A DNA stretch of 64,000 nt from Intestinimonas butyriciproducens (GTDB taxonomy: Bacteria; Bacillota; Clostridia; Oscillospirales; Oscillospiraceae). Where the stretch lies: NCBI RefSeq assembly GCF_004154955.1, contig NZ_CP011524.1, forward strand, positions 2,790,001-2,854,000. The letters are read 5' to 3'. This document shows, one piece after another, positions 1 through 64,000 of the stretch; position 1 is the stretch's first letter, and every line of letters begins with the position of its first letter. Below the pieces are notes generated by a model. It was not told the origin of the DNA and did not search any database. It was given only the letters and a program-made list of their open reading frames with translations. A program made the translations under genes and the position numbers.

Positions 1-449
1 TCCTCCATCCCCAACTCGCGGGCCCGCTGATTCATCCTCTCCACAAAGGCGGACTCACTGCCGGCCAGGTGTTCGGCCAGAGCCACGGCGGCATCGTTGC
101 CCGACACCACGGCGACTGCCTTGAGCATGTCGTCCACCGTCATTTGCTCCCCCTCTTTGAGGTAGACCTGTGACCCTCCCATGGAGGCGGCGCGGGCAGA
201 GACGGTAACCATATCGTCCAGCTTGAGCCGCCCCGAGTCGATGGCCTCCATCACCAGCAGCAGTGTCATCACCTTAGTCACGCTGGCGGGCTCCAGCTTG
301 TCGTGGGCGTGGTCCTCATAGAGGACGGTGCCCGTCTCCTTCTCCATCAGGACGGCGGACCCTGCCTCGGTCTCCGGAGCGCCGGTAACGGCGGCGGCGG
401 GCAGGACCAGCAGACAGGCGCATAGAAATGCCGCGAGAATTCGTTTCAT
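1..449 (-). CDS. D-alanyl-D-alanine carboxypeptidase (DacF/PBP5 type), 5' part only
   Basis: Only the first ~149 residues are inside the window; the gene runs off the left edge. The ATG at 447-449 follows a GGAGGAG ribosome binding site, and the product opens with a signal peptide (MKRILAAFLCACLLVLPAAA). The serine penicillin-binding-protein motifs are visible: S-x-x-K as SVTK at residues 56-59 and SGN at 116-118. Family knowledge: these exported enzymes trim the terminal D-Ala from peptidoglycan pentapeptides. The KTG motif and the C-terminal membrane anchor lie outside the window, so DacA, DacB and DacF subtypes cannot be separated. It shares the strand with the acetyltransferase gene upstream but is 219 bases away. 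Confidence 0.9.
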   Translation of the reverse strand, partial: MKRILAAFLCACLLVLPAAAVTGAPETEAGSAVLMEKETGTVLYEDHAHDKLEPASVTKVMTLLLVMEAIDSGRLKLDDMVTVSARAASMGGSQVYLKEGEQMTVDDMLKAVAVVSGNDAAVALAEHLAGSESAFVERMNQRARELGME

Positions 450-668
450 AGTTGGTCTTCTCCTCCATCATCGAAGTTACTACGAAAAGGATGTGGAGGA
501 AGCGAGCCTTCTATACTGGAAGAAATTTTATTTCAGACACCGCCCCGCAATTGCGACGCCGTCCCAGGGCAGAGCAGGCGGGGGCGCATCGGAGAGGCGG
601 TCCAGGGGCCCGGCCGATCGCAAGGGAGCCCCGCGCCGGTCGGGCGCTCTCCCCTTTTCCGATACGCC

Positions 669-1130
669 CTAGAGCTCCATCTTCATCATGATATCGGAGA
701 GCGCAAAGGCCACGTTGTCATGGGCCTCGTAGCGGAAACCGAAGCTTTCATATACATGGAGGGCCGCTTTCAGACTGTGGTGGGAGGTGAGGACCAGGGT
801 ATGTACCCCCAGTTCCCGGGCCGCGTCGATGGTTGCACGCATCAGAGCTTTGCCGATCCCACGGTTGCGCCAGGGAGCCTTCACCCCAAATTTGAAGGGC
901 TCCGCCACGCCGTCCCGGAAGAGCTCCAGCATCATCATTCCCACGATCTCTTCCCCCGCCCGGGCCAGAAAGATGCGCCCGCCGCCTGCCAGCACCCGTT
1001 CCGGATGCTCCAACTGTTCCAGGTCTGCCGGCTCCAGAATGTCGTTTTCCTCCAGCCAGGGCAGAGAGATCGCCAACAGCTCCGGCTTATATTGGTCCTC
1101 GTAGTCGATAATGACAAATTCCTCTGACAT
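669..1130 (-). CDS. GNAT family N-acetyltransferase
   Basis: 153-residue protein with a GCN5-related acetyltransferase core. The acetyl-CoA pyrophosphate loop is visible as PWRNRGIGKALM (R/Q-x-x-G-x-G/A type), preceded by a beta strand with VGMMMLELF and followed by the usual C-terminal YESFGFRYE segment. I start it at the ATG at 1128-1130 because GGGGGAG lies just upstream; the frame is open further, but without a better signal. The first half has a charged stretch (YEDQYKPELLAISLPWLEENDIL) unlike well-known subfamilies, so the acetyl acceptor cannot be named. It is a single gene, divergent from the heat-shock operon, with the ~240-base gap holding the hrcA promoter and operator on the other strand. 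Confidence 0.85.
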   Translation of the reverse strand: MSEEFVIIDYEDQYKPELLAISLPWLEENDILEPADLEQLEHPERVLAGGGRIFLARAGEEIVGMMMLELFRDGVAEPFKFGVKAPWRNRGIGKALMRATIDAARELGVHTLVLTSHHSLKAALHVYESFGFRYEAHDNVAFALSDIMMKMEL

Positions 1131-1266
1131 ATGCTCCCCCACTTTCGCCGTTTTACCCATCTTACCACACTCCCCCCCTTTTGGCAATTCCGCTGGCAAT
1201 CAAATCCCGCTTTTGCAAGCATAAATCCGGGATTTTTCGTTCACATTTAATTTACATCCTTTGCTA

Positions 1267-1295
1267 TTGACTTTTTTTCCGGGTAGTGGTAGATT
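1267..1295 (+). promoter_or_regulatory. Vegetative promoter of the hrcA-grpE-dnaK-dnaJ operon
   Basis: TTGACT at 1267-1272, 17 bases, TAGATT at 1290-1295. The predicted transcription start falls inside the CIRCE operator immediately downstream, as expected for HrcA repression. Confidence 0.88.
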
Positions 1296-1299
1296 TACA

Positions 1300-1326
1300 T
1301 TAGCACTCAGAGATGTCGAGTGCTAA
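1300..1326 (+). promoter_or_regulatory. CIRCE operator (HrcA binding site)
   Basis: Perfect inverted repeat TTAGCACTC-N9-GAGTGCTAA, with arms at 1300-1308 and 1318-1326. This matches the known CIRCE consensus exactly. It overlaps the predicted transcription start, so bound HrcA would block the operon until heat or unfolded protein titrates GroEL away. Confidence 0.98.
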
Positions 1327-1368
1327 GATTTTAAACATACTGAGATTGGAAAAGAAGGTGAGCGCGGT

Positions 1369-2427
1369 ATGGACCTGAGCGACCGGAAGAAAAAAATCCT
1401 CCGCGCCATCATCGAAAACTATATCGAGACGGCGGAGCCTGTGGGCTCCAAGGCTGTGGCCTCCACGCCCGGCCTGAACGTCTCCTCGGCCACTGTCCGC
1501 AACGAGATGGCGGACCTGGAGGAGCTGGGCCTGCTGGAGCAGCCCCATACCTCCGCGGGGCGGATTCCCTCCCCCAAGGGCTACCGCATCTATGTCAACG
1601 AGCTGATGGACGACTACCGCCTGTCGGTCCAGGAGACCAAGCGGCTCAACCAGGCGCTTCACCTGAAGATGCGGGAGCTGGACCAGGTCATCGACCAGGC
1701 CGGGCGGGTGGTCTCCCAGCTCACCCGGTATCCCGCCTTTGCCCTGGCCGACCGGGCCAGCAAGGTCACCATCCAGCGCTTTGACCTTCTGATGGTCGCC
1801 AGCGACTCCTTCATCATCGTGGTGATGACCGATACCAATGTGGTGCGCAACCGGCTGGTCAGGCTGCCCGCCGATCTCTCGGAGGCACAGCTTCAGCTTT
1901 TGAACACCCTTTTGAACACTACCTTTACCGGTCTCACGCTGGATGAGATCACCCCTGAGCTGATGCGGGTAGCCTCCCACGCGGCCGGTGAGGCCTATGG
2001 GCTCATCTCCTTGGTGGTGTCCTTCGCCATCGACGTGCTGGAGAGCCTGGAGCAGCGCACCGTCCATACGGCGGGCATCGCCAGTCTGCTCTCCCACCCC
2101 GAGTACCAGAGTCTGGACCGGGCCGCCCCCCTCATGAGCTACCTCAGCGAGGATCAGGACGCAGGCCGCTTCCCCATGCCTCAGGTCGGTCCCATGGAGA
2201 TCCTCATCGGTCCCGAAAACGTAGTAGACGCCCTGAAAGACACCAGCGTGGTGGTGGCAAGCTACGAGATCGGCGACGGTATGCGAGGGGTCATCGGCGT
2301 GGTGGGCCCCACCCGAATGGACTACGCCAAGATCACCGCGCGCCTTGCGTATTTCGCCTCCGGCCTCACCCGCCTCTTCGGAACGGGCGAGCTCCCTCCG
2401 GCGGACGACGGCGCCAAGGAAAAATAG
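1369..2427 (+). CDS. hrcA: Heat-inducible transcription repressor HrcA
   Basis: 352 residues, the usual family length. The N-terminal winged helix begins MDLSDRKKKILRAIIENYIE and carries the diagnostic EPVGSKA and SSATVRNEMADLEELGLL segments, followed by the PHTSAGRIPSPKGYR stretch typical of HrcA; the rest is the GAF-like dimerisation region. It represses class I heat-shock genes by binding CIRCE with GroEL as co-factor. The ATG at 1369 sits 8 bases after AAGAAGGTGAG. It is the first gene of the operon and lies 42 bases downstream of its own operator, so autoregulation is built in. It ends in TAG just before the grpE ribosome binding site. Confidence 0.97.
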   Translation: MDLSDRKKKILRAIIENYIETAEPVGSKAVASTPGLNVSSATVRNEMADLEELGLLEQPHTSAGRIPSPKGYRIYVNELMDDYRLSVQETKRLNQALHLKMRELDQVIDQAGRVVSQLTRYPAFALADRASKVTIQRFDLLMVASDSFIIVVMTDTNVVRNRLVRLPADLSEAQLQLLNTLLNTTFTGLTLDEITPELMRVASHAAGEAYGLISLVVSFAIDVLESLEQRTVHTAGIASLLSHPEYQSLDRAAPLMSYLSEDQDAGRFPMPQVGPMEILIGPENVVDALKDTSVVVASYEIGDGMRGVIGVVGPTRMDYAKITARLAYFASGLTRLFGTGELPPADDGAKEK

Positions 2428-2438
2428 GAGGAAACACC

Positions 2439-2999
2439 TTGAGTAAAAAGGATCAGAAAAAGGACCCCATCCAAGAGTCTCCCGCAGAACACGCACAGGC
2501 CCAGCCCTCAGCGGAGCCTGACTGTACGCCGGAGGCTGAGACTGCCCCCGATCCCCTGGTGGAGGAGCTGGAAGCCTTGAAAAACGAGCTGGCGGAAAAA
2601 GAGAGCAAATATCTGCGTCTGGCCGCTGAATATGATAACTTCCGGAAGCGGTCACAGAAGGAGAAGGAATCCGCCTATGCCGACGCCAAAACCGACGCGG
2701 TATCCGCTTTCCTTCCCGTCTATGACAACCTGGAGCGTGCCCTCAAGCAGGAGACCTGTGACGAGGCCTACGCCAAGGGTGTGGAGATGACCATGACCGG
2801 GTTGAAGGAGATCATGACCCGGCTGGGCATCGAAGAGATTCCCGCCCTGGGGCAGCCCTTTGACCCCTCGCTTCACAACGCCGTGATGCATGTGGAGGAC
2901 GAGAGCGCCGAAGAGAACACCGTCGTGGAGGTCTTTCAGGCCGGCTTCCGGCTGGGGGAAAAGGTCATCCGGTTCGCTATGGTAAAGGTGGCCAACTAG
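2439..2999 (+). CDS. grpE: Nucleotide exchange factor GrpE
   Basis: 186 residues. An acidic, low-complexity N-terminal tail (about residues 1-45, rich in E, P and A) leads into the long coiled coil (ELEALKNELAEKESKYLRLAAEYDNFRKRSQKE) and a C-terminal beta domain ending FRLGEKVIRFAMVKVAN, the GrpE signature. GrpE releases ADP from DnaK. The start is TTG at 2439-2441, placed by AGGAGG at 2427-2432; no ATG is suitably positioned, so an automatic caller that prefers ATG may shorten the gene. Only 11 bases separate it from hrcA, indicating translational coupling. Confidence 0.96.
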   Translation: MSKKDQKKDPIQESPAEHAQAQPSAEPDCTPEAETAPDPLVEELEALKNELAEKESKYLRLAAEYDNFRKRSQKEKESAYADAKTDAVSAFLPVYDNLERALKQETCDEAYAKGVEMTMTGLKEIMTRLGIEEIPALGQPFDPSLHNAVMHVEDESAEENTVVEVFQAGFRLGEKVIRFAMVKVAN

Positions 3000-3086
3000 A
3001 GACGCCAGGGTCCCCCGGAACAGGCGGAAGACGCCGTTTCAGTTGAATTTGTAAAGCCAATTTCTTTATTATTGGAGGAATTTATT

Positions 3087-4949
3087 ATGTCTAAGATTAT
3101 CGGTATCGACCTGGGTACGACCAACTCCTGCGTGGCTGTTATGGAGGGCGGCGAGCCCGTTGTCATCGCCAATGCAGAGGGCAACCGTACCACCCCGTCC
3201 GTGGTGGCCTTCTCCAAGGACGGCGAGCGGATGGTGGGCCAAGTGGCAAAGCGCCAGGCCATCACCAACCCCGACCGCACTATTATGTCCATCAAGCGCG
3301 AGATGGGCACCAACCACAAGGTAAACATCGACGGCAAGGCCTACACACCCCAGGAGATTTCCGCCATGATCCTGCAGAAGCTGAAGGCGGACGCCGAGGC
3401 CTATCTGGGCCAGAGCGTCACCGAGGCCGTCATCACCGTCCCCGCCTACTTCAATGACGCCCAGCGCCAGGCCACCAAGGATGCCGGCAAGATCGCCGGC
3501 CTGGACGTGAAACGGATCATCAACGAGCCCACCGCCGCCGCCGTGGCGTACGGCGTGGACAAGGAGAAGCAGGATCAGAAGATCATGGTCTACGACCTGG
3601 GCGGCGGCACCTTCGACGTGTCCATCCTGGAAATCGGCGACGGCGTCATCGAGGTGCTGTCCACCTCCGGCGACACCCATCTGGGCGGCGACGACTTCGA
3701 CCAGGCCGTGATGGACTGGATGGTAGCTGAGTTCAAGAGCTCCAACGGCATCGACCTCTCCAGCGACAAAGTGGCCATGCAGCGGCTGAAGGAGGCCGCC
3801 GAGAAGGCCAAGATCGAGCTCTCCGGCGTCACCTCCACCGCCATTAACCTCCCCTATATCACCGCCGACGCCACCGGCCCCAAGCACCTGGATCTGACCC
3901 TCACCAGGGCCAAGTTCGACCAGCTCACCGCCTCCCTGGTGGAGCGGACCTCCGGTCCTGTGCGCCAGGCCATGAGCGACGCCGGTCTCGCCGCCAACGA
4001 CATCGCCAAGGTCCTGCTGGTGGGCGGCTCCAGCCGTATCCCCGCCGTGCAGGAGATGGTCAAAAAGCTCACCGGCAAAGAGGGCTTCAAGGGCATCAAC
4101 CCCGACGAGTGTGTGGCCATCGGTGCCGCCATCCAGGGCGGCGTGCTGGTGGGCGATGTGAAGGGCCTGCTGCTCCTGGACGTCACCCCCCTCAGCCTGG
4201 GTATTGAGACCATGGGCGGCGTAATGACCAAACTCATCGAGCGCAACACCACCATCCCCACCAAGAAGAGCCAGATCTTCACCACCGCCGCAGACAATCA
4301 GACCTCCGTGGAGGTCCATGTGCTCCAGGGCGAGCGGGAGATGGCGCAGTATAACAAGACCCTGGGACGCTTCAATCTGGACGGGATCGCACCGGCCCGC
4401 CGCGGCGTGCCTCAGATCGAAGTCACCTTTGACATCGACGCAAACGGCATCGTGAACGTCTCCGCCAAAGATATGGGCACCGGCAAAGAGCAGCACATTA
4501 CTATCACCTCCTCCACCAACATGTCCAAAGAGGATGTGGAGAAGGCCGTCAAGGAGGCCGAACAGTTTGCCGCCGAGGACGCCAAGCGGAAGGAAGAGGT
4601 GGATGTCCGCAACCAGGGCGACCAGATGGTGTACCAGACCGAAAAGGTCATGGAAGAGCTCAAGGACAAGATCGACTCCGGCGACAAGGCGACCCTGGAC
4701 GCCGCCCTCACCAAGCTCAAGGACGCCCTGAAGGGCACCGACGTGGAGGCCATCAAGTCCGCCACCGAGGAACTGAGCAAGGCCTTTTATCCCATCAGCG
4801 AAAAGCTCTATAATCAGGCCGGCGCCCAGGCCGGCGGCGCGCAGGGCAGCGCCGGTTTCACCGGTGGAGCACAGGCCGGCGGCGCGGACACCGATCCCAA
4901 TGTAGTGGATGCCGACTATGAGGTCGTGGACGACGACGGCAACAAGTAA
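3087..4949 (+). CDS. dnaK: Molecular chaperone DnaK (Hsp70)
   Basis: 620 residues, normal length for a Firmicute DnaK. It starts [19 protein letters not shown] (phosphate-1 motif), has [14 protein letters not shown] (phosphate 2) and [13 protein letters not shown] (adenosine motif), the [18 protein letters not shown] interdomain linker, a substrate-binding beta domain and a helical lid. The tail is Gly/Ala-rich and ends in acidic [10 protein letters not shown]. The ATG at 3087 is chosen because GGAGGAA at 3074-3080 is correctly spaced; an upstream TTG at 3072 overlaps that site and is rejected. The gene lies 87 bases after grpE with no terminator between, so it is the third gene of the CIRCE operon. 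Confidence 0.98.
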
Positions 4950-4970
4950 ATCCCGGAATGACCTGACTGC

Positions 4971-5001
4971 CGTGGGACGGGGGAGCTTCCTCCGTCCCAC
5001 G
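4971..5001 (+). other. Intercistronic hairpin between dnaK and dnaJ
   Basis: A 10-bp perfect stem, CGTGGGACGG at 4971-4980 with CCGTCCCACG at 4992-5001, and an 11-base loop. No T-tract follows, so it is more likely an RNA-stability or processing element that favours dnaK over dnaJ than a terminator (inference). Confidence 0.55.
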
Positions 5002-5077
5002 CAGAATGTATCGGCGGACGGTCCGCGCCCGCTGTATCTGCGCAATCGATCCTCCTCATTGAAAGAGGTGACCATAT

Positions 5078-6238
5078 ATGGCTGACCAAAAACGAGATTA
5101 TTATGAAGTTCTGGGCGTCTCAAAGGGCGCCACGGACGATGAGATCAAAAAGTCCTACCGGAAATTGGCCAAACAGTACCACCCGGACCTGAACCCGGGC
5201 GACAAGGCGGCCGAGGCCAGGTTCAAGGAGGTCAACGAGGCTTACGAGATCCTGTCCGACAAGGAAAAACGCGCCCGTTACGACCAGTTCGGACATGCGG
5301 GCGTGGACCCCAACTTCAATCCTGGCGGCGGGTTCGGAGGCGGCTTCGGCGGCTTTACGGATATGGGCGACATCGACCTAGGCGACCTCTTCGGCTCCTT
5401 CTTCGGCGGAGGCTTTGGCGGAGGCGGCTCCAGCCGCCGGAACGGCCCCCAGAAGGGGGAGACCATCCGTACAGGGGTCGCCATCTCCTTTGAGGAGGCG
5501 GCCTTCGGCTGCGAGAAGGAGGTCACGGTGAGCCGCACCGAGCAGTGCGACGTCTGCCACGGCACCGGATGCGCCCCCGGCACCACGGCGGAGGTCTGCC
5601 CGGACTGCCACGGCAGTGGTACAGTCCGCATCCAGCGAGGCGGCGGTGGCTTTTCCTTCGCCACCACCACCACCTGCCCCAAGTGCCGGGGTGCTGGAAA
5701 AATCATTCACCAGCCCTGTAAGACCTGCAACGGCGCGGGCAGCGTGCGGCGGCAGAAAAAGCTGGCCGTCACCATTCCTGCGGGCATCGACAACGGCCAG
5801 GCCGTCTCCCTCCGGGGTCAGGGCGGTGCCGGCAAGAACGGTGGTCCGGCGGGTGATCTGCTCATCGCCGTCACGGTGAGGCCCCATCCCACCTTCCGCC
5901 GGGAGGGCACCTCCGTCTACATGGACCAACCCGTCTCCTTTGTCCAGGCCGCTCTGGGTGCCGAGCTGGAGATCCCCACCATCGACGGCACGGTGAAGTA
6001 TACCATGCCCGAGGGGACCCAGTCGGGCACCACCTTCCGGCTGCGCGGGAAAGGCATCCCCGGTCTCAACGGCCGCGGGCGCGGCGATCAGTACGTCACC
6101 GTCAAGGTCCAGGTGCCCACCGGCCTCTCCCGTGCCCAGAAGGACGCGCTGAAGGCGTTCGGCACCACCATGGGTGAAACAGCGCCTGAAACCGATTCCT
6201 TGAAGAATCTCTTTGACAAGCACAGGAAAAAGAAATAA
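5078..6238 (+). CDS. dnaJ: Molecular chaperone DnaJ (Hsp40, type I)
   Basis: 386 residues with the full class-I layout: J domain (residues ~5-70) with the essential YHPDLN motif, a Gly/Phe-rich linker (~75-130, unusually long runs of [10 protein letters not shown] type), four zinc-finger repeats ([33 protein letters not shown]) and two C-terminal substrate-binding beta domains. It delivers substrates to DnaK and stimulates its ATPase. AAGAGGTGACC precedes the ATG. It is the last gene of the operon and is followed directly by a strong terminator. Confidence 0.97.
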
Positions 6239-6243
6239 AATAA

Positions 6244-6275
6244 GGGGCGGCCCATAGGGCCGCCCCTTTTGTTTT
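6244..6275 (+). terminator. Rho-independent terminator of the heat-shock operon
   Basis: Perfect 10-bp stem GGGGCGGCCC / GGGCCGCCCC (6244-6253 and 6257-6266) with a 3-base loop, followed by TTTTGTTTTT. Confidence 0.93.
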
Positions 6276-6399
6276 TCCGCCCTTCTGCGGAGCGCAGCGG
6301 GACAGGCTGTGATCCCTGCCCACTTCATCCGCCCCTTCCACACGGGTCCCTGTTTCCCATGGAAAGCACGCCCTTTTTTGAAAGCCTCGGAGGTGTCCT

Positions 6400-8658
6400 A
6401 TGTCCGACCTCGCGCAGAACTTGGAGTCCGGCTTCCGGCAGTATATCTACCCCTGTCTTACCGGCATGGCCTTTGCCCTGGTGGTACTGCTGGGGATCGT
6501 CCTCTTCTTCTCCGCCTATTGCTCCGCCTGCCGCCCGCGCCGGGGCAACGTGGAGTGGATCGCCCTGCGGGAGCGCCGTACCCGGCGCGGCTTTTCCCTT
6601 CCGCTGCACCCCATGGAGCGGCGGGACGCCCTCCCTCTGCTCCTGATCACTGTGCTTTACGCCTTCAGCGCCTTTTTCCGGTTGGGCTCCCTCTCCGCCC
6701 CACAGTCGGCCCTGGACCTGGGGGACAACGGCTCCGTGGAGATCGAGCTCTCGGAGCAGGTCTATCTTACCAAGCTGATGTACTTCTCCAACCTGGGGAC
6801 CGGAAGCTACAATCTGGAGGTCTCCGCAGACGGGGAGACTTGGTACACCCTTTGGGCCAGGAAGGACGAGGAGGGGGATGTGACGGGCTACTACTGGGCC
6901 GACGCCGAGGGCTATTCCCCCAGTTACGCCCTGCTCCAGAAGTATAACGATCTCTTCAAGTGGCTGGAGATCGAGCCGGAGAACCCCCAGAACGTCCGCT
7001 ATCTCCGTCTCACCGGCAAGGCTGACAAGGGTCTCCTGGAGCTGGGAGAGCTGGCTCTTTACAGCGCCGTCGGAGAAAGCCGAGACCCCCTGGGCCGCCT
7101 CAACGTCTCCCCTGCTCCCCTGTCGGCCCGGAACGGCGCCGACCTCACCGGCATCACCGTATCCGGGGCGGACGCCCTTTTTGACGAGCAGGACACCGTT
7201 CCGGCGCAGTCCACCTGGTACAATTCCGCCTACTTTGATGAGATCTATCACGCCCGCACCGCCCTGGAGCATTTGGAGGGCGTTTATCCCTACGAGGTCT
7301 CCCATCCGCCTTTGGGCAAGCTCATCATCGGTCTGGGGATCCGCGTCTTTGGCATGACCCCCTTCGGCTGGCGCTTTATGGGGACCCTTTTCGGCGTCTG
7401 CATGCTCCCTATCCTCTACGTGTTTTTGAAAAATCTCTTCGGCAGAACGGCGGTGGCCGCCTGCGGTACCTGTCTGTTTGCCTTCGACTTCATGCACCTC
7501 ACCCAGACCCGTATCGCCACCATCGACACCTACGGCGTCTTTTTCATTCTGCTGATGTATTTCTTCCTTTACCGCTATCTGACCCTCCCGGCGGGCACGC
7601 CTTTCCTGCGGGGCGCCCTGCCCCTCTTTCTCTCCGGGCTCTTCTGGGGGATCGGGGCGGCCAGCAAATGGACGGTGATCTATGGTGCGGCGGGCCTGGC
7701 GGTACTCTACTTCATCGGCCTCCATGCCAAGTGGCGGGCTTGGCCCGTGGGAGAACAGGCTCCCAGGTTCGCCCCCTGGCTGGTCAAGACGCTGCTCCTT
7801 TCCGCCCTGTGCTTTGTGGCGATCCCGGCCTGTATCTACTGCCTGAGCTACCTCCCCTATGCCCAGGCCAAGGGGGTGGACCTGTCCTTTGCCAACACAC
7901 TGGCCGGGGCGCGGGAGAGTCTGCCGGTCCTCATACAGAACCTCTGGGGCAGGTACACCGGCGGAGAGGGCTTCCAGGCCGCCTCCATCCCCAAGGACAG
8001 CCTGCCGGGAATCATGGCCGACAACCAGTGGTTTATGCTCACCTACCATGAGGGGGTCCACGCCGCTCACCCCTATTCCTCCCGCTGGTATCAGTGGCTC
8101 GTGGACGCCCGGCCCATCCTCTACTACCTGGACAACAAATCCGGCGCCGCACAGGAACTCAAGGCCGCCTTCGGCTGTTTCAACAACCCCATTGTCTGCT
8201 GGGCAGGTCTGCTGGCCATGCTCACGCTGCTCCTGCCGCCCCTTCTGTCCCTCCTGTCCACTCTTACCCGCCCCCTGCGGGCGCTCCTGGCCCGCCTCCT
8301 GCCTGGCGGAACGGTCCGCTGCGACGGTGCGCCGGTCCTGGACTTTCTGGCCCCTGACGGGCGGGGGATCTTCATCCTCATCGGCTATCTCTCTCAATTC
8401 CTCCCCTGGGTGTTCATCGGCCGTACCACGTTTGAATACCACTACTTCCCCTCCACGGTCTTTCTGGTGCTGGCCGTCTCCTATGTGATGGATGGGATGA
8501 TCCGGCGCAGGCCAGATGCCTGGAGGGGGCCGGTATACGGTCTCACCGCAGGGGTCGTCGGGCTTTATGTCCTTTTCTACCCAGTCCTCATCGGACTGAT
8601 GACGCCGACCTGGTATACGTCCAATATCCTCAAGTGGCTGCCCTCGTGGCCCTTCTGA
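6400..8658 (+). CDS. Protein-O-mannosyltransferase-like membrane glycosyltransferase (PMT/GT39 family) with an inserted beta-sandwich
   Basis: 752 residues, multi-spanning. After two N-terminal membrane segments (about 18-42 and 80-100) comes an extracytoplasmic block (~105-235) that looks like a discoidin/F5-8C-type beta sandwich (NLEVSADGETWYTLW ... NVRYLRLTG). The PMT region follows: the acidic loop YFDEIYHART near residues 278-287, then SHPPLGKLIIGLG, FGWRFMG and further membrane helices to the C-terminus. Family knowledge: GT39/GT-C enzymes move a sugar from a polyprenyl-phosphate sugar to an acceptor outside the membrane, and DE in the first loop is catalytic. GGAGGT precedes the ATG. 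It sits 15 bases upstream of the PHP gene, a probable two-gene unit. The acceptor is unknown. Confidence 0.85.
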   Translation: MSDLAQNLESGFRQYIYPCLTGMAFALVVLLGIVLFFSAYCSACRPRRGNVEWIALRERRTRRGFSLPLHPMERRDALPLLLITVLYAFSAFFRLGSLSAPQSALDLGDNGSVEIELSEQVYLTKLMYFSNLGTGSYNLEVSADGETWYTLWARKDEEGDVTGYYWADAEGYSPSYALLQKYNDLFKWLEIEPENPQNVRYLRLTGKADKGLLELGELALYSAVGESRDPLGRLNVSPAPLSARNGADLTGITVSGADALFDEQDTVPAQSTWYNSAYFDEIYHARTALEHLEGVYPYEVSHPPLGKLIIGLGIRVFGMTPFGWRFMGTLFGVCMLPILYVFLKNLFGRTAVAACGTCLFAFDFMHLTQTRIATIDTYGVFFILLMYFFLYRYLTLPAGTPFLRGALPLFLSGLFWGIGAASKWTVIYGAAGLAVLYFIGLHAKWRAWPVGEQAPRFAPWLVKTLLLSALCFVAIPACIYCLSYLPYAQAKGVDLSFANTLAGARESLPVLIQNLWGRYTGGEGFQAASIPKDSLPGIMADNQWFMLTYHEGVHAAHPYSSRWYQWLVDARPILYYLDNKSGAAQELKAAFGCFNNPIVCWAGLLAMLTLLLPPLLSLLSTLTRPLRALLARLLPGGTVRCDGAPVLDFLAPDGRGIFILIGYLSQFLPWVFIGRTTFEYHYFPSTVFLVLAVSYVMDGMIRRRPDAWRGPVYGLTAGVVGLYVLFYPVLIGLMTPTWYTSNILKWLPSWPF

Positions 8659-8673
8659 CGGAGGTTCTTTTCT

Positions 8674-9480
8674 ATGTACTATGCAGATTACCACACCCAC
8701 TCCCGCCTCTCTCCCGACAGCGACGCCCCCCTCCTCGACATGGCGGAGGCCGCGGCCCGCGCTGGCCTCTCCGAGCTGTGCATCACCGATCACTACGATC
8801 TGGTGGAGATGGACGGCACCCCCCGGACACAGCCTCTGGACTGGCCCGCCGCCGTCGCCCAGTGGGAGGAGGTCCGCCGTCGGATGGCGGGGCGCCTCAT
8901 CCTCAAGCTGGGCGTGGAGTTCGGAAGCCCCACCTATGACCACACCGCCGCCCGGCGCACTCTGGATCAGTCTCTGCTTGATTTTGTGATCGGTTCTCTC
9001 CACAACTACTCCCCGGAGGCGGGCGGCGCGGACTTCTATCTGGGCGACTACACCTCTCCGGATATCTGCTATGCCGCGCTGGACGACTATTTCGCCCATA
9101 TGGCGCGCCTTGCGCCGCTGCCCTTCTATGACAGTCTGGGCCACATCATCTACCCCCTGCGGTATATGTGTATGCGGGATGGCCAGAGCGTCTCGCTGGA
9201 CCGCTATATGGACGCCATCCGGGAGATCCTGAAGACAGTGGTGGAGACCGGCCACGGCATAGAGGTCAACACCTATAACGGCCGGACCGTCTCCGACTGG
9301 CGCCCTATTCTGGATCTGTACCGAGAAGTGGGCGGCGAGATCCTCACCGTGGGCTCCGACGCCCATGCCCCCCGGAACGTGGCCCGGGGCATTCGGGATG
9401 CCTATGCGCTCATCGCGGAGGCCGGGTTCCGGTACGTGGCGGTCTACGCGCGGCGAAAGCCGGCCTTTATTCCGCTATAA
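8674..9480 (+). CDS. PHP-domain phosphoesterase, histidinol-phosphatase-like (HisJ/HisK family)
   Basis: 268 residues. The metal-binding HxH motif is at residues 7-9 (YADYHTHSRLSPDS), with the other PHP ligands visible at LCITDHYD, GVEFG, SLHNY and near the C-terminus GSDAHAPRNV. Length and motif order fit the HisK-type histidinol-phosphate phosphatases, but there is no histidine operon nearby and several clostridial proteins of this group have unproven substrates. GGAGG lies upstream of the ATG and only 15 bases separate it from the mannosyltransferase-like gene, so the two are probably co-transcribed. A role in histidine synthesis is therefore possible but not shown by context. Confidence 0.8.
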   Translation: MYYADYHTHSRLSPDSDAPLLDMAEAAARAGLSELCITDHYDLVEMDGTPRTQPLDWPAAVAQWEEVRRRMAGRLILKLGVEFGSPTYDHTAARRTLDQSLLDFVIGSLHNYSPEAGGADFYLGDYTSPDICYAALDDYFAHMARLAPLPFYDSLGHIIYPLRYMCMRDGQSVSLDRYMDAIREILKTVVETGHGIEVNTYNGRTVSDWRPILDLYREVGGEILTVGSDAHAPRNVARGIRDAYALIAEAGFRYVAVYARRKPAFIPL

Positions 9481-9531
9481 AAGGCGGACCACGTTGCAAC
9501 GTTGAATCAAAAAACTTGGAGGTATTTTATC

Positions 9532-9966
9532 ATGATTGCACTCGGTTCCGATCACGGCGGATATGGCCTGAAGCAGCACATCAGGGACTATCTTGACTCC
9601 CACGGGCTGGACTATCGAGATTTCGGCTGCATGGACGAGAGTAGCTGCGACTACCCTGTCTATGCCAAGGCGGCGGCTGAGTCCGTAGCCTCCGGCCAGT
9701 GTGAGAAGGGCATCGTCATCTGCACCACCGGCATCGGCATCTCCATCGCCGCCAACAAGGTCCGCGGCATACGCTGCGCCCTGTGCACCGATCCCCTCAT
9801 GGCGGAGATGTGCCGCCGTCACAACGACGCCAATATGCTCGCCCTCGGGGCGGGCATCGTAGGTCCCAATCTGGCCGAGCGTATCGTGGAGGCCTTCCTT
9901 ACCACAGAATTTGAGGGCGGTCGCCACGCCCGCAGAGTGGGCCTGATCACGGAGATGGAGCATTGA
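9532..9966 (+). CDS. rpiB: Ribose-5-phosphate isomerase B
   Basis: 144 residues, the usual RpiB/LacAB length. It begins MIALGSDHGGYGLKQHI; the GSDHGG loop, the catalytic-Cys region CTTGIGISIAANKVRGIRCAL and the RRHNDANMLALGAG motif are all present. It interconverts ribose-5-phosphate and ribulose-5-phosphate in the non-oxidative pentose phosphate pathway. The ATG at 9532 follows TTGGAGGTATTTTATC; an upstream in-frame start at 9502 lacks a binding site. An allose- or galactose-6-phosphate isomerase role cannot be fully excluded, but no sugar operon surrounds it. Confidence 0.93.
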   Translation: MIALGSDHGGYGLKQHIRDYLDSHGLDYRDFGCMDESSCDYPVYAKAAAESVASGQCEKGIVICTTGIGISIAANKVRGIRCALCTDPLMAEMCRRHNDANMLALGAGIVGPNLAERIVEAFLTTEFEGGRHARRVGLITEMEH

Positions 9967-9982
9967 GCCTTGTTTCAAAAAA

Positions 9983-10017
9983 GGGCCGCCACACGATGAG
10001 ACATCGTGCGGCGGCCC
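9983..10017. terminator. Terminator between convergent rpiB and the C39-like lipoprotein gene
   Basis: Long stem with one mismatch: GGGCCGCC at 9983-9990 and CACGATG at 9992-9998 pair with CATCGTG and GGCGGCCC, with a 3-base loop. Read leftward, the hairpin is followed by TTTTTT, so it is strongest for the minus-strand gene; read rightward it is followed by a weaker GTTTCT. Confidence 0.9.
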
Positions 10018-10030
10018 CGTTTCTATGTCC

Positions 10031-10825
10031 TTACGCCACCGGTTTGGCGGCGATGTACAGCATATCGCTTCCACCCTCCTCCTCGGGGAAGGCGCCGTAC
10101 ATGGAGAAATTATACAAAAACCGCTCGGCGGGGATCACACCGTAGCCATCCTGATTGTGGTCGGTGGTATCGTAGGGGTCCGCCACCAGGATCACATCGT
10201 CCTGCTCGCTCTCGGCGCCCATGGTGTCATAGCCCACAATGACCTGCCAGTGTCCGCCCCAGTCATTCCAGCAGACCATGACCGGGGTCCCCTCGGCCAG
10301 CCAGCCCCGGATATCTTCCGTCCAGATCTCCGGCTGATCCAATGTTGTGGTATAAGTAAAGCCGCCTACGCCGTCAAAAATATCCATGGCCTGCCGCAGC
10401 GTGGTGCCGGGGTATTCGGCCAGCTCTCCCTCCAGAGGATGCCGCAGCGCCGCCAGGGTCTTCTCGTTCCAGTCGCCCAACTCACCATACCAGTTGAGCA
10501 CCATGAGGGCCGAGGTGACGCCGCAGGCCCATTCGCTGGTCTGCTGCATGGTCTGGAACCGGCTGAGTACGGTGAGCGTTTCGGTAGACTCCAGATGGTA
10601 CACATCCGGGTGGGCGAAATAGGGGGAGTCCTGATGGTCACCCAGGCGCTCTACCGAGTCTGCGCCATCTTCCGGGGAGAGGTCCACAGCGTAGGGGATC
10701 TTCATTTCATCCGTAAAATTTTCCTTGCTCTCGGCACCTTGAGCCGGTGTGTCAGAGTTGGCGCAGCCTCCCAGCAGCGTGAGGGCCAGGGATAGGGCCA
10801 GCGCCAGTGTGACGGTTCTTTTCAT
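10031..10825 (-). CDS. Lipoprotein with C39-like cysteine peptidase domain
   Basis: 264 residues. A signal peptide ends in a lipobox, LLGGC, with the lipidated Cys at residue 21, so the protein is predicted to sit on the outer face of the membrane. The C-terminal ~180 residues match the peptidase C39-like family: TSEWACGVTSALMVLNWYG carries the nucleophile Cys, GGHWQVIVGYD the His and VADPYD the Asp of the triad. The substrate is unknown; there is no export ABC transporter or bacteriocin precursor beside it, so this is not a bacteriocin-maturation peptidase. I start it at 10825 (AGGAGATCGAGAG before ATG) rather than at the longer open frame to 10927, because only this start gives a signal peptide. 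Confidence 0.87.
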   Translation of the reverse strand: MKRTVTLALALSLALTLLGGCANSDTPAQGAESKENFTDEMKIPYAVDLSPEDGADSVERLGDHQDSPYFAHPDVYHLESTETLTVLSRFQTMQQTSEWACGVTSALMVLNWYGELGDWNEKTLAALRHPLEGELAEYPGTTLRQAMDIFDGVGGFTYTTTLDQPEIWTEDIRGWLAEGTPVMVCWNDWGGHWQVIVGYDTMGAESEQDDVILVADPYDTTDHNQDGYGVIPAERFLYNFSMYGAFPEEEGGSDMLYIAAKPVA

Positions 10826-10882
10826 CTCTCGATCTCCTTTTTCTTCCGATTTCACGCCGGCTTCTCCGGCGCGTTGCTTTCC

Positions 10883-10911
10883 ATTATAGGGGCTTTCTCC
10901 GCCTCCCACAA
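10883..10911 (-). promoter_or_regulatory. Promoter of the C39-like lipoprotein gene
   Basis: On the minus strand TTGTGG (10906-10911), 17 bases, TATAAT (10883-10888), about 58 bases upstream of the ATG. Confidence 0.7.
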
Positions 10912-10965
10912 TACATACTTTTTCCACTTTTTGCGCCCCGGCTTTTTATGGAATCAGCAATTTAA

Positions 10966-11003
10966 CAAAAAGCGGGCCTCCGTTCTGCGACGGAGCGCCC
11001 GCT
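10966..11003 (-). terminator. Terminator of the XpaC-like gene
   Basis: Minus-strand hairpin AGCGGGC(G)CTCCGT / ACGGAGGCCCGCT with a one-base bulge, followed by TTTTTG. It separates this gene from the lipoprotein gene transcribed in the same direction. Confidence 0.85.
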
Positions 11004-11014
11004 CTTGCCCGTTT

Positions 11015-12187
11015 TCATCCGCCCAGGGTCATGCCCTGTCCCCCCAGGCCGTCCTTATCCAACATTCGCTCCAGTACTTCCACATCGGTGGCAATGTCCA
11101 TGGCGTCATCCTGGAACAGTCGGTCCAGCTGTTTTTCAAAGCCGTCCACCACCTTGTCCATCATGCCCTCGATGCGGCTCTTGGCGGCCTTGATGTTCTC
11201 CCCTTCGATCCCCTGGGCCTCCATCTGGGCGTAGGCCCGCAGGATCTTAAGGGTCGTGGGTAGGTAATAACTCAAAAAGCTGCGGAGCTGCCCCTCCTTA
11301 TCAGGTTTTTCCCGGAGATAGACGAAAATCTTGCTGGTGATCTCGCCGATGTGATCGATCTTGGCGGACATCACGGCGTCGGCAATGGCGTCGTTGACCT
11401 CCCGGATCTCTGTGAGCACCGCCTCTTCCCGCTCCATCCCCTTGGGAGGCTGCGCTTCCTTTTCCGGCTCCGGCGGCGGGTCCTGGATACCCTCTGCCGT
11501 GAGTACCAGCCGTCCCGCTCCCATATCCAGATAGCCCATTGGGATCACGCCTTCATCCAGCATATCCTGGAGATCTCCACACACTCTGCGGACGGACAGC
11601 CCCATAGCCTGAGCCAGAATGGCTACCGGGATGGCATCCCGCCTGCCGATCAGCGCCATGTACTTGCGGTACCGTTTTGCCTTCTTGCTCTTGGTGACGC
11701 CCAAATACATGAGAAAGAGCCCCACACCGCAGAAGGCCAGCGGAGTAAAAATGTCGCCCAGGCTGGCCAGGAGACCGCCCCGGGAGAGGGCGCTGAAGAA
11801 CTCATCGGCGGCACCCAGCGCAAAGATACCCGCCATGATGGCGCCGCCGATGGTAAATCCCCTTCCGGGGTCCCGGTCCGGCTTTCGGACATACTTCTTT
11901 TTCTTTTTGGGATTCTGATTCACGGCCTGCGCCTGGCGGTAGTACCTCCGCTCTCCTCCGGTCTGGGACGCCTCCCGCTGGAGATCATAGGGATGGCGGC
12001 TTCCCTGCCGCCGTCCTCCCTTTCCGGTGATCCCCATCAGCTTGAGCACCAGCAGCACCACGCCCACCGGCGGAAAGCAGACCAAAAAGATCAGCACCGG
12101 GATCCACTCGCTCAGATCGCCGTCGTTCCCGTTGTCGGGGCCACCGTCCCCATCATAGCCATAGTCGTATTTGCGATCCTCGGGCAT
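11015..12187 (-). CDS. XpaC-like membrane protein (5-bromo-4-chloroindolyl phosphate hydrolysis family)
   Basis: 390 residues. An acidic, Gly/Asp-rich N-terminus (DRKYDYGYDGDGGPDNGNDGD) precedes a membrane segment (about 30-50), a Lys-rich linker (NPKKKKKYVRKPDRD), two more hydrophobic segments (~110-165) and a helical cytoplasmic C-terminal half that ends in the XpaC signature region (YLREKPDKEGQLRSFLSYYL ... TTLKILRAYAQME). Family members often sit next to TelA-like genes and are linked to envelope stress or tellurite resistance, but the enzymatic name is historical and I see no phosphatase motif. No telA homologue is adjacent. The ATG at 12187 follows GGAGGG; an upstream frame to 12295 lacks support. 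Confidence 0.75.
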   Translation of the reverse strand: MPEDRKYDYGYDGDGGPDNGNDGDLSEWIPVLIFLVCFPPVGVVLLVLKLMGITGKGGRRQGSRHPYDLQREASQTGGERRYYRQAQAVNQNPKKKKKYVRKPDRDPGRGFTIGGAIMAGIFALGAADEFFSALSRGGLLASLGDIFTPLAFCGVGLFLMYLGVTKSKKAKRYRKYMALIGRRDAIPVAILAQAMGLSVRRVCGDLQDMLDEGVIPMGYLDMGAGRLVLTAEGIQDPPPEPEKEAQPPKGMEREEAVLTEIREVNDAIADAVMSAKIDHIGEITSKIFVYLREKPDKEGQLRSFLSYYLPTTLKILRAYAQMEAQGIEGENIKAAKSRIEGMMDKVVDGFEKQLDRLFQDDAMDIATDVEVLERMLDKDGLGGQGMTLGG

Positions 12188-12290
12188 ACCCGTTTCCCTC
12201 CAACACCGGTTGATCTTCCCACATGGCCGCTCCGCGGGGCGGCCTCTTCCCCATGCCTCCCTCGGGGAACAAGGGCAACAAAACAGGATA

Positions 12291-12319
12291 ATCATACATC
12301 GAAAAACGGAAAAAGTAAA
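12291..12319 (-). promoter_or_regulatory. Probable promoter of the XpaC-like gene
   Basis: Minus strand TTTACT (12314-12319), 17 bases, TATGAT (12291-12296), about 104 bases upstream of the ATG. Confidence 0.5.
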
Positions 12320-12380
12320 GCAGGGCGGCGGGGCATTTCCTCCGGGATTTCAGAAAACCGGTGGTGTAACCGTTCTGTAA

Positions 12381-12409
12381 TTGCTTTTTTCCCGGCGGGA
12401 CCGTATAAT
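12381..12409 (+). promoter_or_regulatory. Promoter of the VanW gene
   Basis: TTGCTT (12381-12386), 17 bases, TATAAT (12404-12409); the ATG is 56 bases downstream of the -10 element. Confidence 0.8.
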
Positions 12410-12464
12410 GTACAATGATTTGTTGTAGGCAAACGCCTGCACTGACAGTTTGGAGGCAGACACC

Positions 12465-14369
12465 ATGGAGGAAAAGAAACCGGGCAAGCGCCTGGCCGTG
12501 GGGGCGACCAAATCCCCCGGAGCCAAGCGCGGTCTGATCATTGTTGGGGCCGTAGCGGCGGCGCTGGCCGCCGCCTATGTGGCCCTGTGCGCCTGGGTGG
12601 GAACCACCAGCGGCAACCCGCTTCCCGGCACCACCGTCGCGGGCGTGGACATTGGAGGGTTGTCCTTTCCGCAGGCCCAGGAAAAACTGGAGCAGGAATT
12701 CTCTCGGAGGGCACAGTCCCTCTCCCTCACCGTGGCCGGAGACAGCCAGGCCTATCCCATCCCAATCGGCGCTGTGGAGGCCGACGTACTCCAGGCCGTT
12801 ACCGATGCCGACTCCTGGCCCAGGGCGCACGGCTTTTTCGCTCAGGGCGCCTATTTTCTCAAGAGCCTGATCGTTGGCCACGATGTGGAGGTATCCGTCG
12901 GCTTCACCGCGACCGGAGAGGCTCAGGTGGATGACATTCTGGCCGGGATCGAGTCTGAGCTGGGCGGCGTGGTCCAGGAGACCACCTGGTCCGTGGAGGG
13001 TGACGAGCTGGTGTTCCACTTGGGGAAGCCGGGCAGGGCTTTCGACCTGTCCACAGTCAAGAGCGGCATTCTCGCCCACTTCTCCTCCGGAGACACCACC
13101 CCTCTGGAGCTTACCGCCGAGACGACCGATCCCGCCGCTGTGGACCTGGAGCAGGTCCACAGCGAGGTCTGCACTGAAGTATCCAACGCCTCGCTGGACC
13201 CTGAAACCTTTGAGATCACTCCCAGCGTCACTGGCCTGGACTTTGAGATCAGCACAGCCTCCGCTGCCCTGGAGGGCGCGGCTTGGGGTTCCGACGTATC
13301 CGTTCCCCTGGCTGTCACAGAGCCCACGGTGTCCACCGAGAGCCTCCGTGACCTCCTGTTTCGGGATGTCCTAGGCTCCGCCACCTCTAAGGTGGGCGGC
13401 TCGGCCAACCGAAAATCCAATGTGGCGCTCGCCGCCTCCACCTTCAACGGGCGCATCCTGCTCCCCGGCGAGGTTTTCTCCTATAACACCTCTACCGGCA
13501 GCCGCACCGCTGAAAAAGGCTACAAAATGGCTCCGGTCTACAAGGGCGGCAAATCAGTGGACGAGATCGGCGGCGGGATCTGCCAGCCCTCCTCCACCCT
13601 GTATCTCGCCACGCTCAACTCCAATCTGAAAATTGTGGAACGGCACCACCACACTTACGCCGTGGGCTATGTGCCGGACGGAATGGACGCCACCGTCTAC
13701 TACGGCAGTCTGGACTATCGATTTGAAAACGACACCGACTACCCCATCAAGCTGGTATCGGAAAGCTATCAGAAGGGCGGCGCCACCTATCTCACCGTCA
13801 CCATTTATGGCACCAAGCTGGATGACCTCGCGGTAAAAATGACCAACAACGTCTATAACTGGGTCAGTTACGAAACCGTCTATCAGGTGGATGCCTCTGT
13901 TCCCGCCGGCACCGTAAAAGAGGGGCAAAACGGCTATACCGGCCGCAATGCCGACACCTACCGGAACCTCTATGACGGCGACGGCAATCTGGTGAGTTCC
14001 ACCCTGGAGACCACCAACAAATACAAGGTCCGTGAGCGCATCCTTCTGGTCAATCCTGCGGATGCCAACCAGTACGGTCTAAACGCCGACGGAACACCCT
14101 ATACGCCTCCCGCCGCCACCCCCACTCCGGCGGCCACGCCCACACCCTCCGCCAGTACGGCTCCGGCTCCGGAGACCTCCGCCCCGGTCACCGATGCCCC
14201 GGCGGTCACAGAGACGCCGTCCCCCGCAGAGTCCGCCGCTCCTTCTGCGGAGCCGTCGGACACCCCGACGGCCGACCCCACCCCTGCGGTGCCTGATATC
14301 GGCATTCCCATCGTATCCGCGGCTCCCTCCGAGGAGTCCGGCGGACAGGCGGAAGGCGGTGCGGCATGA
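12465..14369 (+). CDS. VanW family protein with peptidoglycan-binding-like repeats
   Basis: 634 residues. A single membrane segment (about 28-48) makes it membrane-anchored with the bulk outside. Next come two domains of the putative peptidoglycan-binding type found N-terminal to VanW, then the VanW domain around residues 320-465, with the diagnostic GEVFSYNTSTGSRTAEKGYK and VDEIGGGICQPSSTLYLATL. A G5-like segment follows and the tail is ~90 residues rich in Pro, Thr, Ala and Ser, probably wall-spanning. The molecular role of VanW is not established, despite its co-occurrence with glycopeptide resistance; no van genes are present here. The ATG at 12465 is chosen by TTTGGAGG upstream. It overlaps the next gene by 4 bases. 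Confidence 0.85.
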   Translation: MEEKKPGKRLAVGATKSPGAKRGLIIVGAVAAALAAAYVALCAWVGTTSGNPLPGTTVAGVDIGGLSFPQAQEKLEQEFSRRAQSLSLTVAGDSQAYPIPIGAVEADVLQAVTDADSWPRAHGFFAQGAYFLKSLIVGHDVEVSVGFTATGEAQVDDILAGIESELGGVVQETTWSVEGDELVFHLGKPGRAFDLSTVKSGILAHFSSGDTTPLELTAETTDPAAVDLEQVHSEVCTEVSNASLDPETFEITPSVTGLDFEISTASAALEGAAWGSDVSVPLAVTEPTVSTESLRDLLFRDVLGSATSKVGGSANRKSNVALAASTFNGRILLPGEVFSYNTSTGSRTAEKGYKMAPVYKGGKSVDEIGGGICQPSSTLYLATLNSNLKIVERHHHTYAVGYVPDGMDATVYYGSLDYRFENDTDYPIKLVSESYQKGGATYLTVTIYGTKLDDLAVKMTNNVYNWVSYETVYQVDASVPAGTVKEGQNGYTGRNADTYRNLYDGDGNLVSSTLETTNKYKVRERILLVNPADANQYGLNADGTPYTPPAATPTPAATPTPSASTAPAPETSAPVTDAPAVTETPSPAESAAPSAEPSDTPTADPTPAVPDIGIPIVSAAPSEESGGQAEGGAA

Positions 14370-15298
14370 ATGGACCCACACTGACGCGCCGCATCCTGAA
14401 GGCCCGGGCGAAGCGGACCATCGCCCGCTTTTCCCGTCCCTGCATCGCGGCTGCCTGCCTTCTGCTGGCCTTTACCGTGCTGGCCCGGGCGTTCTCGGTC
14501 TATGCCGGAGGCGCGCTCTATTATCTCATGCTGGATATCCGGCAGTTCCCCATGGAGACGGGACTGTGGCGAGCCGATCCCACCCTGATGACCACACTGA
14601 TGTCCATGCTGGGGCTGGAGCGGCTGGGAGACCTGGGTGGCATGGTCTTTGCCCTGAGCGACGCCGTCTCCGGTCTTGTCATCGTCCTGCCTGTGGCCTG
14701 GCGCCAGCTGATCAACTTGGTCGTCATTCAGGGCATCGTCTTCCTGGTCACCGTCCCTCTGCAATACGGCGTTTTGACCCAGTTCCGCAGTATTCTGGAG
14801 GGCCGCCCCGCTCCCTTCCGCAGCGTGCTCCGCTGGTACCTCGACCTGCACCTTACAGGCAAGGCCCTGGCGGTACAGGTGCTGCTGACCCTGTGGCAGT
14901 GGACCGCGCGGCTGGTGTGCATGGTGCCCGGCCTTCTCTGCCTCATCGCCGGTTCCGCCTTTCCCAATGGGGAGTGGATGCTCCTGCTCTCCTCATCCCT
15001 CTCCATCCTCGGGATGCTGGGAGGCTATTATCTCTATATGCTCCTCCTCCCCGCCCGCTATCTGCTGGCCCAATCACCCGGTCTCTCGGTCAGGCAGGCG
15101 CTCTCCCGGGGCTTCCGCCTGCTCACCGGCCGCCGTGGGGACTATTTTAAACTCAACCTCTCCTTTCTCCCACTCCAAGTCCTCTCCATGGTCCTGTGGA
15201 ACATCCCAAACCTGTACCTCGTTCCCTATATGGAGCTTTCAAACTACCTCTTTCTGGATCCTCCGCCTGACCCGGAGGCTCCGCCTGTGGCGCTATAA
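14366..15298 (+). CDS. Multi-spanning membrane protein of unknown function
   Basis: 310 residues whose ATG overlaps the TGA of the VanW gene (ATGA), implying translational coupling. About six hydrophobic segments are visible, among them PCIAAACLLLAFTVLA, LINLVVIQGIVFLVTV, LLTLWQWTARLVCMVPGLLC and LLLLSSSLSILGMLGG. The middle and C-terminal layout (basic loop, then RQALSRGFRLLTGRRGDYFKLNLSFL before the last helix) resembles the DUF975-type membrane proteins of Firmicutes, but I would not assign it firmly. Coupling to a VanW protein suggests an envelope role. A terminator follows within 10 bases. Confidence 0.7.
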   Translation: MNGPTLTRRILKARAKRTIARFSRPCIAAACLLLAFTVLARAFSVYAGGALYYLMLDIRQFPMETGLWRADPTLMTTLMSMLGLERLGDLGGMVFALSDAVSGLVIVLPVAWRQLINLVVIQGIVFLVTVPLQYGVLTQFRSILEGRPAPFRSVLRWYLDLHLTGKALAVQVLLTLWQWTARLVCMVPGLLCLIAGSAFPNGEWMLLLSSSLSILGMLGGYYLYMLLLPARYLLAQSPGLSVRQALSRGFRLLTGRRGDYFKLNLSFLPLQVLSMVLWNIPNLYLVPYMELSNYLFLDPPPDPEAPPVAL

Positions 15299-15304
15299 CG
15301 GACC

Positions 15305-15349
15305 AAGAAGAGGCGGCGCGGCTTTTAGAAAGCAGCGCCGCCTCTTCTT
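15305..15349. terminator. Bidirectional terminator between the membrane gene and the DUF11-like gene
   Basis: Perfect 15-bp stem, AAGAAGAGGCGGCGC at 15305-15319 with its complement at 15335-15349, and a 15-base loop. The outer part is A-rich on one side and T-rich on the other, so it can work in both directions. Its right arm touches the stop codon of the convergent gene. Confidence 0.88.
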
Positions 15350-15828
15350 TATACCTGTGTTTTACCGTCCATCTGCTCGCCGCCGAACTGGTACTCATAC
15401 CGGACCTCCACCGGCTCCTCCCGCAGCGGTTCCTCCGCCCGGAGGCCCTCCTGCCAGGTGATCACAGCCTCGCAGCCCGCGTCCAGGCCGGGGATCTCCA
15501 CCCCCACGCCCGGCTCCTCCATGGGCTGGCTCAGGCCATTGATGCGAACGGAGCCCTCCAGGAAAGCACTGGTGCCGCCGGAGACGACGACCCGGTCCAT
15601 CGGCAGGGACGAGCGGTTATATACCGTCACGGCATACAGTGCCCGGTCGCCGGAAAACCAGGTCCGCCGGTGGGCCTCCACCTCCACAAAATGGAGCCGG
15701 ACAGGCCCCCGGATCTCCAGCTCCCCCAGCAGACGGCGGCCTCCCTCCACCGCGTCCAGCCTCACCTTGCCCAGTCCCCGGCACTCCAGGGGCTGAGGCC
15801 GGTCAAAACAGAGCTCACAATAATCCAT
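15349..15828 (-). CDS. Small protein with a DUF11-like beta domain
   Basis: 159 residues, no signal peptide. The segment ALYAVTVYNRSSLPMDRVVV followed by FLEGSVRINGLSQ and GVEIPGLDAGCEAVITWQ follows the DUF11/conserved-repeat pattern, an immunoglobulin-like fold usually repeated in long surface proteins. Here it is single and apparently cytoplasmic, which is unusual. The N-terminus carries CELCFDR, two cysteines that might bind metal. The ATG at 15826-15828 is chosen by GAGGGATACAGT upstream; the open frame extends to 16533 but that part is antisense to the DUF2461 gene. Function unknown. Confidence 0.7.
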   Translation of the reverse strand: MDYCELCFDRPQPLECRGLGKVRLDAVEGGRRLLGELEIRGPVRLHFVEVEAHRRTWFSGDRALYAVTVYNRSSLPMDRVVVSGGTSAFLEGSVRINGLSQPMEEPGVGVEIPGLDAGCEAVITWQEGLRAEEPLREEPVEVRYEYQFGGEQMDGKTQV

Positions 15829-15975
15829 ACTGTATCCCTCCGTTCTCAGTCTATGCGGGATTTTGTCGTTCCGTGCGGCCGGGTTCTGTGGTACAATAGG
15901 AAAGACCGGCGGGCAGGCGGCTTGTCCTGGGCGGCTCCGGCGGCAGACTCCGGGAACATGCAGGGAGGCATCACA

Positions 15976-16701
15976 ATGTTTCAGGGATTTTCCAATGAGA
16001 CCATCGATTTTATGTGGGGCATCCGCTTCAACAATGAAAAGGGCTGGTTTGAGGCCCATAAAGCGGAATATCTCCAGTATTTTTACGAGCCGATGAAGTC
16101 GCTCAGCCGGGAGGTCTATGCGGCCATGTGCGAGGCGTACCCCGACCTGGGCCTCATTTCCAAGGTCTCCCGCATTTATCGGGACGCCCGGCGTCTCCAC
16201 GGGCGGGGCCCCTACAAGGACCGTCTGTGGATGTCTATTGAACAGCCTGTGGAGGAATGGACCAGCCATCCGGTCTTTTGGTTCGAGCTTGCGCCCGAGG
16301 GTTACTCCTTCGGTATGGGATACTACTCCGCCCGCCCGCTGACCATGGCCAAATTCCGCGCCCGCCTGGACCGCGATCCCCGTCCCTTTGAAACGCTGGT
16401 CCGCAGGTTTCACCATCAGGATCGCTTTGTGCTGGAAAGCGAGTGCTATAAGCGTCCCAAGGGCCACCCCGGCGCGCTGCTGCAGGACTGGTATAACAGC
16501 AAGAACTTTTCCCTCATCTGTGAGCGGAACCACGACGAGCTTCTCTTTTCTCCTGACCTGGCCCGGGAGCTCATCGAGGGCTTTACTGCCCTCATGCCCA
16601 TGTATTTGTACTTCTCATCCCTGGACGGAGACCCGGAGCCTGGGGAGGGCGGACGCGCCTCCACCGGGCAGGCGTCCCATCAGGATCTGCATAAAATTTG
16701 A
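15976..16701 (+). CDS. DUF2461 family protein
   Basis: 241 residues. Features of the family are visible: the N-terminal FSNETIDFMWGIRFNNEKGWFEAHKAEY, then SKVSRIYRDARRLHGRGPYKDRLWMSI with the conserved R-D-x-R-x-x-x-x-x-x-P-Y-K core, and ALLQDWYNSKNFSLICERN near the C-terminus. The biochemical role of DUF2461 is unknown. The ATG at 15976 is selected by CAGGGAGG upstream. The last ~15 residues (GEGGRASTGQASHQDLHKI) are low-complexity. It is a single gene between the DUF11-like gene and the deacetylase. Confidence 0.85.
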   Translation: MFQGFSNETIDFMWGIRFNNEKGWFEAHKAEYLQYFYEPMKSLSREVYAAMCEAYPDLGLISKVSRIYRDARRLHGRGPYKDRLWMSIEQPVEEWTSHPVFWFELAPEGYSFGMGYYSARPLTMAKFRARLDRDPRPFETLVRRFHHQDRFVLESECYKRPKGHPGALLQDWYNSKNFSLICERNHDELLFSPDLARELIEGFTALMPMYLYFSSLDGDPEPGEGGRASTGQASHQDLHKI

Positions 16702-16776
16702 AAAAATTGTATGACAACAAATTTTGCCCGCCGGACATACTGTTTAGGAATGAACAGATGAAAGGCGGGCGTTTTT

Positions 16777-17556
16777 ATGTCCAAATCCCCCTGGTCACCG
16801 GGCTGGTTTACGGCCTTGATGGCCTTTCTCCTTACTGTCGGGACCGCTGCCCCCTGGTTTGCCTCCGTTCTTGCCCTCACCGCTCCGGCGGTGTATGCCG
16901 ACGCGGCCGAGTCCCTGCCGGAGGACGACGGCGCGCCCGCCGCCGAGACCGGTCAAAAGCTGATTGCTCTGACCTTTGATGACGGCCCTCGCCGCTCCAC
17001 CACCACCGCTCTGCTGGACGGTCTGGCCCAGCGGGGCGTCAACGCCACCTTTTTCCTGATCGGAGAACAGCTTGTCAACAACGAGGATGTGGTCCAGCGC
17101 ATGGACGCGGAGGGACACCAAATCGGAATCCACACCTTTGACCACGTAAAGCTCACCGGTCTCTCCAAGACCGATTTCGACGCCCAGGTCGACAAGACCC
17201 GTCAGTGCCTTCTCCGTATTCTGGGGCACAACGACTTCCTTCTGCGCCCGCCCTACGGGATGACCGACCAGGGCGTCAAAAAGCACGCTGGCTGCCCGAT
17301 CATCCTCTGGTCAGTAGATCCGGAGGACTGGCGGGATCAGAATACCGCCCGAGTCGTCCAGCAGGTGGTCTCCCAGGCCAGGGACGGCTCCATCATCCTC
17401 ATGCATGATATCTTCCCCGAGAGCGTAGACGCCGCCCTCCAGATCGTGGATCAGCTTCACGCCCAGGGGTATCTGTTCGTCACCGTCGACCAGCTTTTCG
17501 CCGCGAGGCACATCCCCCTGGAGACGGGAAAGACCTACAGTGACGCCTACCCCTAA
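16777..17556 (+). CDS. Polysaccharide deacetylase (CE4, NodB domain)
   Basis: 259 residues with an N-terminal signal or anchor helix (about 12-38). The NodB motifs are complete: TFDDGP at 66-71 (catalytic base and metal Asp), metal-binding H119 and H123 in GIHTFDH, RPPYG, DPEDW and ILMHDI near the end. CE4 enzymes remove N- or O-acetyl groups from peptidoglycan, chitin-like or other surface glycans; with this short N-terminus and no binding domain, peptidoglycan GlcNAc deacetylase or PdaA-like spore-cortex activity are both possible. The binding site is only moderate (AAAGGCGGGC before ATG). A bidirectional terminator follows. Confidence 0.9.
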   Translation: MSKSPWSPGWFTALMAFLLTVGTAAPWFASVLALTAPAVYADAAESLPEDDGAPAAETGQKLIALTFDDGPRRSTTTALLDGLAQRGVNATFFLIGEQLVNNEDVVQRMDAEGHQIGIHTFDHVKLTGLSKTDFDAQVDKTRQCLLRILGHNDFLLRPPYGMTDQGVKKHAGCPIILWSVDPEDWRDQNTARVVQQVVSQARDGSIILMHDIFPESVDAALQIVDQLHAQGYLFVTVDQLFAARHIPLETGKTYSDAYP

Positions 17557-17572
17557 CGTCACGCCATAGAAA

Positions 17573-17607
17573 AAGCCCTCGGACGTCCCGTCCGAGGGCT
17601 TGCTTTT
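17573..17607. terminator. Bidirectional terminator between the deacetylase and the CPBP protease gene
   Basis: Perfect 13-bp stem AAGCCCTCGGACG / CGTCCGAGGGCTT (17573-17585 and 17589-17601) with a 3-base loop; followed by GCTTTTTGG rightward and TTTTT leftward. Confidence 0.93.
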
Positions 17608-17615
17608 TGGAAGGC

Positions 17616-18554
17616 CTATCGATACATGCTCAGCCATATCGCGGCAATGACCGTCAGGCAGAATCCCGTCATGCCCGGATTTACCACAAGCTGTCCCCAG
17701 GTCTCTCCGTCTCCCCAACCGGCTCTGCGGGCAGCCTCGTCCAGCACGTCCCGGTTATGCAGTGTCCACTGGAAGGCACAGATCATGGACCCCAAAACCA
17801 GCAGGGAGAGGCACACATCCGCACCCTGTCCCAGCAGACGCGCGACGGGGGCCAGTCCAGTAGAGACCGCATTGACCCCGGCATGGAGCAGCATGGTGTA
17901 CCGGACGCGCCCGGTGTGGAGGTATACCCCGCCGAACACCAGCCCCACCGAAAAGGCATAGAGCATCTGGTACAGGTTCCCGTGCACCAGTGCGAAAGCC
18001 AATGCGGAGACCACCAAGGCAAACCCCTCTCCCCAGGGGCGCAGCCGGTCCATCAGCGTCCTGCGGAAGAGCAGCTCCTCTGCCGCAGGAGCCAGAACAC
18101 AGCCCAGCAGCAGATTCAGGACCACCGGCTGGTCCGCCATCTGTTCCACCGGGTTGAAGATGGGGGCGCCCCTGGCCGTCTCCAGCGCTCCCACCAGGGT
18201 TAAGGTGACCAGATTGGCCATGTAAAGCCATCCCAGGCTCACCAGCCACAGCACACCCAAGGTCTGTCCGCTCAGATCCCGCAGTTTCCCCGGCCCCTCT
18301 CCGGGCAGGGTGCGCAGGATCAGGAGTGCGGCAGGAAAGGCCGCCCCATAGCTGGCCAGGGCGGCGATCACAAAGCTCACGCCGCTGTATGCCAGCCAGG
18401 AGGGCGCCATCCGTTCCACCAGAGCCAGGACGGGATATTGTACCGCCACCTGGAGGACCATCAGTGCTGCCAGGGCCCAGCCCGCCCTGGAAAAAGCCCT
18501 CCGTGCCTGCCGGGTCTCCTCATCCCCCTGGAGAAACGCCCATATCTCTTCCAT
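17616..18554 (-). CDS. CPBP family intramembrane metalloprotease (CAAX/Abi type)
   Basis: 312 residues, about eight membrane segments. The active-site motifs are visible: EELLFRR (EExxxR), FALVHGN (FxxxH) and HAGVN (HxxxN/B). Family members are Rce1-like proteases; in Firmicutes some give immunity to bacteriocins or process membrane proteins, but no bacteriocin genes lie nearby. GGAGGGGGAGC precedes the ATG. It lies 67 bases downstream of thrS on the same strand, with a hairpin lacking a T-tract in between, so read-through from thrS is possible. Confidence 0.88.
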   Translation of the reverse strand: MEEIWAFLQGDEETRQARRAFSRAGWALAALMVLQVAVQYPVLALVERMAPSWLAYSGVSFVIAALASYGAAFPAALLILRTLPGEGPGKLRDLSGQTLGVLWLVSLGWLYMANLVTLTLVGALETARGAPIFNPVEQMADQPVVLNLLLGCVLAPAAEELLFRRTLMDRLRPWGEGFALVVSALAFALVHGNLYQMLYAFSVGLVFGGVYLHTGRVRYTMLLHAGVNAVSTGLAPVARLLGQGADVCLSLLVLGSMICAFQWTLHNRDVLDEAARRAGWGDGETWGQLVVNPGMTGFCLTVIAAIWLSMYR

Positions 18555-18576
18555 ATGCTCCCCCCTCCAGATAGTT

Positions 18577-18608
18577 TGCGGTTGGAGCGCGTTGGCGCTC
18601 CAACCGCA
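18577..18608 (-). other. Perfect hairpin downstream of thrS
   Basis: Perfect 14-bp stem (TGCGGTTGGAGCGC paired with its complement) and a 4-base loop. Neither side has a clear T-tract, so it is either a weak terminator or an mRNA 3'-end stabiliser between thrS and the protease gene. Confidence 0.6.
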
Positions 18609-18621
18609 GTACAGGCTCTGT

Positions 18622-20382
18622 TTATCGAATGGCCTTGGAATCCACTTCCTCGCGGAGCTTGGCGATAAAGTCGCCGCAACTCATGGCACCCAAGTCCTCC
18701 CCGGTACGATGACGGACGGACACGGTCTCGTTTTCCATATCCCGGTCTCCCACCACCAGCATATAGGGGATCTTTTCCATTGTGGCCTCCCGGATCTTCT
18801 TGCCGATCTTCTCGTTTCGGTGGTCCACCTCTGCCCGGAAGCCCTGGGCGTCCAACTCGGCGGCGACCCGGTCGGCATAGCCGGAGGCCCGGTCGGTGAC
18901 CGGGAGCACCTTTACTTGGACGGGATTGAGCCAAGCGGGAAAGGCGCCGGCGAAGTGCTCGGTGATGACGCCGATGAACCGCTCGATGGAGCCCAGTACC
19001 ACCCGGTGGATCATGACTGGGCGGTGCTTCTGGCCGTCCTCGCCGGTATACTCCAGCTCAAATCGCTCGGGCAGCTGGGAGTCCAGCTGGATGGTGCCGC
19101 ACTGCCAGGTCCGGCCCAGGGAGTCAGCCAGATGGAAGTCCAGCTTGGGGCCGTAGAAGGCGCCGTCGCCCTCATTGATGACGAACTCCTTGCCCATGGC
19201 AGTGATGGCGGCCTTCAGGATGTCCTGATTGCGTTCCCACTCCTCCACGGTGCCGATGTGGTCCTCGGGCATGGTGGAGAGCTCGATGGTGTAGCTCAGG
19301 CCGAAGGTGGAGTAGACCTCGTCAAAGAGGCGGACGGTCTCCTGGATCACGTCCTGCATCTGATCCCGGGTCATGAACACATGGGCGTCGTCCTGGCTGA
19401 AGCAACGTACCCGGAAGAGGCCGTGGAGAGCACCGGAGAGCTCGTGGCGGTGGACCAGACCGATCTCGCCCATCCGGAGGGGCAGTTCCTTGTAGGAGTG
19501 GGGCTCGCTGGCGTAGACCAGCATGCCGCCGGGGCAGTTCATGGGCTTGACAGCGAAGTCCACATCGTCGATGACGGTAGTATACATGTTGTTCTTATAG
19601 TGGTCCCAGTGGCCGGAGCGCTCCCACAGCTGGCGGTTGAGCATGATGGGAGTGGAGATCTCCATATAACCGTACTTCTTGTGGACCGCACGCCAATAGT
19701 CCAGCAGCGTATTGCGCAGCACCATGCCCTTGGGCAGGAAGAAGGGGAACCCGGGGCCCTCCTCCAGGAGGGTAAAGAGTCCCAGCTCTTTGCCCAGCTT
19801 GCGGTGATCCCGCTTCTTGGCCTCTTCGATGCGCTGGAGGTAAGCGTCCAGCTCATCCTTCTTGGGGAACGCGATGCCATAGATCCGCTGGAGGGTCTCC
19901 CGGTTGGAGTCGCCCCGCCAGTAGGCCGCATTGCAGGCGGTGAGCTTGATGGCGTTACCCTTGACCCGTCCGGTGGAATCCAGATGAGGTCCGGCGCACA
20001 GGTCGGTAAACTCCCCCTGCCGATAAAACGAGATATGGGCGTCGGCTGGGAGATCGTTGATAAGCTCCACCTTGTAGGGCTCACCCTTCTCCTCCATAAA
20101 CCTAAGGGCCTCCTCCCGGGGCAGCTCAAACCGCTCCAGCTTCAGCTTCTCCTTGCAAATCTTCCGCATTTCGCCCTCGATTTTTTCCATGATCTCAGGG
20201 GTAAAGGGGAAGGGCGAGTCCATATCGTAGTAAAACCCCTCGTCAATGGAAGGTCCGATGGCCAGCTTCACCTCCGGATACAGGCGCTTCACCGCCTGGG
20301 CCAGGATGTGGGAACAGGTATGCCAGTAGGTTTTCCGGTATTCCGGGTTTTCAAATGTATACTCTTTGTTTTCTTCGCTCAT
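18622..20382 (-). CDS. thrS: Threonyl-tRNA synthetase lacking the N-terminal TGS domain
   Basis: 586 residues against about 640 for typical bacterial ThrRS. The protein starts directly before the editing domain: HTCSH at residues 21-25 is the HxxxH zinc/editing motif, with CAGPHLDSTG further on. The class II catalytic core is complete (MNCPGGMLVY; RHELSGALHGLFRVRCFSQDDAHVF) and the anticodon-binding domain ends the protein. The ATG at 20382 is fixed by AAGGAGG. A longer open frame to 20478 runs back through the leader terminator and is not coding. TGS loss is known in some Firmicute ThrRS. Expression is under a T-box leader. Confidence 0.97.
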   Translation of the reverse strand: MSEENKEYTFENPEYRKTYWHTCSHILAQAVKRLYPEVKLAIGPSIDEGFYYDMDSPFPFTPEIMEKIEGEMRKICKEKLKLERFELPREEALRFMEEKGEPYKVELINDLPADAHISFYRQGEFTDLCAGPHLDSTGRVKGNAIKLTACNAAYWRGDSNRETLQRIYGIAFPKKDELDAYLQRIEEAKKRDHRKLGKELGLFTLLEEGPGFPFFLPKGMVLRNTLLDYWRAVHKKYGYMEISTPIMLNRQLWERSGHWDHYKNNMYTTVIDDVDFAVKPMNCPGGMLVYASEPHSYKELPLRMGEIGLVHRHELSGALHGLFRVRCFSQDDAHVFMTRDQMQDVIQETVRLFDEVYSTFGLSYTIELSTMPEDHIGTVEEWERNQDILKAAITAMGKEFVINEGDGAFYGPKLDFHLADSLGRTWQCGTIQLDSQLPERFELEYTGEDGQKHRPVMIHRVVLGSIERFIGVITEHFAGAFPAWLNPVQVKVLPVTDRASGYADRVAAELDAQGFRAEVDHRNEKIGKKIREATMEKIPYMLVVGDRDMENETVSVRHRTGEDLGAMSCGDFIAKLREEVDSKAIR

Positions 20383-20415
20383 GGTAATTCCTCCTTGTAT
20401 TGGGGTAGGGGCGAT

Positions 20416-20677
20416 AAAAAACGTCTCACCCCTGAATCGAATTCCAGGGGTGAGACGCAGACGGTCCCACGGTTCCACCCTGCTTGCGCCGCCCTAAAAG
20501 AGCGCCGCCGCTCGTGTCCTCTGTAACGGGAGGACCCGGCCCAGCCTACAAAACGCTTCGGTGGGCGGCTCCGGGGTGGTTTCAGTTCCATACAGACTGA
20601 CAGGCGCGCTTTCAGCCGGTGGCGCTCCCTCTCTGTGCCGCTGAGATGGACGTTGTCCCCATCATTGCCTTCATAAC
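20416..20677 (-). ncRNA. T-box leader (tRNA-Thr responsive) of thrS
   Basis: Reading leftward: a Stem I region with AGAGAG and GGCTGAAA elements around 20595-20625; a specifier ACC (Thr codon, complement of 20578-20580) in the context TGAAACCACC; the conserved T-box AGGGTGGAACCGTG (complement of 20468-20481); then a terminator hairpin with a 13-bp stem (20422-20434 with 20445-20457) and TTTTTT. Uncharged tRNA-Thr should stabilise the antiterminator formed with the T-box sequence. The specifier is my best reading of the fold, not a computed structure. Confidence 0.93.
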
Positions 20678-20683
20678 GGGGAC

Positions 20684-20712
20684 ACTATATCACCAAATCC
20701 CCCGGATGTCAA
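20684..20712 (-). promoter_or_regulatory. Promoter of thrS and its T-box leader
   Basis: Minus strand TTGACA (20707-20712), 17 bases, TATAGT (20684-20689). Confidence 0.92.
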
Positions 20713-20786
20713 GCATCTTCCGCCCCTTCCGCGCCTTCTGCGGGGACGGGCCGCCTTCCAAGCGCCGCAGCGGGCTCCCGCAGAGG

Positions 20787-20816
20787 AAAGGGCGCCGGAC
20801 AAAGCCGGCGCCCTTT
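20787..20816 (-). terminator. Terminator of the first nucleotidase/SLH gene
   Basis: Perfect 12-bp stem AAAGGGCGCCGG / CCGGCGCCCTTT with a 6-base loop, just downstream of the minus-strand gene ending at 20845. The ~75 bases between it and the thrS promoter hold nothing I recognise. Confidence 0.85.
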
Positions 20817-20844
20817 GGCGGAGCATGGAAACAGATGGATATCC

Positions 20845-23800
20845 TCAGGCAGCCGCCTCAGCGGTCACCGGGGTGGTAATGGCGGTCCGCACGGCGGCTA
20901 CCTGCTCGGCGGTGAGGCCCACGGTCCCCATGAGGTAGGTCTCAGCGGCCTGCCGGAGGTCGGCCTGCTTCATTTCCTCCTTGGTCTCGGTGCCGGTCAG
21001 GGTGCACAGGGTCTTGATGATGTTGCTGTTGGCGATGCTGTACCAGCGGTCGGAATGATGCTCTACATGGTAGTAGTTTTCATAGGAGAGCATATAGTCC
21101 TCCACGATCTCTTCCGCCTCAGCGCCGCCCAGGGCCTCCAGGAGGGCGGCGACAAAGCCGGCCCGGTCTTTGCCCTCGTTGCAGTGGATGAGATAGGGGC
21201 CCTCATTGTCGATCAGGTACACAAGGCCGGTCTTCAGCTTGGCATTGAATTCCTCAGCGGCAAAGTCCACACCCATGTCCAGGGGTGCCACATTGAGGGT
21301 GGCGTAATAGGTGCCGGCATAGCCCTCATAGGCCTCCAGGACCTCCAGGCTGTCGGCCAGGTTGAGGACCGTCTTGATCCCTGCGGCCTCGGCCAGCTTG
21401 TCGGCATAGCTGTTGCGGCCCAGCTCGGGGTTCACCGGGCTGGAGGAGCGGTAGAGGATGCCGGCGGGGATATCTCCCATGACCACGGGACGGAAATTGG
21501 CAAACACCTCATCAGAGGCGTAGTCGTCCCGCTCATTGGTACGCAGGGAGTCGATGTTGCGGATCTCGTACTCCTCCAGGTAGCCGGCTTTCTCCGCCAT
21601 AGTGAACTCCAGGTAAGAGCCCACCTCGGCGCCATAAGTACCGGAAAAGTTGCCCATGTTGATGGCCACGGTCACATAGCCGTCTCCGTCGGCGAGGATG
21701 ACCACATTCCCGTTGTCCACGTTGCTGTATGCGTCGCCGTAGGGGGCCTGCACAGTGGTGTCGCCCACAGTGACGTTCAGAATGTCGCCCAGCTCAAAAC
21801 CGGCGCCGGCAAACTGATAAGCGGGGATATTGGTGGTGACGTTGCCGTACTTGCTCACGCTGGTGACGCCGGCGCCGATGCCGCCGTTAAAGGTATTTTC
21901 CAGGAAGCCGATGCCGGCGTAGATGGCGTCGGTGAGGGCGGTATCGTCTCCGGAGAACACATTAAAGGTGTGATCACAGTTTTCAATGAAATAGGTGCGG
22001 GAGTTCTCATTCTTGGAGGCCGCCACGATCTGATCGGCGTTGTCCGGAGTCACGGTGGTGTCGGCCAGGCCGTTGATGGCCAAAATGGGGCCGGTGATCT
22101 TGGCCACCTCGGCGGCCTTATCGGTGCTCAGAGACTCCTCGAACCAACGCAGGCCCAGGGGCAGGGGATCGCGCCAGTCGAAGGTGAGCTCCACAGAGCC
22201 CTCCTTCTTGGCAGTCTCATAAGCAGCGTCGTAGTCCTCAAAGAAATTGGCCCCACTCAGACGCATGGCGCCCGCCCAAGTGATCACGGCCTTGAAGGTG
22301 TCGGGATACGCGGCGGCGGCCAGCAGAGCGTTGGTGCCGCCCTGGCTCCAGCCCATGACGGCCAGATTGTTCAGCTTCAGCTCTGCGGTCAGGTAGTCCG
22401 CGGCCGCCTTGGCGTCAATGTTGGCCGAGGTATAGCAGTAGTCGCTGTAGGACGCGGTGGAGTCGCCGTTGCCCATAAAGTCGATGCGCAGGGTGGCGAG
22501 GCCCTGGAGTGCCATCAAGGGGGCGGCTGTGGCATAGCCGTTGCCCGCCTCGTCCTTGTTGGAGCCGGTGCCGTGGAGCATGACCACCGCGGCGTAAGCG
22601 CCCTCGTCAGGCACCGTCAGCACGCCGGGAATGGTGTGGGCGGGGATGCCGTCGGTCTCGGGTACCTCGATCTCCACGTAGGTCTCGCTGTAGCCGGAGG
22701 ACAGCTTGGCGTAATTCATAAGGATGGTGGCCAGTTCGGTGCGCACGGCGGTGCCGTTGGGATCCAGCAGGTTCCCCGGCTTGCCGCCGATGATGCCCGA
22801 GCCCACGGCCACGCGCATGCCGTCTGCGGCCCAATCGGCCACATCGGCCACGTCGGTATAGGCGCTCAGGTCGCCGTCCGTCACGATCTTGCCCTCCAGC
22901 TCGGCGTAACGGGCAAAGATGGTGGCGATCTCAGCGCGGGTGATGGCGCGCTCGCCATAGAAGCCGCCGTCAGTGGGAACAACGGCAAGTCCCACTTCCT
23001 CCGCCCAGGCGGCGGCGGACGCATACCACTTGCCCTTCACATCGGCAAAGGTGGTCTCGCCCACCTCGGGCTTGCCCTGCGCGTTGTACAGCGTCTGGAA
23101 CACCGTGGCGCGGGTCACCATACCGTTGGGGGTGAACACCTTGGCCTCGGTGCTGGTGGAGCCCATGATGCCGTTTTCGATGACATAATGCACCGCCTCG
23201 GCGTACCACGCATCGGCATCCACATCCGCCCAGTCGGCGGTCTCGGGCTCCTCAGGGGTCTCGGCGGGCGTGCCGGTCACTTTGATCCGCCCCTGTCCGG
23301 CGGGGTCGGCATAGTCCTCGCTCACCACACCGCCCAGCTCATCCACGATGTAGTTGATCAACACCTGGTTGTCGATCATCACACAGTCCTTCAGCAACGG
23401 GTCGTCCTTGAACATCACGAATCCGTCGCCGCCGGACTTCAGCATATAGTTATGGGACGCCAGCGTATAGGTCTTCTCAGGGTCAATGGGCGCGCCGTTT
23501 ACCAGTACATCCTTTACCCGGCGCTCACCCTCCACCTTCACGAACTCCTTCTCGTCGTTCAGCACCACGCTGGAGGGGATGCTGGTATCGATTGTGTAGG
23601 TGAGCCCGGACACCTGCAGGAACCCTCCGTTCTCCTCAGGCATCACCCGCGCGCCCATCTCCAGCGCGTCCAGGATGTCCTGGCCCGTGGTCTCCACCAC
23701 GCACGCCTCGTTTCCGAAGGGATGCACGTTGATGATCTGCTCATAGGTGATGTCTCCGGCGGGAATGTCCGCGCGTACGCCGCCGCCGTTGACAAACGCT

Positions 23801-24933
23801 ACGTCCGCGTCCAGCATCACACGGTATGCGTCGGCGCACAGGTCGCCCAGATTGGTCTCCGCGCTCCGCACCGCGCGCTCCCCCGTAACAGTGTCCTTGG
23901 TGGTCAGCTCCACGTCGGTCTTGGCCACCACTTTTTTCAGCACTTCCGCAAATTCGTCGTTGATGCCCTTCACAAAAGCCGCCGTGGCCTCATCCTCCGC
24001 CGCGCAGTCCTTCGCCGCCACCAGCTCGCTGGTGATTTCGCCCGTCGCGGTGTCGATGACTACCTTGCCCAGGTTCTCCAGCTTCGTGCCGGTCTGGGCC
24101 ACCACCACGTCCTCACCGTCCTTGTTCTTCTCCGTCTTTTCAAAGGTGCTGTGGGAATGGCCGTCGATCAGCACGTCGATGCCGGTGGTGTTTGCGATCA
24201 CCTCCGTAGAGGTCCATGGGGAGCTCTGCTCATCGATGCCCAAGTGCCCCAACGCCACCACATAGTCCGCGCCCTCGGCCCTCGCCGCGTCCACGGCCTT
24301 CTGCACCGCGTTATACAGGTCCGCGCCCTCGTTCCCCTGGCAGAAGCTGTAGATATAGTTTCCCTCTGCATCCTGGAAGTAGGTCGGCGTCGACTTTGTG
24401 AAGGACTCAGGCGTATCGATGCCCACATAGCCCACCTTCACATCCCCATAGGTCAGCACCTTGTACCCTTCCAGTACAGGGTTCCCCTCCAGGTCCGTAA
24501 AATTGGCGCACAGGTACTCGTACTCCGCCTTCTCCTTTGCCAGGCTCAGGAAGTTTTCCATCCCGTAGTCGAACTCATGGTTTCCCGGGATGGCCAGATC
24601 GTAGCCCACCTCGTTCATGATGTCCACGATGTATGCGCCCTTGGACAGCGTCCCGATGGGGCCGCCCTGGATCGCATCGCCGGCGTCCACCAGCGTTACG
24701 TTTCCAGCGCCGTACTCGGTCTCCATCGCCGTCTTATACGCGGCCACACCCGCGTATCCCATGTTGGTGACTTCCCCTTCTTCGTTCTTCGCCTGATCGA
24801 TCCCGCAGTGCACATCGTTTGTGTGCAGGATCACGATCTTTCCGCCTTCGCTCTCTTCCGCAGCCAGCGCTGGCGCCGCCATCGTGATCACCATGGCAAA
24901 CGCCAGGAACAGCGAGAGCATCTTCTTTTTCAT
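20845..24933 (-). CDS. Giant exported multidomain protein: 5'-nucleotidase, SLH repeats, alpha/beta hydrolase, tyrosine phosphatase
   Basis: About 1362 residues. A signal peptide (MKKKMLSLFLAFAMVITMAAP) leads to a 5'-nucleotidase/metallophosphatase (~30-555: ILHTNDVH, GNHEFDYG, DGHSHS, NGGGVRAD) including its C-terminal substrate domain. Three SLH repeats follow (~568-745: WADVDADAWYAEAVHYVIE, AITRAEIATIFARYAE, GTAVRTELATILMNYA). Next is an alpha/beta hydrolase (~780-1020) with nucleophile motif GWSQGG, acid in NGLADTTV and His in NCDHTF. A beta-rich segment (~1031-1111) recalls the C-domain of SAM hydroxide adenosyltransferases. The end (~1145-1328) is a tyrosine/dual-specificity phosphatase with HCNEGKDR (C-x5-R). 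SLH repeats normally anchor proteins to the wall from a terminus; here they sit in the middle. Paralogue of the next gene. ATG at 24933 follows AAAGGTGG. Confidence 0.92.
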   Translation of the reverse strand: MKKKMLSLFLAFAMVITMAAPALAAEESEGGKIVILHTNDVHCGIDQAKNEEGEVTNMGYAGVAAYKTAMETEYGAGNVTLVDAGDAIQGGPIGTLSKGAYIVDIMNEVGYDLAIPGNHEFDYGMENFLSLAKEKAEYEYLCANFTDLEGNPVLEGYKVLTYGDVKVGYVGIDTPESFTKSTPTYFQDAEGNYIYSFCQGNEGADLYNAVQKAVDAARAEGADYVVALGHLGIDEQSSPWTSTEVIANTTGIDVLIDGHSHSTFEKTEKNKDGEDVVVAQTGTKLENLGKVVIDTATGEITSELVAAKDCAAEDEATAAFVKGINDEFAEVLKKVVAKTDVELTTKDTVTGERAVRSAETNLGDLCADAYRVMLDADVAFVNGGGVRADIPAGDITYEQIINVHPFGNEACVVETTGQDILDALEMGARVMPEENGGFLQVSGLTYTIDTSIPSSVVLNDEKEFVKVEGERRVKDVLVNGAPIDPEKTYTLASHNYMLKSGGDGFVMFKDDPLLKDCVMIDNQVLINYIVDELGGVVSEDYADPAGQGRIKVTGTPAETPEEPETADWADVDADAWYAEAVHYVIENGIMGSTSTEAKVFTPNGMVTRATVFQTLYNAQGKPEVGETTFADVKGKWYASAAAWAEEVGLAVVPTDGGFYGERAITRAEIATIFARYAELEGKIVTDGDLSAYTDVADVADWAADGMRVAVGSGIIGGKPGNLLDPNGTAVRTELATILMNYAKLSSGYSETYVEIEVPETDGIPAHTIPGVLTVPDEGAYAAVVMLHGTGSNKDEAGNGYATAAPLMALQGLATLRIDFMGNGDSTASYSDYCYTSANIDAKAAADYLTAELKLNNLAVMGWSQGGTNALLAAAAYPDTFKAVITWAGAMRLSGANFFEDYDAAYETAKKEGSVELTFDWRDPLPLGLRWFEESLSTDKAAEVAKITGPILAINGLADTTVTPDNADQIVAASKNENSRTYFIENCDHTFNVFSGDDTALTDAIYAGIGFLENTFNGGIGAGVTSVSKYGNVTTNIPAYQFAGAGFELGDILNVTVGDTTVQAPYGDAYSNVDNGNVVILADGDGYVTVAINMGNFSGTYGAEVGSYLEFTMAEKAGYLEEYEIRNIDSLRTNERDDYASDEVFANFRPVVMGDIPAGILYRSSSPVNPELGRNSYADKLAEAAGIKTVLNLADSLEVLEAYEGYAGTYYATLNVAPLDMGVDFAAEEFNAKLKTGLVYLIDNEGPYLIHCNEGKDRAGFVAALLEALGGAEAEEIVEDYMLSYENYYHVEHHSDRWYSIANSNIIKTLCTLTGTETKEEMKQADLRQAAETYLMGTVGLTAEQVAAVRTAITTPVTAEAAA

Positions 24934-25000
24934 TGACCTGTTTCCACCTTTCTTTTCCACGTCTTACATACCATTTACCTGCATGGTACGGATATTTATA

Positions 25001-25029
25001 ATAGTAACAAAACGGTGACAAGAATACAA
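25001..25029 (-). promoter_or_regulatory. Promoter of the first nucleotidase/SLH gene
   Basis: Minus strand TTGTAT (25024-25029), 17 bases, TACTAT (25001-25006). The same two hexamers at the same spacing occur in front of the paralogue at 28828-28856, and the following leader is also alike. Confidence 0.7.
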
Positions 25030-25068
25030 GCACCGACCGCAGATTATTTTCGATCTCCAGGCTCAGAA

Positions 25069-25102
25069 AAGGGGTCCGGAGCCAGTCGGCTCCGGACCCC
25101 TT
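25069..25102 (-). terminator. Terminator of the second nucleotidase/SLH gene
   Basis: Perfect 15-bp stem (25069-25083 with 25088-25102; core GGGGTCCGGAGCC) and a 4-base loop, followed on the minus strand by TT after the CCCCTT arm. Confidence 0.9.
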
Positions 25103-25121
25103 GGGTCGGCTGTATGTCCTG

Positions 25122-28100
25122 TCACGCCGCGGCGGATGGCTCCGTCTCCGCGTTTGTCATGTCATAGGTGCTCGGGAACACGGCGCCGTTGACCACCCAT
25201 ACGTCGGTGAGGTCGGGCTGGCCGTCCTCACCCACCGCGCAGACCAGATAGTCGCCCTCGCCATGGGGGACCCCGGCCCGATTGGCCTGGAGCACGTCGC
25301 CCCAGGAGGTCTGCACCTCCACCTGGAGCTCTGCGGGAACAAAGCAGGCAAAGTTTCCGGTGGTGGGCTTTGTCTTGAGTTCGATATACGTATCGGCGGT
25401 GAAATCCTCGGCCGTGAGCTCGCTGCCGTCGGCCTTGGTGTAGGTCTGGATGACCTTCTCAAGCTTGGTCACCCACTCCTCGCCTACCGTACCCTTGAGG
25501 ATCACATCCGCGCCATTGGGCTGGGCCGTATAGTGGGCGTCCTCCAGCTCATTGTACACCTCGGTGTCCTGAGAGACCATTTTGCCCTGGATCATATAGT
25601 CGGTCTTGCCGGTGGCAAACCATTCGTATTCGGTGGTGGCCAGGTAATCCTCCATGCTCGTCTTACCCAGCAGATTTCTGGAGAAGAAGGCGGAGATGCT
25701 GCCCTCCACGGCGGCGGTCACGGCGGGCTGATCGGAATAGAATCCATAGCCATGGTCGGCGTCGGGCACAACGATCTCCTCGGCGGCGGGGTAAGCCGCC
25801 ACGATGAGCTTATTGGTGGCGTCGGTCACCACATCATCCTTGTCGCCGTGGAGCACCAGCATGGGACCGGTATAATTTTTGATGTTGGCCAGGGGGTCCA
25901 CCAACATATCCTCAAACCATTGGGCGGAGAGGGACAGATTCTGTCCATAGCGGGTGGTGTAGTCAAAGGAGCCCTTCTCCTCGGCAGAAGCGATGGCATC
26001 CTCGATGGAAGTCCCCTCGGGCAGTATGCCCGCAATGGACTCTTCGCCGGGGTTCGCGGCGGCGGACAGGAGGACCACGGCCTTATAGGGGTTCCCCTCC
26101 TCGCTGATGATCTCCAGCGCCAGGCGTCCGCCCATGGAATAGCCCAAAATACCCAGCTTCGCCTCATCAATATCATAGTTTTCCAGCAGATAGGCCAGGG
26201 AGGCATTGGAGTCGGACTTCATGTTGGAGAGCGTATTCTCCGTAAAAGGCGCGGTGGAATCACCGCAGCCGGGGAAGTCCATGCGGATGGAGGCAATGCC
26301 CGCCTCGGCCAGAGCGGCGGCCACGCCGCCGAAACCCACGTTCTCATCTTTGCTGCCGCCGTGGCCGTGGTTCATAACCACAGCCGGGAAGGGTCCCTCC
26401 CCCTTGGGGATGGTGACTACGGCAGGCACCTGACGATCTCCGTTGGGGATGGAAACGGTGGTGGCGGTATAGGCGTCGGTCTCCACGGTGCCGGAGGGCT
26501 CCAGCTTGGCGTAATTCATAAGAATGACGGCCAGCTCGGTGCGCACGGCGGTGCCGTTGGGGTCCAGCAGGTTCCCCGGCTTGCCGGAGAGAATCCCGTT
26601 GTAAAAGCAGATGCTCATACCGGAGAGCGCCCAGTCCGGAATGGCGTCGTAATCGGCCATCTCCTGCATAGCCATACCACCCGCGGTGACGTCCATGTTT
26701 TGGTACTCGGCGTAGCGGGCGACCACGGTGGCCAGCTCGGCGCGGGTGATGGCGCGCTCGCCGTTGAAGCTGCCGTCCTCCGGGATGGCGGCGAGACCAA
26801 TGCCTGCCGCCCAGTTGGCCGCGTCGGCGTACCACTTGCCGCTGATGTCGCGGAAGGCGGACCAGGTCAGGTCTCCATCAGCGGACACCAGGGCGGCGCC
26901 ATCCTCGGCGGGCATCTCAGCCGAGTCGGGCTGTCCCTCCATGTTGTAGAGGGTCTGGAACACTGTGGCGCGGGTCACCGTGCCGTTGGGGGTGAATACC
27001 TTGGCCTCAGTGCTGGTGGAGCCCATGATGCCGTTCTCGATAACATAATGCACCGCCTCAGCGTACCACGCATCCGCGTCCACATCCGCCCAGTCGGCAG
27101 CCTCGGGCTCCTCAGGGGTCTCGGCAGGGGCGTTCGTCACTGTGATACGACCCCCGGTCTGCCCATAACGAGCCTCAGTGACCGTGCCACCCAGCTCATC
27201 GGTGATATAATCCATCAGGACCTCATCCATGGAAACTCCCAAATCATAGTTGACGGTAGCAGCCTTGAAGGCATAGTAGGTATCGCCGCCGGAAGCCATG
27301 AAGTCATTGGTGGCAATGGTGTAAGTTTCGGTGAGGCTGAAGTCCCTGCCCCCCACGCTTTCAATGGAGACGCGCCCGATGGAAGCGGGAGCGTAGTAGG
27401 TGGAGCCGGGGTACTGCTCGCCCTGGTCATAGGCCACGCCGGCGTCTACGGTGAATACGATGCCGGACACCTGGGGGAACCCGCCGATGGCAGTGGGCGT
27501 GCAGTAGGTGGAGGCCTCCAGCGCCTCCAGCAGCTCGGCTCCGGTAACCTTGACGATGCTCAGCGTGTTGCCGAAGGGGAGCACGGTGTTGACATCCTTC
27601 TTGGTGATGTCCCCGGCGGCGATGCTGGCGCGGATGCCGCCTCCGTTGGTAACGGCCGCGTCCACCGCCTCGCCTTCCCGCTCGGCGCCCCAGACCAAAG
27701 CGTCGGTGATCAGGTCGCCCAGATTGGTTTCCTCCGTTCGGTTGCCGGGCTCACGCTCGCCGTTAAGAAGGGCCTCCGTGCCGGCAAACACCGCGCCGTA
27801 CTCCTCGTCTACCTGGGCCTGGATCTCGGCGGCACGGGCAGCCACCGCTTCGTCGGTCAGGCTGACGCTTTCGGCGGGGATGCTCTGGGCAGTGATCCCC
27901 GTCTCGTCGAGAACGACCATTCCGATGTTTGCCAGCTTGGTGCCGGTGGAGGCGATCACGGTGTCGCCCACCTGATTGCCCTCGGCCACAGCGGCGATAT
28001 CTTCCATGGTGGAATGGGAGTGCCCGTCAATGAACACATCAATGCCGGAGACCTCGGCCAGCAGATCCACGGAGCGGTTACCGGCGGACTCATCGTCAAT

Positions 28101-28760
28101 GCCCAGATGCCCCAGGCAGACAATATAATCACAGCCTTCGGCCTCCAGCGCATCCACCTGCTCCTGCGCAGCGGCGAAGAGCGCCTCACCGGCCAGGAAG
28201 GTAACGCCCTCGATCTTGGCGGGGTGGGCTTTGGTGGCGGTCTCAGGGGTATCCAAGCCGAACACACCGATCTTGACGCCGTCCTCCGTGGTGAATACCG
28301 TGTTGGCGCCGAAGGCCACCGTGTCTCCATAGAGGACGTTGGCGGCCACGATGGGGAACTCCGCTTCATCGGCCAGCGCGGCCAGATTGGCGTAGCCGTA
28401 GTCAAATTCGTGGTTGCCGGGGGCCGCCACATCATACCCTGCCAAATTCATCAGCTCCACGGCGGATGCCCCTTCCGAGATGCTGACGGTGGGATCTCCC
28501 TGGATGAAATCACCGGCGTCCATCAGCAGGACATAGGCGCCCGCCTCCTCCATGGCGGCTTTCAAGGCGGCCACCTTGGCATAGCCGGCGATGGCACCGT
28601 GCACGTCATTGGTATGCAGGATCACGATCTCTCCGGACATATCGTCCGGAACCGTGTAGGGGGCGGCCTCAGAGGTCGTCTCCTCTGCCGCCGCAGGTGC
28701 GGCCAGGGAGAATACCAGGGCCGCCGCCAGCAGCAGCGACAACAATTTTTTCTGCTTCAT
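25122..28760 (-). CDS. Giant exported multidomain protein: 5'-nucleotidase, SLH repeats, alpha/beta hydrolase, unassigned C-domain
   Basis: 1212 residues. Signal peptide (MKQKKLLSLLLAAALVFSLAAP), 5'-nucleotidase (~40-540: ILHTNDVH, GNHEFDYG, DGHSHS, NGGGIRAS), three SLH repeats (~550-753), then an alpha/beta hydrolase (~767-1027) with GYSMGG near residue 873, HGDKDD and DADHGYGF as likely nucleophile, acid and base. The last ~185 residues (1027-1212) match no family I recognise and differ from the phosphatase end of the paralogue. Exported 5'-nucleotidases scavenge nucleosides and phosphate; the hydrolase could be an esterase. The ATG at 28760 follows AAAGGTGG at the same spacing as in the paralogue. 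The longer open frame to 28958 would lack a signal peptide and is rejected. Confidence 0.92.
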   Translation of the reverse strand: MKQKKLLSLLLAAALVFSLAAPAAAEETTSEAAPYTVPDDMSGEIVILHTNDVHGAIAGYAKVAALKAAMEEAGAYVLLMDAGDFIQGDPTVSISEGASAVELMNLAGYDVAAPGNHEFDYGYANLAALADEAEFPIVAANVLYGDTVAFGANTVFTTEDGVKIGVFGLDTPETATKAHPAKIEGVTFLAGEALFAAAQEQVDALEAEGCDYIVCLGHLGIDDESAGNRSVDLLAEVSGIDVFIDGHSHSTMEDIAAVAEGNQVGDTVIASTGTKLANIGMVVLDETGITAQSIPAESVSLTDEAVAARAAEIQAQVDEEYGAVFAGTEALLNGEREPGNRTEETNLGDLITDALVWGAEREGEAVDAAVTNGGGIRASIAAGDITKKDVNTVLPFGNTLSIVKVTGAELLEALEASTYCTPTAIGGFPQVSGIVFTVDAGVAYDQGEQYPGSTYYAPASIGRVSIESVGGRDFSLTETYTIATNDFMASGGDTYYAFKAATVNYDLGVSMDEVLMDYITDELGGTVTEARYGQTGGRITVTNAPAETPEEPEAADWADVDADAWYAEAVHYVIENGIMGSTSTEAKVFTPNGTVTRATVFQTLYNMEGQPDSAEMPAEDGAALVSADGDLTWSAFRDISGKWYADAANWAAGIGLAAIPEDGSFNGERAITRAELATVVARYAEYQNMDVTAGGMAMQEMADYDAIPDWALSGMSICFYNGILSGKPGNLLDPNGTAVRTELAVILMNYAKLEPSGTVETDAYTATTVSIPNGDRQVPAVVTIPKGEGPFPAVVMNHGHGGSKDENVGFGGVAAALAEAGIASIRMDFPGCGDSTAPFTENTLSNMKSDSNASLAYLLENYDIDEAKLGILGYSMGGRLALEIISEEGNPYKAVVLLSAAANPGEESIAGILPEGTSIEDAIASAEEKGSFDYTTRYGQNLSLSAQWFEDMLVDPLANIKNYTGPMLVLHGDKDDVVTDATNKLIVAAYPAAEEIVVPDADHGYGFYSDQPAVTAAVEGSISAFFSRNLLGKTSMEDYLATTEYEWFATGKTDYMIQGKMVSQDTEVYNELEDAHYTAQPNGADVILKGTVGEEWVTKLEKVIQTYTKADGSELTAEDFTADTYIELKTKPTTGNFACFVPAELQVEVQTSWGDVLQANRAGVPHGEGDYLVCAVGEDGQPDLTDVWVVNGAVFPSTYDMTNAETEPSAAA

Positions 28761-28827
28761 TCTTTTGCTTCCACCTTTCTTTTCCACAGTTCGGATACCA
28801 TTTGCCCGTATGGTCTGGATCTTTATA

Positions 28828-28856
28828 ATAGTAGCAAAGCAGTGCGGGGAATACAA
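28828..28856 (-). promoter_or_regulatory. Promoter of the second nucleotidase/SLH gene
   Basis: Minus strand TTGTAT (28851-28856), 17 bases, TACTAT (28828-28833), identical hexamers to the paralogous promoter. Confidence 0.7.
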
Positions 28857-28901
28857 GAGCCGGCGGTCGAAAAGTGCGGGATTTTGCTTTTTCAATGCAG
28901 A

Positions 28902-28935
28902 GGGGCCGAAAACGAGCATGCTCGTCTCCGGCCCT
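28902..28935 (-). terminator. Probable terminator of prfB
   Basis: Imperfect hairpin (GGGCCG...ACGAGCATGCTCGT...CGGCCC) a few bases after the prfB stop on the minus strand. The T-tract is poor, so termination may be partial. Confidence 0.55.
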
Positions 28936-28942
28936 TTCATTC

Positions 28943-30064
28943 TTATTTCGTGGCCCAATTGCCCGTGGCCTCGGCGGTGAGGTAGGCGTTGATGAACCCG
29001 TCCAGCTCACCGTCCATGACGGCGTTGATGTTGCTGGTCTCAAAGGCGGTGCGGTTGTCTTTGACCAGCTGATAGGGCATGAACACATAGGAGCGGATCT
29101 GGCTGCCCCACTCGATCTTGAGCTGCACGCCCTTGATGTCGGAGATCTTCTCGGCATGCTCCTGCATTTTGAGCTCCACCAGTTTGGAGCGGAGCATCCG
29201 CATACAGGTGTCTTTGTTCTGGAACTGGCTCCGCTCGGTCTGACAGGCCACTACCACCCCCGTGGGCTTGTGGATCAGCCGGACGGCGGAGGATGTCTTG
29301 TTGATGTGCTGGCCGCCGGCGCCGGAGGAGCGGTAGACCTGCATCTCGATATCCTCGGGACGGATATCCACCTCCACGTCGTCCGGGATCTCCGGCATGA
29401 CCTCCACAGCGGCAAAGGAGGTCTGCCTCCGGGCATTGGCATCAAAGGGAGAGACCCGGACCAGCCGGTGGACGCCGTGTTCGCTCTTGAGGTGTCCGTA
29501 TGCGTTGTCGCCCTGGATCATAATGGTTGCGGATTTGATGCCGGCCTCGTCGCCGTCCAGGTAATCCACCACCTGGTAGGTGAAATCGTGCCGCTCTGCC
29601 CAGCGGGTATACATACGGTAAAGCATCTGCGCCCAGTCCTGGGCCTCGGTGCCGCCCGCTCCGGCATGGATCGTGAGGATGGCATTGGCACTGTCATACT
29701 CTCCGGTGAGCAGCGTGGAGAGGCGCGCCTCCTCCATCTCAGCCTCCAGCCGTGCAAAACCCGTCTCCACCTCTGGCACCAGGGAGTCGTCCTCTTCCTC
29801 GTTGCCCATTTCGCACAGGGTCATCAGATCGTCCCACTGGCCTTCCCGTTTCCGCTGCGCCTCCAGCTTGTTCTCCAGCTGACGCATTCTGCGGGTCACC
29901 TTTTGGGACTTCTCCAGGTCGTCCCAAAAGCCGGGCGCGGCGCTTTCAGAGTTCAGCATATCCAGCTCCTGCTCGGCGGCGGGCAGGTTCAGGGCCTGGG
30001 CCAGCTCGTCCAGGGCCGGCTTGATGTTGTTCAGCTTTACCTTGTACTCGTCAAATTGCAGCAT
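28943..30064 (-). CDS. prfB: Peptide chain release factor 2
   Basis: 373 residues. The peptidyl-hydrolysis motif GGQ is in SGAGGQHINKTSSAVRL, and AGAGGTEAQDWAQMLYRMYTRWAE plus HRLVRVSPFDANARRQTSFAAVEV identify RF2 rather than RF1. It releases peptides at UGA and UAA. The frame is continuous: no in-frame UGA or CUUUGA-type slippage site is seen in the first ~30 codons, so the autoregulatory +1 frameshift of many RF2 genes is absent. I start it at ATG 30064, with GGAAGTGAG upstream; an in-frame GTG at 30079 is an alternative that adds five residues. Confidence 0.96.
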   Translation of the reverse strand: MLQFDEYKVKLNNIKPALDELAQALNLPAAEQELDMLNSESAAPGFWDDLEKSQKVTRRMRQLENKLEAQRKREGQWDDLMTLCEMGNEEEDDSLVPEVETGFARLEAEMEEARLSTLLTGEYDSANAILTIHAGAGGTEAQDWAQMLYRMYTRWAERHDFTYQVVDYLDGDEAGIKSATIMIQGDNAYGHLKSEHGVHRLVRVSPFDANARRQTSFAAVEVMPEIPDDVEVDIRPEDIEMQVYRSSGAGGQHINKTSSAVRLIHKPTGVVVACQTERSQFQNKDTCMRMLRSKLVELKMQEHAEKISDIKGVQLKIEWGSQIRSYVFMPYQLVKDNRTAFETSNINAVMDGELDGFINAYLTAEATGNWATK

Positions 30065-30132
30065 CGCTCGCACGCTCACTTCCGTTCAAATAGCTCATAT
30101 ATTATATCCGAATCTCCCCATGATGTAAAGAA

Positions 30133-30152
30133 AAACCCGCCCAAAAGGCGGG
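30133..30152 (-). terminator. Terminator downstream of the 35-residue ORF
   Basis: On the minus strand AACCCGCCC pairs with GGGCGGGTT around a short loop and is followed by TTTTCTTT. It ends whatever transcript arrives from the right, ahead of prfB. Confidence 0.8.
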
Positions 30153-30157
30153 CGGGT

Positions 30158-30265
30158 TCATCTATCGCTGATATTGGGCTGTTGGTCGCCGTGAAAAATG
30201 AGATCGTCCACGTCTCCCGCTCCGGTCGCCCGACGCGGCTCATTCTCCCGCTGCTCTTCCGGCAT
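30158..30265 (-). CDS. Possible 35-residue hypothetical protein
   Basis: Small charged ORF starting MPEEQRENEPRRATGAGDVD, with a good GAGGGAGG binding site 9-10 bases before the ATG and a strong terminator directly after the stop. No transmembrane segment or known motif. The presence of binding site, ORF and terminator argues for a real transcript, but a protein this short cannot be judged by sequence alone. It lies between prfB and the tRNA genes, divergent from the tRNAs. I see no convincing promoter for it. Confidence 0.4.
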   Translation of the reverse strand: MPEEQRENEPRRATGAGDVDDLIFHGDQQPNISDR

Positions 30266-30378
30266 TTCCCTGCGCCTCCCTCTGTTTTTTGATGTACGTA
30301 TCAGTATATGCAGTACCATCCTCAGTATGTGCGCTCGCCCTCTGCCAAAATTGTCGGGCATTGTCAAAACTTTTGGGG

Positions 30379-30407
30379 TTGACACGCCGCTCCAGATGTG
30401 TTATTCT
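30379..30407 (+). promoter_or_regulatory. Promoter of the tRNA-Leu/tRNA-fMet operon
   Basis: TTGACA (30379-30384), 17 bases, TATTCT (30402-30407), 40 bases upstream of the first tRNA. Confidence 0.9.
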
Positions 30408-30446
30408 ATTTGAGCACTTAAAAAGTACAGTGAGCTGGAGTAACAC

Positions 30447-30533
30447 GCCGGAGTGGCGGAATTGGTAGACGCCCGGGACTTAAAATCCTGTGGGAGCGAT
30501 CCCGTGCCGGTTCGACTCCGGTCTCCGGTACCA
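30447..30533 (+). tRNA. tRNA-Leu (anticodon UAA)
   Basis: 87 bases including encoded CCA. Anticodon loop CTTAAAA gives UAA; a long variable arm (TGGGAGCGATCCCG) marks a class II tRNA, and GGTTCGACTCC is the T arm. The acceptor stem pairs GCCGGAG with CTCCGGT, with a G-U at position 1-72. Confidence 0.96.
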
Positions 30534-30537
30534 ATAT

Positions 30538-30614
<77 letters not shown>

Positions 30615-30615
30615 T

Positions 30616-30648
30616 AAACCCTAGGACCGCAAAGGTTCTAGGGTTTTC
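30616..30648 (+). terminator. Terminator of the tRNA operon
   Basis: 13-bp stem AAACCCTAGGACC / GGTTCTAGGGTTT with one G-U pair and a 5-base loop, followed by TCTCTTT. Confidence 0.9.
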
Positions 30649-30698
30649 TCTTTGCTTGCGCTTTTCGACTTTTTTCGCCCCTCTGCGCATCGTTCGGA

Positions 30699-30953
30699 TC
30701 ATGGTCCGGACGATTCTGTTTCCCAGCAGAGCGCATCCTGTACAGCATTGTGCAGGTGGACCAGGCTGAGTTCCAGCTCATTGCACAGCGCCACAAAGCG
30801 TTCGGCCACAGTTTTACTCAAAAATACATCCGGCAGATAGATGGTCTCTCGCATGACATTCTGGGCAAGTTCGCACCCGCAAATTCCATAGGCGGTATAT
30901 ACTCCGTGTTCTTGGTTATATTGCTCCTCCTTGATGAGCCTGTACTGATACAT
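30699..30953 (-). CDS. DUF6514-like small protein
   Basis: 84 residues, predicted cytoplasmic and compact. The core Y-x-x-YG ... DV-x-LS ... L-x-LVHLHNAVQDAL resembles the clostridial DUF6514 family. Its sequence aligns with the C-terminal half of the HTH protein at 32523-32987 (YTAYGICG with YYTYGLQC; LELSLVHLHNAVQDAL with LQLSPLHFRDAVLDSV), so the two are paralogous domains within 2 kb. GGGAGGAATAGTAT precedes the ATG. Family function is unknown; the context of regulators suggests a regulatory or partner role (inference). Confidence 0.75.
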   Translation of the reverse strand: MYQYRLIKEEQYNQEHGVYTAYGICGCELAQNVMRETIYLPDVFLSKTVAERFVALCNELELSLVHLHNAVQDALCWETESSGP

Positions 30954-31122
30954 ATACTATTCCTCCCAATCGCTCTGGTCAATTTGCTGTATGCGCTGTC
31001 GCTCAAAATGAGAGCAGCTTCCGGGCACTCTCTGCGAAAATAACAAATTTTTCATGGATATTGGCGTCTTTTTTACCTCAAGACGCATTGGTTTTCTGAT
31101 TTCGTTGGAAAGGATGCTTGAA

Positions 31123-31872
31123 ATGCGCATTGCAATATGCGATGATAAAGCCCTTGACCGGGCACTTATTATGGACCTATTGCAGCAGTATCTGGAAGAT
31201 CGCTCCATCCGATGTGAACTGACCGGCTATGAGGATGGGGTCACACTAATCTGCGACATGGAAGACGGCCTCTGGTTCGACGCGGTCTTTCTTGATATTT
31301 ATATGAGAGAACTGCTCGGGATCGAAGTGGCCCGCAGGCTGCGTTCCCTTCATTACGACGGCGCCATTGTTTTTCTCACCGGCACGAAAAAATTTGCGGT
31401 GGACAGCTATGAGGTGTCCGCCTTCGGCTATCTTCTGAAGCCCCACAGCGTGGAGAAGATCTAGAAGCTCATGGACCGGCTCACCCATGACTTTGACATC
31501 AGCGCCTATCAGGTGCAGCAGTGGAACCGGCTTATACTGATCCCCTATCATGATATTCAGTATGTGGAGAGTTCCAACTCCAAGTGTATCCTCCACAGTA
31601 AGGGCGGAGCCACTTATAACATTTATAAACGCTTGGATACCATTGAACAGGAGCTGAACGATCCTCGTTTTCTGCGCAGTCATCAGAGTTTTCTGGTGAA
31701 CATGGACTATATACGGCAGGCGGACAAGCACTTTGAACTGCTGACCGGAGATATCGTCTCCATCCGGCAGCGGGATCTGAAGGCAATCCGCCAGTAGTAC
31801 CTCGACTACATAGAGAAGAAGAACGCCTCTGACTCCGATATGAAATCCAAAGCATTGCCCCAGGGCGGCTGA
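31123..31872 (+). pseudogene. LytTR-type response regulator interrupted by two in-frame TAG codons
   Basis: Read in one frame this is a complete LytR/AgrA-type regulator of ~247 residues plus two amber codons. The receiver (MRIAICDDKALDRAL ... FDAVFLDIYM ... FGYLLKPHS) has the acidic pocket, the phospho-acceptor Asp in FLDIYM and the conserved Lys. TAG at 31462-31464 falls in the linker (SVEKI-stop-KLMDRL); the LytTR DNA-binding domain follows (LILIPYHDIQYVESSNSKC ... FLRSHQSFLVNMDYI); a second TAG at 31795-31797 falls near the end (DLKAIRQ-stop-YLDYIEKK). Both could be CAG-to-TAG changes. Alternatives: a decaying gene, suppressed UAG codons, or two separate proteins, since an ATG at 31471 with GGAGAAG upstream could start a free LytTR domain. 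No histidine kinase is adjacent. Start chosen by GGAAAGG. Confidence 0.8.
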
Positions 31873-31902
31873 ACCGTCCGTCACGGGCCATCGCCGCTCT
31901 AA

Positions 31903-31947
31903 AAAATGTCCCAGGTAGACCCAACCGGGTCCACCTGGGACATTTTC
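31903..31947. terminator. Bidirectional terminator after the response regulator
   Basis: Long stem with AAAATGTCCCAGGT pairing with ACCTGGGACATTTT and an inner GACCC/GGGTC helix. It is T-rich on both sides and separates the response regulator from the convergent XRE gene. Confidence 0.9.
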
Positions 31948-31953
31948 CTCTTC

Positions 31954-32334
31954 CTATTGTCTGAAAAAACCCACCATGGGATGGGTCAAATCATAAATCA
32001 GTACTCCTAGTACAAACAGGGTCAGCACACAGCAGCACAGAAACAGGCGGTGCAGCCACTTCTCCTTCCCTGCAATGATCTTTTCGTACAGCTCTATGAT
32101 TTCATTGTTGAGCGGCGCAGCCCGTTGGCCGCCCTTGTCCTTTATTCCCACCAGCTCATCCAGCGAACCGTCCAGCGCCATGACAATATCACACACCGTC
32201 TGAAAGCTGGGGTTATCTGTCTGTCCTGCCATAATTCGATTGATCGTTCCCACCGGAATCCCCGCCAGATCTGCCAATTGCTGATTCGTCAGCTTTCTCT
32301 GGTCCTTCAACTCTTTCAGCTGTGTCGAAATCAT
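31954..32334 (-). CDS. XRE-type HTH protein with a C-terminal membrane anchor
   Basis: 126 residues. The N-terminal ~65 residues form a Cro/C1-type helix-turn-helix (LKDQRKLTNQQLADLAGIPVGTINRIMAGQ, then PSFQTVCDIVMALDGSLDELVGI). A short linker leads to one hydrophobic helix (LFLCCCVLTLFVLGVLIYDL) and the tail THPMVGFFRQ. This predicts a DNA-binding domain held at the membrane, facing the cytoplasm. The binding site GGGTGAT is moderate. It is divergent from the HTH-DUF6514 gene, with ~190 AT-rich bases between them that would suit shared operators, though I found no clear repeat there. Confidence 0.82.
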   Translation of the reverse strand: MISTQLKELKDQRKLTNQQLADLAGIPVGTINRIMAGQTDNPSFQTVCDIVMALDGSLDELVGIKDKGGQRAAPLNNEIIELYEKIIAGKEKWLHRLFLCCCVLTLFVLGVLIYDLTHPMVGFFRQ

Positions 32335-32522
32335 TTTTTATCACCCACGATAAGACAATTTATCAGATATATCGCGTTTTTCCAAACCCATTACCAGATT
32401 TGTGTTTGACACATTCCGCCCTCTGCCCTACTATCTTGTATAGATATCTGAAATCCGTTTGACGGGAACAGTATAACATAAGTTTATATGTGGTGCAAAC
32501 TCTGAGATGGAGGAATTCGATC

Positions 32523-32987
32523 ATGATGAAAAAGCATTCGCTCAATCATCTGGGCCTGTGGCTGCTTCCGGAGTTGAGCCGCAGGGATATCCAGTTGAGA
32601 GAATTTGCCCACCTGCTGGGCACAACGTCCCAGGGCCTCTCGGACCTCCTCCGCGGTCAGCGCTTCAGCTCACACACGCTGGCCCAATGGCAGCTCCGCT
32701 TTCAGGAAAAACTGGATGAGATCGATCAGGCGTCCCTTTCTCCTGTCGGCCCCTGCCGTATCCACTATCAAGTCGTCTGCTTCTGCATTAAAAATACATC
32801 TGCGGATACCTACTATACCTACGGCCTTCAGTGCCTCTGCAAGCTGTCTGGACAGTGGATACAGCTCGATATGATCCAGGACATCTCCCTCTGCGGAGAC
32901 GACGTGTTCAGCCTGGCCTCCAGGTTCAACACGCTGCAGCTCTCTCCCCTCCACTTCAGGGATGCCGTGCTCGACAGCGTAAGTTGA
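32523..32987 (+). CDS. HTH domain fused to a DUF6514-like domain
   Basis: 154 residues. Residues ~1-65 look like a small helix-turn-helix (LPELSRRDIQLREFAHLLGT, then SQGLSDLLRGQRFSSHTLAQW). Residues ~80-154 (YYTYGLQCLCKLSGQW ... LSPLHFRDAVLDSVS) align with the 84-residue DUF6514-like protein at 30699-30953. I start at ATG 32523 with TGGAGG 9 bases upstream; a second ATG follows immediately. DNA-binding fused to DUF6514 suggests the domain acts as a sensor or protein-interaction module in regulation (inference). Confidence 0.7.
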   Translation: MMKKHSLNHLGLWLLPELSRRDIQLREFAHLLGTTSQGLSDLLRGQRFSSHTLAQWQLRFQEKLDEIDQASLSPVGPCRIHYQVVCFCIKNTSADTYYTYGLQCLCKLSGQWIQLDMIQDISLCGDDVFSLASRFNTLQLSPLHFRDAVLDSVS

Positions 32988-33100
32988 TTTTTTTCTTCAT
33001 CGTCCCGGAGTTGACGAGGTTGGATGGACCTATTTTAAAAATGATAGATCCAATATAAAAAGGCGGCGGCCCGAAGGGCAAAGTTTCATAAAGAAGTTAA

Positions 33101-33137
33101 GGGCAAGGCAGACCGCAATGGTTTGCCTTGCCCTGTT
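33101..33137 (+). terminator. Probable terminator after the HTH-DUF6514 gene
   Basis: GGGCAAGGCA(G)ACC at 33101-33114 pairs with GGTTTGCCTTGCCC at 33120-33133 with one mismatch and a 5-base loop, followed by TGTTTAT. It lies between convergent genes. Confidence 0.75.
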
Positions 33138-33150
33138 TATAGTGTGTAAA

Positions 33151-33185
33151 CCCACTATGACACTTTCGGGGAAAGTGCCTGTGGG
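33151..33185. other. Two-storey hairpin between convergent genes
   Basis: CCCAC (33151-33155) pairs with GTGGG (33181-33185), enclosing a perfect CACTTTC-GGG-GAAAGTG hairpin (33161-33177) with 5- and 3-base internal loops. No T-tract. It could be a second terminator arm for the TraX-like gene or a small structured RNA element. Confidence 0.45.
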
Positions 33186-33203
33186 AGAGAGATAAACTGA
33201 AGG

Positions 33204-33956
33204 TTACCGCGCATATTGAATCCACCCGATAATCAGAAGATGCAGCGGATAATAGAGGTAAAACAGCCATTTCATGACACGGTTCAATTTCTCGTTGTTA
33301 CCTCTTTGGCCATTGTATAGCCTGATAATTGGAATTGCAAAAATGATGCCCATCTGCAATAGCCCATAGACTTTGTCAATTGCAAAGAAATACACCGTCG
33401 CATAAATCGCCACATAGAAAACCATCCACAACATTTGTGTTTTGAATTTTCCCCAATTTGTTCCGAACGCCAAAATACACAGATTTGCAACACAACTCCA
33501 GTCGCTGGGGAAGCTTATCAAGCAGATCAGTACGATAAGGATGACTTTTACTGTATTTTTCTGTACGCTTCGGCTGTTCACCACCCGAAGCATAACCAAC
33601 CCCCATGCAAGCGACCACATGACGCTTGTCTGGTTCAGTACACTTCCGTAGTAAAAGGGAATAAAGGACTTCCAATTGACAAAATCCATCGACGCAAACA
33701 CATAGGCAAAGTGTGATATGAATGCAAACAGAAACAGCCGCACCGTGTATTTGTTCAAATTTTTAGTATAGTGATACCCCTCCGCAATAAAGTAACACAT
33801 AATGGGGCAGGTAAGTCTGCCTATGATATGAAGCAAAATCGGTACAAACTCTTTTGGATAGCCGGGATAGATCATCCATGTAACATGATCAATTGTCATT
33901 GCAATAACAGCAATTAACTTGATTGTATTTGCATCCATTTTCTTATATCTTTCCAT
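33204..33956 (-). CDS. TraX-like multi-spanning membrane protein
   Basis: 250 residues, about eight hydrophobic segments, with the TraX-family opening MDANTIKLIAVIAMTIDHVTWMIYP and the IIGRLTCPIMCYFIAEGYHYT segment. TraX acetylates pilin in F-type conjugation, but many chromosomal homologues in Firmicutes have no conjugation context and unknown substrates. The codon choice is distinctly more AT-rich than the genes on either side, suggesting recent acquisition. AGAGGA before the ATG at 33956 supports the start; the alternative is the ATG for MDANT at 33938. It has its own strong promoter. Confidence 0.8.
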   Translation of the reverse strand: MERYKKMDANTIKLIAVIAMTIDHVTWMIYPGYPKEFVPILLHIIGRLTCPIMCYFIAEGYHYTKNLNKYTVRLFLFAFISHFAYVFASMDFVNWKSFIPFYYGSVLNQTSVMWSLAWGLVMLRVVNSRSVQKNTVKVILIVLICLISFPSDWSCVANLCILAFGTNWGKFKTQMLWMVFYVAIYATVYFFAIDKVYGLLQMGIIFAIPIIRLYNGQRGNNEKLNRVMKWLFYLYYPLHLLIIGWIQYAR

Positions 33957-33998
33957 GTAGTATTCCTCTTATGAAAATCCCGCTTTTTGGGTTGGTTC

Positions 33999-34027
33999 AT
34001 TATAAAACAACACCCGCCGAAAAGCAA
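33999..34027 (-). promoter_or_regulatory. Promoter of the TraX-like gene
   Basis: Minus strand TTGCTT (34022-34027), 17 bases, TATAAT (33999-34004). The -35 element lies inside the palindrome at 34009-34046. Confidence 0.75.
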
Positions 34028-34046
34028 TTGCTTTTCGGCGGGTGTT
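34009..34046. terminator. 38-bp perfect palindrome: terminator of LysR-1, overlapping the TraX promoter
   Basis: 19-bp arms with no spacer (34009-34027 and 34028-34046), centre GCAATTGC. For the minus-strand LysR gene ending at 34115 it is followed by GTTTTAT, so it can terminate. It also contains the -35 box of the next gene and could double as a regulator site. Confidence 0.8.
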
Positions 34047-34114
34047 AACTTCCTTACGGTATGTTCCCCACTGGGCCGCCGCTTTTTTATTGGGCCCCTC
34101 CTCGCTCACTCTCG

Positions 34115-35014
34115 CTACAGCTTACTGCAATAATCCACCATGAAGTCTTTGAATATCTGGGCGCTCTTGCACAGATGGCTTTTTGCCCTCCAGTAAATCG
34201 CCTGGGGCCGGGAACAGGGTGGGTTTACAATTGGAATCATGACAGTGCCGTCATACAGCCCGCTGTTCTGTCCCGTCGAAGTGGCAATACAGACCATATT
34301 TTCACTGATGAGCATTCTTGGGCGCAGGATATAGTCGCACTCGATCCTCGATTTCGGCGTAAACCCTGCCTTGAGGCAGAGACTATCGCAAAAATTCCGA
34401 AAAGAGGTATTGTGAGGGGAATTGACAAACCACTCGTCTTTGGCCTCCGCCAGATCGATCCATGCCCGCCCGGCAAATCGGTGAGTCGGCGGAACGGCCA
34501 AAAACACCTGGGAATTAAAGAGAAGCTGGTATTCGAATTCATACTTGGGGTTGATGATCTCCCCTGTCGTGGCAATATAAAAATCAGCGTTCTCCACCAG
34601 GGGGTTCGAGCGGCCGGAATAATCGGAGTTCGTCCCTGTGTCGAACGCGAGCAGGGAGATGGAAATCTCCGGATGTTCAGCCGAAAAGGCGCGCAGCGGA
34701 TTGTTCCAGAGGTTTGGATTGGTCACCGCCACAGAGACGCTTGCTTCGCCCAGATTCTGAGCCTCCTTGATCTCCGTCTCTGCACTGTCCAGCGCATAAA
34801 AGACCTGATCCACATATTTCTGTAATATTTTCCCATAATTGTTCAGCCGGATATTTCTTCCCACCCGGTCAAACAGCTTAACGCCCATTTCCTTCTCCAG
34901 TCTGGCCAGGCTGGAGCTGATGGCGGAGGGAGTCACCAGCATTTCCTGCGCCGTTTTGTTCAGGTGCTGCCGTTTTGCCAACTCGGAAAAGTACTTCAAC
35001 TGCAGCAAGTCCAT
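34115..35014 (-). CDS. LysR family transcriptional regulator (LysR-1)
   Basis: 299 residues. N-terminal winged HTH (MDLLQLKYFSELAKRQHLNKTAQEMLVTPSAISSSLARLE-type arrangement, residues ~1-60) and a type 2 periplasmic-binding effector domain (~90-299). It is divergent from operon A (cyclase, TTT transporter, nitroreductase, BKACE-1) with 182 bases between the starts, the classical LysR layout, so operon A is its likely target and its substrate or an intermediate the likely inducer (inference). GGACGGGAG precedes the ATG. Confidence 0.92.
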   Translation of the reverse strand: MDLLQLKYFSELAKRQHLNKTAQEMLVTPSAISSSLARLEKEMGVKLFDRVGRNIRLNNYGKILQKYVDQVFYALDSAETEIKEAQNLGEASVSVAVTNPNLWNNPLRAFSAEHPEISISLLAFDTGTNSDYSGRSNPLVENADFYIATTGEIINPKYEFEYQLLFNSQVFLAVPPTHRFAGRAWIDLAEAKDEWFVNSPHNTSFRNFCDSLCLKAGFTPKSRIECDYILRPRMLISENMVCIATSTGQNSGLYDGTVMIPIVNPPCSRPQAIYWRAKSHLCKSAQIFKDFMVDYCSKL

Positions 35015-35032
35015 CGTTCTCCCGTCCTTTCA

Positions 35033-35048
35033 TTAAGATATTTCTTAA
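35033..35048. promoter_or_regulatory. Candidate LysR-1 operator
   Basis: Perfect inverted repeat TTAAGA-TATT-TCTTAA, containing the T-N11-A pattern of LysR sites, 19 bases in front of the lysR-1 start and 23 bases upstream of the operon A -35 box. Confidence 0.55.
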
Positions 35049-35070
35049 CAAAACTCGTCAAAAAATGAAA

Positions 35071-35100
35071 TTGATACTTAATATTATCCTGTGTTATGAT
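35071..35100 (+). promoter_or_regulatory. Promoter of operon A
   Basis: TTGATA (35071-35076), 18 bases, TATGAT (35095-35100). Spacing is one base over optimum, which suits an activator-dependent promoter. Confidence 0.65.
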
Positions 35101-35196
35101 GAGCCTGTCAAGAGAAAGTTACAGAAAAGGCCGGTAAGCTTTCCGAAAAAATCGTGCAAAACAGAAAATTCATGGGATAGAGAGGGTATGCTTTCA

Positions 35197-36000
35197 ATGG
35201 AACTGTTGGAAAACTACAGGCTGGTGGATTTGACCGTCCCCATCAAGACCCCGAACTTGGAAGAGATGGACCCGAAACTGGCCACAAGCCTGGCGGCTGA
35301 GATCGAATATCTGGATCACGAGGATACCATCCCCCTGGTCAGCGGATATTTCGGCTGTCGTCCGGAGGATCTGCACGGGGGCTGCGGCTGGGCCACAGAG
35401 CGTGTCAGGACCTCCACCCATGCGGGGACACATGTGGATGCGCCATGGCATTATGCTCCCGCTTCCGGCGGTAAGCCCTCCCGCAGGATTGACGAGTGCC
35501 CCCTAGAGTGGTATTTCGGCCGCGGCGTGGTGCTCAATATGACCCACAAAAAGAGCGGCGAGACCGTCTCTGCCCAGGACGTAAAAGACGCGCTGGCCGC
35601 TCTGGATTATACCCTGAGCTATGGCGACATCGTCTGCATCCGCTATGACACGGACAAGACCTTCGGTACGGCGGCCTATTGGGGCGAGCATCCGGGCCTG
35701 AGCGCGGAGGCCGTACGCTTTATCCTGGATCAGGGCGTCAAAGTTATCGGCGTCGACTCCCCCGGCTTCGATGTTCCCTTTGCCAAGACAAAGGCAAATT
35801 TTGCCGATTCCCACGACAAATCCATCCTCTGGGAGGCACACTGCGCCGGCATCGATTACGACTACTCCCACATCGAAAAGCTGGGCAACCTGGACAAGGT
35901 CCCCGAAAAGGGTTTTTACATCTCCTGTTTCCCCGTCAACCTCTACCAGGGCAGCGCCAGCTGGTCCCGGGTTGTGGCCTTCGTTCCGAAAGATCTATAA
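35197..36000 (+). CDS. Cyclase family metal-dependent hydrolase (PF04199, kynurenine formamidase-like fold)
   Basis: 267 residues. The family signature is intact: HAGTHVDAPWHY (HxGTHxDxPxH), followed by RGVVLNMTHKKSGETVSAQDV and a C-terminal DSPGFDVPFAKT ... EAHCAGID. Known members hydrolyse cyclic or linear amides and cyclic diketones (isatin hydrolase, kynurenine formamidase, dihydrophloroglucinol cyclohydrolase) using divalent metal. As first gene of an operon with a TTT importer, a nitroreductase and a BKACE, a ring-opening step is the most economical reading (inference). The start at 35197 has AGAGGG 10 bases upstream; an in-frame ATG at 35188 is only one base from that site. Confidence 0.85.
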   Translation: MELLENYRLVDLTVPIKTPNLEEMDPKLATSLAAEIEYLDHEDTIPLVSGYFGCRPEDLHGGCGWATERVRTSTHAGTHVDAPWHYAPASGGKPSRRIDECPLEWYFGRGVVLNMTHKKSGETVSAQDVKDALAALDYTLSYGDIVCIRYDTDKTFGTAAYWGEHPGLSAEAVRFILDQGVKVIGVDSPGFDVPFAKTKANFADSHDKSILWEAHCAGIDYDYSHIEKLGNLDKVPEKGFYISCFPVNLYQGSASWSRVVAFVPKDL

Positions 36001-36066
36001 ACCTTCGCGCTACCGTTTATGGCGGCTCCTATCGGTCGCCGCGGAAATATAAGAGGAGGAACTATC

Positions 36067-37095
36067 ATGAAAAAGACTTGCAAACGGCTCTTGGTTTCCC
36101 TGATGGCAGCGGCCACGCTCTTCTCTCTTGCAGCGTGCTCCGGCGGCTCCAACCAGCCCGCTTCCACCGGAACTCCCGCTTCGACTTCTCCGGACGGCGC
36201 CACGCTGGACTTCCCCAAGCAGGACATCACCCTCATCGTTCCCTATGCCGCCGGCGGCACCACCGATCTGCTGGCCCGCGCCCTGACCACTCAGCTGAGC
36301 GATGACCTTGGTGTCAACGTGATCGTACAGAATGTGGAGGGCGGCGGCGGTACCACCGGTACCTCCCAGGCCGTAAACAGCAAGGCCGATGGCTACACGC
36401 TGGCCATCTGCTCCAACGGCGGCTACCTCATCAATCCCGAGATCAACGAAGTGGGCTATACCTGGGAGACCACCACTCCCATCTGCATCGTCTCCGAGAT
36501 TCCCATCGCTCTCGGAGTTGCCGCCAGCAGCCCCTATGAGACCCTGCAGGACCTGATTGACGCGGCCGCCGCCGCCCCCGGCAGCGTGACCTATGTTTCC
36601 CCCGGCGCCAACAGCACCCCCCATCTTCTGGTTGCCGCCGTTGGCCAGCAGGCCGGCGTACAGTGGAACCACTCCCCCAACAGCAGTTCCCCCGCCGCCA
36701 TTGCCGAGCTGATCGGCGGCCACATTGACGCCGTATCCGTCAACCTGCCCACCTTCAAGAGCTCTACCAATGACGGCAGCGTCCGCCTGCTGGCCGTTAC
36801 CGGCGACGAGCGCAACCCGTCTTATCCTGACGTCCCTACCTTTAAAGAGCTGGGCTATGATTTCCCCGCCTCTGTCTACTTCTGCATCGTCGGCCCTGCC
36901 GACATGGACCCCGCTGTGGCGCAGTGCCTTTCCGATGCCGTAGGCGCCGCCATGGAAAATGCCGATGTGCAGGACTCCTTTACCAAGCTGGATTTCCCCA
37001 TGAGCTTCACCAGTTCTGAGGACTTCGCTGCCCGGATCCCGGAAGACTTTGCCCTGTACGAGGGGATTCTGAAGGACCTGGGCGTCCTCTCCTGA
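36067..37095 (+). CDS. TTT-family substrate-binding lipoprotein (TctC/Bug type), operon A
   Basis: 342 residues. Signal peptide with lipobox LAAC (Cys24), then a Ser/Thr/Pro linker and a Bug-type binding protein starting ITLIVPYAAGGTTDLLARAL, with ADGYTLAICSNGGYL and the C-terminal GDERNPSYPDVPTFKELGY typical of the family. It captures an organic acid for the TctAB membrane unit encoded downstream. AAGAGGAGG precedes the ATG. Ligand unknown: Bug proteins bind carboxylates from citrate to aromatic acids. The paralogue in operon B has the same length but clearly different sequence, so the two transporters probably take different acids. Confidence 0.93.
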   Translation: MKKTCKRLLVSLMAAATLFSLAACSGGSNQPASTGTPASTSPDGATLDFPKQDITLIVPYAAGGTTDLLARALTTQLSDDLGVNVIVQNVEGGGGTTGTSQAVNSKADGYTLAICSNGGYLINPEINEVGYTWETTTPICIVSEIPIALGVAASSPYETLQDLIDAAAAAPGSVTYVSPGANSTPHLLVAAVGQQAGVQWNHSPNSSSPAAIAELIGGHIDAVSVNLPTFKSSTNDGSVRLLAVTGDERNPSYPDVPTFKELGYDFPASVYFCIVGPADMDPAVAQCLSDAVGAAMENADVQDSFTKLDFPMSFTSSEDFAARIPEDFALYEGILKDLGVLS

Positions 37096-37128
37096 TTCAT
37101 ATTCTCGGTATTCCATCTAAGTCAGCAG

Positions 37129-37187
37129 GAACAGCGGCCTGCCCAGCCCAATGCAAGAACGTCGTGGCCGGGCAGGCCCGTTCTTCG
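37129..37187 (+). other. Long hairpin between tctC and tctB of operon A
   Basis: GGCCTGCCC and GGGCAGGCC arms with flanking GAAC/GTTC pairs, enclosing ~20 bases, without a T-tract. Such stem-loops after a binding-protein gene usually protect the 5' transcript and raise binding protein over membrane subunits (inference). Confidence 0.6.
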
Positions 37188-37226
37188 TCAAATCCTAATG
37201 TCCGTTGGAAGGGAGACCAGAGAATT

Positions 37227-37685
37227 ATGAAGAAGAAATACATGGATTGTATCTCAGGTACGGTACTTATCTTGTTTGCCCTCTGGGGTTGGTATGAGAC
37301 GTCCACCTGGAAAGTATCCGCTGCATCCAGCGGCCTCTCCCCCAGAGTCTATCCTCGCGCGGTATTCACCTGCATTCTCATCTGCGGCGCCATCATCCTG
37401 GGCAGGGCCCTTTTTAAGATGTTCCTTTCCAAGAAGGACTCTGCGGCTGAGCTGGACCGTGTGATCGACATGCACCTGGTAAACGTCGCCGCGGTTACCG
37501 TCCTAACTCTAGTTTATATTTTTGCACTTCGCGCCTTTGGGTTCCTATTCACCACGCCTGTCTTTCTTTTCCTTGCCATGCTGCTGTTCGGTGAGCGGAA
37601 GTGGCTTCGCATGGTGATCATCAGTGTCGCGGGTACTGCTGTGCTGTACTTGTTCTTCGTTCAGATCATGAGCGTACGCTTCTAA
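37227..37685 (+). CDS. TTT-family small membrane subunit (TctB), operon A
   Basis: 152 residues with four hydrophobic segments (about 7-25, 45-65, 83-115 and 128-147). The usual TctB pattern is present: a periplasmic loop with GLSPRVYPRAVFTCIL after helix 1 and a hydrophobic C-terminal half. The ATG at 37227 is preceded by GAAGGGAGA. It lies between the binding protein and TctA, the standard order for this transporter type. TctB function inside the complex is not well defined. Confidence 0.88.
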   Translation: MKKKYMDCISGTVLILFALWGWYETSTWKVSAASSGLSPRVYPRAVFTCILICGAIILGRALFKMFLSKKDSAAELDRVIDMHLVNVAAVTVLTLVYIFALRAFGFLFTTPVFLFLAMLLFGERKWLRMVIISVAGTAVLYLFFVQIMSVRF

Positions 37686-37730
37686 CAGCGACACCGACGA
37701 ACTGGGTCAATCGGAAAGGAGAAACTATAT

Positions 37731-39269
37731 ATGGACATACTGCAAAACCTCGCCGCAGGCATTGCCCACCTGGCCAGCCCTGAGGTTTGGCTCTTCATTA
37801 TCCTCGGTGTTGCCGTCGGCATCGTGTTTGGCGCCATTCCAGGTCTGACCGCCACCACTGCACTCGCCATGTTTACCCCCTTGACGTTTGCGCTTTCCCG
37901 CTACCCCGCCTTCGGCTTTCTGCTGGGCATTTACTGCGGCGGCTACTACGCGGGCAGCATCCCCGCCATTCTGCTCAAAACACCCGGCGCCCCTGGCAAC
38001 GCGGCCACCTGTGTGGACGGCTACCCCATGCGGGAACAGGGCTTGGCTGGCAAGGCACTCTCCCTCTCTGTCACCTCTTCCATGATCGGCGGCATTTTTT
38101 CCGCTCTGGTTCTGCTGTTTTTTGCACCGCTGATCGGTAAAATGGGTTACCTGTTCGGCGCGCCCGAGTACTTTGCCATCGCCATGATGGGCATGACTTG
38201 TCTGGCCGGCGTCTCCGGCAAGGACCTCTGCAAGGGCATCGCCTCCGGCCTTCTGGGCCTGTGCATGGCCATGATCGGCCAGGATGCCATCACCGGCATG
38301 ACCCGCTTCACCTTCGGCTCTGTCCAGATGATCTCCGGCATTTCCCTGATCCCCGGCCTCATTGGTCTGTTCGCCGTGACAGAGGTCCTCAATAAGGCGG
38401 AAGAGATCGGCCGGGAGAAGAAGGGGACCATTACCGACTTCAAATTCTATCCCCCCAAACTCGCAGACTATATCCATATCAAATGGATTCTCTTCAAGTC
38501 CTGTGTAATTGGCACCGTCATTGGCGCGATCCCCGGCACCGGCCCCACCATCTCCGCCTGGATGGCCTACAACGAGGCCAAGCGCTCCTCCAAGCATCCC
38601 GAGCTGTACGGCAAGGGCTCTCCGGAGGGCGTCATCGCCTGCGAGTCGTCCAACAATGCGGTGACCGGCGGTGCCATGATCCCGCTTACCACCCTTGGTA
38701 TCCCCGGCGACTCCGTCACCGCCATCCTGCTGGGCGCCCTGATGATCCACGGCATGACCCCCGGCGTGACCTTTGTCACCAATTACGCCGACATGCTGTA
38801 CTTCTTCTTTATCGTCCTCATCATTGCCAATCTGTTTATGTGGGCGTTTGGTCTTTTGGGCAGCAAGCTGTTCCCCTATATCCTCTCCGTCCCCACTCAG
38901 ATCCTGATGCCCTTTGTCATCGTCATGTGTATCTGCGGCGTCTATGCGGCCGCTTCCACCTACTACAACCTGTTCCTCATCGTGATCCTCGGCGCAGTCG
39001 GTTTCCTGCTCATCAAAGCTGGCTTCAGTATGGCTCCTATGGTCCTGGGCTTTGTGCTGGGCAACATCATCGAGAACAACTTCCAGCGGGCCCTGATCGG
39101 GAGCAATATGGATCCCCTCTGCTTCTTCTCCAGCCCCCTAAGCATCGGCATCTGGGTCGCTGCCATCGTGCTGACCACCTGGATGCTGGTCAAAAACAAA
39201 CAGTCCAATACCATGGATGCAAAACTAAACTCTGCCAAAGGTGCGGATACGTCCGCAGAGAAAGACTAA
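37731..39269 (+). CDS. TTT-family large membrane subunit (TctA), operon A
   Basis: 512 residues, about 12 membrane segments. The first conserved family motif is GAIPGLTATTALAMFTPLTF near the N-terminus; the mirrored second one is GAIPGTGPTISAWMAYNEAKR at mid-protein, followed by GVIACESSNNAVTGGAMIPL. TctA is the translocating subunit of a sodium- or proton-coupled, binding-protein-dependent importer. AAGGAGAAAC precedes the ATG and the gene follows TctB by 45 bases. Confidence 0.95.
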   Translation: MDILQNLAAGIAHLASPEVWLFIILGVAVGIVFGAIPGLTATTALAMFTPLTFALSRYPAFGFLLGIYCGGYYAGSIPAILLKTPGAPGNAATCVDGYPMREQGLAGKALSLSVTSSMIGGIFSALVLLFFAPLIGKMGYLFGAPEYFAIAMMGMTCLAGVSGKDLCKGIASGLLGLCMAMIGQDAITGMTRFTFGSVQMISGISLIPGLIGLFAVTEVLNKAEEIGREKKGTITDFKFYPPKLADYIHIKWILFKSCVIGTVIGAIPGTGPTISAWMAYNEAKRSSKHPELYGKGSPEGVIACESSNNAVTGGAMIPLTTLGIPGDSVTAILLGALMIHGMTPGVTFVTNYADMLYFFFIVLIIANLFMWAFGLLGSKLFPYILSVPTQILMPFVIVMCICGVYAAASTYYNLFLIVILGAVGFLLIKAGFSMAPMVLGFVLGNIIENNFQRALIGSNMDPLCFFSSPLSIGIWVAAIVLTTWMLVKNKQSNTMDAKLNSAKGADTSAEKD

Positions 39270-39299
39270 TCTGAAAATTTCCCAGAAAGGAACATCACT

Positions 39300-40055
39300 A
39301 TGATCCATAACGAAACCATCGATCTTTTGCTCGCTCACAGCTCTGTCCGCCAGTATCAGGACAAACCGGTCTCCCAGGAGGTGGTGGACACCATTTTGAA
39401 CTGCGCGCAGCGGGCGCCTACCTCCAGCTATCTTCAGTCCTATACCATCATTCAGGTGGAAGACAAAGAGAAGCGGGCCGCCCTGATGGAGTTCTCCGGC
39501 GGGCAAAAGTGGCTGGTCAACGCCCCGCTGGTGCTCCTGTTCTGCGGCGATCTGCACCGGGACGACCAGCTCCTCCACCCGGCCGATCAGAACGTACTGC
39601 ACAATGCGGAGCTCTTCACCGTCGCCGTCTCTGACGCCTCTCTGGTGGCCCAGCGGGCCTTTATCGCGGCGCAGGCCCTTGGTCTTGGCGGCGTGATCGT
39701 AGGAGGCGTCCGCAATGAGACCGCCAAAATGGCCCGCCTCTTTGACCTGCCGGAGCTGGTATTCCCGCTGTACGTGCTCTGCCTGGGCTATCCTGAGTCC
39801 GTTCCCGTGCAGCGCCCACGCTTCGAGACCCGGTTTATCCACGCGGTGGACCGCTATCCCGCCCTCCCAGATCCCGACGCGCTGGTTGCCTATGACAACG
39901 AGGTCCGCGAATACTTCCTCAAGCACACCAGCGATCCCAACGAGTTCGGCTGGATCGCCCGCGGACAGCACGCCATCTCCTCCAAGCCCCGGTATGCGGT
40001 GGGCGAGTACCTGAAGGAGGCCGGCTTCCTGACAAAGACGGAGCCCTCTGTGTAA
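39300..40055 (+). CDS. Nitroreductase-family flavin oxidoreductase (NfsA/FRP-like)
   Basis: 251 residues. The FMN-binding opening HSSVRQYQDKPVSQEVVD and the AQRAPTSSYLQSYTIIQV segment identify the NfsA/FRP group; GLGGVIVGGVRN and LPELVFPLYVLCLGYPE are the second FMN region. These dimeric enzymes reduce quinones, nitro groups or activated double bonds with NAD(P)H. Inside an operon for organic-acid uptake and beta-keto acid cleavage it may reduce an enone or quinone-like substrate before ring hydrolysis (inference). AGAAAGGAAC precedes the ATG. Confidence 0.88.
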   Translation: MIHNETIDLLLAHSSVRQYQDKPVSQEVVDTILNCAQRAPTSSYLQSYTIIQVEDKEKRAALMEFSGGQKWLVNAPLVLLFCGDLHRDDQLLHPADQNVLHNAELFTVAVSDASLVAQRAFIAAQALGLGGVIVGGVRNETAKMARLFDLPELVFPLYVLCLGYPESVPVQRPRFETRFIHAVDRYPALPDPDALVAYDNEVREYFLKHTSDPNEFGWIARGQHAISSKPRYAVGEYLKEAGFLTKTEPSV

Positions 40056-40122
40056 TCGCCTTCTGCCATTCGCCGCAGTCCCAGACTGTGCATCCTACCC
40101 TAGAAAGGAGATCTATCCCTGT

Positions 40123-40965
40123 ATGGGCAAAAAACTCATCATCACCGCGGCACTCTGCGGGGCGGGCACCATGAAATCCCAGACGCCCTACGTGCCCGTC
40201 ACACCCGAGGAGATCGCCGCCGACGCCGTGGCCGTCGTGAAGGCCGGCGCCTCCGTCATCCACATCCACGTCCGGGACGACGAGGGCAAGAACACCATGG
40301 AGACCGAGCGCTTCTGCCACGTGGTCAACCTGGTTCGGGAGGAGCTGGCCAAGGCCAATCTGGACGCCGTCCTCAACCTCACCTCCTCCGGCTCCAAGTT
40401 CTCCGAGGATATGCGCCTTGCCCACCTGCCCATCCTCAAGCCGGAGATGTGCTCCTACGACCCCGGCTCCATGAACTGGGCCAACAGCTACATCTTTGCC
40501 AACAGCCCCTCCTTCCTGGAGCGCCTGGGCACCCTCTGCCAGAAGGAGGCCATCAAGCCTGAGTGCGAGGTCTTTGACGGCGGCATGATGGGCAACATCG
40601 CCTACTATATGAAGAAGGGCTTCCTCGCCACCCCCGTCCACTATCAATTCGTGCTGGGCGTGTCGGGCGGCATGCCGGGCAACGCCGACTCGCTGGCCTA
40701 TCTGCTGCCCAAGATGCTCCCCGGCTCCACCTGGTCCATCACGGGCATCGGTAAAGACCATCTGCCCTGCATGCTGCTGGGCCTGGCCGAGGGCTGCGAC
40801 GGCCTGCGGGTGGGCCTGGAGGACAACATCTTCCTGGAGAAGGGCGTCCTGGCCACCAACGCGCAGCTGGTGGAGCGGGCCTGCAAGCTGGGCGAGCTGG
40901 CCGGCCGCACCATCGCCACCGCTGCCGACGCCCGGGAGATCCTCCACCTCACCAAGCACGTTTAA
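40123..40965 (+). CDS. Beta-keto acid cleavage enzyme BKACE-1 (DUF849)
   Basis: 280 residues. The zinc ligands of the family are visible as H47 and H49 in SVIHIHVRD and E233 in VGLEDNIFL; VNLTSSG-type (LNLTSSGSKF) and ECEVFDGGMM motifs complete the TIM barrel. BKACE enzymes condense a beta-keto acid with acetyl-CoA to yield acetoacetate and a new CoA ester. The acid specificity is set by active-site residues I cannot model. It is the last gene of operon A, 67 bases after the nitroreductase gene, with AAAGGAG upstream. Its DNA is ~98% identical to BKACE-2 at 50877-51719; only four residues differ. Confidence 0.95.
   Translation: MGKKLIITAALCGAGTMKSQTPYVPVTPEEIAADAVAVVKAGASVIHIHVRDDEGKNTMETERFCHVVNLVREELAKANLDAVLNLTSSGSKFSEDMRLAHLPILKPEMCSYDPGSMNWANSYIFANSPSFLERLGTLCQKEAIKPECEVFDGGMMGNIAYYMKKGFLATPVHYQFVLGVSGGMPGNADSLAYLLPKMLPGSTWSITGIGKDHLPCMLLGLAEGCDGLRVGLEDNIFLEKGVLATNAQLVERACKLGELAGRTIATAADAREILHLTKHV
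40123..40965 (+). repeat. Long direct repeat, left copy (with 50877-51719)
   Basis: By eye about 20 base differences over 843 bp against the copy at 50877-51719, mostly third codon positions. The flanks just outside the genes do not match, so the repeat is the coding sequence alone. The copies are 10.75 kb apart in direct orientation. Confidence 0.93.
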
Positions 40966-41035
40966 AGACTCCAACCTCCCTGAGCGCGGATACAAGCCGT
41001 GTTTTTTCCATCCTTCTGCTTTATTTTCCTCCCAA

Positions 41036-41083
41036 CAAGGAGAGCGGGACAGCCTTAAGGCTGTCCCGCTCTCCTTGTTTTTT
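41036..41083 (+). terminator. Terminator of operon A
   Basis: Perfect 19-bp stem (CAAGGAGAGCGGGACAGCC and its complement) with loop TTAA, followed by TTTTTTG. It also lies at the 3' end of the convergent thiolase gene. Confidence 0.96.
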
Positions 41084-41088
41084 GTCCG

Positions 41089-42261
41089 TCAGTCCAGCAT
41101 CTCATAGATCCCGGCGGCTCCCATACCGCCGCCCACACACATGGTCACGAGGCCGTAGCGCCCGCGGCGCCGGGTGAGTTCGTTGAGCAGCTTGCAGGTG
41201 AGAATCCCCCCCGTGGCGCCCAGCGGATGTCCCAGCGCCATGGCGCCGCCGTTGGGGTTGAGCTGACGCTGGGTATCGATCCCCAGCTCCCGGATACAGG
41301 GGATGGCCTGGGCCGCGAACGCCTCATTGAGCTCGATCACATCCATATCCGCCACCGTGAGTCCGGTACGGGCCATGATCTTGGGTACGGCGTAGATGGG
41401 GCCGATCCCCATATAGGAGGGGTCCACCCCCGCCACCGCGAAGCCCAGGAACCGGGCGATGGGGCGCACGCCGAGCTGTTCCGCCTTCTCCCGGCTCATC
41501 AGGACCACGGCGGCCGCGCCGTCGCTGACCTGGGAGGACGTGGCCGCCGTCACCAGCCCGTCCTCCAGGAAGCATGGCTTGAGCTCAGCCAGCTTTTCCG
41601 CCGTGGTGCCGGGCCGTATCCCCTCGTCCCGCCGGAAAAGCGCAGTGCTTCCGTCCTCCTGGACCGCGTTTACCGGCACGATCTCGGCGTCGAACACGCC
41701 GGCCTCCTGCGCCGCATGGGCCCGCCGGTGGCTCTCTACTGCCAGGGCCTCCATCTCGGCCCGGCTCACCCCGTAGCGCCGCGCCACATTTTCCGCTGTT
41801 ATACCCATGGAGAGATAGGGGCCATCGTCAATCTCCTTGAGCTCTTTACACTGGTACTGTTCCGGTGTCCCCATTCCGATAGAGGTGAGGAACTCCACGC
41901 CGCCGGCCACGATCACATCGGCCTCCCCCACCGCGATGGAATTGGCCGCGCTCCCGATGGCCTGCAGGCCCGAGGAACACAGCCGGGACACCGTCTGCCC
42001 CGGTACGCTGGCCGGGAAGCCCGCCCGCAGCGCCGACAGGCGGCCGATGTTGGAGCACTGGATCTCCTGGGGCCGGGCGCAGCCTAGCACCACGTCGTCG
42101 ATTTCACTTACAGCCAACTGGGGTACCTTGCGGACCACGCCCGCCAGCAGCTGCCCGGTAAAATCCACCGGATGGGTAAGGTGCAGCCCCCCCTTTCGCG
42201 CCTTGGCGATCCCCGTGCGCCCGTAGGCCGCCACAACAACTTCCCGCACTGTTTGACTCAT
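41089..42261 (-). CDS. Acetyl-CoA acetyltransferase / thiolase family protein
   Basis: 390 residues. Thiolase active-site residues are visible: nucleophile Cys95 in SRLCSSGLQA, the His of GGAMALGHPLGATG, the second Cys in TMCVGGGMGAAG, and ELNEAFAAQA. It can condense two acetyl-CoA to acetoacetyl-CoA or cleave a 3-ketoacyl-CoA; in this island cleavage of the acetoacetyl-CoA formed after BKACE, or supply for butyrate synthesis, both fit. GAAGGAGG precedes the ATG at 42261. It lies 51 bases downstream of the sigma-54 activator gene, probably co-transcribed with it. Confidence 0.93.
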   Translation of the reverse strand: MSQTVREVVVAAYGRTGIAKARKGGLHLTHPVDFTGQLLAGVVRKVPQLAVSEIDDVVLGCARPQEIQCSNIGRLSALRAGFPASVPGQTVSRLCSSGLQAIGSAANSIAVGEADVIVAGGVEFLTSIGMGTPEQYQCKELKEIDDGPYLSMGITAENVARRYGVSRAEMEALAVESHRRAHAAQEAGVFDAEIVPVNAVQEDGSTALFRRDEGIRPGTTAEKLAELKPCFLEDGLVTAATSSQVSDGAAAVVLMSREKAEQLGVRPIARFLGFAVAGVDPSYMGIGPIYAVPKIMARTGLTVADMDVIELNEAFAAQAIPCIRELGIDTQRQLNPNGGAMALGHPLGATGGILTCKLLNELTRRRGRYGLVTMCVGGGMGAAGIYEMLD

Positions 42262-42312
42262 GATTTTTCCTCCTTCAATTTCTGTCAATCGAGAACCCCG
42301 CAAGGGGGGGAC

Positions 42313-44412
42313 TCACTCTTCCGCATGCAGGGCGTCCAAATACCGCTGCCCGGATGCGGACAGCCGGGTCCCCTGCCGGGTCTTGCCCGCCAGGACCATG
42401 CCCTGCCCTTCCAGTTCGGAGAGGATGGCGCGCAGCATGGTGGTGGAGCAGCGCAGCTTCCGCGCCTGCAGGTACTGGAGAATATCCGAGCGGCTGTAGC
42501 GAATCTCTCCATCTTTGTTCTGGGCGAGCAGCTCCAGGAGCGTCTGCACCAGCGGGCGGCCGAAGCGGCTGATCACCTGCTCCATAGAGGGACAATAGGG
42601 CTGGTAGCCCTGGCTGGCCGCCGCCGTGATGTCGATGGGGAGCTGATCCTCATCGATCTTTTTCTTCCGGCTGCGCATGATGGAGATGTAATCCACCATG
42701 TTCCGCAGTTCCCGGAGATTGCCCGGCCAGTCGTAGGTCTCTATGATATGTATCGCGTTTTCTGTAAAGCTCTCCCGCGCGATCTTCCCCCTGGAAAAGC
42801 TGCCGATCAGCGGGAAGATGCTCTCTGTCCGCTCCCGCAGGGGCGGCAGCATGAGCTGGAACACATTGATGCGGAAGTAGAGGTCGGACCGGAACTGTCC
42901 CTGCCGGATGAGTTCCCGGAGGTCCTTGTTGGTGGCGGCGATGACCCGGACGTCGATGGGGGTGACCTTCGTGTCCCCCACCCGCATGACCTCCTTTTCC
43001 TCCAGCACCCGGAGGAGCCGGGCCTGAACGGAGAGGGAGGCGTCGCCGATCTCATCCAGGAAAATGGTCCCTGTGTGGGCCAGCTCGAAGAGCCCGGCCT
43101 TTCCGTGCTTCTTCGCACCGGTGAAGGCCCCTTCCTCATAGCCGAAGAGTTCGCTCTCGATGAGATTTTCCGGAATGGCCGCAAAGTTGGCGGCCACGAA
43201 GGGGCAGTTTGCCCGTGCGGACGCATTGTGGATGGAGGAGGCCAGCAGCTCCTTTCCGGTGCCGCTCTCGCCGGTGATGAGGATGGTGTAATTCGTGGCG
43301 GCCAGGCTCCTGGCCGTGCCCACCACCTTCTGCATGGCGCTGTCCGCCATACAGAGGTTTTCAAAATGGTACTTCGCCACATGTCCCTTATGCTTTTGGT
43401 AGAGGAGCCGGCGCATGTTGGAATCGTTGGCTTGGGCACGGTTTACATCCCGGAAGCGTACGATCCGGGTGGTGATACCGGAGAGCTCCACGGACGCAAA
43501 GGTCATATAGCACTGGCGCTCTCCGATGTTCACAACGGTCTTCCAATCCTCCGGCGTGTCCAGGATGTCCTGCTCCAAATAGCTGTGCTTGACAAGCCAC
43601 TCGAAGGGATTCCCGGGCGCCGTCTCCCCGTCGAGCTGAAAGAGCTCCACGGCCAGAGCGTTGAGCGCCACGATCCGGTTTTCCTGGTCCACCGCCACAA
43701 TGGCCTCATCCAGATTGTCGATCATGGACTGCAGCGTGTTTTTCAGGTGCTGGGCCTGTAGGTATTCTTCGCTGAGATGCTTAAAGGTTTGCGTCAGTAC
43801 GTTCCTCTGGATATTGATATAGTTGTTCAAATAATCCTTGGGCATGTCCAGCGCCTCAGCGATGGCCGCGCATGTCTCTATGGTGATGCCCCGGAATCCG
43901 ATGTCGATCCGGTTGGTGATGTGCTGGGGTCCGTAGTTGAACACACTGGGAGAAATGGCGGTGTCCAGCCCGGAAACATCCTCGGCGCAGCCCTCGTAAT
44001 AGGGGACATACCGGATGTGGCGGATGCCCATATCCTCCAGCGCCCGGATCGTCTCCTCCGTGTGGAGCTTGGTCTTATTGATGACCAGGACCTCCTTGCC
44101 CGGCGGCAAGAGGAAGAGCTTATCGATGTTTCGGGGCTCATGGAGGCAAAATCGGGCGTTGATGATGGGGATTCCCTCTGAACGGGCCCGCGCATATTCC
44201 ACCGACTCCTCCGACAGCCCGATGATGATCCCGGGCCTTCGCGCACAGTACTCCTTGAAAAGAGAGGGCTCGTCCACATTTCGGGTAAAACAGGCTACCC
44301 CGAGCCTGTCCCCGAAAACAGACCTGGTGTGGGACAGCAAATGCCGGGACATTTGTTCTGTCCCCGTCACACACAGAAGCCGCTTGGAATTTTCTTGGTA
44401 TCCTCTTTCCAT
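42313..44412 (-). CDS. Sigma-54-dependent activator (PAS, AAA+, winged-helix C-terminus)
   Basis: 699 residues. The N-terminal ~190 residues are an alpha/beta region that may be a ligand sensor of PrpR-N type (not certain). A PAS-like domain follows (~222-325: IDNLDEAIVAVDQENRIVALN). The AAA+ domain has Walker A GESGTGKE (381-388), the sigma-54 contact loop GAFTGA (428-433), Walker B TIFLDEIGD and the sensor-II-region WPGNLRELRN. Instead of the usual Fis-type HTH the C-terminus ends in a winged-helix-like segment (RYSRSDILQYLQARKLRCST ... LSASGQRYLDAL). Its ATG is next to paired repeats and a -24/-12 promoter that reads into operon B, its probable target. Confidence 0.93.
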   Translation of the reverse strand: MERGYQENSKRLLCVTGTEQMSRHLLSHTRSVFGDRLGVACFTRNVDEPSLFKEYCARRPGIIIGLSEESVEYARARSEGIPIINARFCLHEPRNIDKLFLLPPGKEVLVINKTKLHTEETIRALEDMGIRHIRYVPYYEGCAEDVSGLDTAISPSVFNYGPQHITNRIDIGFRGITIETCAAIAEALDMPKDYLNNYINIQRNVLTQTFKHLSEEYLQAQHLKNTLQSMIDNLDEAIVAVDQENRIVALNALAVELFQLDGETAPGNPFEWLVKHSYLEQDILDTPEDWKTVVNIGERQCYMTFASVELSGITTRIVRFRDVNRAQANDSNMRRLLYQKHKGHVAKYHFENLCMADSAMQKVVGTARSLAATNYTILITGESGTGKELLASSIHNASARANCPFVAANFAAIPENLIESELFGYEEGAFTGAKKHGKAGLFELAHTGTIFLDEIGDASLSVQARLLRVLEEKEVMRVGDTKVTPIDVRVIAATNKDLRELIRQGQFRSDLYFRINVFQLMLPPLRERTESIFPLIGSFSRGKIARESFTENAIHIIETYDWPGNLRELRNMVDYISIMRSRKKKIDEDQLPIDITAAASQGYQPYCPSMEQVISRFGRPLVQTLLELLAQNKDGEIRYSRSDILQYLQARKLRCSTTMLRAILSELEGQGMVLAGKTRQGTRLSASGQRYLDALHAEE

Positions 44413-44439
44413 CCTGTTTTCCTTTCTGTCAAAAGGCGT

Positions 44440-44510
44440 GATTAATCCGCATTAATCGATATTAAATCATTTCTTCCCAGCCGTCATCCGGCAATATAAT
44501 CCGCTTTAAT
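44440..44510. promoter_or_regulatory. Paired upstream activator sites for operon B
   Basis: TAATCCGCATTAAT (44443-44456) and TAATCCGCTTTAAT (44497-44510), 54 bases apart, about five helical turns. The first copy is also part of an inverted repeat GATTAAT-CCGC-ATTAATC (44440-44457). They lie ~125-195 bases upstream of the -24 element, the normal range for an enhancer-binding protein, and ~30 bases in front of the activator's own gene. Confidence 0.65.
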
Positions 44511-44635
44511 TTGTTTTAATCCCGGTTATTTTTGTTCCTCCTGTCAAATTTTCAACCTTTTGCCCTGCCGAAATTCCGTCCTTCCAAGGCTTTTCTCTTT
44601 TTTATTCATGCAATCCATGTGCCAATTCTCCATTT

Positions 44636-44651
44636 TGGCATGCCATTTGCT
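44636..44651 (+). promoter_or_regulatory. Sigma-54 (-24/-12) promoter of operon B
   Basis: TGGCAT-N5-TTGCT, with GG and GC exactly 12 bases apart, matching the RpoN consensus TGGCAC-N5-TTGCW except one base. It points at the TTT operon and lies beside a GAFTGA-containing activator gene. Confidence 0.88.
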
Positions 44652-44795
44652 TAATTTATCTTTGTCAATCCATTTTTCCGGAACAGGAAGCGTGTATAAG
44701 GAAGGGAGGTGTCAGAATACCCGGTCCGCCGGGCCAGCAGGGTTCCCGGCGCCAACGCGATACGATTCAATCACAGAGAGGACGTGAGGAAAAGA

Positions 44796-45263
44796 ATGGT
44801 TCTGAACGAAAGCAAGGCAGAAAAAATCCTGGGTGTGGTATTTACCGTCCTGGGCGTTCTCCTTCTGGCGGTCATCATCCCGACACAGATCGCCTACGTC
44901 AAAAATGCCTACCCCCAGCCCCGGTTCTTCCCCAATATCATCGCGGGATTGATGACCGTGCTGGGCATCGTGCTGTTTGCCAGCGGCTGGCGCAAGGGGA
45001 AAGCCCCAAAGCAGGAGGATGAGGAGACCTATTCCCTCGGCAAGAAGGAGACCCGCCTGGTCCTTTTGACCCTGGGGATCGTGATCCTTTATGTCATTAT
45101 CCTTCACTTCATCCCCTATATTCCCGCCACGATGGTTTTCCTGGCCGTGCTCATCACTCTTTATGGGCAGCGCAACAAGCTGAAAATCATTCTGCCGTCG
45201 GTGCTCCTGCCTATCATCATCTACGTCGGCTTCACCTACGGGCTTCAGCTGCACATGCCTTAA
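44796..45263 (+). CDS. TTT-family small membrane subunit (TctB), operon B
   Basis: 155 residues, four hydrophobic segments (~14-32, 45-62, 86-106, 110-150). After helix 1 comes the typical YPQPRFFPNIIAGLMTVLGIVLF. The start is ATG 44796 with GTGAGGAAAAG upstream; the open frame to 44709 lacks a binding site. In operon B the order is TctB-TctA-TctC, unlike TctC-TctB-TctA in operon A, so the two transporters were not produced by a simple local duplication. Confidence 0.87.
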   Translation: MVLNESKAEKILGVVFTVLGVLLLAVIIPTQIAYVKNAYPQPRFFPNIIAGLMTVLGIVLFASGWRKGKAPKQEDEETYSLGKKETRLVLLTLGIVILYVIILHFIPYIPATMVFLAVLITLYGQRNKLKIILPSVLLPIIIYVGFTYGLQLHMP

Positions 45264-45276
45264 AGGAGGAGAATGT

Positions 45277-46788
45277 ATGGACGCATTAAGTATGCTCTTT
45301 GACGGATTCGTAGCCGTATTACAGCCGGAAAACCTGCTCTACCTGGTGGGCGGCGTCCTCGTCGGTGTGATTCTGGGCGCCATTCCCGGTCTCTCCGCCA
45401 CCATGGCGATCGCCCTGGTCATTCCGCTCACCTATTATCTCACTCCCACCCAGTCCCTCATCATGCTGCTGGCCGCCTATAACGCCGGCACCTTTGGCGG
45501 CTCTATGTCGGCCATCCTCATCGGCACCCCCGGCACAGTATCCGCCGCGGCCACCGTGACCGACGGATACGCCCTGGCAAAACAGGGCAAGGCGCGCAAG
45601 GCCATTAAGGGAGCCCTGTTCAGCTCCTGCTTTGGCTGCCTCTTCTCCAGCATCATCCTGGTCATCATCGCCCAGCCCATTGCCAAGGTCGCCCTGAAGT
45701 TCGGCCCCGCTGAGTACGCGGTGCTGATGCTCTTCTCCCTGACCATCATTGCCTCGGCGGCGGGCAAGTCCCTGACCAAGGGGCTCCTGGGCGGCTGCAT
45801 CGGCCTTTTCTTCGGCTGTGTGGGCATGGACGCCTCCTACACCATCCCCCGGCTCACCTTCGGCAGCCTGAAGCTCTCCAGCGGCATCGACCTGGTGGTC
45901 ATGCTCATCGGTGCGCTGGCGCTCAGCGAGGTGCTCAAGCAGGTGGAGACCGTGGCCCTCGGTCAGACCAGCGCCCAGCTCCCCGAGCCATCCTGCAAAG
46001 ATGACACCCGGTTCCTGAAAAGCGATTTCAAGCTCTGCCTGCCACACTGGCTGCGGTCCTCTGCGCTGGGCTGCGCCATCGGCGCCCTGCCGGGCCTGGG
46101 GCCCTCCCTGGCCTGCTACATCGGCTATGATGTGGGTCATAAGACGGCCAAGCACCCCGAGCAGTTCGGAAAGGGCGCCCTCGAGGGCGTGGCGGCAGCA
46201 GAGGCGGCCAACAACGCCGTCTGCGGCGCCAACATGATCCCCCTGCTCTCCCTGGGTGTCCCCGGCGACACCGGCGCCGCCCTGCTCATCAGTGCCTTCC
46301 TGGTCCAGGGCCTCACCCCCGGTCCCCTGATCTTCACCGAGTCCCCCGAGACCGTGTACAACGTCTATGCCGGCCTCATCCTCTGCAACATCGTCCTCTT
46401 GGGAATCACGCTGCTCATCTATCGGGCCTTTACCAAAATCTGCAGCATGGAGACCACCATCATCTTCCCCTGTGTGCTGGCGTTCTGCGTCATCGGTGTG
46501 TATGCCCTCAACTCCAACTTGGACGACGTGTGGATCATGCTCTTCTTCGGCGTCATCGGCTACATCCTCTCCAAGTTCAAGTTCCCCATGGCCACCCTGC
46601 TCATCGGATTCATTCTCTCGCCCCTCTTTGAGAAGAATTTCCGCCGGGCCCTCATCCTCAACAGCGGCGACTGGAGCATTTTCTTCAGCTCCCCCCTGTG
46701 CTGGCTCTTCTGGGCGGCCACCATCCTCTCCGTGTTCTTCATCGTCCGCGGCAAGCGGAAGGACAAGAACCTGCAGGATGGCCTGTAA
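45277..46788 (+). CDS. TTT-family large membrane subunit (TctA), operon B
   Basis: 503 residues, about 12 membrane segments. N-terminal motif GAIPGLSATMAIALVIPLTYYL and mid-protein mirror motif GALPGLGPSLACYIGYDVGHK, followed by GVAAAEAANNAVCGANMIPL. It is 13 bases downstream of TctB with AAAGGAGG in the gap. Translocation subunit of the sigma-54-controlled importer. Confidence 0.95.
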   Translation: MDALSMLFDGFVAVLQPENLLYLVGGVLVGVILGAIPGLSATMAIALVIPLTYYLTPTQSLIMLLAAYNAGTFGGSMSAILIGTPGTVSAAATVTDGYALAKQGKARKAIKGALFSSCFGCLFSSIILVIIAQPIAKVALKFGPAEYAVLMLFSLTIIASAAGKSLTKGLLGGCIGLFFGCVGMDASYTIPRLTFGSLKLSSGIDLVVMLIGALALSEVLKQVETVALGQTSAQLPEPSCKDDTRFLKSDFKLCLPHWLRSSALGCAIGALPGLGPSLACYIGYDVGHKTAKHPEQFGKGALEGVAAAEAANNAVCGANMIPLLSLGVPGDTGAALLISAFLVQGLTPGPLIFTESPETVYNVYAGLILCNIVLLGITLLIYRAFTKICSMETTIIFPCVLAFCVIGVYALNSNLDDVWIMLFFGVIGYILSKFKFPMATLLIGFILSPLFEKNFRRALILNSGDWSIFFSSPLCWLFWAATILSVFFIVRGKRKDKNLQDGL

Positions 46789-46836
46789 GTGACGCGCACA
46801 ATCCCTTTTCATATTTTTGATAGGAGGCAACATGTT

Positions 46837-47865
46837 ATGAAGACTCGTACGAAACTGCTCTCGCTGCTCCTCTGCGCCGCCATGCTCCTCCCCCTGTTCG
46901 CCTGCTCCGGCGGCCAGTCCGCCGGCACGCCCGCCCCCAAGGATACTGCCGCCCCCGCTGCCTCCTCTGCGCCCGCCGCTTCCGGCGCCGCTGAGGGCTA
47001 CCCCGACCGCGTCATCACCATGATCGTCAACTACTCCGCCGGCGGCGGCACCGACCTGAGCGCCCGCGCCTTTGGCGACGCCATCGCCAAGGCCCTGGGC
47101 GGCAACATCACCGTCACCAACCTGCCCGGCGGCACCGGCAGCCTGGGTGTCACTGAGCTGGCCAACAGCAAGGCCGACGGCTACACCATCGGCGTGGCCA
47201 CCCTGGCTCCGCTGGCCCTGGTCCCCTATCAGTTGGACGTGTCCTATACCCCCGACAGCTTCCAGTATCTCTGCGCCTTCGGCCAGTACGGCTACGGCAT
47301 CGTTGTGGCCAAGGACTCCCCCTATCAGACCCTGGATGACCTGATCGAGGCCGCCAAAGAGTCCCCCATCAGCTTCGGCGCCACCGGCTATCCCCAGCCC
47401 CTGACCATGAAGGACCTGGGTGAGGAAACCGGCGCCCAGTTCAGCTTTGTCCAGTATCCCTCCACCACCGACTGCGTGGCCGACGTGCTGGGCGGTTTCG
47501 TCCCCTGTGCGCTGGGCGACATGGCCTCCTTCGCCGCCTATGTGAAGAGCGGTGACATGCGCCTGCTGGCCTCCGCCCACAGCCAGCGCTGGGACGTGGC
47601 TCCCGAGGTGGAGACCCTTCAGGAGATGGGCTATGACGCCGTGTGCGACTCCTACATGGGCCTGTGCGTCCCCGCCGACACCCCAGACGAGATCGTGGAG
47701 GTCCTGCGCGACGCCTGTGCCACGGCCTTTGAGGACGCCGCCTTCCAGGAGATCATGACCAATACCAACCAAGCCCCCGCCTATATGACCGGCGACGAGT
47801 ATGAGGCCCTGGTCCGGGAGTACTACGAGCTCTACAGCACCGTGGACTTCGAGTCCGCCGGCTGA
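46837..47865 (+). CDS. TTT-family substrate-binding lipoprotein (TctC/Bug type), operon B
   Basis: 342 residues. Signal peptide with lipobox LFAC (Cys23), an Ala/Pro linker, then the Bug fold (MIVNYSAGGGTDLSARAF, GGTGSLGVTELANSKADGYT). The ATG at 46837 has TAGGAGG upstream; an ATG at 46832 is out of frame. The ligand pocket region differs strongly from the operon A protein. A terminator follows the gene, so operon B encodes just the transporter. Confidence 0.93.
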   Translation: MKTRTKLLSLLLCAAMLLPLFACSGGQSAGTPAPKDTAAPAASSAPAASGAAEGYPDRVITMIVNYSAGGGTDLSARAFGDAIAKALGGNITVTNLPGGTGSLGVTELANSKADGYTIGVATLAPLALVPYQLDVSYTPDSFQYLCAFGQYGYGIVVAKDSPYQTLDDLIEAAKESPISFGATGYPQPLTMKDLGEETGAQFSFVQYPSTTDCVADVLGGFVPCALGDMASFAAYVKSGDMRLLASAHSQRWDVAPEVETLQEMGYDAVCDSYMGLCVPADTPDEIVEVLRDACATAFEDAAFQEIMTNTNQAPAYMTGDEYEALVREYYELYSTVDFESAG

Positions 47866-47884
47866 TTCCTATTCCTCTATGAAA

Positions 47885-47930
47885 ATGAGGCGGCGCGCAA
47901 ATTGGTTTTTGCGCCGCCGCCTCATTTCTA
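47885..47930 (+). terminator. Terminator of operon B
   Basis: ATGAGGCGGCG(C)GCAAA pairs with TTTGC(G)CCGCCGCCTCAT around a short loop, followed by TTCT. Confidence 0.85.
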
Positions 47931-47997
47931 CCCTTTTTACCAGAGATAAAATTCCATTTCATCTTTTATATTCCATTTTAGCAAAGGAGTGACCGCA

Positions 47998-48654
47998 ATG
48001 CACGGTTCCAAAGCGGCCAGTGTGGAAGAGGCCCTTACCCACATCAGAAGCGGACAGACCATCATGCTCTCCGGCTTTACCAATGTGGGTTCTCCCAACA
48101 AGTTTATTGTCAAAATGGCGGAAGCCGGGATCACGGACATCGACCTCATCTCCAACGACGCCGGCAACGACCATACCGACGGCATCGGGACCCTGATCTG
48201 CCAGCACCGGGTGCGCCGGCTCACCGCCTCCCACGTGGGCCTGAACCCCAAGGTGGCGGAGCAGATGAACGCCGGTACGCTGGAGGTGGTGCTGGTCCCC
48301 CAGGGAACGCTGGCTGAGCGGATCCGCTGCGGCGGCACCGGGCTGGGCGGCGTGCTCACCCCCACGGGGATCGGCACGGTGGTGGCCGAGGGCAAGCAGG
48401 TCATCCAAGTGGACGGACGCGACTACCTGCTGGAGAAGCCCCTTCACGCCGAGGTGGCCGTGGTGAAGGCCTGGAAGGCCGACACCTCCGGCAATCTGGT
48501 CTATCGCCGGGCAGGCCGGAACTTCAATCCCCTGATGGCGATGGCCGCGGATTTTGTGATCGCCGAGGTCGAGGAGCTGGTGGAGGTTGGGCAGCTTGAC
48601 CCGGACGAGGTCATGACGCCCGGCGTCTGTGTGGACCTCGTCGTCAAGCTGTGA
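47998..48654 (+). CDS. 3-oxoacid (acetoacetate-type) CoA-transferase, alpha subunit
   Basis: 218 residues. Family I CoA-transferase alpha subunit: GQTIMLSGFTNVGSPNKFI carries the glycine-rich CoA loop, and RCGGTGLGGVLTPTGIGT with VVAEGKQVIQVDGRDYLLE are standard. With the beta subunit it moves CoA from a donor such as acetyl- or butyryl-CoA to a 3-oxoacid; acetoacetate made by BKACE is the obvious acceptor (inference). The start at 47998 follows AAAGGAGTGACC. First gene of operon C; a butyrate-acetoacetate specificity (AtoD) is likely but not proven. Confidence 0.9.
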   Translation: MHGSKAASVEEALTHIRSGQTIMLSGFTNVGSPNKFIVKMAEAGITDIDLISNDAGNDHTDGIGTLICQHRVRRLTASHVGLNPKVAEQMNAGTLEVVLVPQGTLAERIRCGGTGLGGVLTPTGIGTVVAEGKQVIQVDGRDYLLEKPLHAEVAVVKAWKADTSGNLVYRRAGRNFNPLMAMAADFVIAEVEELVEVGQLDPDEVMTPGVCVDLVVKL

Positions 48655-48669
48655 AAGGAGGGCAATTGC

Positions 48670-49320
48670 ATGGATGCCAGAACATTGATCGTCACCCGGG
48701 CCGCCCGCTTCTTTCATGACGGCGACCTGGTGAACCTGGGGATTGGGATGCCCACGCTGGTGGCCAACCATCTGCCGGAGGGCGTCAACATCACGCTCCA
48801 GTCGGAAAACGGCTTCATTGGGCTGGGGCCCACGCCCGAGGAAGGGCACGTGGACAAGGACATGGTAAACGCCGGAGGACAGCCGGTGACCATCCTGCCC
48901 GGGGGCGTCTGTTTCGACAGCGCCACTTCCTTCGGCCTGATCCGTGGGGGCCACGTGGACGCCACGGTGCTTGGGGCCCTGGAGGTGGACCAGGAGGGCA
49001 ACCTGGCCAACTGGATGATCCCCGGAAAAAAGGTGCCCGGTATGGGCGGAGCCATGGATCTGGTAGCCGGGGCCAATTTGGTCATCATCACCATGGAGCA
49101 TTGCAACAAGAGCGGCGCGCCCAAGATCCTGAAAAAATGCACGCTGCCGCTCACCGCAGCCCATGAGGTGGACTATATCGTCACCGAACTGTGCGTGCTC
49201 CACCGCATGGAGGAGGGTCTGGTCCTGGAGGAGCTGGCCCCCGGCGTCACTGTGGAAGAAGTCCTGGCAAAGACGGATGCCGAACTCATCGTTCCCACCC
49301 GGATCGGGAGCATGATCTGA
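48670..49320 (+). CDS. 3-oxoacid (acetoacetate-type) CoA-transferase, beta subunit
   Basis: 216 residues. The catalytic glutamate is in LQSENGFIGLG, preceded by NLGIGMPTLVANHL and followed by GGHVDATVLGALEVDQEGNLANWMIPG, all typical of beta subunits (AtoA/ScoB). It lies 15 bases after the alpha subunit with GAAAGGAGG between. The stop codon is one base from the start of the symporter gene. Confidence 0.92.
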   Translation: MDARTLIVTRAARFFHDGDLVNLGIGMPTLVANHLPEGVNITLQSENGFIGLGPTPEEGHVDKDMVNAGGQPVTILPGGVCFDSATSFGLIRGGHVDATVLGALEVDQEGNLANWMIPGKKVPGMGGAMDLVAGANLVIITMEHCNKSGAPKILKKCTLPLTAAHEVDYIVTELCVLHRMEEGLVLEELAPGVTVEEVLAKTDAELIVPTRIGSMI

Positions 49321-49321
49321 C

Positions 49322-50821
49322 ATGACGCTCACCATTTGGCACATCACCGGCATCCTGGCCACGCTGGCCGTGATCGTGGGCGTCAGCGTCTACTCGGGGA
49401 GGAGCGTAAAGAGCGCCGCGGATTTTGACCGCGGCGGGAACTCCGGCCCCTGGCTGGTGGCGGGCGCCATCATGGGCTCCCTGGTCAGCGGGCAGGCCAC
49501 CGTAGGCACGGCTCAGCTCGCCTACAGTTACGGTTTTGCCGCCTGGTGGTTTACACTGGGCGCTGGGATCGGCTGCCTGCTTCTGGCGGTGGGCTACGTC
49601 GTGCCGCTGCGGCACAGCGGCTCCACCACCCTGCTGGGCATCGTCTCCCAGCGCTATGGGAAGGCCGCCGGCTACTGGGGCTCCGTCCTCTGCTCCCTGG
49701 GCATCTTCATCAGCGTCATCGCCCAGGTCATCTCCGCCACCGCCCTTTTGACCACCATCTTCCCCATGGGCATGGGGGCTGCGGCCCTGGTGAGCGTGGC
49801 CATCATGACGCTCTATGTCGTCTTCGGCGGCGTGACCGGCGCGGGCATGGGCGGCGTGGTCAAGCTCTTCCTGCTCTATCTGGCCTGTATCGTGGGCAGC
49901 CTCACCGTCTGGTCCCTGAGCGGGGGCGTCACCCCCCTTCTGGGGCGGGTCTCCGACCTGTGCCAGACGCCCGGCATGGACGCGGTCCTCGGGCTGTCCG
50001 GCGGGGCGGACGCCTTCCATACCCGCTTTCTCAGTCTGGTGGCCCGGGGTCCCCTCAAGGATGTGGGGTCCGGCATCTCTCTCCTGCTGGGCGTGCTCTC
50101 TACCCAGACCTACGCCCAGGCCATCTGGTCCGCCAGGAGCGACTCCGCCGCCCGGAAGGGGGCCCTTCTCTCCGCGCTGCTCATCCCGCCCATCGGTATC
50201 GCCTGCATTCTCATCGGGCTCTATATGCGGGCGCACTACATCACCACGGCGGAGGTACAGGCCCTGGCCGCCCTCGGTCAGGCCGTCCCCCCGGGGCTTA
50301 CGGAGATGGCCTCCACCTCTCAGGCTTTCCCCATGTTTGTGGTGAACCATCTGCCCTCCCTGGTGGGCGGCGTGGTGCTGGGCACCCTCTTCATCACCAT
50401 CGTGGGCGGCGGTTCCGGTCTCTCCATGGGCGTGGCTTCGATCTTGGTCAACGACATCTTCAAGCGCCTCTCCCGCCGGCTGGACGACCCCAGGACGGGT
50501 CTGGTGGTCACCCGCATCACCATTATCGTGGTCCTGCTCTGCGCAGCGCTCATTGCCGTATCGGTCCCCGGCCCTGTGATCAACGACTTCGGCTTCCTCT
50601 CCATGGGGCTGCGGGGCGCGGTGGTATTTGTCCCCATGACCTTCGCCCTCTTCTGCAAGGCGCCGATTTCTGAAAAGTGGGTGCTCTGTTCCGTCATCGG
50701 CGGCCCGTTGGCCGTCCTGCTGGGCAGTCTGCTGTCCCTGCCCTTCGACTCCCTCTTTCTCGGTATGGCGGTCAGTCTGCTCTGCTGTGCCGCCGGCGCC
50801 CATTTCGGCAAGACAGCGTAA
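49322..50821 (+). CDS. Sodium:solute symporter family protein
   Basis: 499 residues, about 13 membrane segments. SSS-family traits: an N-terminal region with SVKSAADFDRGGNSGPWLVAG, GSLVSGQATVGTAQLAYSYGFAAWWF and the conserved GGGSGLSMGVASILVNDIF segment late in the protein. Family members import sugars, amino acids, carboxylates and urea; specificity cannot be read. It starts one base after the CoA-transferase beta stop, so it is translationally coupled to acid-activating enzymes, which points to a carboxylate substrate. An internal GTG/ATG alternative start is not needed. Confidence 0.88.
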   Translation: MTLTIWHITGILATLAVIVGVSVYSGRSVKSAADFDRGGNSGPWLVAGAIMGSLVSGQATVGTAQLAYSYGFAAWWFTLGAGIGCLLLAVGYVVPLRHSGSTTLLGIVSQRYGKAAGYWGSVLCSLGIFISVIAQVISATALLTTIFPMGMGAAALVSVAIMTLYVVFGGVTGAGMGGVVKLFLLYLACIVGSLTVWSLSGGVTPLLGRVSDLCQTPGMDAVLGLSGGADAFHTRFLSLVARGPLKDVGSGISLLLGVLSTQTYAQAIWSARSDSAARKGALLSALLIPPIGIACILIGLYMRAHYITTAEVQALAALGQAVPPGLTEMASTSQAFPMFVVNHLPSLVGGVVLGTLFITIVGGGSGLSMGVASILVNDIFKRLSRRLDDPRTGLVVTRITIIVVLLCAALIAVSVPGPVINDFGFLSMGLRGAVVFVPMTFALFCKAPISEKWVLCSVIGGPLAVLLGSLLSLPFDSLFLGMAVSLLCCAAGAHFGKTA

Positions 50822-50876
50822 ATCGACTTTCCTACTTCCTACATTTATTTGACATATGATTCAGGAGGAAATTACT

Positions 50877-51719
50877 ATGGGCAAAAAACTCATCATCACC
50901 GCGGCACTCTGCGGGGCGGGCACCATGAAATCCCAGACGCCCTATGTGCCCGTCACACCCGAGGAGATCGCCGCCGACGCCGTGGCCGTCGTGAAGGCCG
51001 GCGCCTCCGTCATCCACATCCACGTCCGGGACGACGACGGCAAAAACACCATGGAGACCGAGCGCTTCTGCCACGTGGTCAACCTGGTCCGGGAGGAGCT
51101 GGCCAAAGCCAATCTGGACGCCGTCCTCAACCTCACCTCCTCCGGCTCCAAGTTCTCCGAGGATATGCGCCTTGCCCACCTGCCCATCCTCAAGCCGGAG
51201 ATGTGCTCCTACGACCCCGGCTCCATGAACTGGGCCAACAGCTACATCTTTGCCAACAGCCCCTCCTTCCTGGAGCGTCTGGGCACCCTCTGCCAGAAGG
51301 AGGCCATCAAGCCTGAGTGCGAGGTCTTTGACGGCGGCATGATGGGCAACATCGCCTACTACATGAAGAAGGGCTTCCTCGCCACCCCCATCCACTATCA
51401 ATTCGTGCTGGGTGTTTCGGGCGGCATGCCGGGCAACGCCGACTCGCTGGCCTATCTGCTGCCCAAGATGCTCCCCGGCTCCACCTGGTCCATCACGGGC
51501 ATCGGTAAAGACCATCTGCCCTGCATGCTGCTGGGCCTGGCCGAGGGCTGCGACGGCCTGCGGGTGGGCCTGGAGGACAACATCTTCCTGGAGAAGGGCG
51601 TCCTGGCCACCAACGCGCAGCTGGTGGAGCGGGCCTGCAAGCTGGGCGAGCTGGCCGGCCGCACCATCGCCACCGCCGCCGATGCACGGGAGATCCTCGG
51701 CCTGACCAAACACATCTAA
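50877..51719 (+). CDS. Beta-keto acid cleavage enzyme BKACE-2 (DUF849)
   Basis: 280 residues. Zinc ligands H47 and H49 (HIHVRD) and E233 (GLEDN) as in BKACE-1, from which it differs at only four residues: E54 to D, V172 to I, H276 to G and V280 to I. AGGAGG precedes the ATG at 50877. It sits between the symporter and the 3-hydroxyacyl-CoA dehydrogenase, so the acetoacetate it makes can be taken by the CoA-transferase of the same operon. The near-identity implies that operons A and C feed substrates of the same acid class, or that copy number gives dosage. Confidence 0.95.
   Translation: MGKKLIITAALCGAGTMKSQTPYVPVTPEEIAADAVAVVKAGASVIHIHVRDDDGKNTMETERFCHVVNLVREELAKANLDAVLNLTSSGSKFSEDMRLAHLPILKPEMCSYDPGSMNWANSYIFANSPSFLERLGTLCQKEAIKPECEVFDGGMMGNIAYYMKKGFLATPIHYQFVLGVSGGMPGNADSLAYLLPKMLPGSTWSITGIGKDHLPCMLLGLAEGCDGLRVGLEDNIFLEKGVLATNAQLVERACKLGELAGRTIATAADAREILGLTKHI
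50877..51719 (+). repeat. Long direct repeat, right copy (with 40123-40965)
   Basis: Partner of the left copy. Recombination between the two would delete or duplicate 40.1-51.7 kb, including the thiolase, the sigma-54 activator, transporter B, the CoA-transferase and the symporter. Confidence 0.93.
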
Positions 51720-51745
51720 ACAAAAGCGGAAAGGAGCCCATTGCT

Positions 51746-52705
51746 ATGAGGCTGGAATCGATCAAACGGATCGCCGTTTTGGGCGCGGGCACCATGGGGC
51801 CCGGCATCGCCCAGCGCTACGCCATGAGCGGGCGGAGCGTCAATCTTTACGACATCAGTGAGCAGGCCCTGGAAAAGGCCAAGGTCATGCTCCGCACCAA
51901 TCTGGACACCTTTGTGGAGGAGGAGCTCCTCACCGCAGAGGAGGCCGACGGTGTCTTTGCCCGGGTCAGCTTCACCGCCGACCTGGAGGCCGCACTGAAA
52001 GACGTGCAGTATGTCCAGGAGACGGTGGCGGAGAAGCCCGCCATCAAGACCTCTGTCTTTGCCCAGGTGGACGCCCTGCTCCCCCCGGAGGCCATCTTGG
52101 TCTCCAACACCTCTTCGCTCAACCCCTTCACACTTATCCCCGAGGGCCGCGCCGCCAATTTTGCCGCCGCCCACTGGTTTGCGCCCCCTCACATCATTCC
52201 TCTGGTGGAGGTCGCCAGGGATGAGCGCACCTCTGAAGAGACCATGGAAACGGTCCTGGCCCTTCTCAAGGAGTGCGGTAAAACGCCTGTGCGTATGGAA
52301 AAATTCGTACCCGGCTACATCATCAACCGCATCCAGATCCTGCTTAACACCGAGGTATTTTATCTGCTTGGAAACGGTGTATGTACGCCGGAGCAGTTGG
52401 ATCTGGCCGTCAAGGCCAGCCTGATGCCCCGCGGCATGGTACTGGGCCTGGTCCAGCGCTACGACTTTACCGGTCTGGACATCAGCGCCAACAACATCAT
52501 CAACGCAAGCTATGTCATGCCGGAGACCAGCAAGCACCCCGCCGTCCTCTTCGATCATGTGGATAAGGGCGAGTTGGGCGTCAAGACCGGCAAAGGCTTC
52601 TACGACTACAGCGGACGCGATCCCGCCGAGGTCTGCAAAAAGAGGGACAAACTGCTCTTCCAGGTTCTGAAGGCCGTGGGTCCCCTGATCGACGAGACGA
52701 TCTGA
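51746..52705 (+). CDS. 3-hydroxyacyl-CoA dehydrogenase (3-hydroxybutyryl-CoA dehydrogenase-like)
   Basis: 319 residues, slightly longer than clostridial Hbd (~282). Rossmann motif GAGTMG at 13-18, catalytic Ser in NTSS (121-124), His143 in AAHWFAPPH (the family usually has HFFNP), Glu in PLVEV, and the C-terminal GKGFYDYSG. The replaced HFFNP motif suggests a related but distinct substrate, as in L-carnitine or lambda-crystallin-type members. In this operon reduction of acetoacetyl-CoA to 3-hydroxybutyryl-CoA is plausible. GGAAAGGAG precedes the ATG; last gene of operon C. Confidence 0.9.
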   Translation: MRLESIKRIAVLGAGTMGPGIAQRYAMSGRSVNLYDISEQALEKAKVMLRTNLDTFVEEELLTAEEADGVFARVSFTADLEAALKDVQYVQETVAEKPAIKTSVFAQVDALLPPEAILVSNTSSLNPFTLIPEGRAANFAAAHWFAPPHIIPLVEVARDERTSEETMETVLALLKECGKTPVRMEKFVPGYIINRIQILLNTEVFYLLGNGVCTPEQLDLAVKASLMPRGMVLGLVQRYDFTGLDISANNIINASYVMPETSKHPAVLFDHVDKGELGVKTGKGFYDYSGRDPAEVCKKRDKLLFQVLKAVGPLIDETI

Positions 52706-52752
52706 GTTCCGGCACCGCGTCATCATACTTCTCTCCCATTTGCTTTTCCCAC

Positions 52753-52806
52753 CCCAACACAAGAAAGGCGGCCGCCCGATTGGGCGGCCGCCTTTCTTGT
52801 GTTGGG
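52753..52806. terminator. Bidirectional terminator between operon C and BKACE-3
   Basis: Perfect 25-bp stem (52753-52777 with 52782-52806) and loop GATT. The GC core GGCGGCCGCCC is flanked by AAGAAA on one side and TTTCTT on the other, so it works in both directions. Confidence 0.95.
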
Positions 52807-52877
52807 ATATTGGGGAGGAAAAGTATGGGGAACGCGGGGGGACTGCATTCGGCGCACCGTCCCCCACGCTGCTCCGT

Positions 52878-53729
52878 TTAGGTATCGGAGGCCTCGGTCT
52901 TTCTCATGCCGCGGGGCTTCATGCCCAGCATGATCCGGGCCTCATCGGGGGTGGCCACCTCGCGGCCCACCTCTTTGGCGATCCGCACGGCGCGCTCCAC
53001 CAGCTGCACGTTGGTGGCCTTGACGCCCTTATAGAGGTACTGGTTGTCTTCCAGACCCACGCGGACGTGGCCGCCCGCACCCATGGCCCAAAGGATGGTG
53101 CTGACCTGCATTCCGGCTACACCAGCCAGGTTCCACTCAGCTCCCTCCGGAAGCATGGTGAGCAGATATCCCAGTTGAGACATCGTCGCGGGCATGGTGT
53201 TTTTCACACCCATAACAAAGTCAAAGTACAGAGGGCCGGTCAGCAGGCCTTCCTTGTGGAGGTTGATGGCGTTGCTCATCATGTTGGTGTCGAACACTTC
53301 GATCTCGGGCTTGATGTTGTGCTCCAGCATGAATTTCGCCTGCGCGGTATAGTATTCCACGCGGTTTACATAAGCTCCTGTGGGGAAGGCGCTGGACCCG
53401 GGACAATAGCTGGCCATCTCCGGGAGGCAACGCAGGGCGTTGTCCCGGTCCTCCTCACTGGCGTCATACCGTCCTCCGGTGGAGAGCTGGACGATGAGAT
53501 CGGGGCACTTGGCTTCCAGGGTCTCCTTGATCTCGCGGAACTGTTCTATATCATGAGAATTCTTCCCGGTCACACGGTCCCTCACATGGACATGGACGAC
53601 GGCGGCGCCGGCCTCATAGACCGCGATGGCGTCGTTGACGATCTCATCCACAGTGATGGGGAGGGCCGGAAATTTCTCCTTGCTGGGGACGGAGCCCGTC
53701 AGGGCACAGGTGATAATTACTTTTTTCAT
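52878..53729 (-). CDS. Beta-keto acid cleavage enzyme BKACE-3 (DUF849)
   Basis: 283 residues. Same zinc motif HVHVRD (H46, H48) and C-terminal RVGLEDNQYLYKG, but otherwise far from BKACE-1/2 (for example QLSTGGRYDASEEDRDN in place of NLTSSGSKFSEDM), so it probably accepts a different beta-keto acid. AGAAGGGAAAACC lies before the ATG. It follows the AtoE-like transporter gene by 52 bases on the same strand. A short-chain fatty acid transporter next to it fits release or uptake of acetoacetate or the cleaved acid. Confidence 0.94.
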   Translation of the reverse strand: MKKVIITCALTGSVPSKEKFPALPITVDEIVNDAIAVYEAGAAVVHVHVRDRVTGKNSHDIEQFREIKETLEAKCPDLIVQLSTGGRYDASEEDRDNALRCLPEMASYCPGSSAFPTGAYVNRVEYYTAQAKFMLEHNIKPEIEVFDTNMMSNAINLHKEGLLTGPLYFDFVMGVKNTMPATMSQLGYLLTMLPEGAEWNLAGVAGMQVSTILWAMGAGGHVRVGLEDNQYLYKGVKATNVQLVERAVRIAKEVGREVATPDEARIMLGMKPRGMRKTEASDT

Positions 53730-53781
53730 TCTGGTTTTCCCTTCTAAAAAAGCTCTGGATTAAAAACGGTTGCCTTGTTGC

Positions 53782-55137
53782 TTACAGGACCAGGAAACAG
53801 ACCGAGATCACAATGCCGGACACAATGGCAAAGGTGAAGCAGTAGCCCATGATGTCCTTGATCCCCAGGCCGGCCAGGGACAGCGCGGGCAGCGCCCAGA
53901 AGGGCTGAATCTGGTTGGTCCAGGAGTCGCCCCAGCACAGCGCCATGGCTGTCTTGGCAAAGTCCGCGTTCAGAGTGTCTGCGGCCTGCATCATGATGGG
54001 GCCCTGCACGGTCCACTGTCCGCCGCCGGAGGGAATGAAAATGTTGACGAGACCAGCAGCCCAGAAGGTGAAGAGGGGCAGCGTCTTGGCGGAGGAGATG
54101 CTGACAAAGAAATTGGCCAGGATATCCACAAGGCCGGAATTTTTGACCAGGCCCATAATGGCGGCGTAGAACAGGAACTGCAGGGTAATACCGGCGGCGG
54201 ATTTGATGGCCTCGCCCATGGCGCGGGAATAGTTGCCGGGGGTCTTGTGGCACAGGGCGCCGGCGGCAAAGAACATCAGCACGACCTCATTCAGGCCAAA
54301 GTTCAGGGTGCGCTTGGTCCAGAAGTACCACACCATGTAGGCCACAACGATCAGCGCGGGGATGATAGCCAGAGGGGCAAAGTTATCCAGCTTCTCAGCG
54401 AAGTCCATGTCCTTCCAGCTTTTAGCCGCATGGGCCTTTTCCTCGGCCTCTTCCCGGGCGGCGTCGGCATCCAGCACAGCCTGCTGAATCTCGATGCATT
54501 CGCTCTCCCTGGGACAGATCAGGGCGTATGTAATCAGGCCGGAGATCAGCACCAGGACCGTGATGATCAGGTTCCAGGAGCTGTACAATGTGGCAGTGGT
54601 GGGGATGATATCGCCTACGATCTCATAGACGATGCTGCTCTCAGCAGTGACCTCCAGAGGAATGGAGGAGGAGGGCCCGCGGATGATGTTGCCGGCATGG
54701 CAGGCTGCGATCAGGACCGCATAGTCCACCTTGACGCCTCTGCCCTTAAAGACACGGGCGATCTCCTTGGCCACCAGAGCGCCGGCGATCATGCCAAGGC
54801 CCCAGTTCAGGTAAGTGGCGATCATGCCCACCAGGGCTACCGTCAGGGTGGCGGCAACGCGGTTCTTGGGCAGGTAAGCGATGGAGCGCAGCAGCTTCTT
54901 CACCGGTTTGGAGCTGGCCAGGCAGTGCCCGGTCACCAGCACCAGCACCATCTGCATGGTGAAGCTGAGCAGGGAATACATGCCCTGAGACATGTACTTG
55001 ACGCAGTCCAACAGACTGCTGTCCGTGAGCCCCCAGGCCCCCAAAAAGGCGACCAGGGTCAGAAGCAGTGCCAGAACATATGCGCTGGGCAGCCACTTTT
55101 GCACAAACTTACAAAGCGCTTTCGAAATTGCTCTCAT
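53782..55137 (-). CDS. AtoE-type short-chain fatty acid transporter
   Basis: 451 residues, about 12 membrane segments. Family features: KALCKFVQKWLPSAYVLALLLTLVAFLGA at the start, RGPSSSIPLEVTAESSIVYE, FIPSGGGQWTVQGPIMMQAADTL and WGDSWTNQIQPFWALPAL near the end. AtoE proteins move acetoacetate and other short-chain acids. The start at 55137 (AAGGAGAGAC upstream) is preferred over an open frame to 55218. It lies between a VOC gene and BKACE-3 on one strand, a likely three-gene unit. No convincing promoter is seen in the 144-base gap to the VOC gene. Confidence 0.93.
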   Translation of the reverse strand: MRAISKALCKFVQKWLPSAYVLALLLTLVAFLGAWGLTDSSLLDCVKYMSQGMYSLLSFTMQMVLVLVTGHCLASSKPVKKLLRSIAYLPKNRVAATLTVALVGMIATYLNWGLGMIAGALVAKEIARVFKGRGVKVDYAVLIAACHAGNIIRGPSSSIPLEVTAESSIVYEIVGDIIPTTATLYSSWNLIITVLVLISGLITYALICPRESECIEIQQAVLDADAAREEAEEKAHAAKSWKDMDFAEKLDNFAPLAIIPALIVVAYMVWYFWTKRTLNFGLNEVVLMFFAAGALCHKTPGNYSRAMGEAIKSAAGITLQFLFYAAIMGLVKNSGLVDILANFFVSISSAKTLPLFTFWAAGLVNIFIPSGGGQWTVQGPIMMQAADTLNADFAKTAMALCWGDSWTNQIQPFWALPALSLAGLGIKDIMGYCFTFAIVSGIVISVCFLVL

Positions 55138-55281
55138 GTTTTTGTCTCTCCTTCTCTCTTCATTTTGAGTCCATGCTCTGCGTGGGATCTTCTCTCGATT
55201 GACTCGCTTAGAGAACAAACATTTTGAAGCAAAGGTATGGGATGGGGCGCAAGGATATTGACATGCTGTGCGTTTGAAAGA

Positions 55282-55692
55282 TTACTGTTCTGTCTTCTGG
55301 ACCAGTTCGCTGATTACACCGTGTCCTGCTTCCGCGTCAATGTAGTTGACAAGCGTATGATTGGCGCCCGGCCTTGGCACAGGATTTCGGAGCCCAACTC
55401 CTATGCTGCGAAAATATCTCATATCCTGCTCCAAGTCGTCCACCTCATACGCAATATGATATAGGCCTTCCCCCCTCTCCTCTATAAACCTGTTGACAGC
55501 CGCAAAGTCCTCAATCCCCTGCACCAGCTCGATTTCCAGGTCTCCACAGCCAAAAAACGCCGCTTTGCAGCCCGCCGCCTCCACGATCTGCGTGCCATAG
55601 TAGGGGAGCCGCAGGATATCCCGGTAGAAGGAAATTCCCTTGTCTATATCTTTTACGGCGATGGCGATGTGGTTGACCTTTTTGATTGGCAT
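55282..55692 (-). CDS. VOC-family protein, methylmalonyl-CoA epimerase-like
   Basis: 136 residues with two beta-alpha-beta-beta-beta modules. The metal ligands of the family are visible: H9 in VNHIAIAV, the ELVQG glutamate, H in GLYHIAYEV and a C-terminal glutamate in GHGVISELVQ. Length and pattern match methylmalonyl-CoA epimerases. An epimerase beside BKACE-3 could invert a 2-methyl- or 3-hydroxyacyl-CoA; glyoxalase or lyase roles are alternatives. GAGGGAG precedes the ATG at 55692. Confidence 0.85.
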   Translation of the reverse strand: MPIKKVNHIAIAVKDIDKGISFYRDILRLPYYGTQIVEAAGCKAAFFGCGDLEIELVQGIEDFAAVNRFIEERGEGLYHIAYEVDDLEQDMRYFRSIGVGLRNPVPRPGANHTLVNYIDAEAGHGVISELVQKTEQ

Positions 55693-55772
55693 GTTCTCTC
55701 CCTCTTCCATGGTCACTTTTCCGTGCCCCGACAAAATCCCGCCTTTTCCTTTTCTGCCAAAAGGCCTTAATG

Positions 55773-55821
55773 TTTCTGTTGTCTGGGCAAGCCCAGACAA
55801 CAGAAATGGCCGGCCATTTCT
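55773..55821. promoter_or_regulatory. Two overlapping perfect palindromes
   Basis: First: 16-bp arms (55773-55788 and 55791-55806; arm ending GTTGTCTGGGC) with a 2-base centre. Second: AGAAATGGCC-GGCCATTTCT (55802-55821), no spacer. They share AGAAA, so only one can form at a time in RNA. No T-tract follows on either strand. Candidate operator for LysR-2 or an attenuator in the VOC leader. Confidence 0.55.
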
Positions 55822-55876
55822 GAACTTTGTAACAAAAAAGAGCTCAATCTCTTTGCTCTGTTTGTATTATTTTTTC

Positions 55877-55905
55877 TTGTATTATATCTTTCTCTCCGGT
55901 ATAAT
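55877..55905 (+). promoter_or_regulatory. Promoter of lysR-2
   Basis: TTGTAT (55877-55882), 17 bases, TATAAT (55900-55905). Confidence 0.75.
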
Positions 55906-56086
55906 TCAAATATCAATTTAACACGCTTACCATGCTAAAATAAGATAGTTCTCTCCACCTGCATTTTACATCACCCCGCCTCTTTTTCCTTTCTTGCTTT
56001 TTCCTTTCTTGCTTTTTTCTTTCATCTACTATAGAATCATTTTCATAGATTTATCTATTCAGATACAGGACAAGTATGGTGATCAT

Positions 56087-57013
56087 ATGGATTTTAAGTA
56101 CCTGCAAATCTTTGTTGCCATCGCGGATGCCGGTACGCTGACCGCCGCCGCTGAGAATCTGCACATCGCTCAGTCCGCCCTGTCCCGGCATCTGCGAAAC
56201 ATTGAGGAGGAGTATGGCGCTCAACTCATGCTTCGGGGCTCCCGGCAGATGAAGCTGACCGACGAGGGCCGGATCCTGTACGTATACGCCAAGAAAACGC
56301 TTTTGTGGTCAGACTCCATCCACAAGGAGATCCACGACCTCTCCGTGGGTCTGTCCGGGACCTTGCGCCTTGGCACCGTTCCGAATCTGTTCAACGTGTG
56401 GCTGGAGACAGTCTTTCCTCGCTTTCATAAAGACTTTCCCAACATCAAATTCGATATCTATGAGGAGCGGTCCGATATCCTGATCCAGCGGCTGTGGGAC
56501 GGACTCTGTGACATCGCCCTCATCCGGACCCCCGTCAAGCTGAGCGGGCTGGATGTATTTTACACTGCGCCCGACCCTCTTGTGGCCTGCTACCGCGGCG
56601 AGCAGTACTTTCAGGGGTGCGGGCCTAAGATCCGGCTGCAGGATCTGGAGGATATCCCCCTGTTTGTTTCCCGCTTCTGGAACACCCGGTTTTCTCCGCT
56701 CTGCCTCTCCGCCGGTTTCACGCCCAACATTGTGGCGCTGAATGAGCGGATCTCCACCAACTTGCTGTGGGCAAAGAACATCCCGGGCTGCGCCATCGTT
56801 CCGGTCCGCACGGTAAAGCAGTTTGGTTTTCCGGACTTTCACTATAAGATCATTGACGAGCCCGGCCTGGATTACCCCAATGCCATCGTCACTGTAAAGG
56901 ACCGGTATCTCCCGGTCGTGGCTCAAAACTTCCTGGAGTACTGCCTTCCCACGGTAGCGGCCCTTCAGGCGGAAGCCGCCGCCTCGTCGGAAGAAAAGGA
57001 GCTGTATCCCTAG
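56087..57013 (+). CDS. LysR family transcriptional regulator (LysR-2)
   Basis: 308 residues. Winged HTH at the start (MDFKYLQIFVAIADAGTLTA, then AENLHIAQSALSRHLRNIEE) and an effector-binding domain from ~90 (TLRLGTVPNLFNVWLETVFP). It is divergent from the VOC-AtoE-BKACE-3 unit and convergent with the CoA-transferase gene, so it probably controls the former (inference). The ribosome binding site is weak (GGTGAT). The stop TAG lies in the loop of a terminator hairpin, so the last eight codons are part of the stem. Confidence 0.92.
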   Translation: MDFKYLQIFVAIADAGTLTAAAENLHIAQSALSRHLRNIEEEYGAQLMLRGSRQMKLTDEGRILYVYAKKTLLWSDSIHKEIHDLSVGLSGTLRLGTVPNLFNVWLETVFPRFHKDFPNIKFDIYEERSDILIQRLWDGLCDIALIRTPVKLSGLDVFYTAPDPLVACYRGEQYFQGCGPKIRLQDLEDIPLFVSRFWNTRFSPLCLSAGFTPNIVALNERISTNLLWAKNIPGCAIVPVRTVKQFGFPDFHYKIIDEPGLDYPNAIVTVKDRYLPVVAQNFLEYCLPTVAALQAEAAASSEEKELYP

Positions 57014-57036
57014 AGGGATACAGCTCCTTTTCTTCC
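56989..57036. terminator. Bidirectional terminator overlapping the lysR-2 stop codon
   Basis: Perfect 23-bp inverted repeat (56989-57011 and 57014-57036) with a 2-base loop; GC core GGAGCTGTATCCCT flanked by GAAGAAAA and TTTTCTTC. It serves lysR-2 and the convergent CoA-transferase gene. Confidence 0.92.
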
Positions 57037-57052
57037 GCATAGCAGATCCTGT

Positions 57053-58396
57053 TTACTTTCGGTTGCTTCTGCGCCAGATCTTCATCTTCTCCGCCTCCTG
57101 GATCAGTTCCTCCCGGAAATCCGGGTGAGAAACGGAAATGATCCGCTCGGTCCTCTCCCAAGTGGAGCAACCCTTCAAGTTTACCATCCCATATTCCGTC
57201 ACCAGATGGTGGATGTTGGTCCTGGTGTCCGTCACAATGGACCCATGGCTGAGCATCGGTACGATGCGGGAATGGAGCAGCCCCTCCTTGTCCTGATAGG
57301 TAGAGGAGCAGCAGATAAAGCTCTTGCCTCCCTTGGAGAGGTAGGCGCCCAGCACAAAGTCCAGTTGTCCGCCAGCCCCGCTGATATGCTTGGTGCCGGA
57401 GGACTCCGCATTCACCTGCCCGAACAGGTCTACATCCACCGCATTATTGATGGAGATGAAGTTGTCCAGTTGGGAGATCACTCTCACGTCGTTGGTGTAA
57501 TCCACCGGGGAGGCCATACAGGACGGATTGTTGTTTAAGTACTCATACAGCTTCTTTGTGCCCGCGCCAAAGGCATAGGCCTGACGGCCCCGGTCCACAT
57601 TCTTTTTCATACCGGTGATCTTTCCCGCGCGGGCAATATCTACAAAGGCGTCCACATACATCTCCGTGTGAACACCCAGATCTTTCAGATCTGACTGGGC
57701 GATCATGCTTCCCACCGCGTTCGGCATCCCCCCGATGCCCAATTGGAGGCACGCCCCGTTGGGGATCTCCGGCACGATCAGCTCCGCCACGGCTTTCTCC
57801 ACCTCAGTGGCGGGTCCGCCCGCACCCAGTTCCGGCATGGGCGGGTTCTCCCCCTCCACGATGTGGGTCACCTGGCTGATATGGACCGCCTCCTGGCTTC
57901 CCCCCAGGCACCGTGGCATGTTCCGATTTACCTCCACGATAATGACTTCCGCCACATCGCACAGCGCCGCCATATGGGATGCATTGGGCCCGAAATTGAA
58001 GAATCCGTGCTCATCCATGGGTGCCACCTGGAACATGGCCACGTGGACGGGCGCCAGATGTTCCCGGTAATAGCGGGGCAGCTCAGAATAGCGCAGGGGA
58101 ATATAATAGGTCCCTCCCTCGGCGATCATCTTCCGCTCCACGCCGGACATATGCCACGAGTTCCAGGTAAAGTGCTCCGGCGCGTCCGGCACCGACATGA
58201 TGGCGGGCCGGTGAAAGATGATGCCGCCCCGCACCTTCACATCGTGCAGCTCTTCATACCGGGCAGCCAGCGCCCGATCCAGAGCCTCGGGCGTCCCGGT
58301 GCACCAGCCGTAGTCCACCCAGTCCCCCGACCGCACCTCTTTGACGGCCTCCGCCGCCGTGGTCAATTTCTGCCGGTAAAGTTCCGTTTGCTCCAT
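57053..58396 (-). CDS. Acyl-CoA:acetate CoA-transferase, probably butyryl-CoA:acetate CoA-transferase
   Basis: 447 residues, the length of clostridial But and 4-hydroxybutyrate CoA-transferase. Family I fused-subunit features: [20 protein letters not shown], the catalytic Glu in [20 protein letters not shown], and [17 protein letters not shown]. The motif [13 protein letters not shown] is shared by both But and AbfT, so I cannot separate them; butyrate release is favoured by the surrounding acetoacetyl-CoA genes. GGGAGGCACGACT precedes the ATG at 58396. Own promoter and terminator, so it can be expressed independently of the island. Confidence 0.88.
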
Positions 58397-58474
58397 AGTC
58401 GTGCCTCCCATTTCCAATTCCTATATCTGCCTGGGGCGGCAATTCCCAAACCGCCCTGAGCATATATTGTATTT

Positions 58475-58503
58475 ATTTTAGCATCCGAGGAAAATGGTGG
58501 CAA
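58475..58503 (-). promoter_or_regulatory. Promoter of the CoA-transferase gene
   Basis: Minus strand TTGCCA (58498-58503), 17 bases, TAAAAT (58475-58480). Confidence 0.72.
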
Positions 58504-58561
58504 GAAAAAGTTTTGTGCTTAACAAATATTGGAGCAAATACAGCACAAAATCGCTCAATAT

Positions 58562-59743
58562 CTACTCTTTCCTCAGCAAGTGCAAGCACTTGCCCCCCGC
58601 CCTGAGCAGTGGGTTCCCCCCCGCCGCCGTCTTGAAGCGCTGGGAGAGCGTCGGCTCCAAGCACCGCCGGGCGATCTCCTCCAGGCCGTTTCCACGGTAG
58701 GCCCGCCAGAACATTTTCCGCCGGGGAGCAGCCGGGCTGGGGCGGAGCGCCGCCCGATTATAGGTCACCGCGGCCACAGGGTCCACCTCTGTTACGGCGG
58801 CGCGCTCCCGCAGCGCCTCCAATGCCGCCGCCCCTTTTTCCGTATGGACCAGGGCCAGGGTGGTCCCCTGACGCTCCAGGGCCTCCGGACAGATCTGCTT
58901 CACCCCCCAGAAGTCGGCCAGCGTGATGTCGCTGGGGCGGGACAGGCCCTTGAACGGACACTGGTGGCAGGAGGGCCGGCAGATCAGCCCGCCCAGGAAC
59001 GCCTGCATATAGGGATTGTCCTTTCCCGGCATCACAGCGGCCTCCCCGTCGGTGAATTCCACGCGGAATTGATACCGTGTCCAACCCTCCGCCTTGTGGC
59101 GGAAGCATACGGAGGCGGCCCGCCCGCCGTGCGCACGCTCCAGCTCGGACAGATAGGCCCGCCAGACCCGGGGCGAGGGCACACTGTGGCAGATCAGGTC
59201 CTGACAGAGAAGCCCCTCATAGTCCCGCGCCAGATAGGCCCGCAGACCGGCGATCTGGCAGGGGGTCCCTGTGAACAGCACCGGCGTCCCCCGCTCCAGC
59301 AGCGCCTTGGTCTGACGATAGACGTCCCCCACGGCGCTCTGGGGATACTTGGAGCCCTGAAACCGTTCCAGCTCCGCCATATTCTCTATCCGGTCGTGGT
59401 ACACCAGGAAGGCCTCGTCAAAGACCGCGCCGAATACCACCCCTCCGCGCTCCAGCATGCTCTGCGCCAGCAGGGCGGAGCCTCCGCCGGAGGCGCTCCC
59501 CTCCAGCAGTTCCCGGTCCAGGGCGTGCAGGGCGTAGGCCTTCGGTACGTCCCCCTCCACCGGGACCGACCGCGCAGCCGGACAAACCCGTCGGCACAGA
59601 CCGCAGTCGGTACAGGCTGCGGCATCTATTTTGGGGTACAGAAACCCCTCTTCATCCGGCTCCATGGAGATACAGCCGGCAGGACAGCCATTCGCACAGG
59701 CCCAGCAGCCCGTGCACCGCTCCTTTTCCACTGGCGCTTGCAT
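58562..59743 (-). CDS. Coenzyme F420 hydrogenase/dehydrogenase beta-subunit-like protein (FrhB/FdhB family) with two [4Fe-4S] motifs
   Basis: 393 residues. The N-terminus is a double-cluster ferredoxin: CTGCWACANGCP and CTDCGLCRRVCP. The FrhB/FdhB-type flavin region follows (GSASGGGSALLAQSMLE, GTPCQIAGLRAYL, CQDLICHSVPSPRVW, CHQCPF, DITLADFWG). Such proteins are common in polysaccharide clusters of gut Firmicutes, next to pyruvyltransferases, where they are thought to reduce a sugar or its carrier-linked precursor; F420 itself is not expected here. GAGGGAAG precedes the ATG, which lies one base past the flippase stop. Confidence 0.88.
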   Translation of the reverse strand: MQAPVEKERCTGCWACANGCPAGCISMEPDEEGFLYPKIDAAACTDCGLCRRVCPAARSVPVEGDVPKAYALHALDRELLEGSASGGGSALLAQSMLERGGVVFGAVFDEAFLVYHDRIENMAELERFQGSKYPQSAVGDVYRQTKALLERGTPVLFTGTPCQIAGLRAYLARDYEGLLCQDLICHSVPSPRVWRAYLSELERAHGGRAASVCFRHKAEGWTRYQFRVEFTDGEAAVMPGKDNPYMQAFLGGLICRPSCHQCPFKGLSRPSDITLADFWGVKQICPEALERQGTTLALVHTEKGAAALEALRERAAVTEVDPVAAVTYNRAALRPSPAAPRRKMFWRAYRGNGLEEIARRCLEPTLSQRFKTAAGGNPLLRAGGKCLHLLRKE

Positions 59744-59744
59744 A

Positions 59745-61271
59745 TCAGTCTTCCCTCTTTCTCCGTCTCAACAGTTTTTTCAGCACGCCGATGCAGAGCT
59801 CCCGCTCGTAGCGGTCCATCATAAAGGCATATGCCGCGGGCAAATAGAGCAGCGTATAGATCGCTGCTCCTGTGAAAAAACGGGGCCAACTGTCCAGCGC
59901 CGCATGGTCGGCCGTCCAAAGTCCCGCCGCCAGAAAGACAATCACAGTGGGGCACATCCTCCCAATATTCTTCCAAAAACGGGAGATATTCAGCCCGATG
60001 CGCCGGGCATAATACCAGTTCATGATCAGTACATTTCCAAGCAGGTAGGCAAGGCAGGTGGCCGCCGCAGCCCCGATCATGCCGTATCGCTCCACCCAGC
60101 AGAAGGTCAGCGCCACGTTCAAGAGCGCAATGATCAGATAGACCACCGACCGAAAGCGGTGGCGGTTCATGGCGTACAAAATATTCAGCCCGGTGTTTTG
60201 AATGAGGGGCACCGTCACCGGCAGCATGGTCAGCAGCGCCACCGGATAGGCCTCTTCATATCCCACTCCCACCCACAAGGCAAGGAATTGCCGGCCGAAA
60301 ACCACAAAGGCCGATACGATGAAGGAGACCACAAGGAATTGCAGCCGCCCCACTTTGATAAAGAGGTCCGAGAACTCTTCCGATGGGGTCTCCCGGGTGA
60401 CCATACTGGTGATCCGCGGCATCAGAACGCCGCTGATGGCTGTGGAGAGGTTCGTCACATAAGAATTGAAGCTGGCGCCCACATTATAAATGGTTACCGC
60501 AGCCGCGCCCACCGCCCAGCCGATGATGAGCTTATCCGTCGCCCAGTAGAGGATGTCCACCATGCTGCCGAGGAAAGCAAACGCGGAAAATACAAAGATC
60601 TCCCGCAGAAGACCGGGGCAGCGCCACCCGAACCGGGGCCGGATGTTCAGGCGGCACACCGCATAAATGGTATAGGCCGCGTAAGAGATCAGATTGAGCA
60701 GGGTTCCCGCGGCCACCAGGCCCACAGAGGCAAATCCTCCGTACAGCATGGCCAGATTCAGGCATGGCGCCGCCACCGTGGAGAGGATATTGATCAGGCG
60801 GTTGAAGAGGTACCGCTCGTGGACCACCGTAAGGGAGGAGAACACGCTGAACGGCAGGAACACTGCGGTGTTCGCCGTCATCAGCCGCACCAATATTTTG
60901 AGCTTGTCCACTTCCGCCGCCGACAGAGACCGGCTGTAGCCCTCCAGATGGCCTGAGACCAGCATTCCGGCCAGAAGAATCAACAGGGCGATGCCGCCGT
61001 AGAGCTTAAGGAAAAGGCCCGCCATCCCCTCCTCCCCTTCCCTGTCTCCCCGGGCCCGGTAAAGGGAAAGGTAACGGATAATGGCGCTTCCGATCCCAAA
61101 ATTCAGAAGGCCGATGTACCCCATGACCGAATTGGCGATGCCGTAGAGCCCGTATTCCGACTGGCCCAGCAGCTCCAGCATCACCGGCGTATAAAAAAAT
61201 GGAATCAGATTTCCAATCAGCAGATTCACATAGGACAGGATTACGCCGGCCTTCAGTTCATTCCTTGCCAT
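59745..61271 (-). CDS. Polysaccharide flippase (Wzx / MOP superfamily)
   Basis: 508 residues with 12-14 membrane segments. MOP-type opening (KAGVILSYVNLLIGNLIPFFYTPVML, LLGQSEYGLYGIANSVMGYI) and a basic tail (MDRYERELCIGVLKKLLRRR). It would move undecaprenyl-linked repeat units across the membrane. It lies 12 bases from the upstream glycosyltransferase gene and 1 base from the FrhB-like gene, one operon. The binding site GCGGAGC is modest. Confidence 0.9.
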   Translation of the reverse strand: MARNELKAGVILSYVNLLIGNLIPFFYTPVMLELLGQSEYGLYGIANSVMGYIGLLNFGIGSAIIRYLSLYRARGDREGEEGMAGLFLKLYGGIALLILLAGMLVSGHLEGYSRSLSAAEVDKLKILVRLMTANTAVFLPFSVFSSLTVVHERYLFNRLINILSTVAAPCLNLAMLYGGFASVGLVAAGTLLNLISYAAYTIYAVCRLNIRPRFGWRCPGLLREIFVFSAFAFLGSMVDILYWATDKLIIGWAVGAAAVTIYNVGASFNSYVTNLSTAISGVLMPRITSMVTRETPSEEFSDLFIKVGRLQFLVVSFIVSAFVVFGRQFLALWVGVGYEEAYPVALLTMLPVTVPLIQNTGLNILYAMNRHRFRSVVYLIIALLNVALTFCWVERYGMIGAAAATCLAYLLGNVLIMNWYYARRIGLNISRFWKNIGRMCPTVIVFLAAGLWTADHAALDSWPRFFTGAAIYTLLYLPAAYAFMMDRYERELCIGVLKKLLRRRKRED

Positions 61272-61283
61272 TCGGCGCTCCGC

Positions 61284-62237
61284 TCAACGCTTGGAGGCGG
61301 AGTTTTTGGCCAGCCGCTCGCGCAGTCCTTCCCGACCCTTTTGCCATCTCGCCTTATTCCAGAGCTGCCGGTTCCGGCAGATCGTATAGAGCCGCTCTAT
61401 GCTGTACTCCGTGCTCACAAATTTGTCCGGGATGATATAGCAGGCGTCTTCCGTCAGCGCCTCCTGCTCCATGTTTCGCTTCGGAAAATGGAGATACAGG
61501 ACCTCTTTATTTTTCCAGTATGAGCCTTTTTTCCACATCAGGAAGGCCCGCCCCCGGTCCCAGCAGCCCATACAGTTTTCCTTCCCGTAGGACCACCGCT
61601 GTTTTTCCGGCTGGAACACTGCGGTTCGAAAATAGCTGTCGTCCGGGGAGATATCCGCGATACAGTCCAGGTCGCAGGTGGGCTTCCCCGCCTGGCGGAA
61701 CAGGTCGCGGATTCCCGGCGCGCCCCACTCGTCAAACATACAGTTTTCTTCCGTCGTAAAGATCCGGCGGTATGGCTCCTCCTCCCCCGCCGCAGCGGTA
61801 AACAACAGATTGATTTCCGGCGTGTTTCTGTACAGGGAAAAGTGTCCCATCCGGCCAATCTGATCGTACCGGCTGAGCATATCCTCCGTTATGAACACGC
61901 CGATGTCTCCAAACATCATATCCACGTCGCAGCAGCCCCAGAAATCATAGCCCCGCAGCTCCTCTTCCAACAGGAATCCATAGGCGGGTCTGTAATCACG
62001 CAGCTTATAAGGCCGTTCCAGCGACAATGGGAAGGAAAACTTTGTTTGGAAACGCGCTCTGAGCGCGTCAAAGCTCATCACGACACAGTGTACATTTTCG
62101 GGGTATGGAAGGGGCCTGTCATCGTCTGTGAGCAGCAGCCAATCCACATCCGGGTTATAGGCACAGGAGAGCAGGAAGAAATTAAACGATTGGGGGAGTT
62201 TCCCAAAATACGGGACAACCATACAGATCTTTTTCAT
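61284..62237 (-). CDS. DUF6625-like glycosyltransferase
   Basis: 317 residues, no membrane segment. It starts MKKICMVVPYFGKLPQSFNF, has WLLLTDDDRPLPYP and the metal-binding D-x-D as GCCDVDMMFGD; later ENCMFDEWG and YLHFPKRNM. This corresponds to the DUF6625 group of GT-A-like enzymes found in bacterial glycan clusters. Donor and acceptor are unknown. GGAAAGGA precedes the ATG. A 107-base gap separates it from the pyruvyltransferase-like gene. Confidence 0.8.
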   Translation of the reverse strand: MKKICMVVPYFGKLPQSFNFFLLSCAYNPDVDWLLLTDDDRPLPYPENVHCVVMSFDALRARFQTKFSFPLSLERPYKLRDYRPAYGFLLEEELRGYDFWGCCDVDMMFGDIGVFITEDMLSRYDQIGRMGHFSLYRNTPEINLLFTAAAGEEEPYRRIFTTEENCMFDEWGAPGIRDLFRQAGKPTCDLDCIADISPDDSYFRTAVFQPEKQRWSYGKENCMGCWDRGRAFLMWKKGSYWKNKEVLYLHFPKRNMEQEALTEDACYIIPDKFVSTEYSIERLYTICRNRQLWNKARWQKGREGLRERLAKNSASKR

Positions 62238-62344
62238 ATTTTTGTATCCTTTCCAGCCGCCTTGCGCGCTGCATCAGTCTCATCCCTTACTTCCAACGCC
62301 GGAGCCGGCACCCCGGCAAGCCACGGGCCCACCATTCGCCCACG

Positions 62345-63505
62345 TCAGGACATATCAGCCAGCCTGCACAGGGCATGGACGGCGGAAAAACTCCGGGCCC
62401 GGTATTCCGGCATCGTCTCCTGGAGCCGGATGCGTATCGCCTCCTCATGCTCCAGCATCCAGCGGAAGGCCCGCGCCAAATCATCCCTCCGCTCCATGCC
62501 TTGGACCGGTACCACATAGTGCTCCTCTGTGCCGAAAAGATCCCGGGCAATCCCTCTGGCCTTTACCGAATAGCCTGCCGCCAGCGTAGGCACGCAGGAG
62601 GAGTAGGCCGCGATGGTGGCATGCGTCCGCGCACCCACAAAGAAGCGGCACCGTCCGATGAAGCCCTTGAGCTCCATACAGTTGTGGTCCCCTACCAGCA
62701 GGACGCGGCCCGTGCCGCGGAACCGGTCGTACAGCGTCAGAAGACTCGCGCGGTCCTCATTTCCGCTTTTCTCCACATGCGGGATCAGCGCCACCTGCAT
62801 CCCGGTCTCGTTCAGGATCAGCGCCACCAGTGCGGCATAATTTTCCACCACCAGATCGCCGCTCCCGTAACCCGCGGCAAGGGGGCTCACATTGATCCCT
62901 ACGGTGTTCCCCGGCGAAAAGCCCTCCGGCAGAGGAAGGTCCACCCGGTCCAGTTGGAAGGCCGGGTCAGCGCAGAGGACCACGTTTTCTCTGATCCCCG
63001 CCTCCAGAAGCCCCTGATAGGTGATGGACTCCCGGGCCGTAATGAGATCATATCCCCTCATATCCTCCGCTATGGCCGGGTTCTGGAGCAGGGAAGGTTC
63101 TACCGAGCAGCCCCACAGGACCGTTTTCGCACCCCGCCGTTGGAGTTCCCGCCGGTAGATGCCGAGGATGTCCGTGCCGCCATAACAGTAATTGTCCCCG
63201 CCGATGGAGAGACAGATATCGCCCGGATGGACCGACTGGAAAAAATCCTGATGCGCGAGGCGGATATATACGGCGTCGTCGTGGCGGAGCTTAAAATGCA
63301 CCGCGTGCCGCAGGCGCTCCACCGCGCCCAACTGCCGCGGTGTATCCGGCAGGAGTGTGACGGCCTCCTCCACACCGTACCGCCGGTCCTCTTCCGGCGC
63401 GGTCGTCGCCAGCACCGCCGGGGACTCCAGCATCTTGACCGTGGCGCGCACAATGGCTTCACAGCCGTGGTTTCCGCTGCCACCATGGGCGTACAGCCTG
63501 ACCAT
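62345..63505 (-). CDS. Polysaccharide pyruvyltransferase family protein
   Basis: 386 residues. Family features: MVRLYAHGGSGNHGCEAIVRA at the start, LSIGGDNYCYGG, GCSVEPSL, DLITARESITYQGL, ADPAFQLD, GINVSPLA and the late FVGARTHATIAAYSS. These transfer pyruvate to sugars as ketals, although some homologues use other donors. The start at 63505 is set by GGAGGGGG eight bases upstream; the longer frame begins inside that binding site. Confidence 0.88.
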   Translation of the reverse strand: MVRLYAHGGSGNHGCEAIVRATVKMLESPAVLATTAPEEDRRYGVEEAVTLLPDTPRQLGAVERLRHAVHFKLRHDDAVYIRLAHQDFFQSVHPGDICLSIGGDNYCYGGTDILGIYRRELQRRGAKTVLWGCSVEPSLLQNPAIAEDMRGYDLITARESITYQGLLEAGIRENVVLCADPAFQLDRVDLPLPEGFSPGNTVGINVSPLAAGYGSGDLVVENYAALVALILNETGMQVALIPHVEKSGNEDRASLLTLYDRFRGTGRVLLVGDHNCMELKGFIGRCRFFVGARTHATIAAYSSCVPTLAAGYSVKARGIARDLFGTEEHYVVPVQGMERRDDLARAFRWMLEHEEAIRIRLQETMPEYRARSFSAVHALCRLADMS

Positions 63506-63526
63506 ATGATAGTCCCCCTCCATATG

Positions 63527-64000
63527 CTAAATATTTATAGGTCGATTGAGTTTATCCCAACGGTCCAGCCAGTGGTCTATCGTGCGGGAAAACAGTTTTT
63601 TTCTGCATACTGCAATCCCAGTACACAGAATAAAAATTACAACGATCGAGAGGAAAAGATGCGGAATGATCCATAATGAAGTCCAAAACGCACTACACCG
63701 GAGTAACCATTCAAACAGGAGGGCGCATGAGTTCAAATCACTATGGAGAAAATAAACATCAAATACATATTTCGATAACTCATTGATCCCCAAACTTTTT
63801 AAATCAATTTGTAAAAACAAAAGAAATATTACGACTGCGGCAACAATGTTGTTTATATATGCATACGAGAAAGGATTTATAAAATAGCTCGCAGCAAATG
63901 CACCTAATATACATATGATATATAAGGAAATTGCCCTCCCCTTGGTAATTGTTTTTATTGTCCTGCTATCTTTCCCCCAAAGACGGATATACCCGCCTAT
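63527..64000 (-). CDS. Acyltransferase family membrane protein (Acyltransf_3-like), 3' part
   Basis: The frame is open from the right edge of the window to TAG at 63527, giving the last ~157 residues. Visible are hydrophobic helices (ISLYIICILGAFAASYFINP, NNIVAAVVIFLLFLQI, SLWIIPHLFLSIVVIFILCT) and a final basic tail, as at the C-terminus of acyltransferase-3 proteins that O-acetylate or succinylate surface sugars; GINELSKYVFDVYFLHS resembles the conserved segment before the last helices. It is clearly more AT-rich than the downstream genes. The first half lies outside, so family assignment is moderate. Confidence 0.65.
   Translation of the reverse strand: MGGYIRLWGKDSRTIKTITKGRAISLYIICILGAFAASYFINPFSYAYINNIVAAVVIFLLFLQIDLKSLGINELSKYVFDVYFLHSDLNSCALLFEWLLRCSAFWTSLWIIPHLFLSIVVIFILCTGIAVCRKKLFSRTIDHWLDRWDKLNRPINI

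Follow-up and report, generated by a model that had tools for sequence, protein, structure and literature searches.

The question raised by this locus, positions 34115-58417 of the window (the whole stretch of 64,000 nt analyzed here, from contig NZ_CP011524.1 of Intestinimonas butyriciproducens), is whether its 22 genes constitute one pathway or several. BKACE enzymes, three of which are encoded here, convert a beta-keto acid and acetyl-CoA to acetoacetate and a CoA ester, and the sequence-only reading proposed a 24-kb catabolic island around them that leads to butyrate. Every gene of that inventory was recovered at 34115-58417 with family models (the start codons are our choice), and the genes are separately controlled units rather than a single 24-kb pathway. 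The three neighbouring gene sets probably combine uptake of organic acids with BKACE cleavage in the direction of butyrate.

Gene content and control of the three units

Unit A comprises genes for a LysR regulator, a cyclase, a TctCBA importer, a nitroreductase and BKACE1. The regulator gene, LysR1 (34115-35014, minus strand; PF00126/PF03466), is divergent from the remainder of the unit and has a 71% relative in the same place in another genome, G042. The plus-strand genes encode a cyclase-family hydrolase of the isatin hydrolase/DPGC superfamily (35197-36000; PF04199, 116.3 bits), with a visible HxxxHxD, presumably the motif of this family, and isatin hydrolase A as the best PDB match (44.5 bits); the solute receptor TctC1 (36067-37095; PF03401, 173.9 bits), with a terephthalate-binding protein among its PDB matches (123 bits); TctB1 (37227-37685; PF07331); TctA1 (37731-39269; PF01970); a nitroreductase-family flavoenzyme (39300-40055; PF00881), which reaches 207.3 bits with NF008033, below the cut-off of 223; and BKACE1 (40123-40965; PF05853). 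We found no information on the substrate of the nitroreductase, and its role as a candidate ene/ring reductase is a guess.

Unit B combines TctBAC, AtoDA, an SSS symporter, BKACE2 and a dehydrogenase under sigma-54 control with a divergent pair of genes on the minus strand, a thiolase (41089-42303; PF00108/PF02803; TIGR01930, 425.5 bits, cut-off 240.55) and a sigma-54 activator with a PAS domain (42313-44412; PF00158, 228 bits; PF00989, 24.5 bits). The plus strand carries TctB2 (44796-45263; PF07331), TctA2 (45277-46788; PF01970), TctC2 (46837-47865; PF03401), the 3-oxoacid CoA-transferase subunits A, AtoD (47989-48654; TIGR02429, 234.5 bits, cut-off 128.5), and B, AtoA (48670-49320; TIGR02428, 315.8 bits, cut-off 243.55), the SSS symporter (49322-50821; PF00474), BKACE2 (50877-51719; PF05853, 304.9 bits), and a 3HCDH-fold enzyme predicted to be a free 3-hydroxy acid dehydrogenase (51746-52705; PF02737/PF00725).

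Unit C encodes, on the minus strand, BKACE3, which belongs to a different clade (52878-53729; PF05853), an AtoE-type transporter (53782-55218; PF02667, SCFA_trans, 421.6 bits; TIGR00366, 413.6 bits, below the cut-off of 575.75) and a VOC-family protein (55282-55800; PF13669), with LysR2 divergent on the plus strand (55994-57013; PF00126/PF03466). Next to it, on the minus strand, lies the gene for a butyryl-CoA:acetate CoA-transferase (57053-58417; TIGR03948, 852.5 bits, cut-off 674.8). The VOC protein had been called epimerase-like; the family assignment holds, but with 84.1 bits it stays below the cut-off of the methylmalonyl-CoA epimerase model TIGR03081 (114.95). It is therefore not confirmed as an epimerase, and the idea that it supplies the epimerization step on the way to propionate was rejected on this score. 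The rest of the predicted inventory was confirmed: three BKACE genes (PF05853, 303-308 bits against a cut-off of 24.8), two complete TctABC sets of the TTT type, the SSS and AtoE-type transporters, the thiolase, the cyclase and the nitroreductase, two LysR regulators with the sigma-54 activator, and CoA-transferases of two kinds (AtoD/AtoA and the TIGR03948 type).

A single pathway was not supported, given the separate regulators of the units and the signals between them. Units A and B are delimited by a terminator-like hairpin with a 20-bp stem (41034-41079) between the convergent BKACE1 and thiolase genes, in a region (40940-41120) with a folding z of -6.8. Two divergent -24/-12 promoter-like sites, each an exact match to TGGCAYNNNNNTTGC, which we take to be the sigma-54 -24/-12 consensus, point toward the activator and thiolase (44610-44624, minus strand) and toward unit B (44636-44650, plus strand). 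These separate promoter-like sites, together with the arrangement in G042, where the relative of unit A has no BKACE gene, weaken the one-pathway reading.

BKACE copies and the linked dehydrogenase

A PF05853 profile search found eight BKACE genes in the genome, three of them in the window. Residues H46, H48, E143, R226, E230 and D231 of Kce, the roles of which we take to be catalytic, are intact in all three. Position 14 is Gly in BKACE1 and BKACE2 and Val in BKACE3; it is Glu14, the amine-binding residue, in Kce and Trp in the published TAL (PMC10470551), and a Trp-type BKACE (L009) is encoded elsewhere in this genome. With the 3,5-dioxohexanoate model NF053538 the window enzymes score 185, 185 and 179 bits (cut-off 430), and with the 3-oxoadipate model NF053568, of the Cupriavidus type, 193, 194 and 266 bits (cut-off 350), the two lowest values being those of BKACE1 and BKACE2; the latter result may be compatible with 3-oxoadipate activity in a clade other than the Cupriavidus type.

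BKACE1 and BKACE2 share 824 of 843 bases and differ at 4 of 280 residues, a near-identity that the sequence-only reading does not mention. A third copy lies 1.9 Mb away on the same contig, in an operon (0.93 Mb) that also carries a TctABC set of its own and a gene resembling ketopantoate reductase. The three copies align along the ORF only (845, 832 and 812 bp at 97.8, 95.3 and 96.2%), whereas TctA2 is 76% identical to its homologue. Given that copies 95-98% identical over the ORF alone reside in differing operons, the sequences suggest that three importers feed one beta-keto acid; the likeness of BKACE1 and BKACE2 may, however, stem from very recent copying rather than from a common substrate.

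The enzyme encoded next to BKACE2 had been read as a 3-hydroxyacyl-CoA dehydrogenase. The fold is as predicted but the CoA-ester role is not borne out: the enzyme scores 188 bits with the 3-hydroxybutyryl-CoA dehydrogenase model NF004474, far below the cut-off of 408, which two true Hbds encoded elsewhere in the genome exceed (434 and 432 bits). The Hbd positions K50/K54/K56/N221 are T/E/L/G in the window enzyme, which keeps S117/H138/N188, whereas both true Hbds retain all seven residues. Among 26 BKACE-linked dehydrogenases, the window enzyme included, K56 is missing in 25 of the 25 readable rows and N221 in 26 of 26. The free-acid dehydrogenase CsTfD has likewise lost Lys56 and Asn221 and retained Ser/His/Asn (PMC10470551), a pattern that the window enzyme matches. 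Given this loss of CoA-binding residues that true Hbds keep, the enzyme probably oxidizes a free 3-hydroxy acid in the step just ahead of BKACE2, and is probably not the Hbd of the butyrate pathway.

Related loci in other genomes

Neighbourhoods were compared in loci of 5.9 to 20.8 kb, several ending at contig ends, with gene lists from a home-made caller (amino-acid composition and BLAST to reference proteins) that may miss genes; some reference proteins came from clade loci L013, L017, L019, L068 and L069, so that their 100% matches are self-hits. In the BKACE tree (rows of at least 250 aa; L094, with 152 aa, was excluded) the BKACE1/2 clade and a neighbouring clade have support of 100/98 and 98/97, and the fork joining them 93/84. 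The nearest relative of BKACE3 outside the genome is 59% identical (L165), in a context without clear signal.

A core of dehydrogenase and BKACE recurs in the family of the window genome and in other bacteria, often with a thiolase, cyclase, SDR or AtoDA. Among the 12 BKACE1/2 clade loci outside the genome, all found at 69% identity or more, a TfD-type dehydrogenase is near the BKACE gene in 7, a thiolase in 8 and a TctA2-like TTT gene in two (L014 and L017), and AtoDA in none. An ScpC-like CoA-transferase or a methylmalonyl-CoA mutase is present in 6 of these 12 (two of the six being reference-protein sources), against none of 14 in the neighbouring clade, whose loci are a hand-picked, non-random set of 16 less L139 and L140, which fall in other clades of the tree. 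ScpC is above the model cut-off in three (L013, L071, L072); the ScpC-like gene of L015 is cut off and lay outside that scan. In L069 the mutase and an epimerase exceed their model cut-offs and the decarboxylase subunits fall below theirs, and the mutase-BKACE link comes from two genomes of a single family. The window genome has mutase genes, which by BLAST adjoin decarboxylase- and epimerase-like genes. As AtoDA was seen in none of the 12 loci, activation of acetoacetate may be all that ScpC does in them. The clade is also present in Propionivibrio dicarboxylicus (L019), for which reason quinate/shikimate fermentation was considered; the literature found on it mainly concerned shikimate production.

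Co-location draws its support from recurrence in other genomes; the dehydrogenase-BKACE core recurs there, and unit A appears in G042 without BKACE. G042 is the sole other genome seen with relatives of both units A and B, and no TctB was called in its unit A relative. Cyclase matches occur in 12 genomes including this one, of which G042, G030, G133, G115 (one of two places), G032, G399 and G061 were inspected and G602, G056, G151 and G078 were not; besides that of G042, a single further nitroreductase-like gene was seen, a distant one (32%, 68 residues aligned) that lies some 7 kb away from the window genome's own second cyclase (L095). The G042 arrangement leaves a metabolic link between A and B conjectural, and it is consistent, like the separate regulators, promoter-like sites and hairpin, with a chance juxtaposition, within a variable region, of unrelated operons for unrelated acids that share no substrate. 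Within the 40 kb compared, synteny with the same-genus genome G074 was seen as far as the gene at 28943-30079, beyond which a single further window gene (31954-32334, 75%) occurs there, about 28 kb on. The gene on the right flank has one 45% match over 313 residues (G561) and otherwise short and weak ones in five same-genus genomes and G042, so that an insertion can be read from the left side only. Against unrelated operons stand the four differences in 280 residues between BKACE1 and BKACE2, each beside its own importer, and we regard this scenario as unlikely. It appears reasonably probable that acid-catabolic operons, each under its own regulation, have accreted around a common BKACE core.

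Proposed routes and described pathways

All substrates, the reactions in the organism and the order of steps are inferences from what was observed, namely the gene content, the promoter-like sites, the identity of the copies, the patterns of residues and the recurring neighbourhoods. In unit B, TctABC2 would import an acid, the 3HCDH-fold enzyme would produce a beta-keto acid by oxidizing a free 3-hydroxy acid, and BKACE2 would move the two-carbon end of that beta-keto acid to acetyl-CoA, giving acetoacetate and an acyl-CoA. AtoDA would then transfer CoA to acetoacetate, the thiolase would yield acetyl-CoA, and acetoacetyl-CoA and acetyl-CoA could proceed to butyrate with the help of the Hbds encoded elsewhere and of the CoA-transferase encoded at 57053-58417. 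In unit A, under LysR1, a cyclic acid is probably taken up and reduced by the nitroreductase before the cyclase opens its ring, so that BKACE1 receives the same beta-keto acid; the 0.93-Mb operon would use the third near-identical BKACE with its own TctABC, and the VOC-AtoE-BKACE3 unit would handle a different acid. The predicted funnelling to acetoacetyl-CoA and butyrate is thus compatible with the BKACE catalytic residues, AtoDA, the thiolase, the TIGR03948 enzyme and the several importers, but not as a single pathway.

The mutase and ScpC neighbours in related loci favour succinyl-CoA as the second product and hence 3-oxoadipate as the preferred beta-keto acid. Taken together, a TctABC-imported cyclic acid reduced by the nitroreductase and opened by the cyclase, oxidation of a free 3-hydroxy acid, cleavage of 3-oxoadipate to succinyl-CoA and acetoacetate, formation of butyrate and possibly propionate, and convergence of three importer operons through BKACE cassettes that copying or gene conversion keeps near-identical make up a scenario that we advance tentatively and consider less likely than not. 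No cyclic-acid/3-oxoadipate fermentation of this design was met in the literature searched. If the proposed routes are right, organic acids, perhaps cyclic ones from plants, are taken up and linked to butyrate by a route hidden from annotation because its dehydrogenase carries the label of a CoA enzyme; loss of CoA-contact residues beside a BKACE gene could serve as a search rule for such pathways, and given that one enzyme was copied almost unchanged into three operons, the common substrate is directly testable.

The statement that no described pathway has this gene set was too strong. The phloroglucinol cluster of Clostridium scatologenes (PGR-DPGC-TfD-TAL; PMC10470551), the pathway of which forms acetate and butyrate, shares with the window a cyclase, a 3HCDH-fold dehydrogenase lacking the CoA residues, BKACE, thiolase and CoA-transferase. 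The window could therefore encode the known phloroglucinol/trihydroxybenzene pathway (PGR, DPGC, TfD, TAL, thiolase, CtfAB) in rearranged form, all the more as an operon of the neighbouring clade (L126) joins a large subunit related to pyrogallol hydroxytransferase (781 bits) with SDR, cyclase, dehydrogenase, BKACE, AtoDA and thiolase. However, no SDR phloroglucinol reductase is among the listed window genes, the L126 SDR has only 26-33% matches in the genome, the L126 transhydroxylase has none (in a search without positive control), and the pocket residue is Gly instead of Trp, so we do not assign the locus to this pathway, which is distinctly improbable here. L-carnitine degradation, which in Pseudomonas employs a carnitine dehydrogenase and a dehydrocarnitine-cleaving BKACE, involves identical enzyme families and was rejected as highly improbable, the dehydrogenase scoring far below the model cut-offs (98 against 414 and 120 against 592). 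Cleavage of 3-keto-5-aminohexanoate from lysine, the founding activity of the BKACE family, is barely credible and was rejected, given that the window BKACEs score 271-289 bits with the lysine KCE model NF052387, below its cut-off of 382, and another BKACE of the genome, amid KamA, Kdd and Kal (named from sequence), reaches 408.9 bits.

The closest match to unit B is provided by operons that join TctABC, BKACE, dehydrogenase and thiolase genes in Fusibacter paucivorans (L014) and Oleispirillum naphthae (L017; BKACE 69-74%, dehydrogenase 63-69%, TctA 59-61%), in which, unlike the window, AtoDA and unit A were not seen; Ptb-Buk-like genes, so called from their sequence and not by a family model, are present in L017. 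The neighbouring clade (L125-L138, 14 loci from the family of the window genome; BKACE 51-55%) resembles the window in its dehydrogenase (46-53%; 11 of 14, that of L130 being cut off at the locus), thiolase (8), AtoDA (9) and cyclase (9) but differs in SDR (6) and DMSO-reductase-family genes (4) and in that TTT was not seen. Lysine-fermentation Kce shares family and catalytic residues, its amine-binding Glu14 being lost in the window. The deoxyribonate pathway of Pseudomonas simiae (PMC6365646) likewise pairs a dehydrogenase with BKACE on a free 3-hydroxy acid, with acetoacetate and acyl-CoA as proposed products, but employs an SDR rather than a 3HCDH enzyme, MFS importers, a lactonase and a glycerate kinase. 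Conversion of inositol to propionate was also considered; the abstract of a paper on it (PMC8355322) names a 3-oxoacid CoA-transferase, and no occurrence of 'beta-keto acid' was counted for that paper. By analogy, the BKACE core would function as the lower part of the phloroglucinol pathway does, the window differing from the C. scatologenes cluster in lacking the SDR reductase and in having a nitroreductase, TTT importers, several operons and a copied BKACE; the transporters, the possible first ring-reducing step and the near-identical BKACE copies are what is new relative to the known phloroglucinol pathway.

Organization of the BKACE units

The genome is a single contig of 3,224,506 bases, of which the window covers positions 2790001-2854000, and encodes 8 beta-keto acid cleavage enzymes (BKACE), 3 of them in the window. 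Family-model searches recovered, within 34115-58417, all the genes named in the sequence-only reading. Judging from gene order, these would be transcribed as follows. Unit A (forward strand) consists of cyclase, TctC1, TctB1, TctA1, nitroreductase and BKACE1, with LysR1 divergent. Unit B (forward strand) consists of TctB2, TctA2, TctC2, AtoD, AtoA, an SSS symporter, BKACE2 and a 3HCDH-fold dehydrogenase (51746-52705); a sigma-54 activator and a thiolase are oriented opposite to it. Unit C (reverse strand) includes VOC, AtoE and BKACE3, with LysR2 divergent and a butyryl-CoA:acetate CoA-transferase (TIGR03948, 852.5 bits; cut-off 674.8) convergent to LysR2. The region 30001-36000 has low GC content (0.46-0.53) and contains a TraX-family gene (33204-33956); unbroken synteny with the same-genus genome G074 stops at 30079.

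Two exact -24/-12 promoter-like sites, at 44610-44624 (reverse strand) and 44636-44650 (forward strand), face outward, back to back, in the intergenic region between the activator and TctB2. Window-wide, this pattern with at most one mismatch is not above chance (11 found vs 9.9 expected); 4 of the 11 matches are exact, the remaining two of these being located at 14638 and 22530. A terminator-like hairpin (41034-41079; 20-bp stem and T tail) lies in the convergent stretch between units A and B; as a class, such sites are not over-represented (9 found vs 13.9 expected).

Recurrent neighborhoods and the divergent dehydrogenase

BKACE1 and BKACE2 belong to a clade of 15 rows (support 100/98) that spans two phyla, with Fusibacter, Propionivibrio and Oleispirillum among its members. 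The clade closest to it in the tree (15 rows, 98/97) comes entirely from the window's own family, and the fork uniting the BKACE1/2 clade with this neighboring clade has support of 93/84. All 12 clade loci obtained outside this genome (L013-L019, L068-L072) were compared: 7 carry the window-type dehydrogenase, 8 a thiolase, 5 an SDR, 5 cyclase A or B, 4 a ScpC-like CoA-transferase, 2 a TctA2-like tripartite tricarboxylate transporter (TTT), 2 a methylmalonyl-CoA mutase and none AtoDA. The 14 neighboring-clade loci (L125-L138) contain the dehydrogenase (11), thiolase (8), cyclase B (9), AtoDA (9), SDR (6) and DMSO-reductase-family genes (4), and neither ScpC nor mutase in any. The large subunit from L126, the sole one tested, matched pyrogallol hydroxytransferase in the PDB at 781 bits, with 234 for the next match. 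These neighborhoods mark the unit B core as a lower pathway that recurs across genomes and, in some relatives, lies beside phenol-type ring-processing genes.

The position of Glu14 in the lysine-fermentation enzyme Kce is occupied by Gly in 12 of 12 clade loci, by Gly (13) or Ala (1) in the neighboring-clade loci, and by Trp in the group of L009, L090 and L094; TAL, the BKACE of the phloroglucinol pathway, has Trp there as reported in PMC10470551. The L125-L138 operon possibly encodes a trihydroxybenzene pathway that uses a Gly-type BKACE. A search of this genome with the L126 transhydroxylase, run without a positive control, gave no match, and one with the L126 SDR gave only matches of 26-33%.

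The dehydrogenase of unit B fails the 3-hydroxybutyryl-CoA dehydrogenase (Hbd) model (188 bits vs cut-off 408), which two other genes of the genome pass (434 and 432 bits). Aligned to Clostridium butyricum Hbd, it carries T, E, L and G in place of K50, K54, K56 and N221 and retains S117, H138, E150 and N188; all these residues are retained in both true Hbds. Among 26 BKACE-linked dehydrogenase rows, the window included, K56 is missing in 25 of 25 readable rows and N221 in 26 of 26, with S117 and H138 retained in 25 of 25 and N188 in 26 of 26. Loss of Lys56 and Asn221 is reported for CsTfD, a free-acid oxidizer (PMC10470551). At 1e-90, the dehydrogenase matched 2 genomes besides the window's own in a phylum sample of 398, both times adjoining SDR, BKACE and DMSO-reductase-family genes. 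In two other families of the phylum (L144, L145), a window-type dehydrogenase lies beside SDR, several DMSO-reductase-family genes and TRAP transporters; the BKACE there is 38-42% identical to BKACE3.

Near-identical copies and other BKACE loci

BKACE1 and BKACE2 are identical at 824 of 843 bases and 276 of 280 residues, and a third copy (L011; 928504-929340), 96% identical in protein, sits among another sigma-54 activator, TctB, TctA, a ketopantoate-reductase-like gene and TctC. DNA likeness is limited to the BKACE ORF (845, 832 and 812 bp at 97.8, 95.3 and 96.2%), TctA2 and its L011 homologue sharing 76% DNA identity, and the copies form one clade (support 100/99). Either the ORF was recently copied or likeness is maintained by conversion; either would suggest the same reaction in three operons. 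The ketopantoate-reductase-like gene (L011:10337-11374; TIGR00745, 173.6, cut-off 141.35) adjoins the third copy, in the place held by 3HCDH in unit B.

Elsewhere in the genome, L010:4861-11132 (about 2200860-2207131) contains a KCE above the equivalog cut-off (408.9 vs 382) with neighbors that by their sequence, without a family model, resemble KamA, Kdd and Kal, and is likely a lysine fermentation cluster. L009:14213-19501 encodes a sigma-54 activator, a Trp-type (TAL-like) BKACE and 3HCDH-like and AtoE-like genes; a 93% relative of this BKACE (L163) occurs in G074. At L009:2132-6014, another BKACE, 56% identical to BKACE3, adjoins an AbrB-family protein (PF05145) and a flavin oxidoreductase that, judged by its sequence, is of the OYE kind. 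L012:4464-15320 is a BKACE operon with a 3HCDH-like gene, AtoDA, thiolase and two similar tandem proteins, the first of which, the sole one scanned, has a PF00378 crotonase domain; no NCBIfam match was found at 1e-30.

Cleavage product, distribution and relation to known pathways

In L068 and L069, genes for methylmalonyl-CoA mutase, epimerase and decarboxylase run in line with BKACE; the L069 mutase and epimerase score above their cut-offs and the decarboxylase subunits below, one narrowly. The ScpC proteins of L013, L071 and L072 score above the model cut-off, and that of L015, truncated by the contig end, was identified only through BLAST. At 598-612 kb, this genome carries mutase genes with adjoining decarboxylase- and epimerase-like genes (BLAST); the mutase group (L122, 598000-612000) adjoins a true Hbd. 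Succinyl-CoA would fit as a product, pointing to 3-oxoadipate as the substrate. Against this, the one curated 3-oxoadipate BKACE model gave BKACE1 and BKACE2 193-194 bits, under its cut-off of 350, and ScpC may act on acetoacetate in the clade loci, where AtoDA is absent.

In a family sample of 200, 5 other genomes carry the clade BKACE (69-75%). Apart from this genome itself, an order sample of 394 gave G042 as the single match (1e-105), and a class sample of 391 gave none (1e-110). G074 has two KCE-type genes and the relative of the Trp-type BKACE, and no match to BKACE2 above 48%. The cluster is accessory.

The cyclase matched 12 of 300 family genomes at 1e-25, this one included; the sole close relative is in G042 (76%), the others being at 37-45%. 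G042 groups LysR1 (71%), cyclase (76%), TctC1 (71%), TctA1 (82%) and nitroreductase (71%) without BKACE; on a different contig of G042 (L072), SDR and two cyclases accompany a clade BKACE. Cyclase loci fetched from seven other genomes had BKACE within about 5 kb in four (G030, G133, G115, G399) and none in the fetched stretch in G042, G032 and G061; the second cyclase of this genome (L095) likewise has none. Our guess is that the nitroreductase is a ring reducer.

In the literature, judged by titles, abstract starts and term counts, with most subscription papers outside coverage, we met no pathway joining TctABC with BKACE. The cluster is real, well organized and informative, and, with its substrates putative, represents a variant of already known chemistry.
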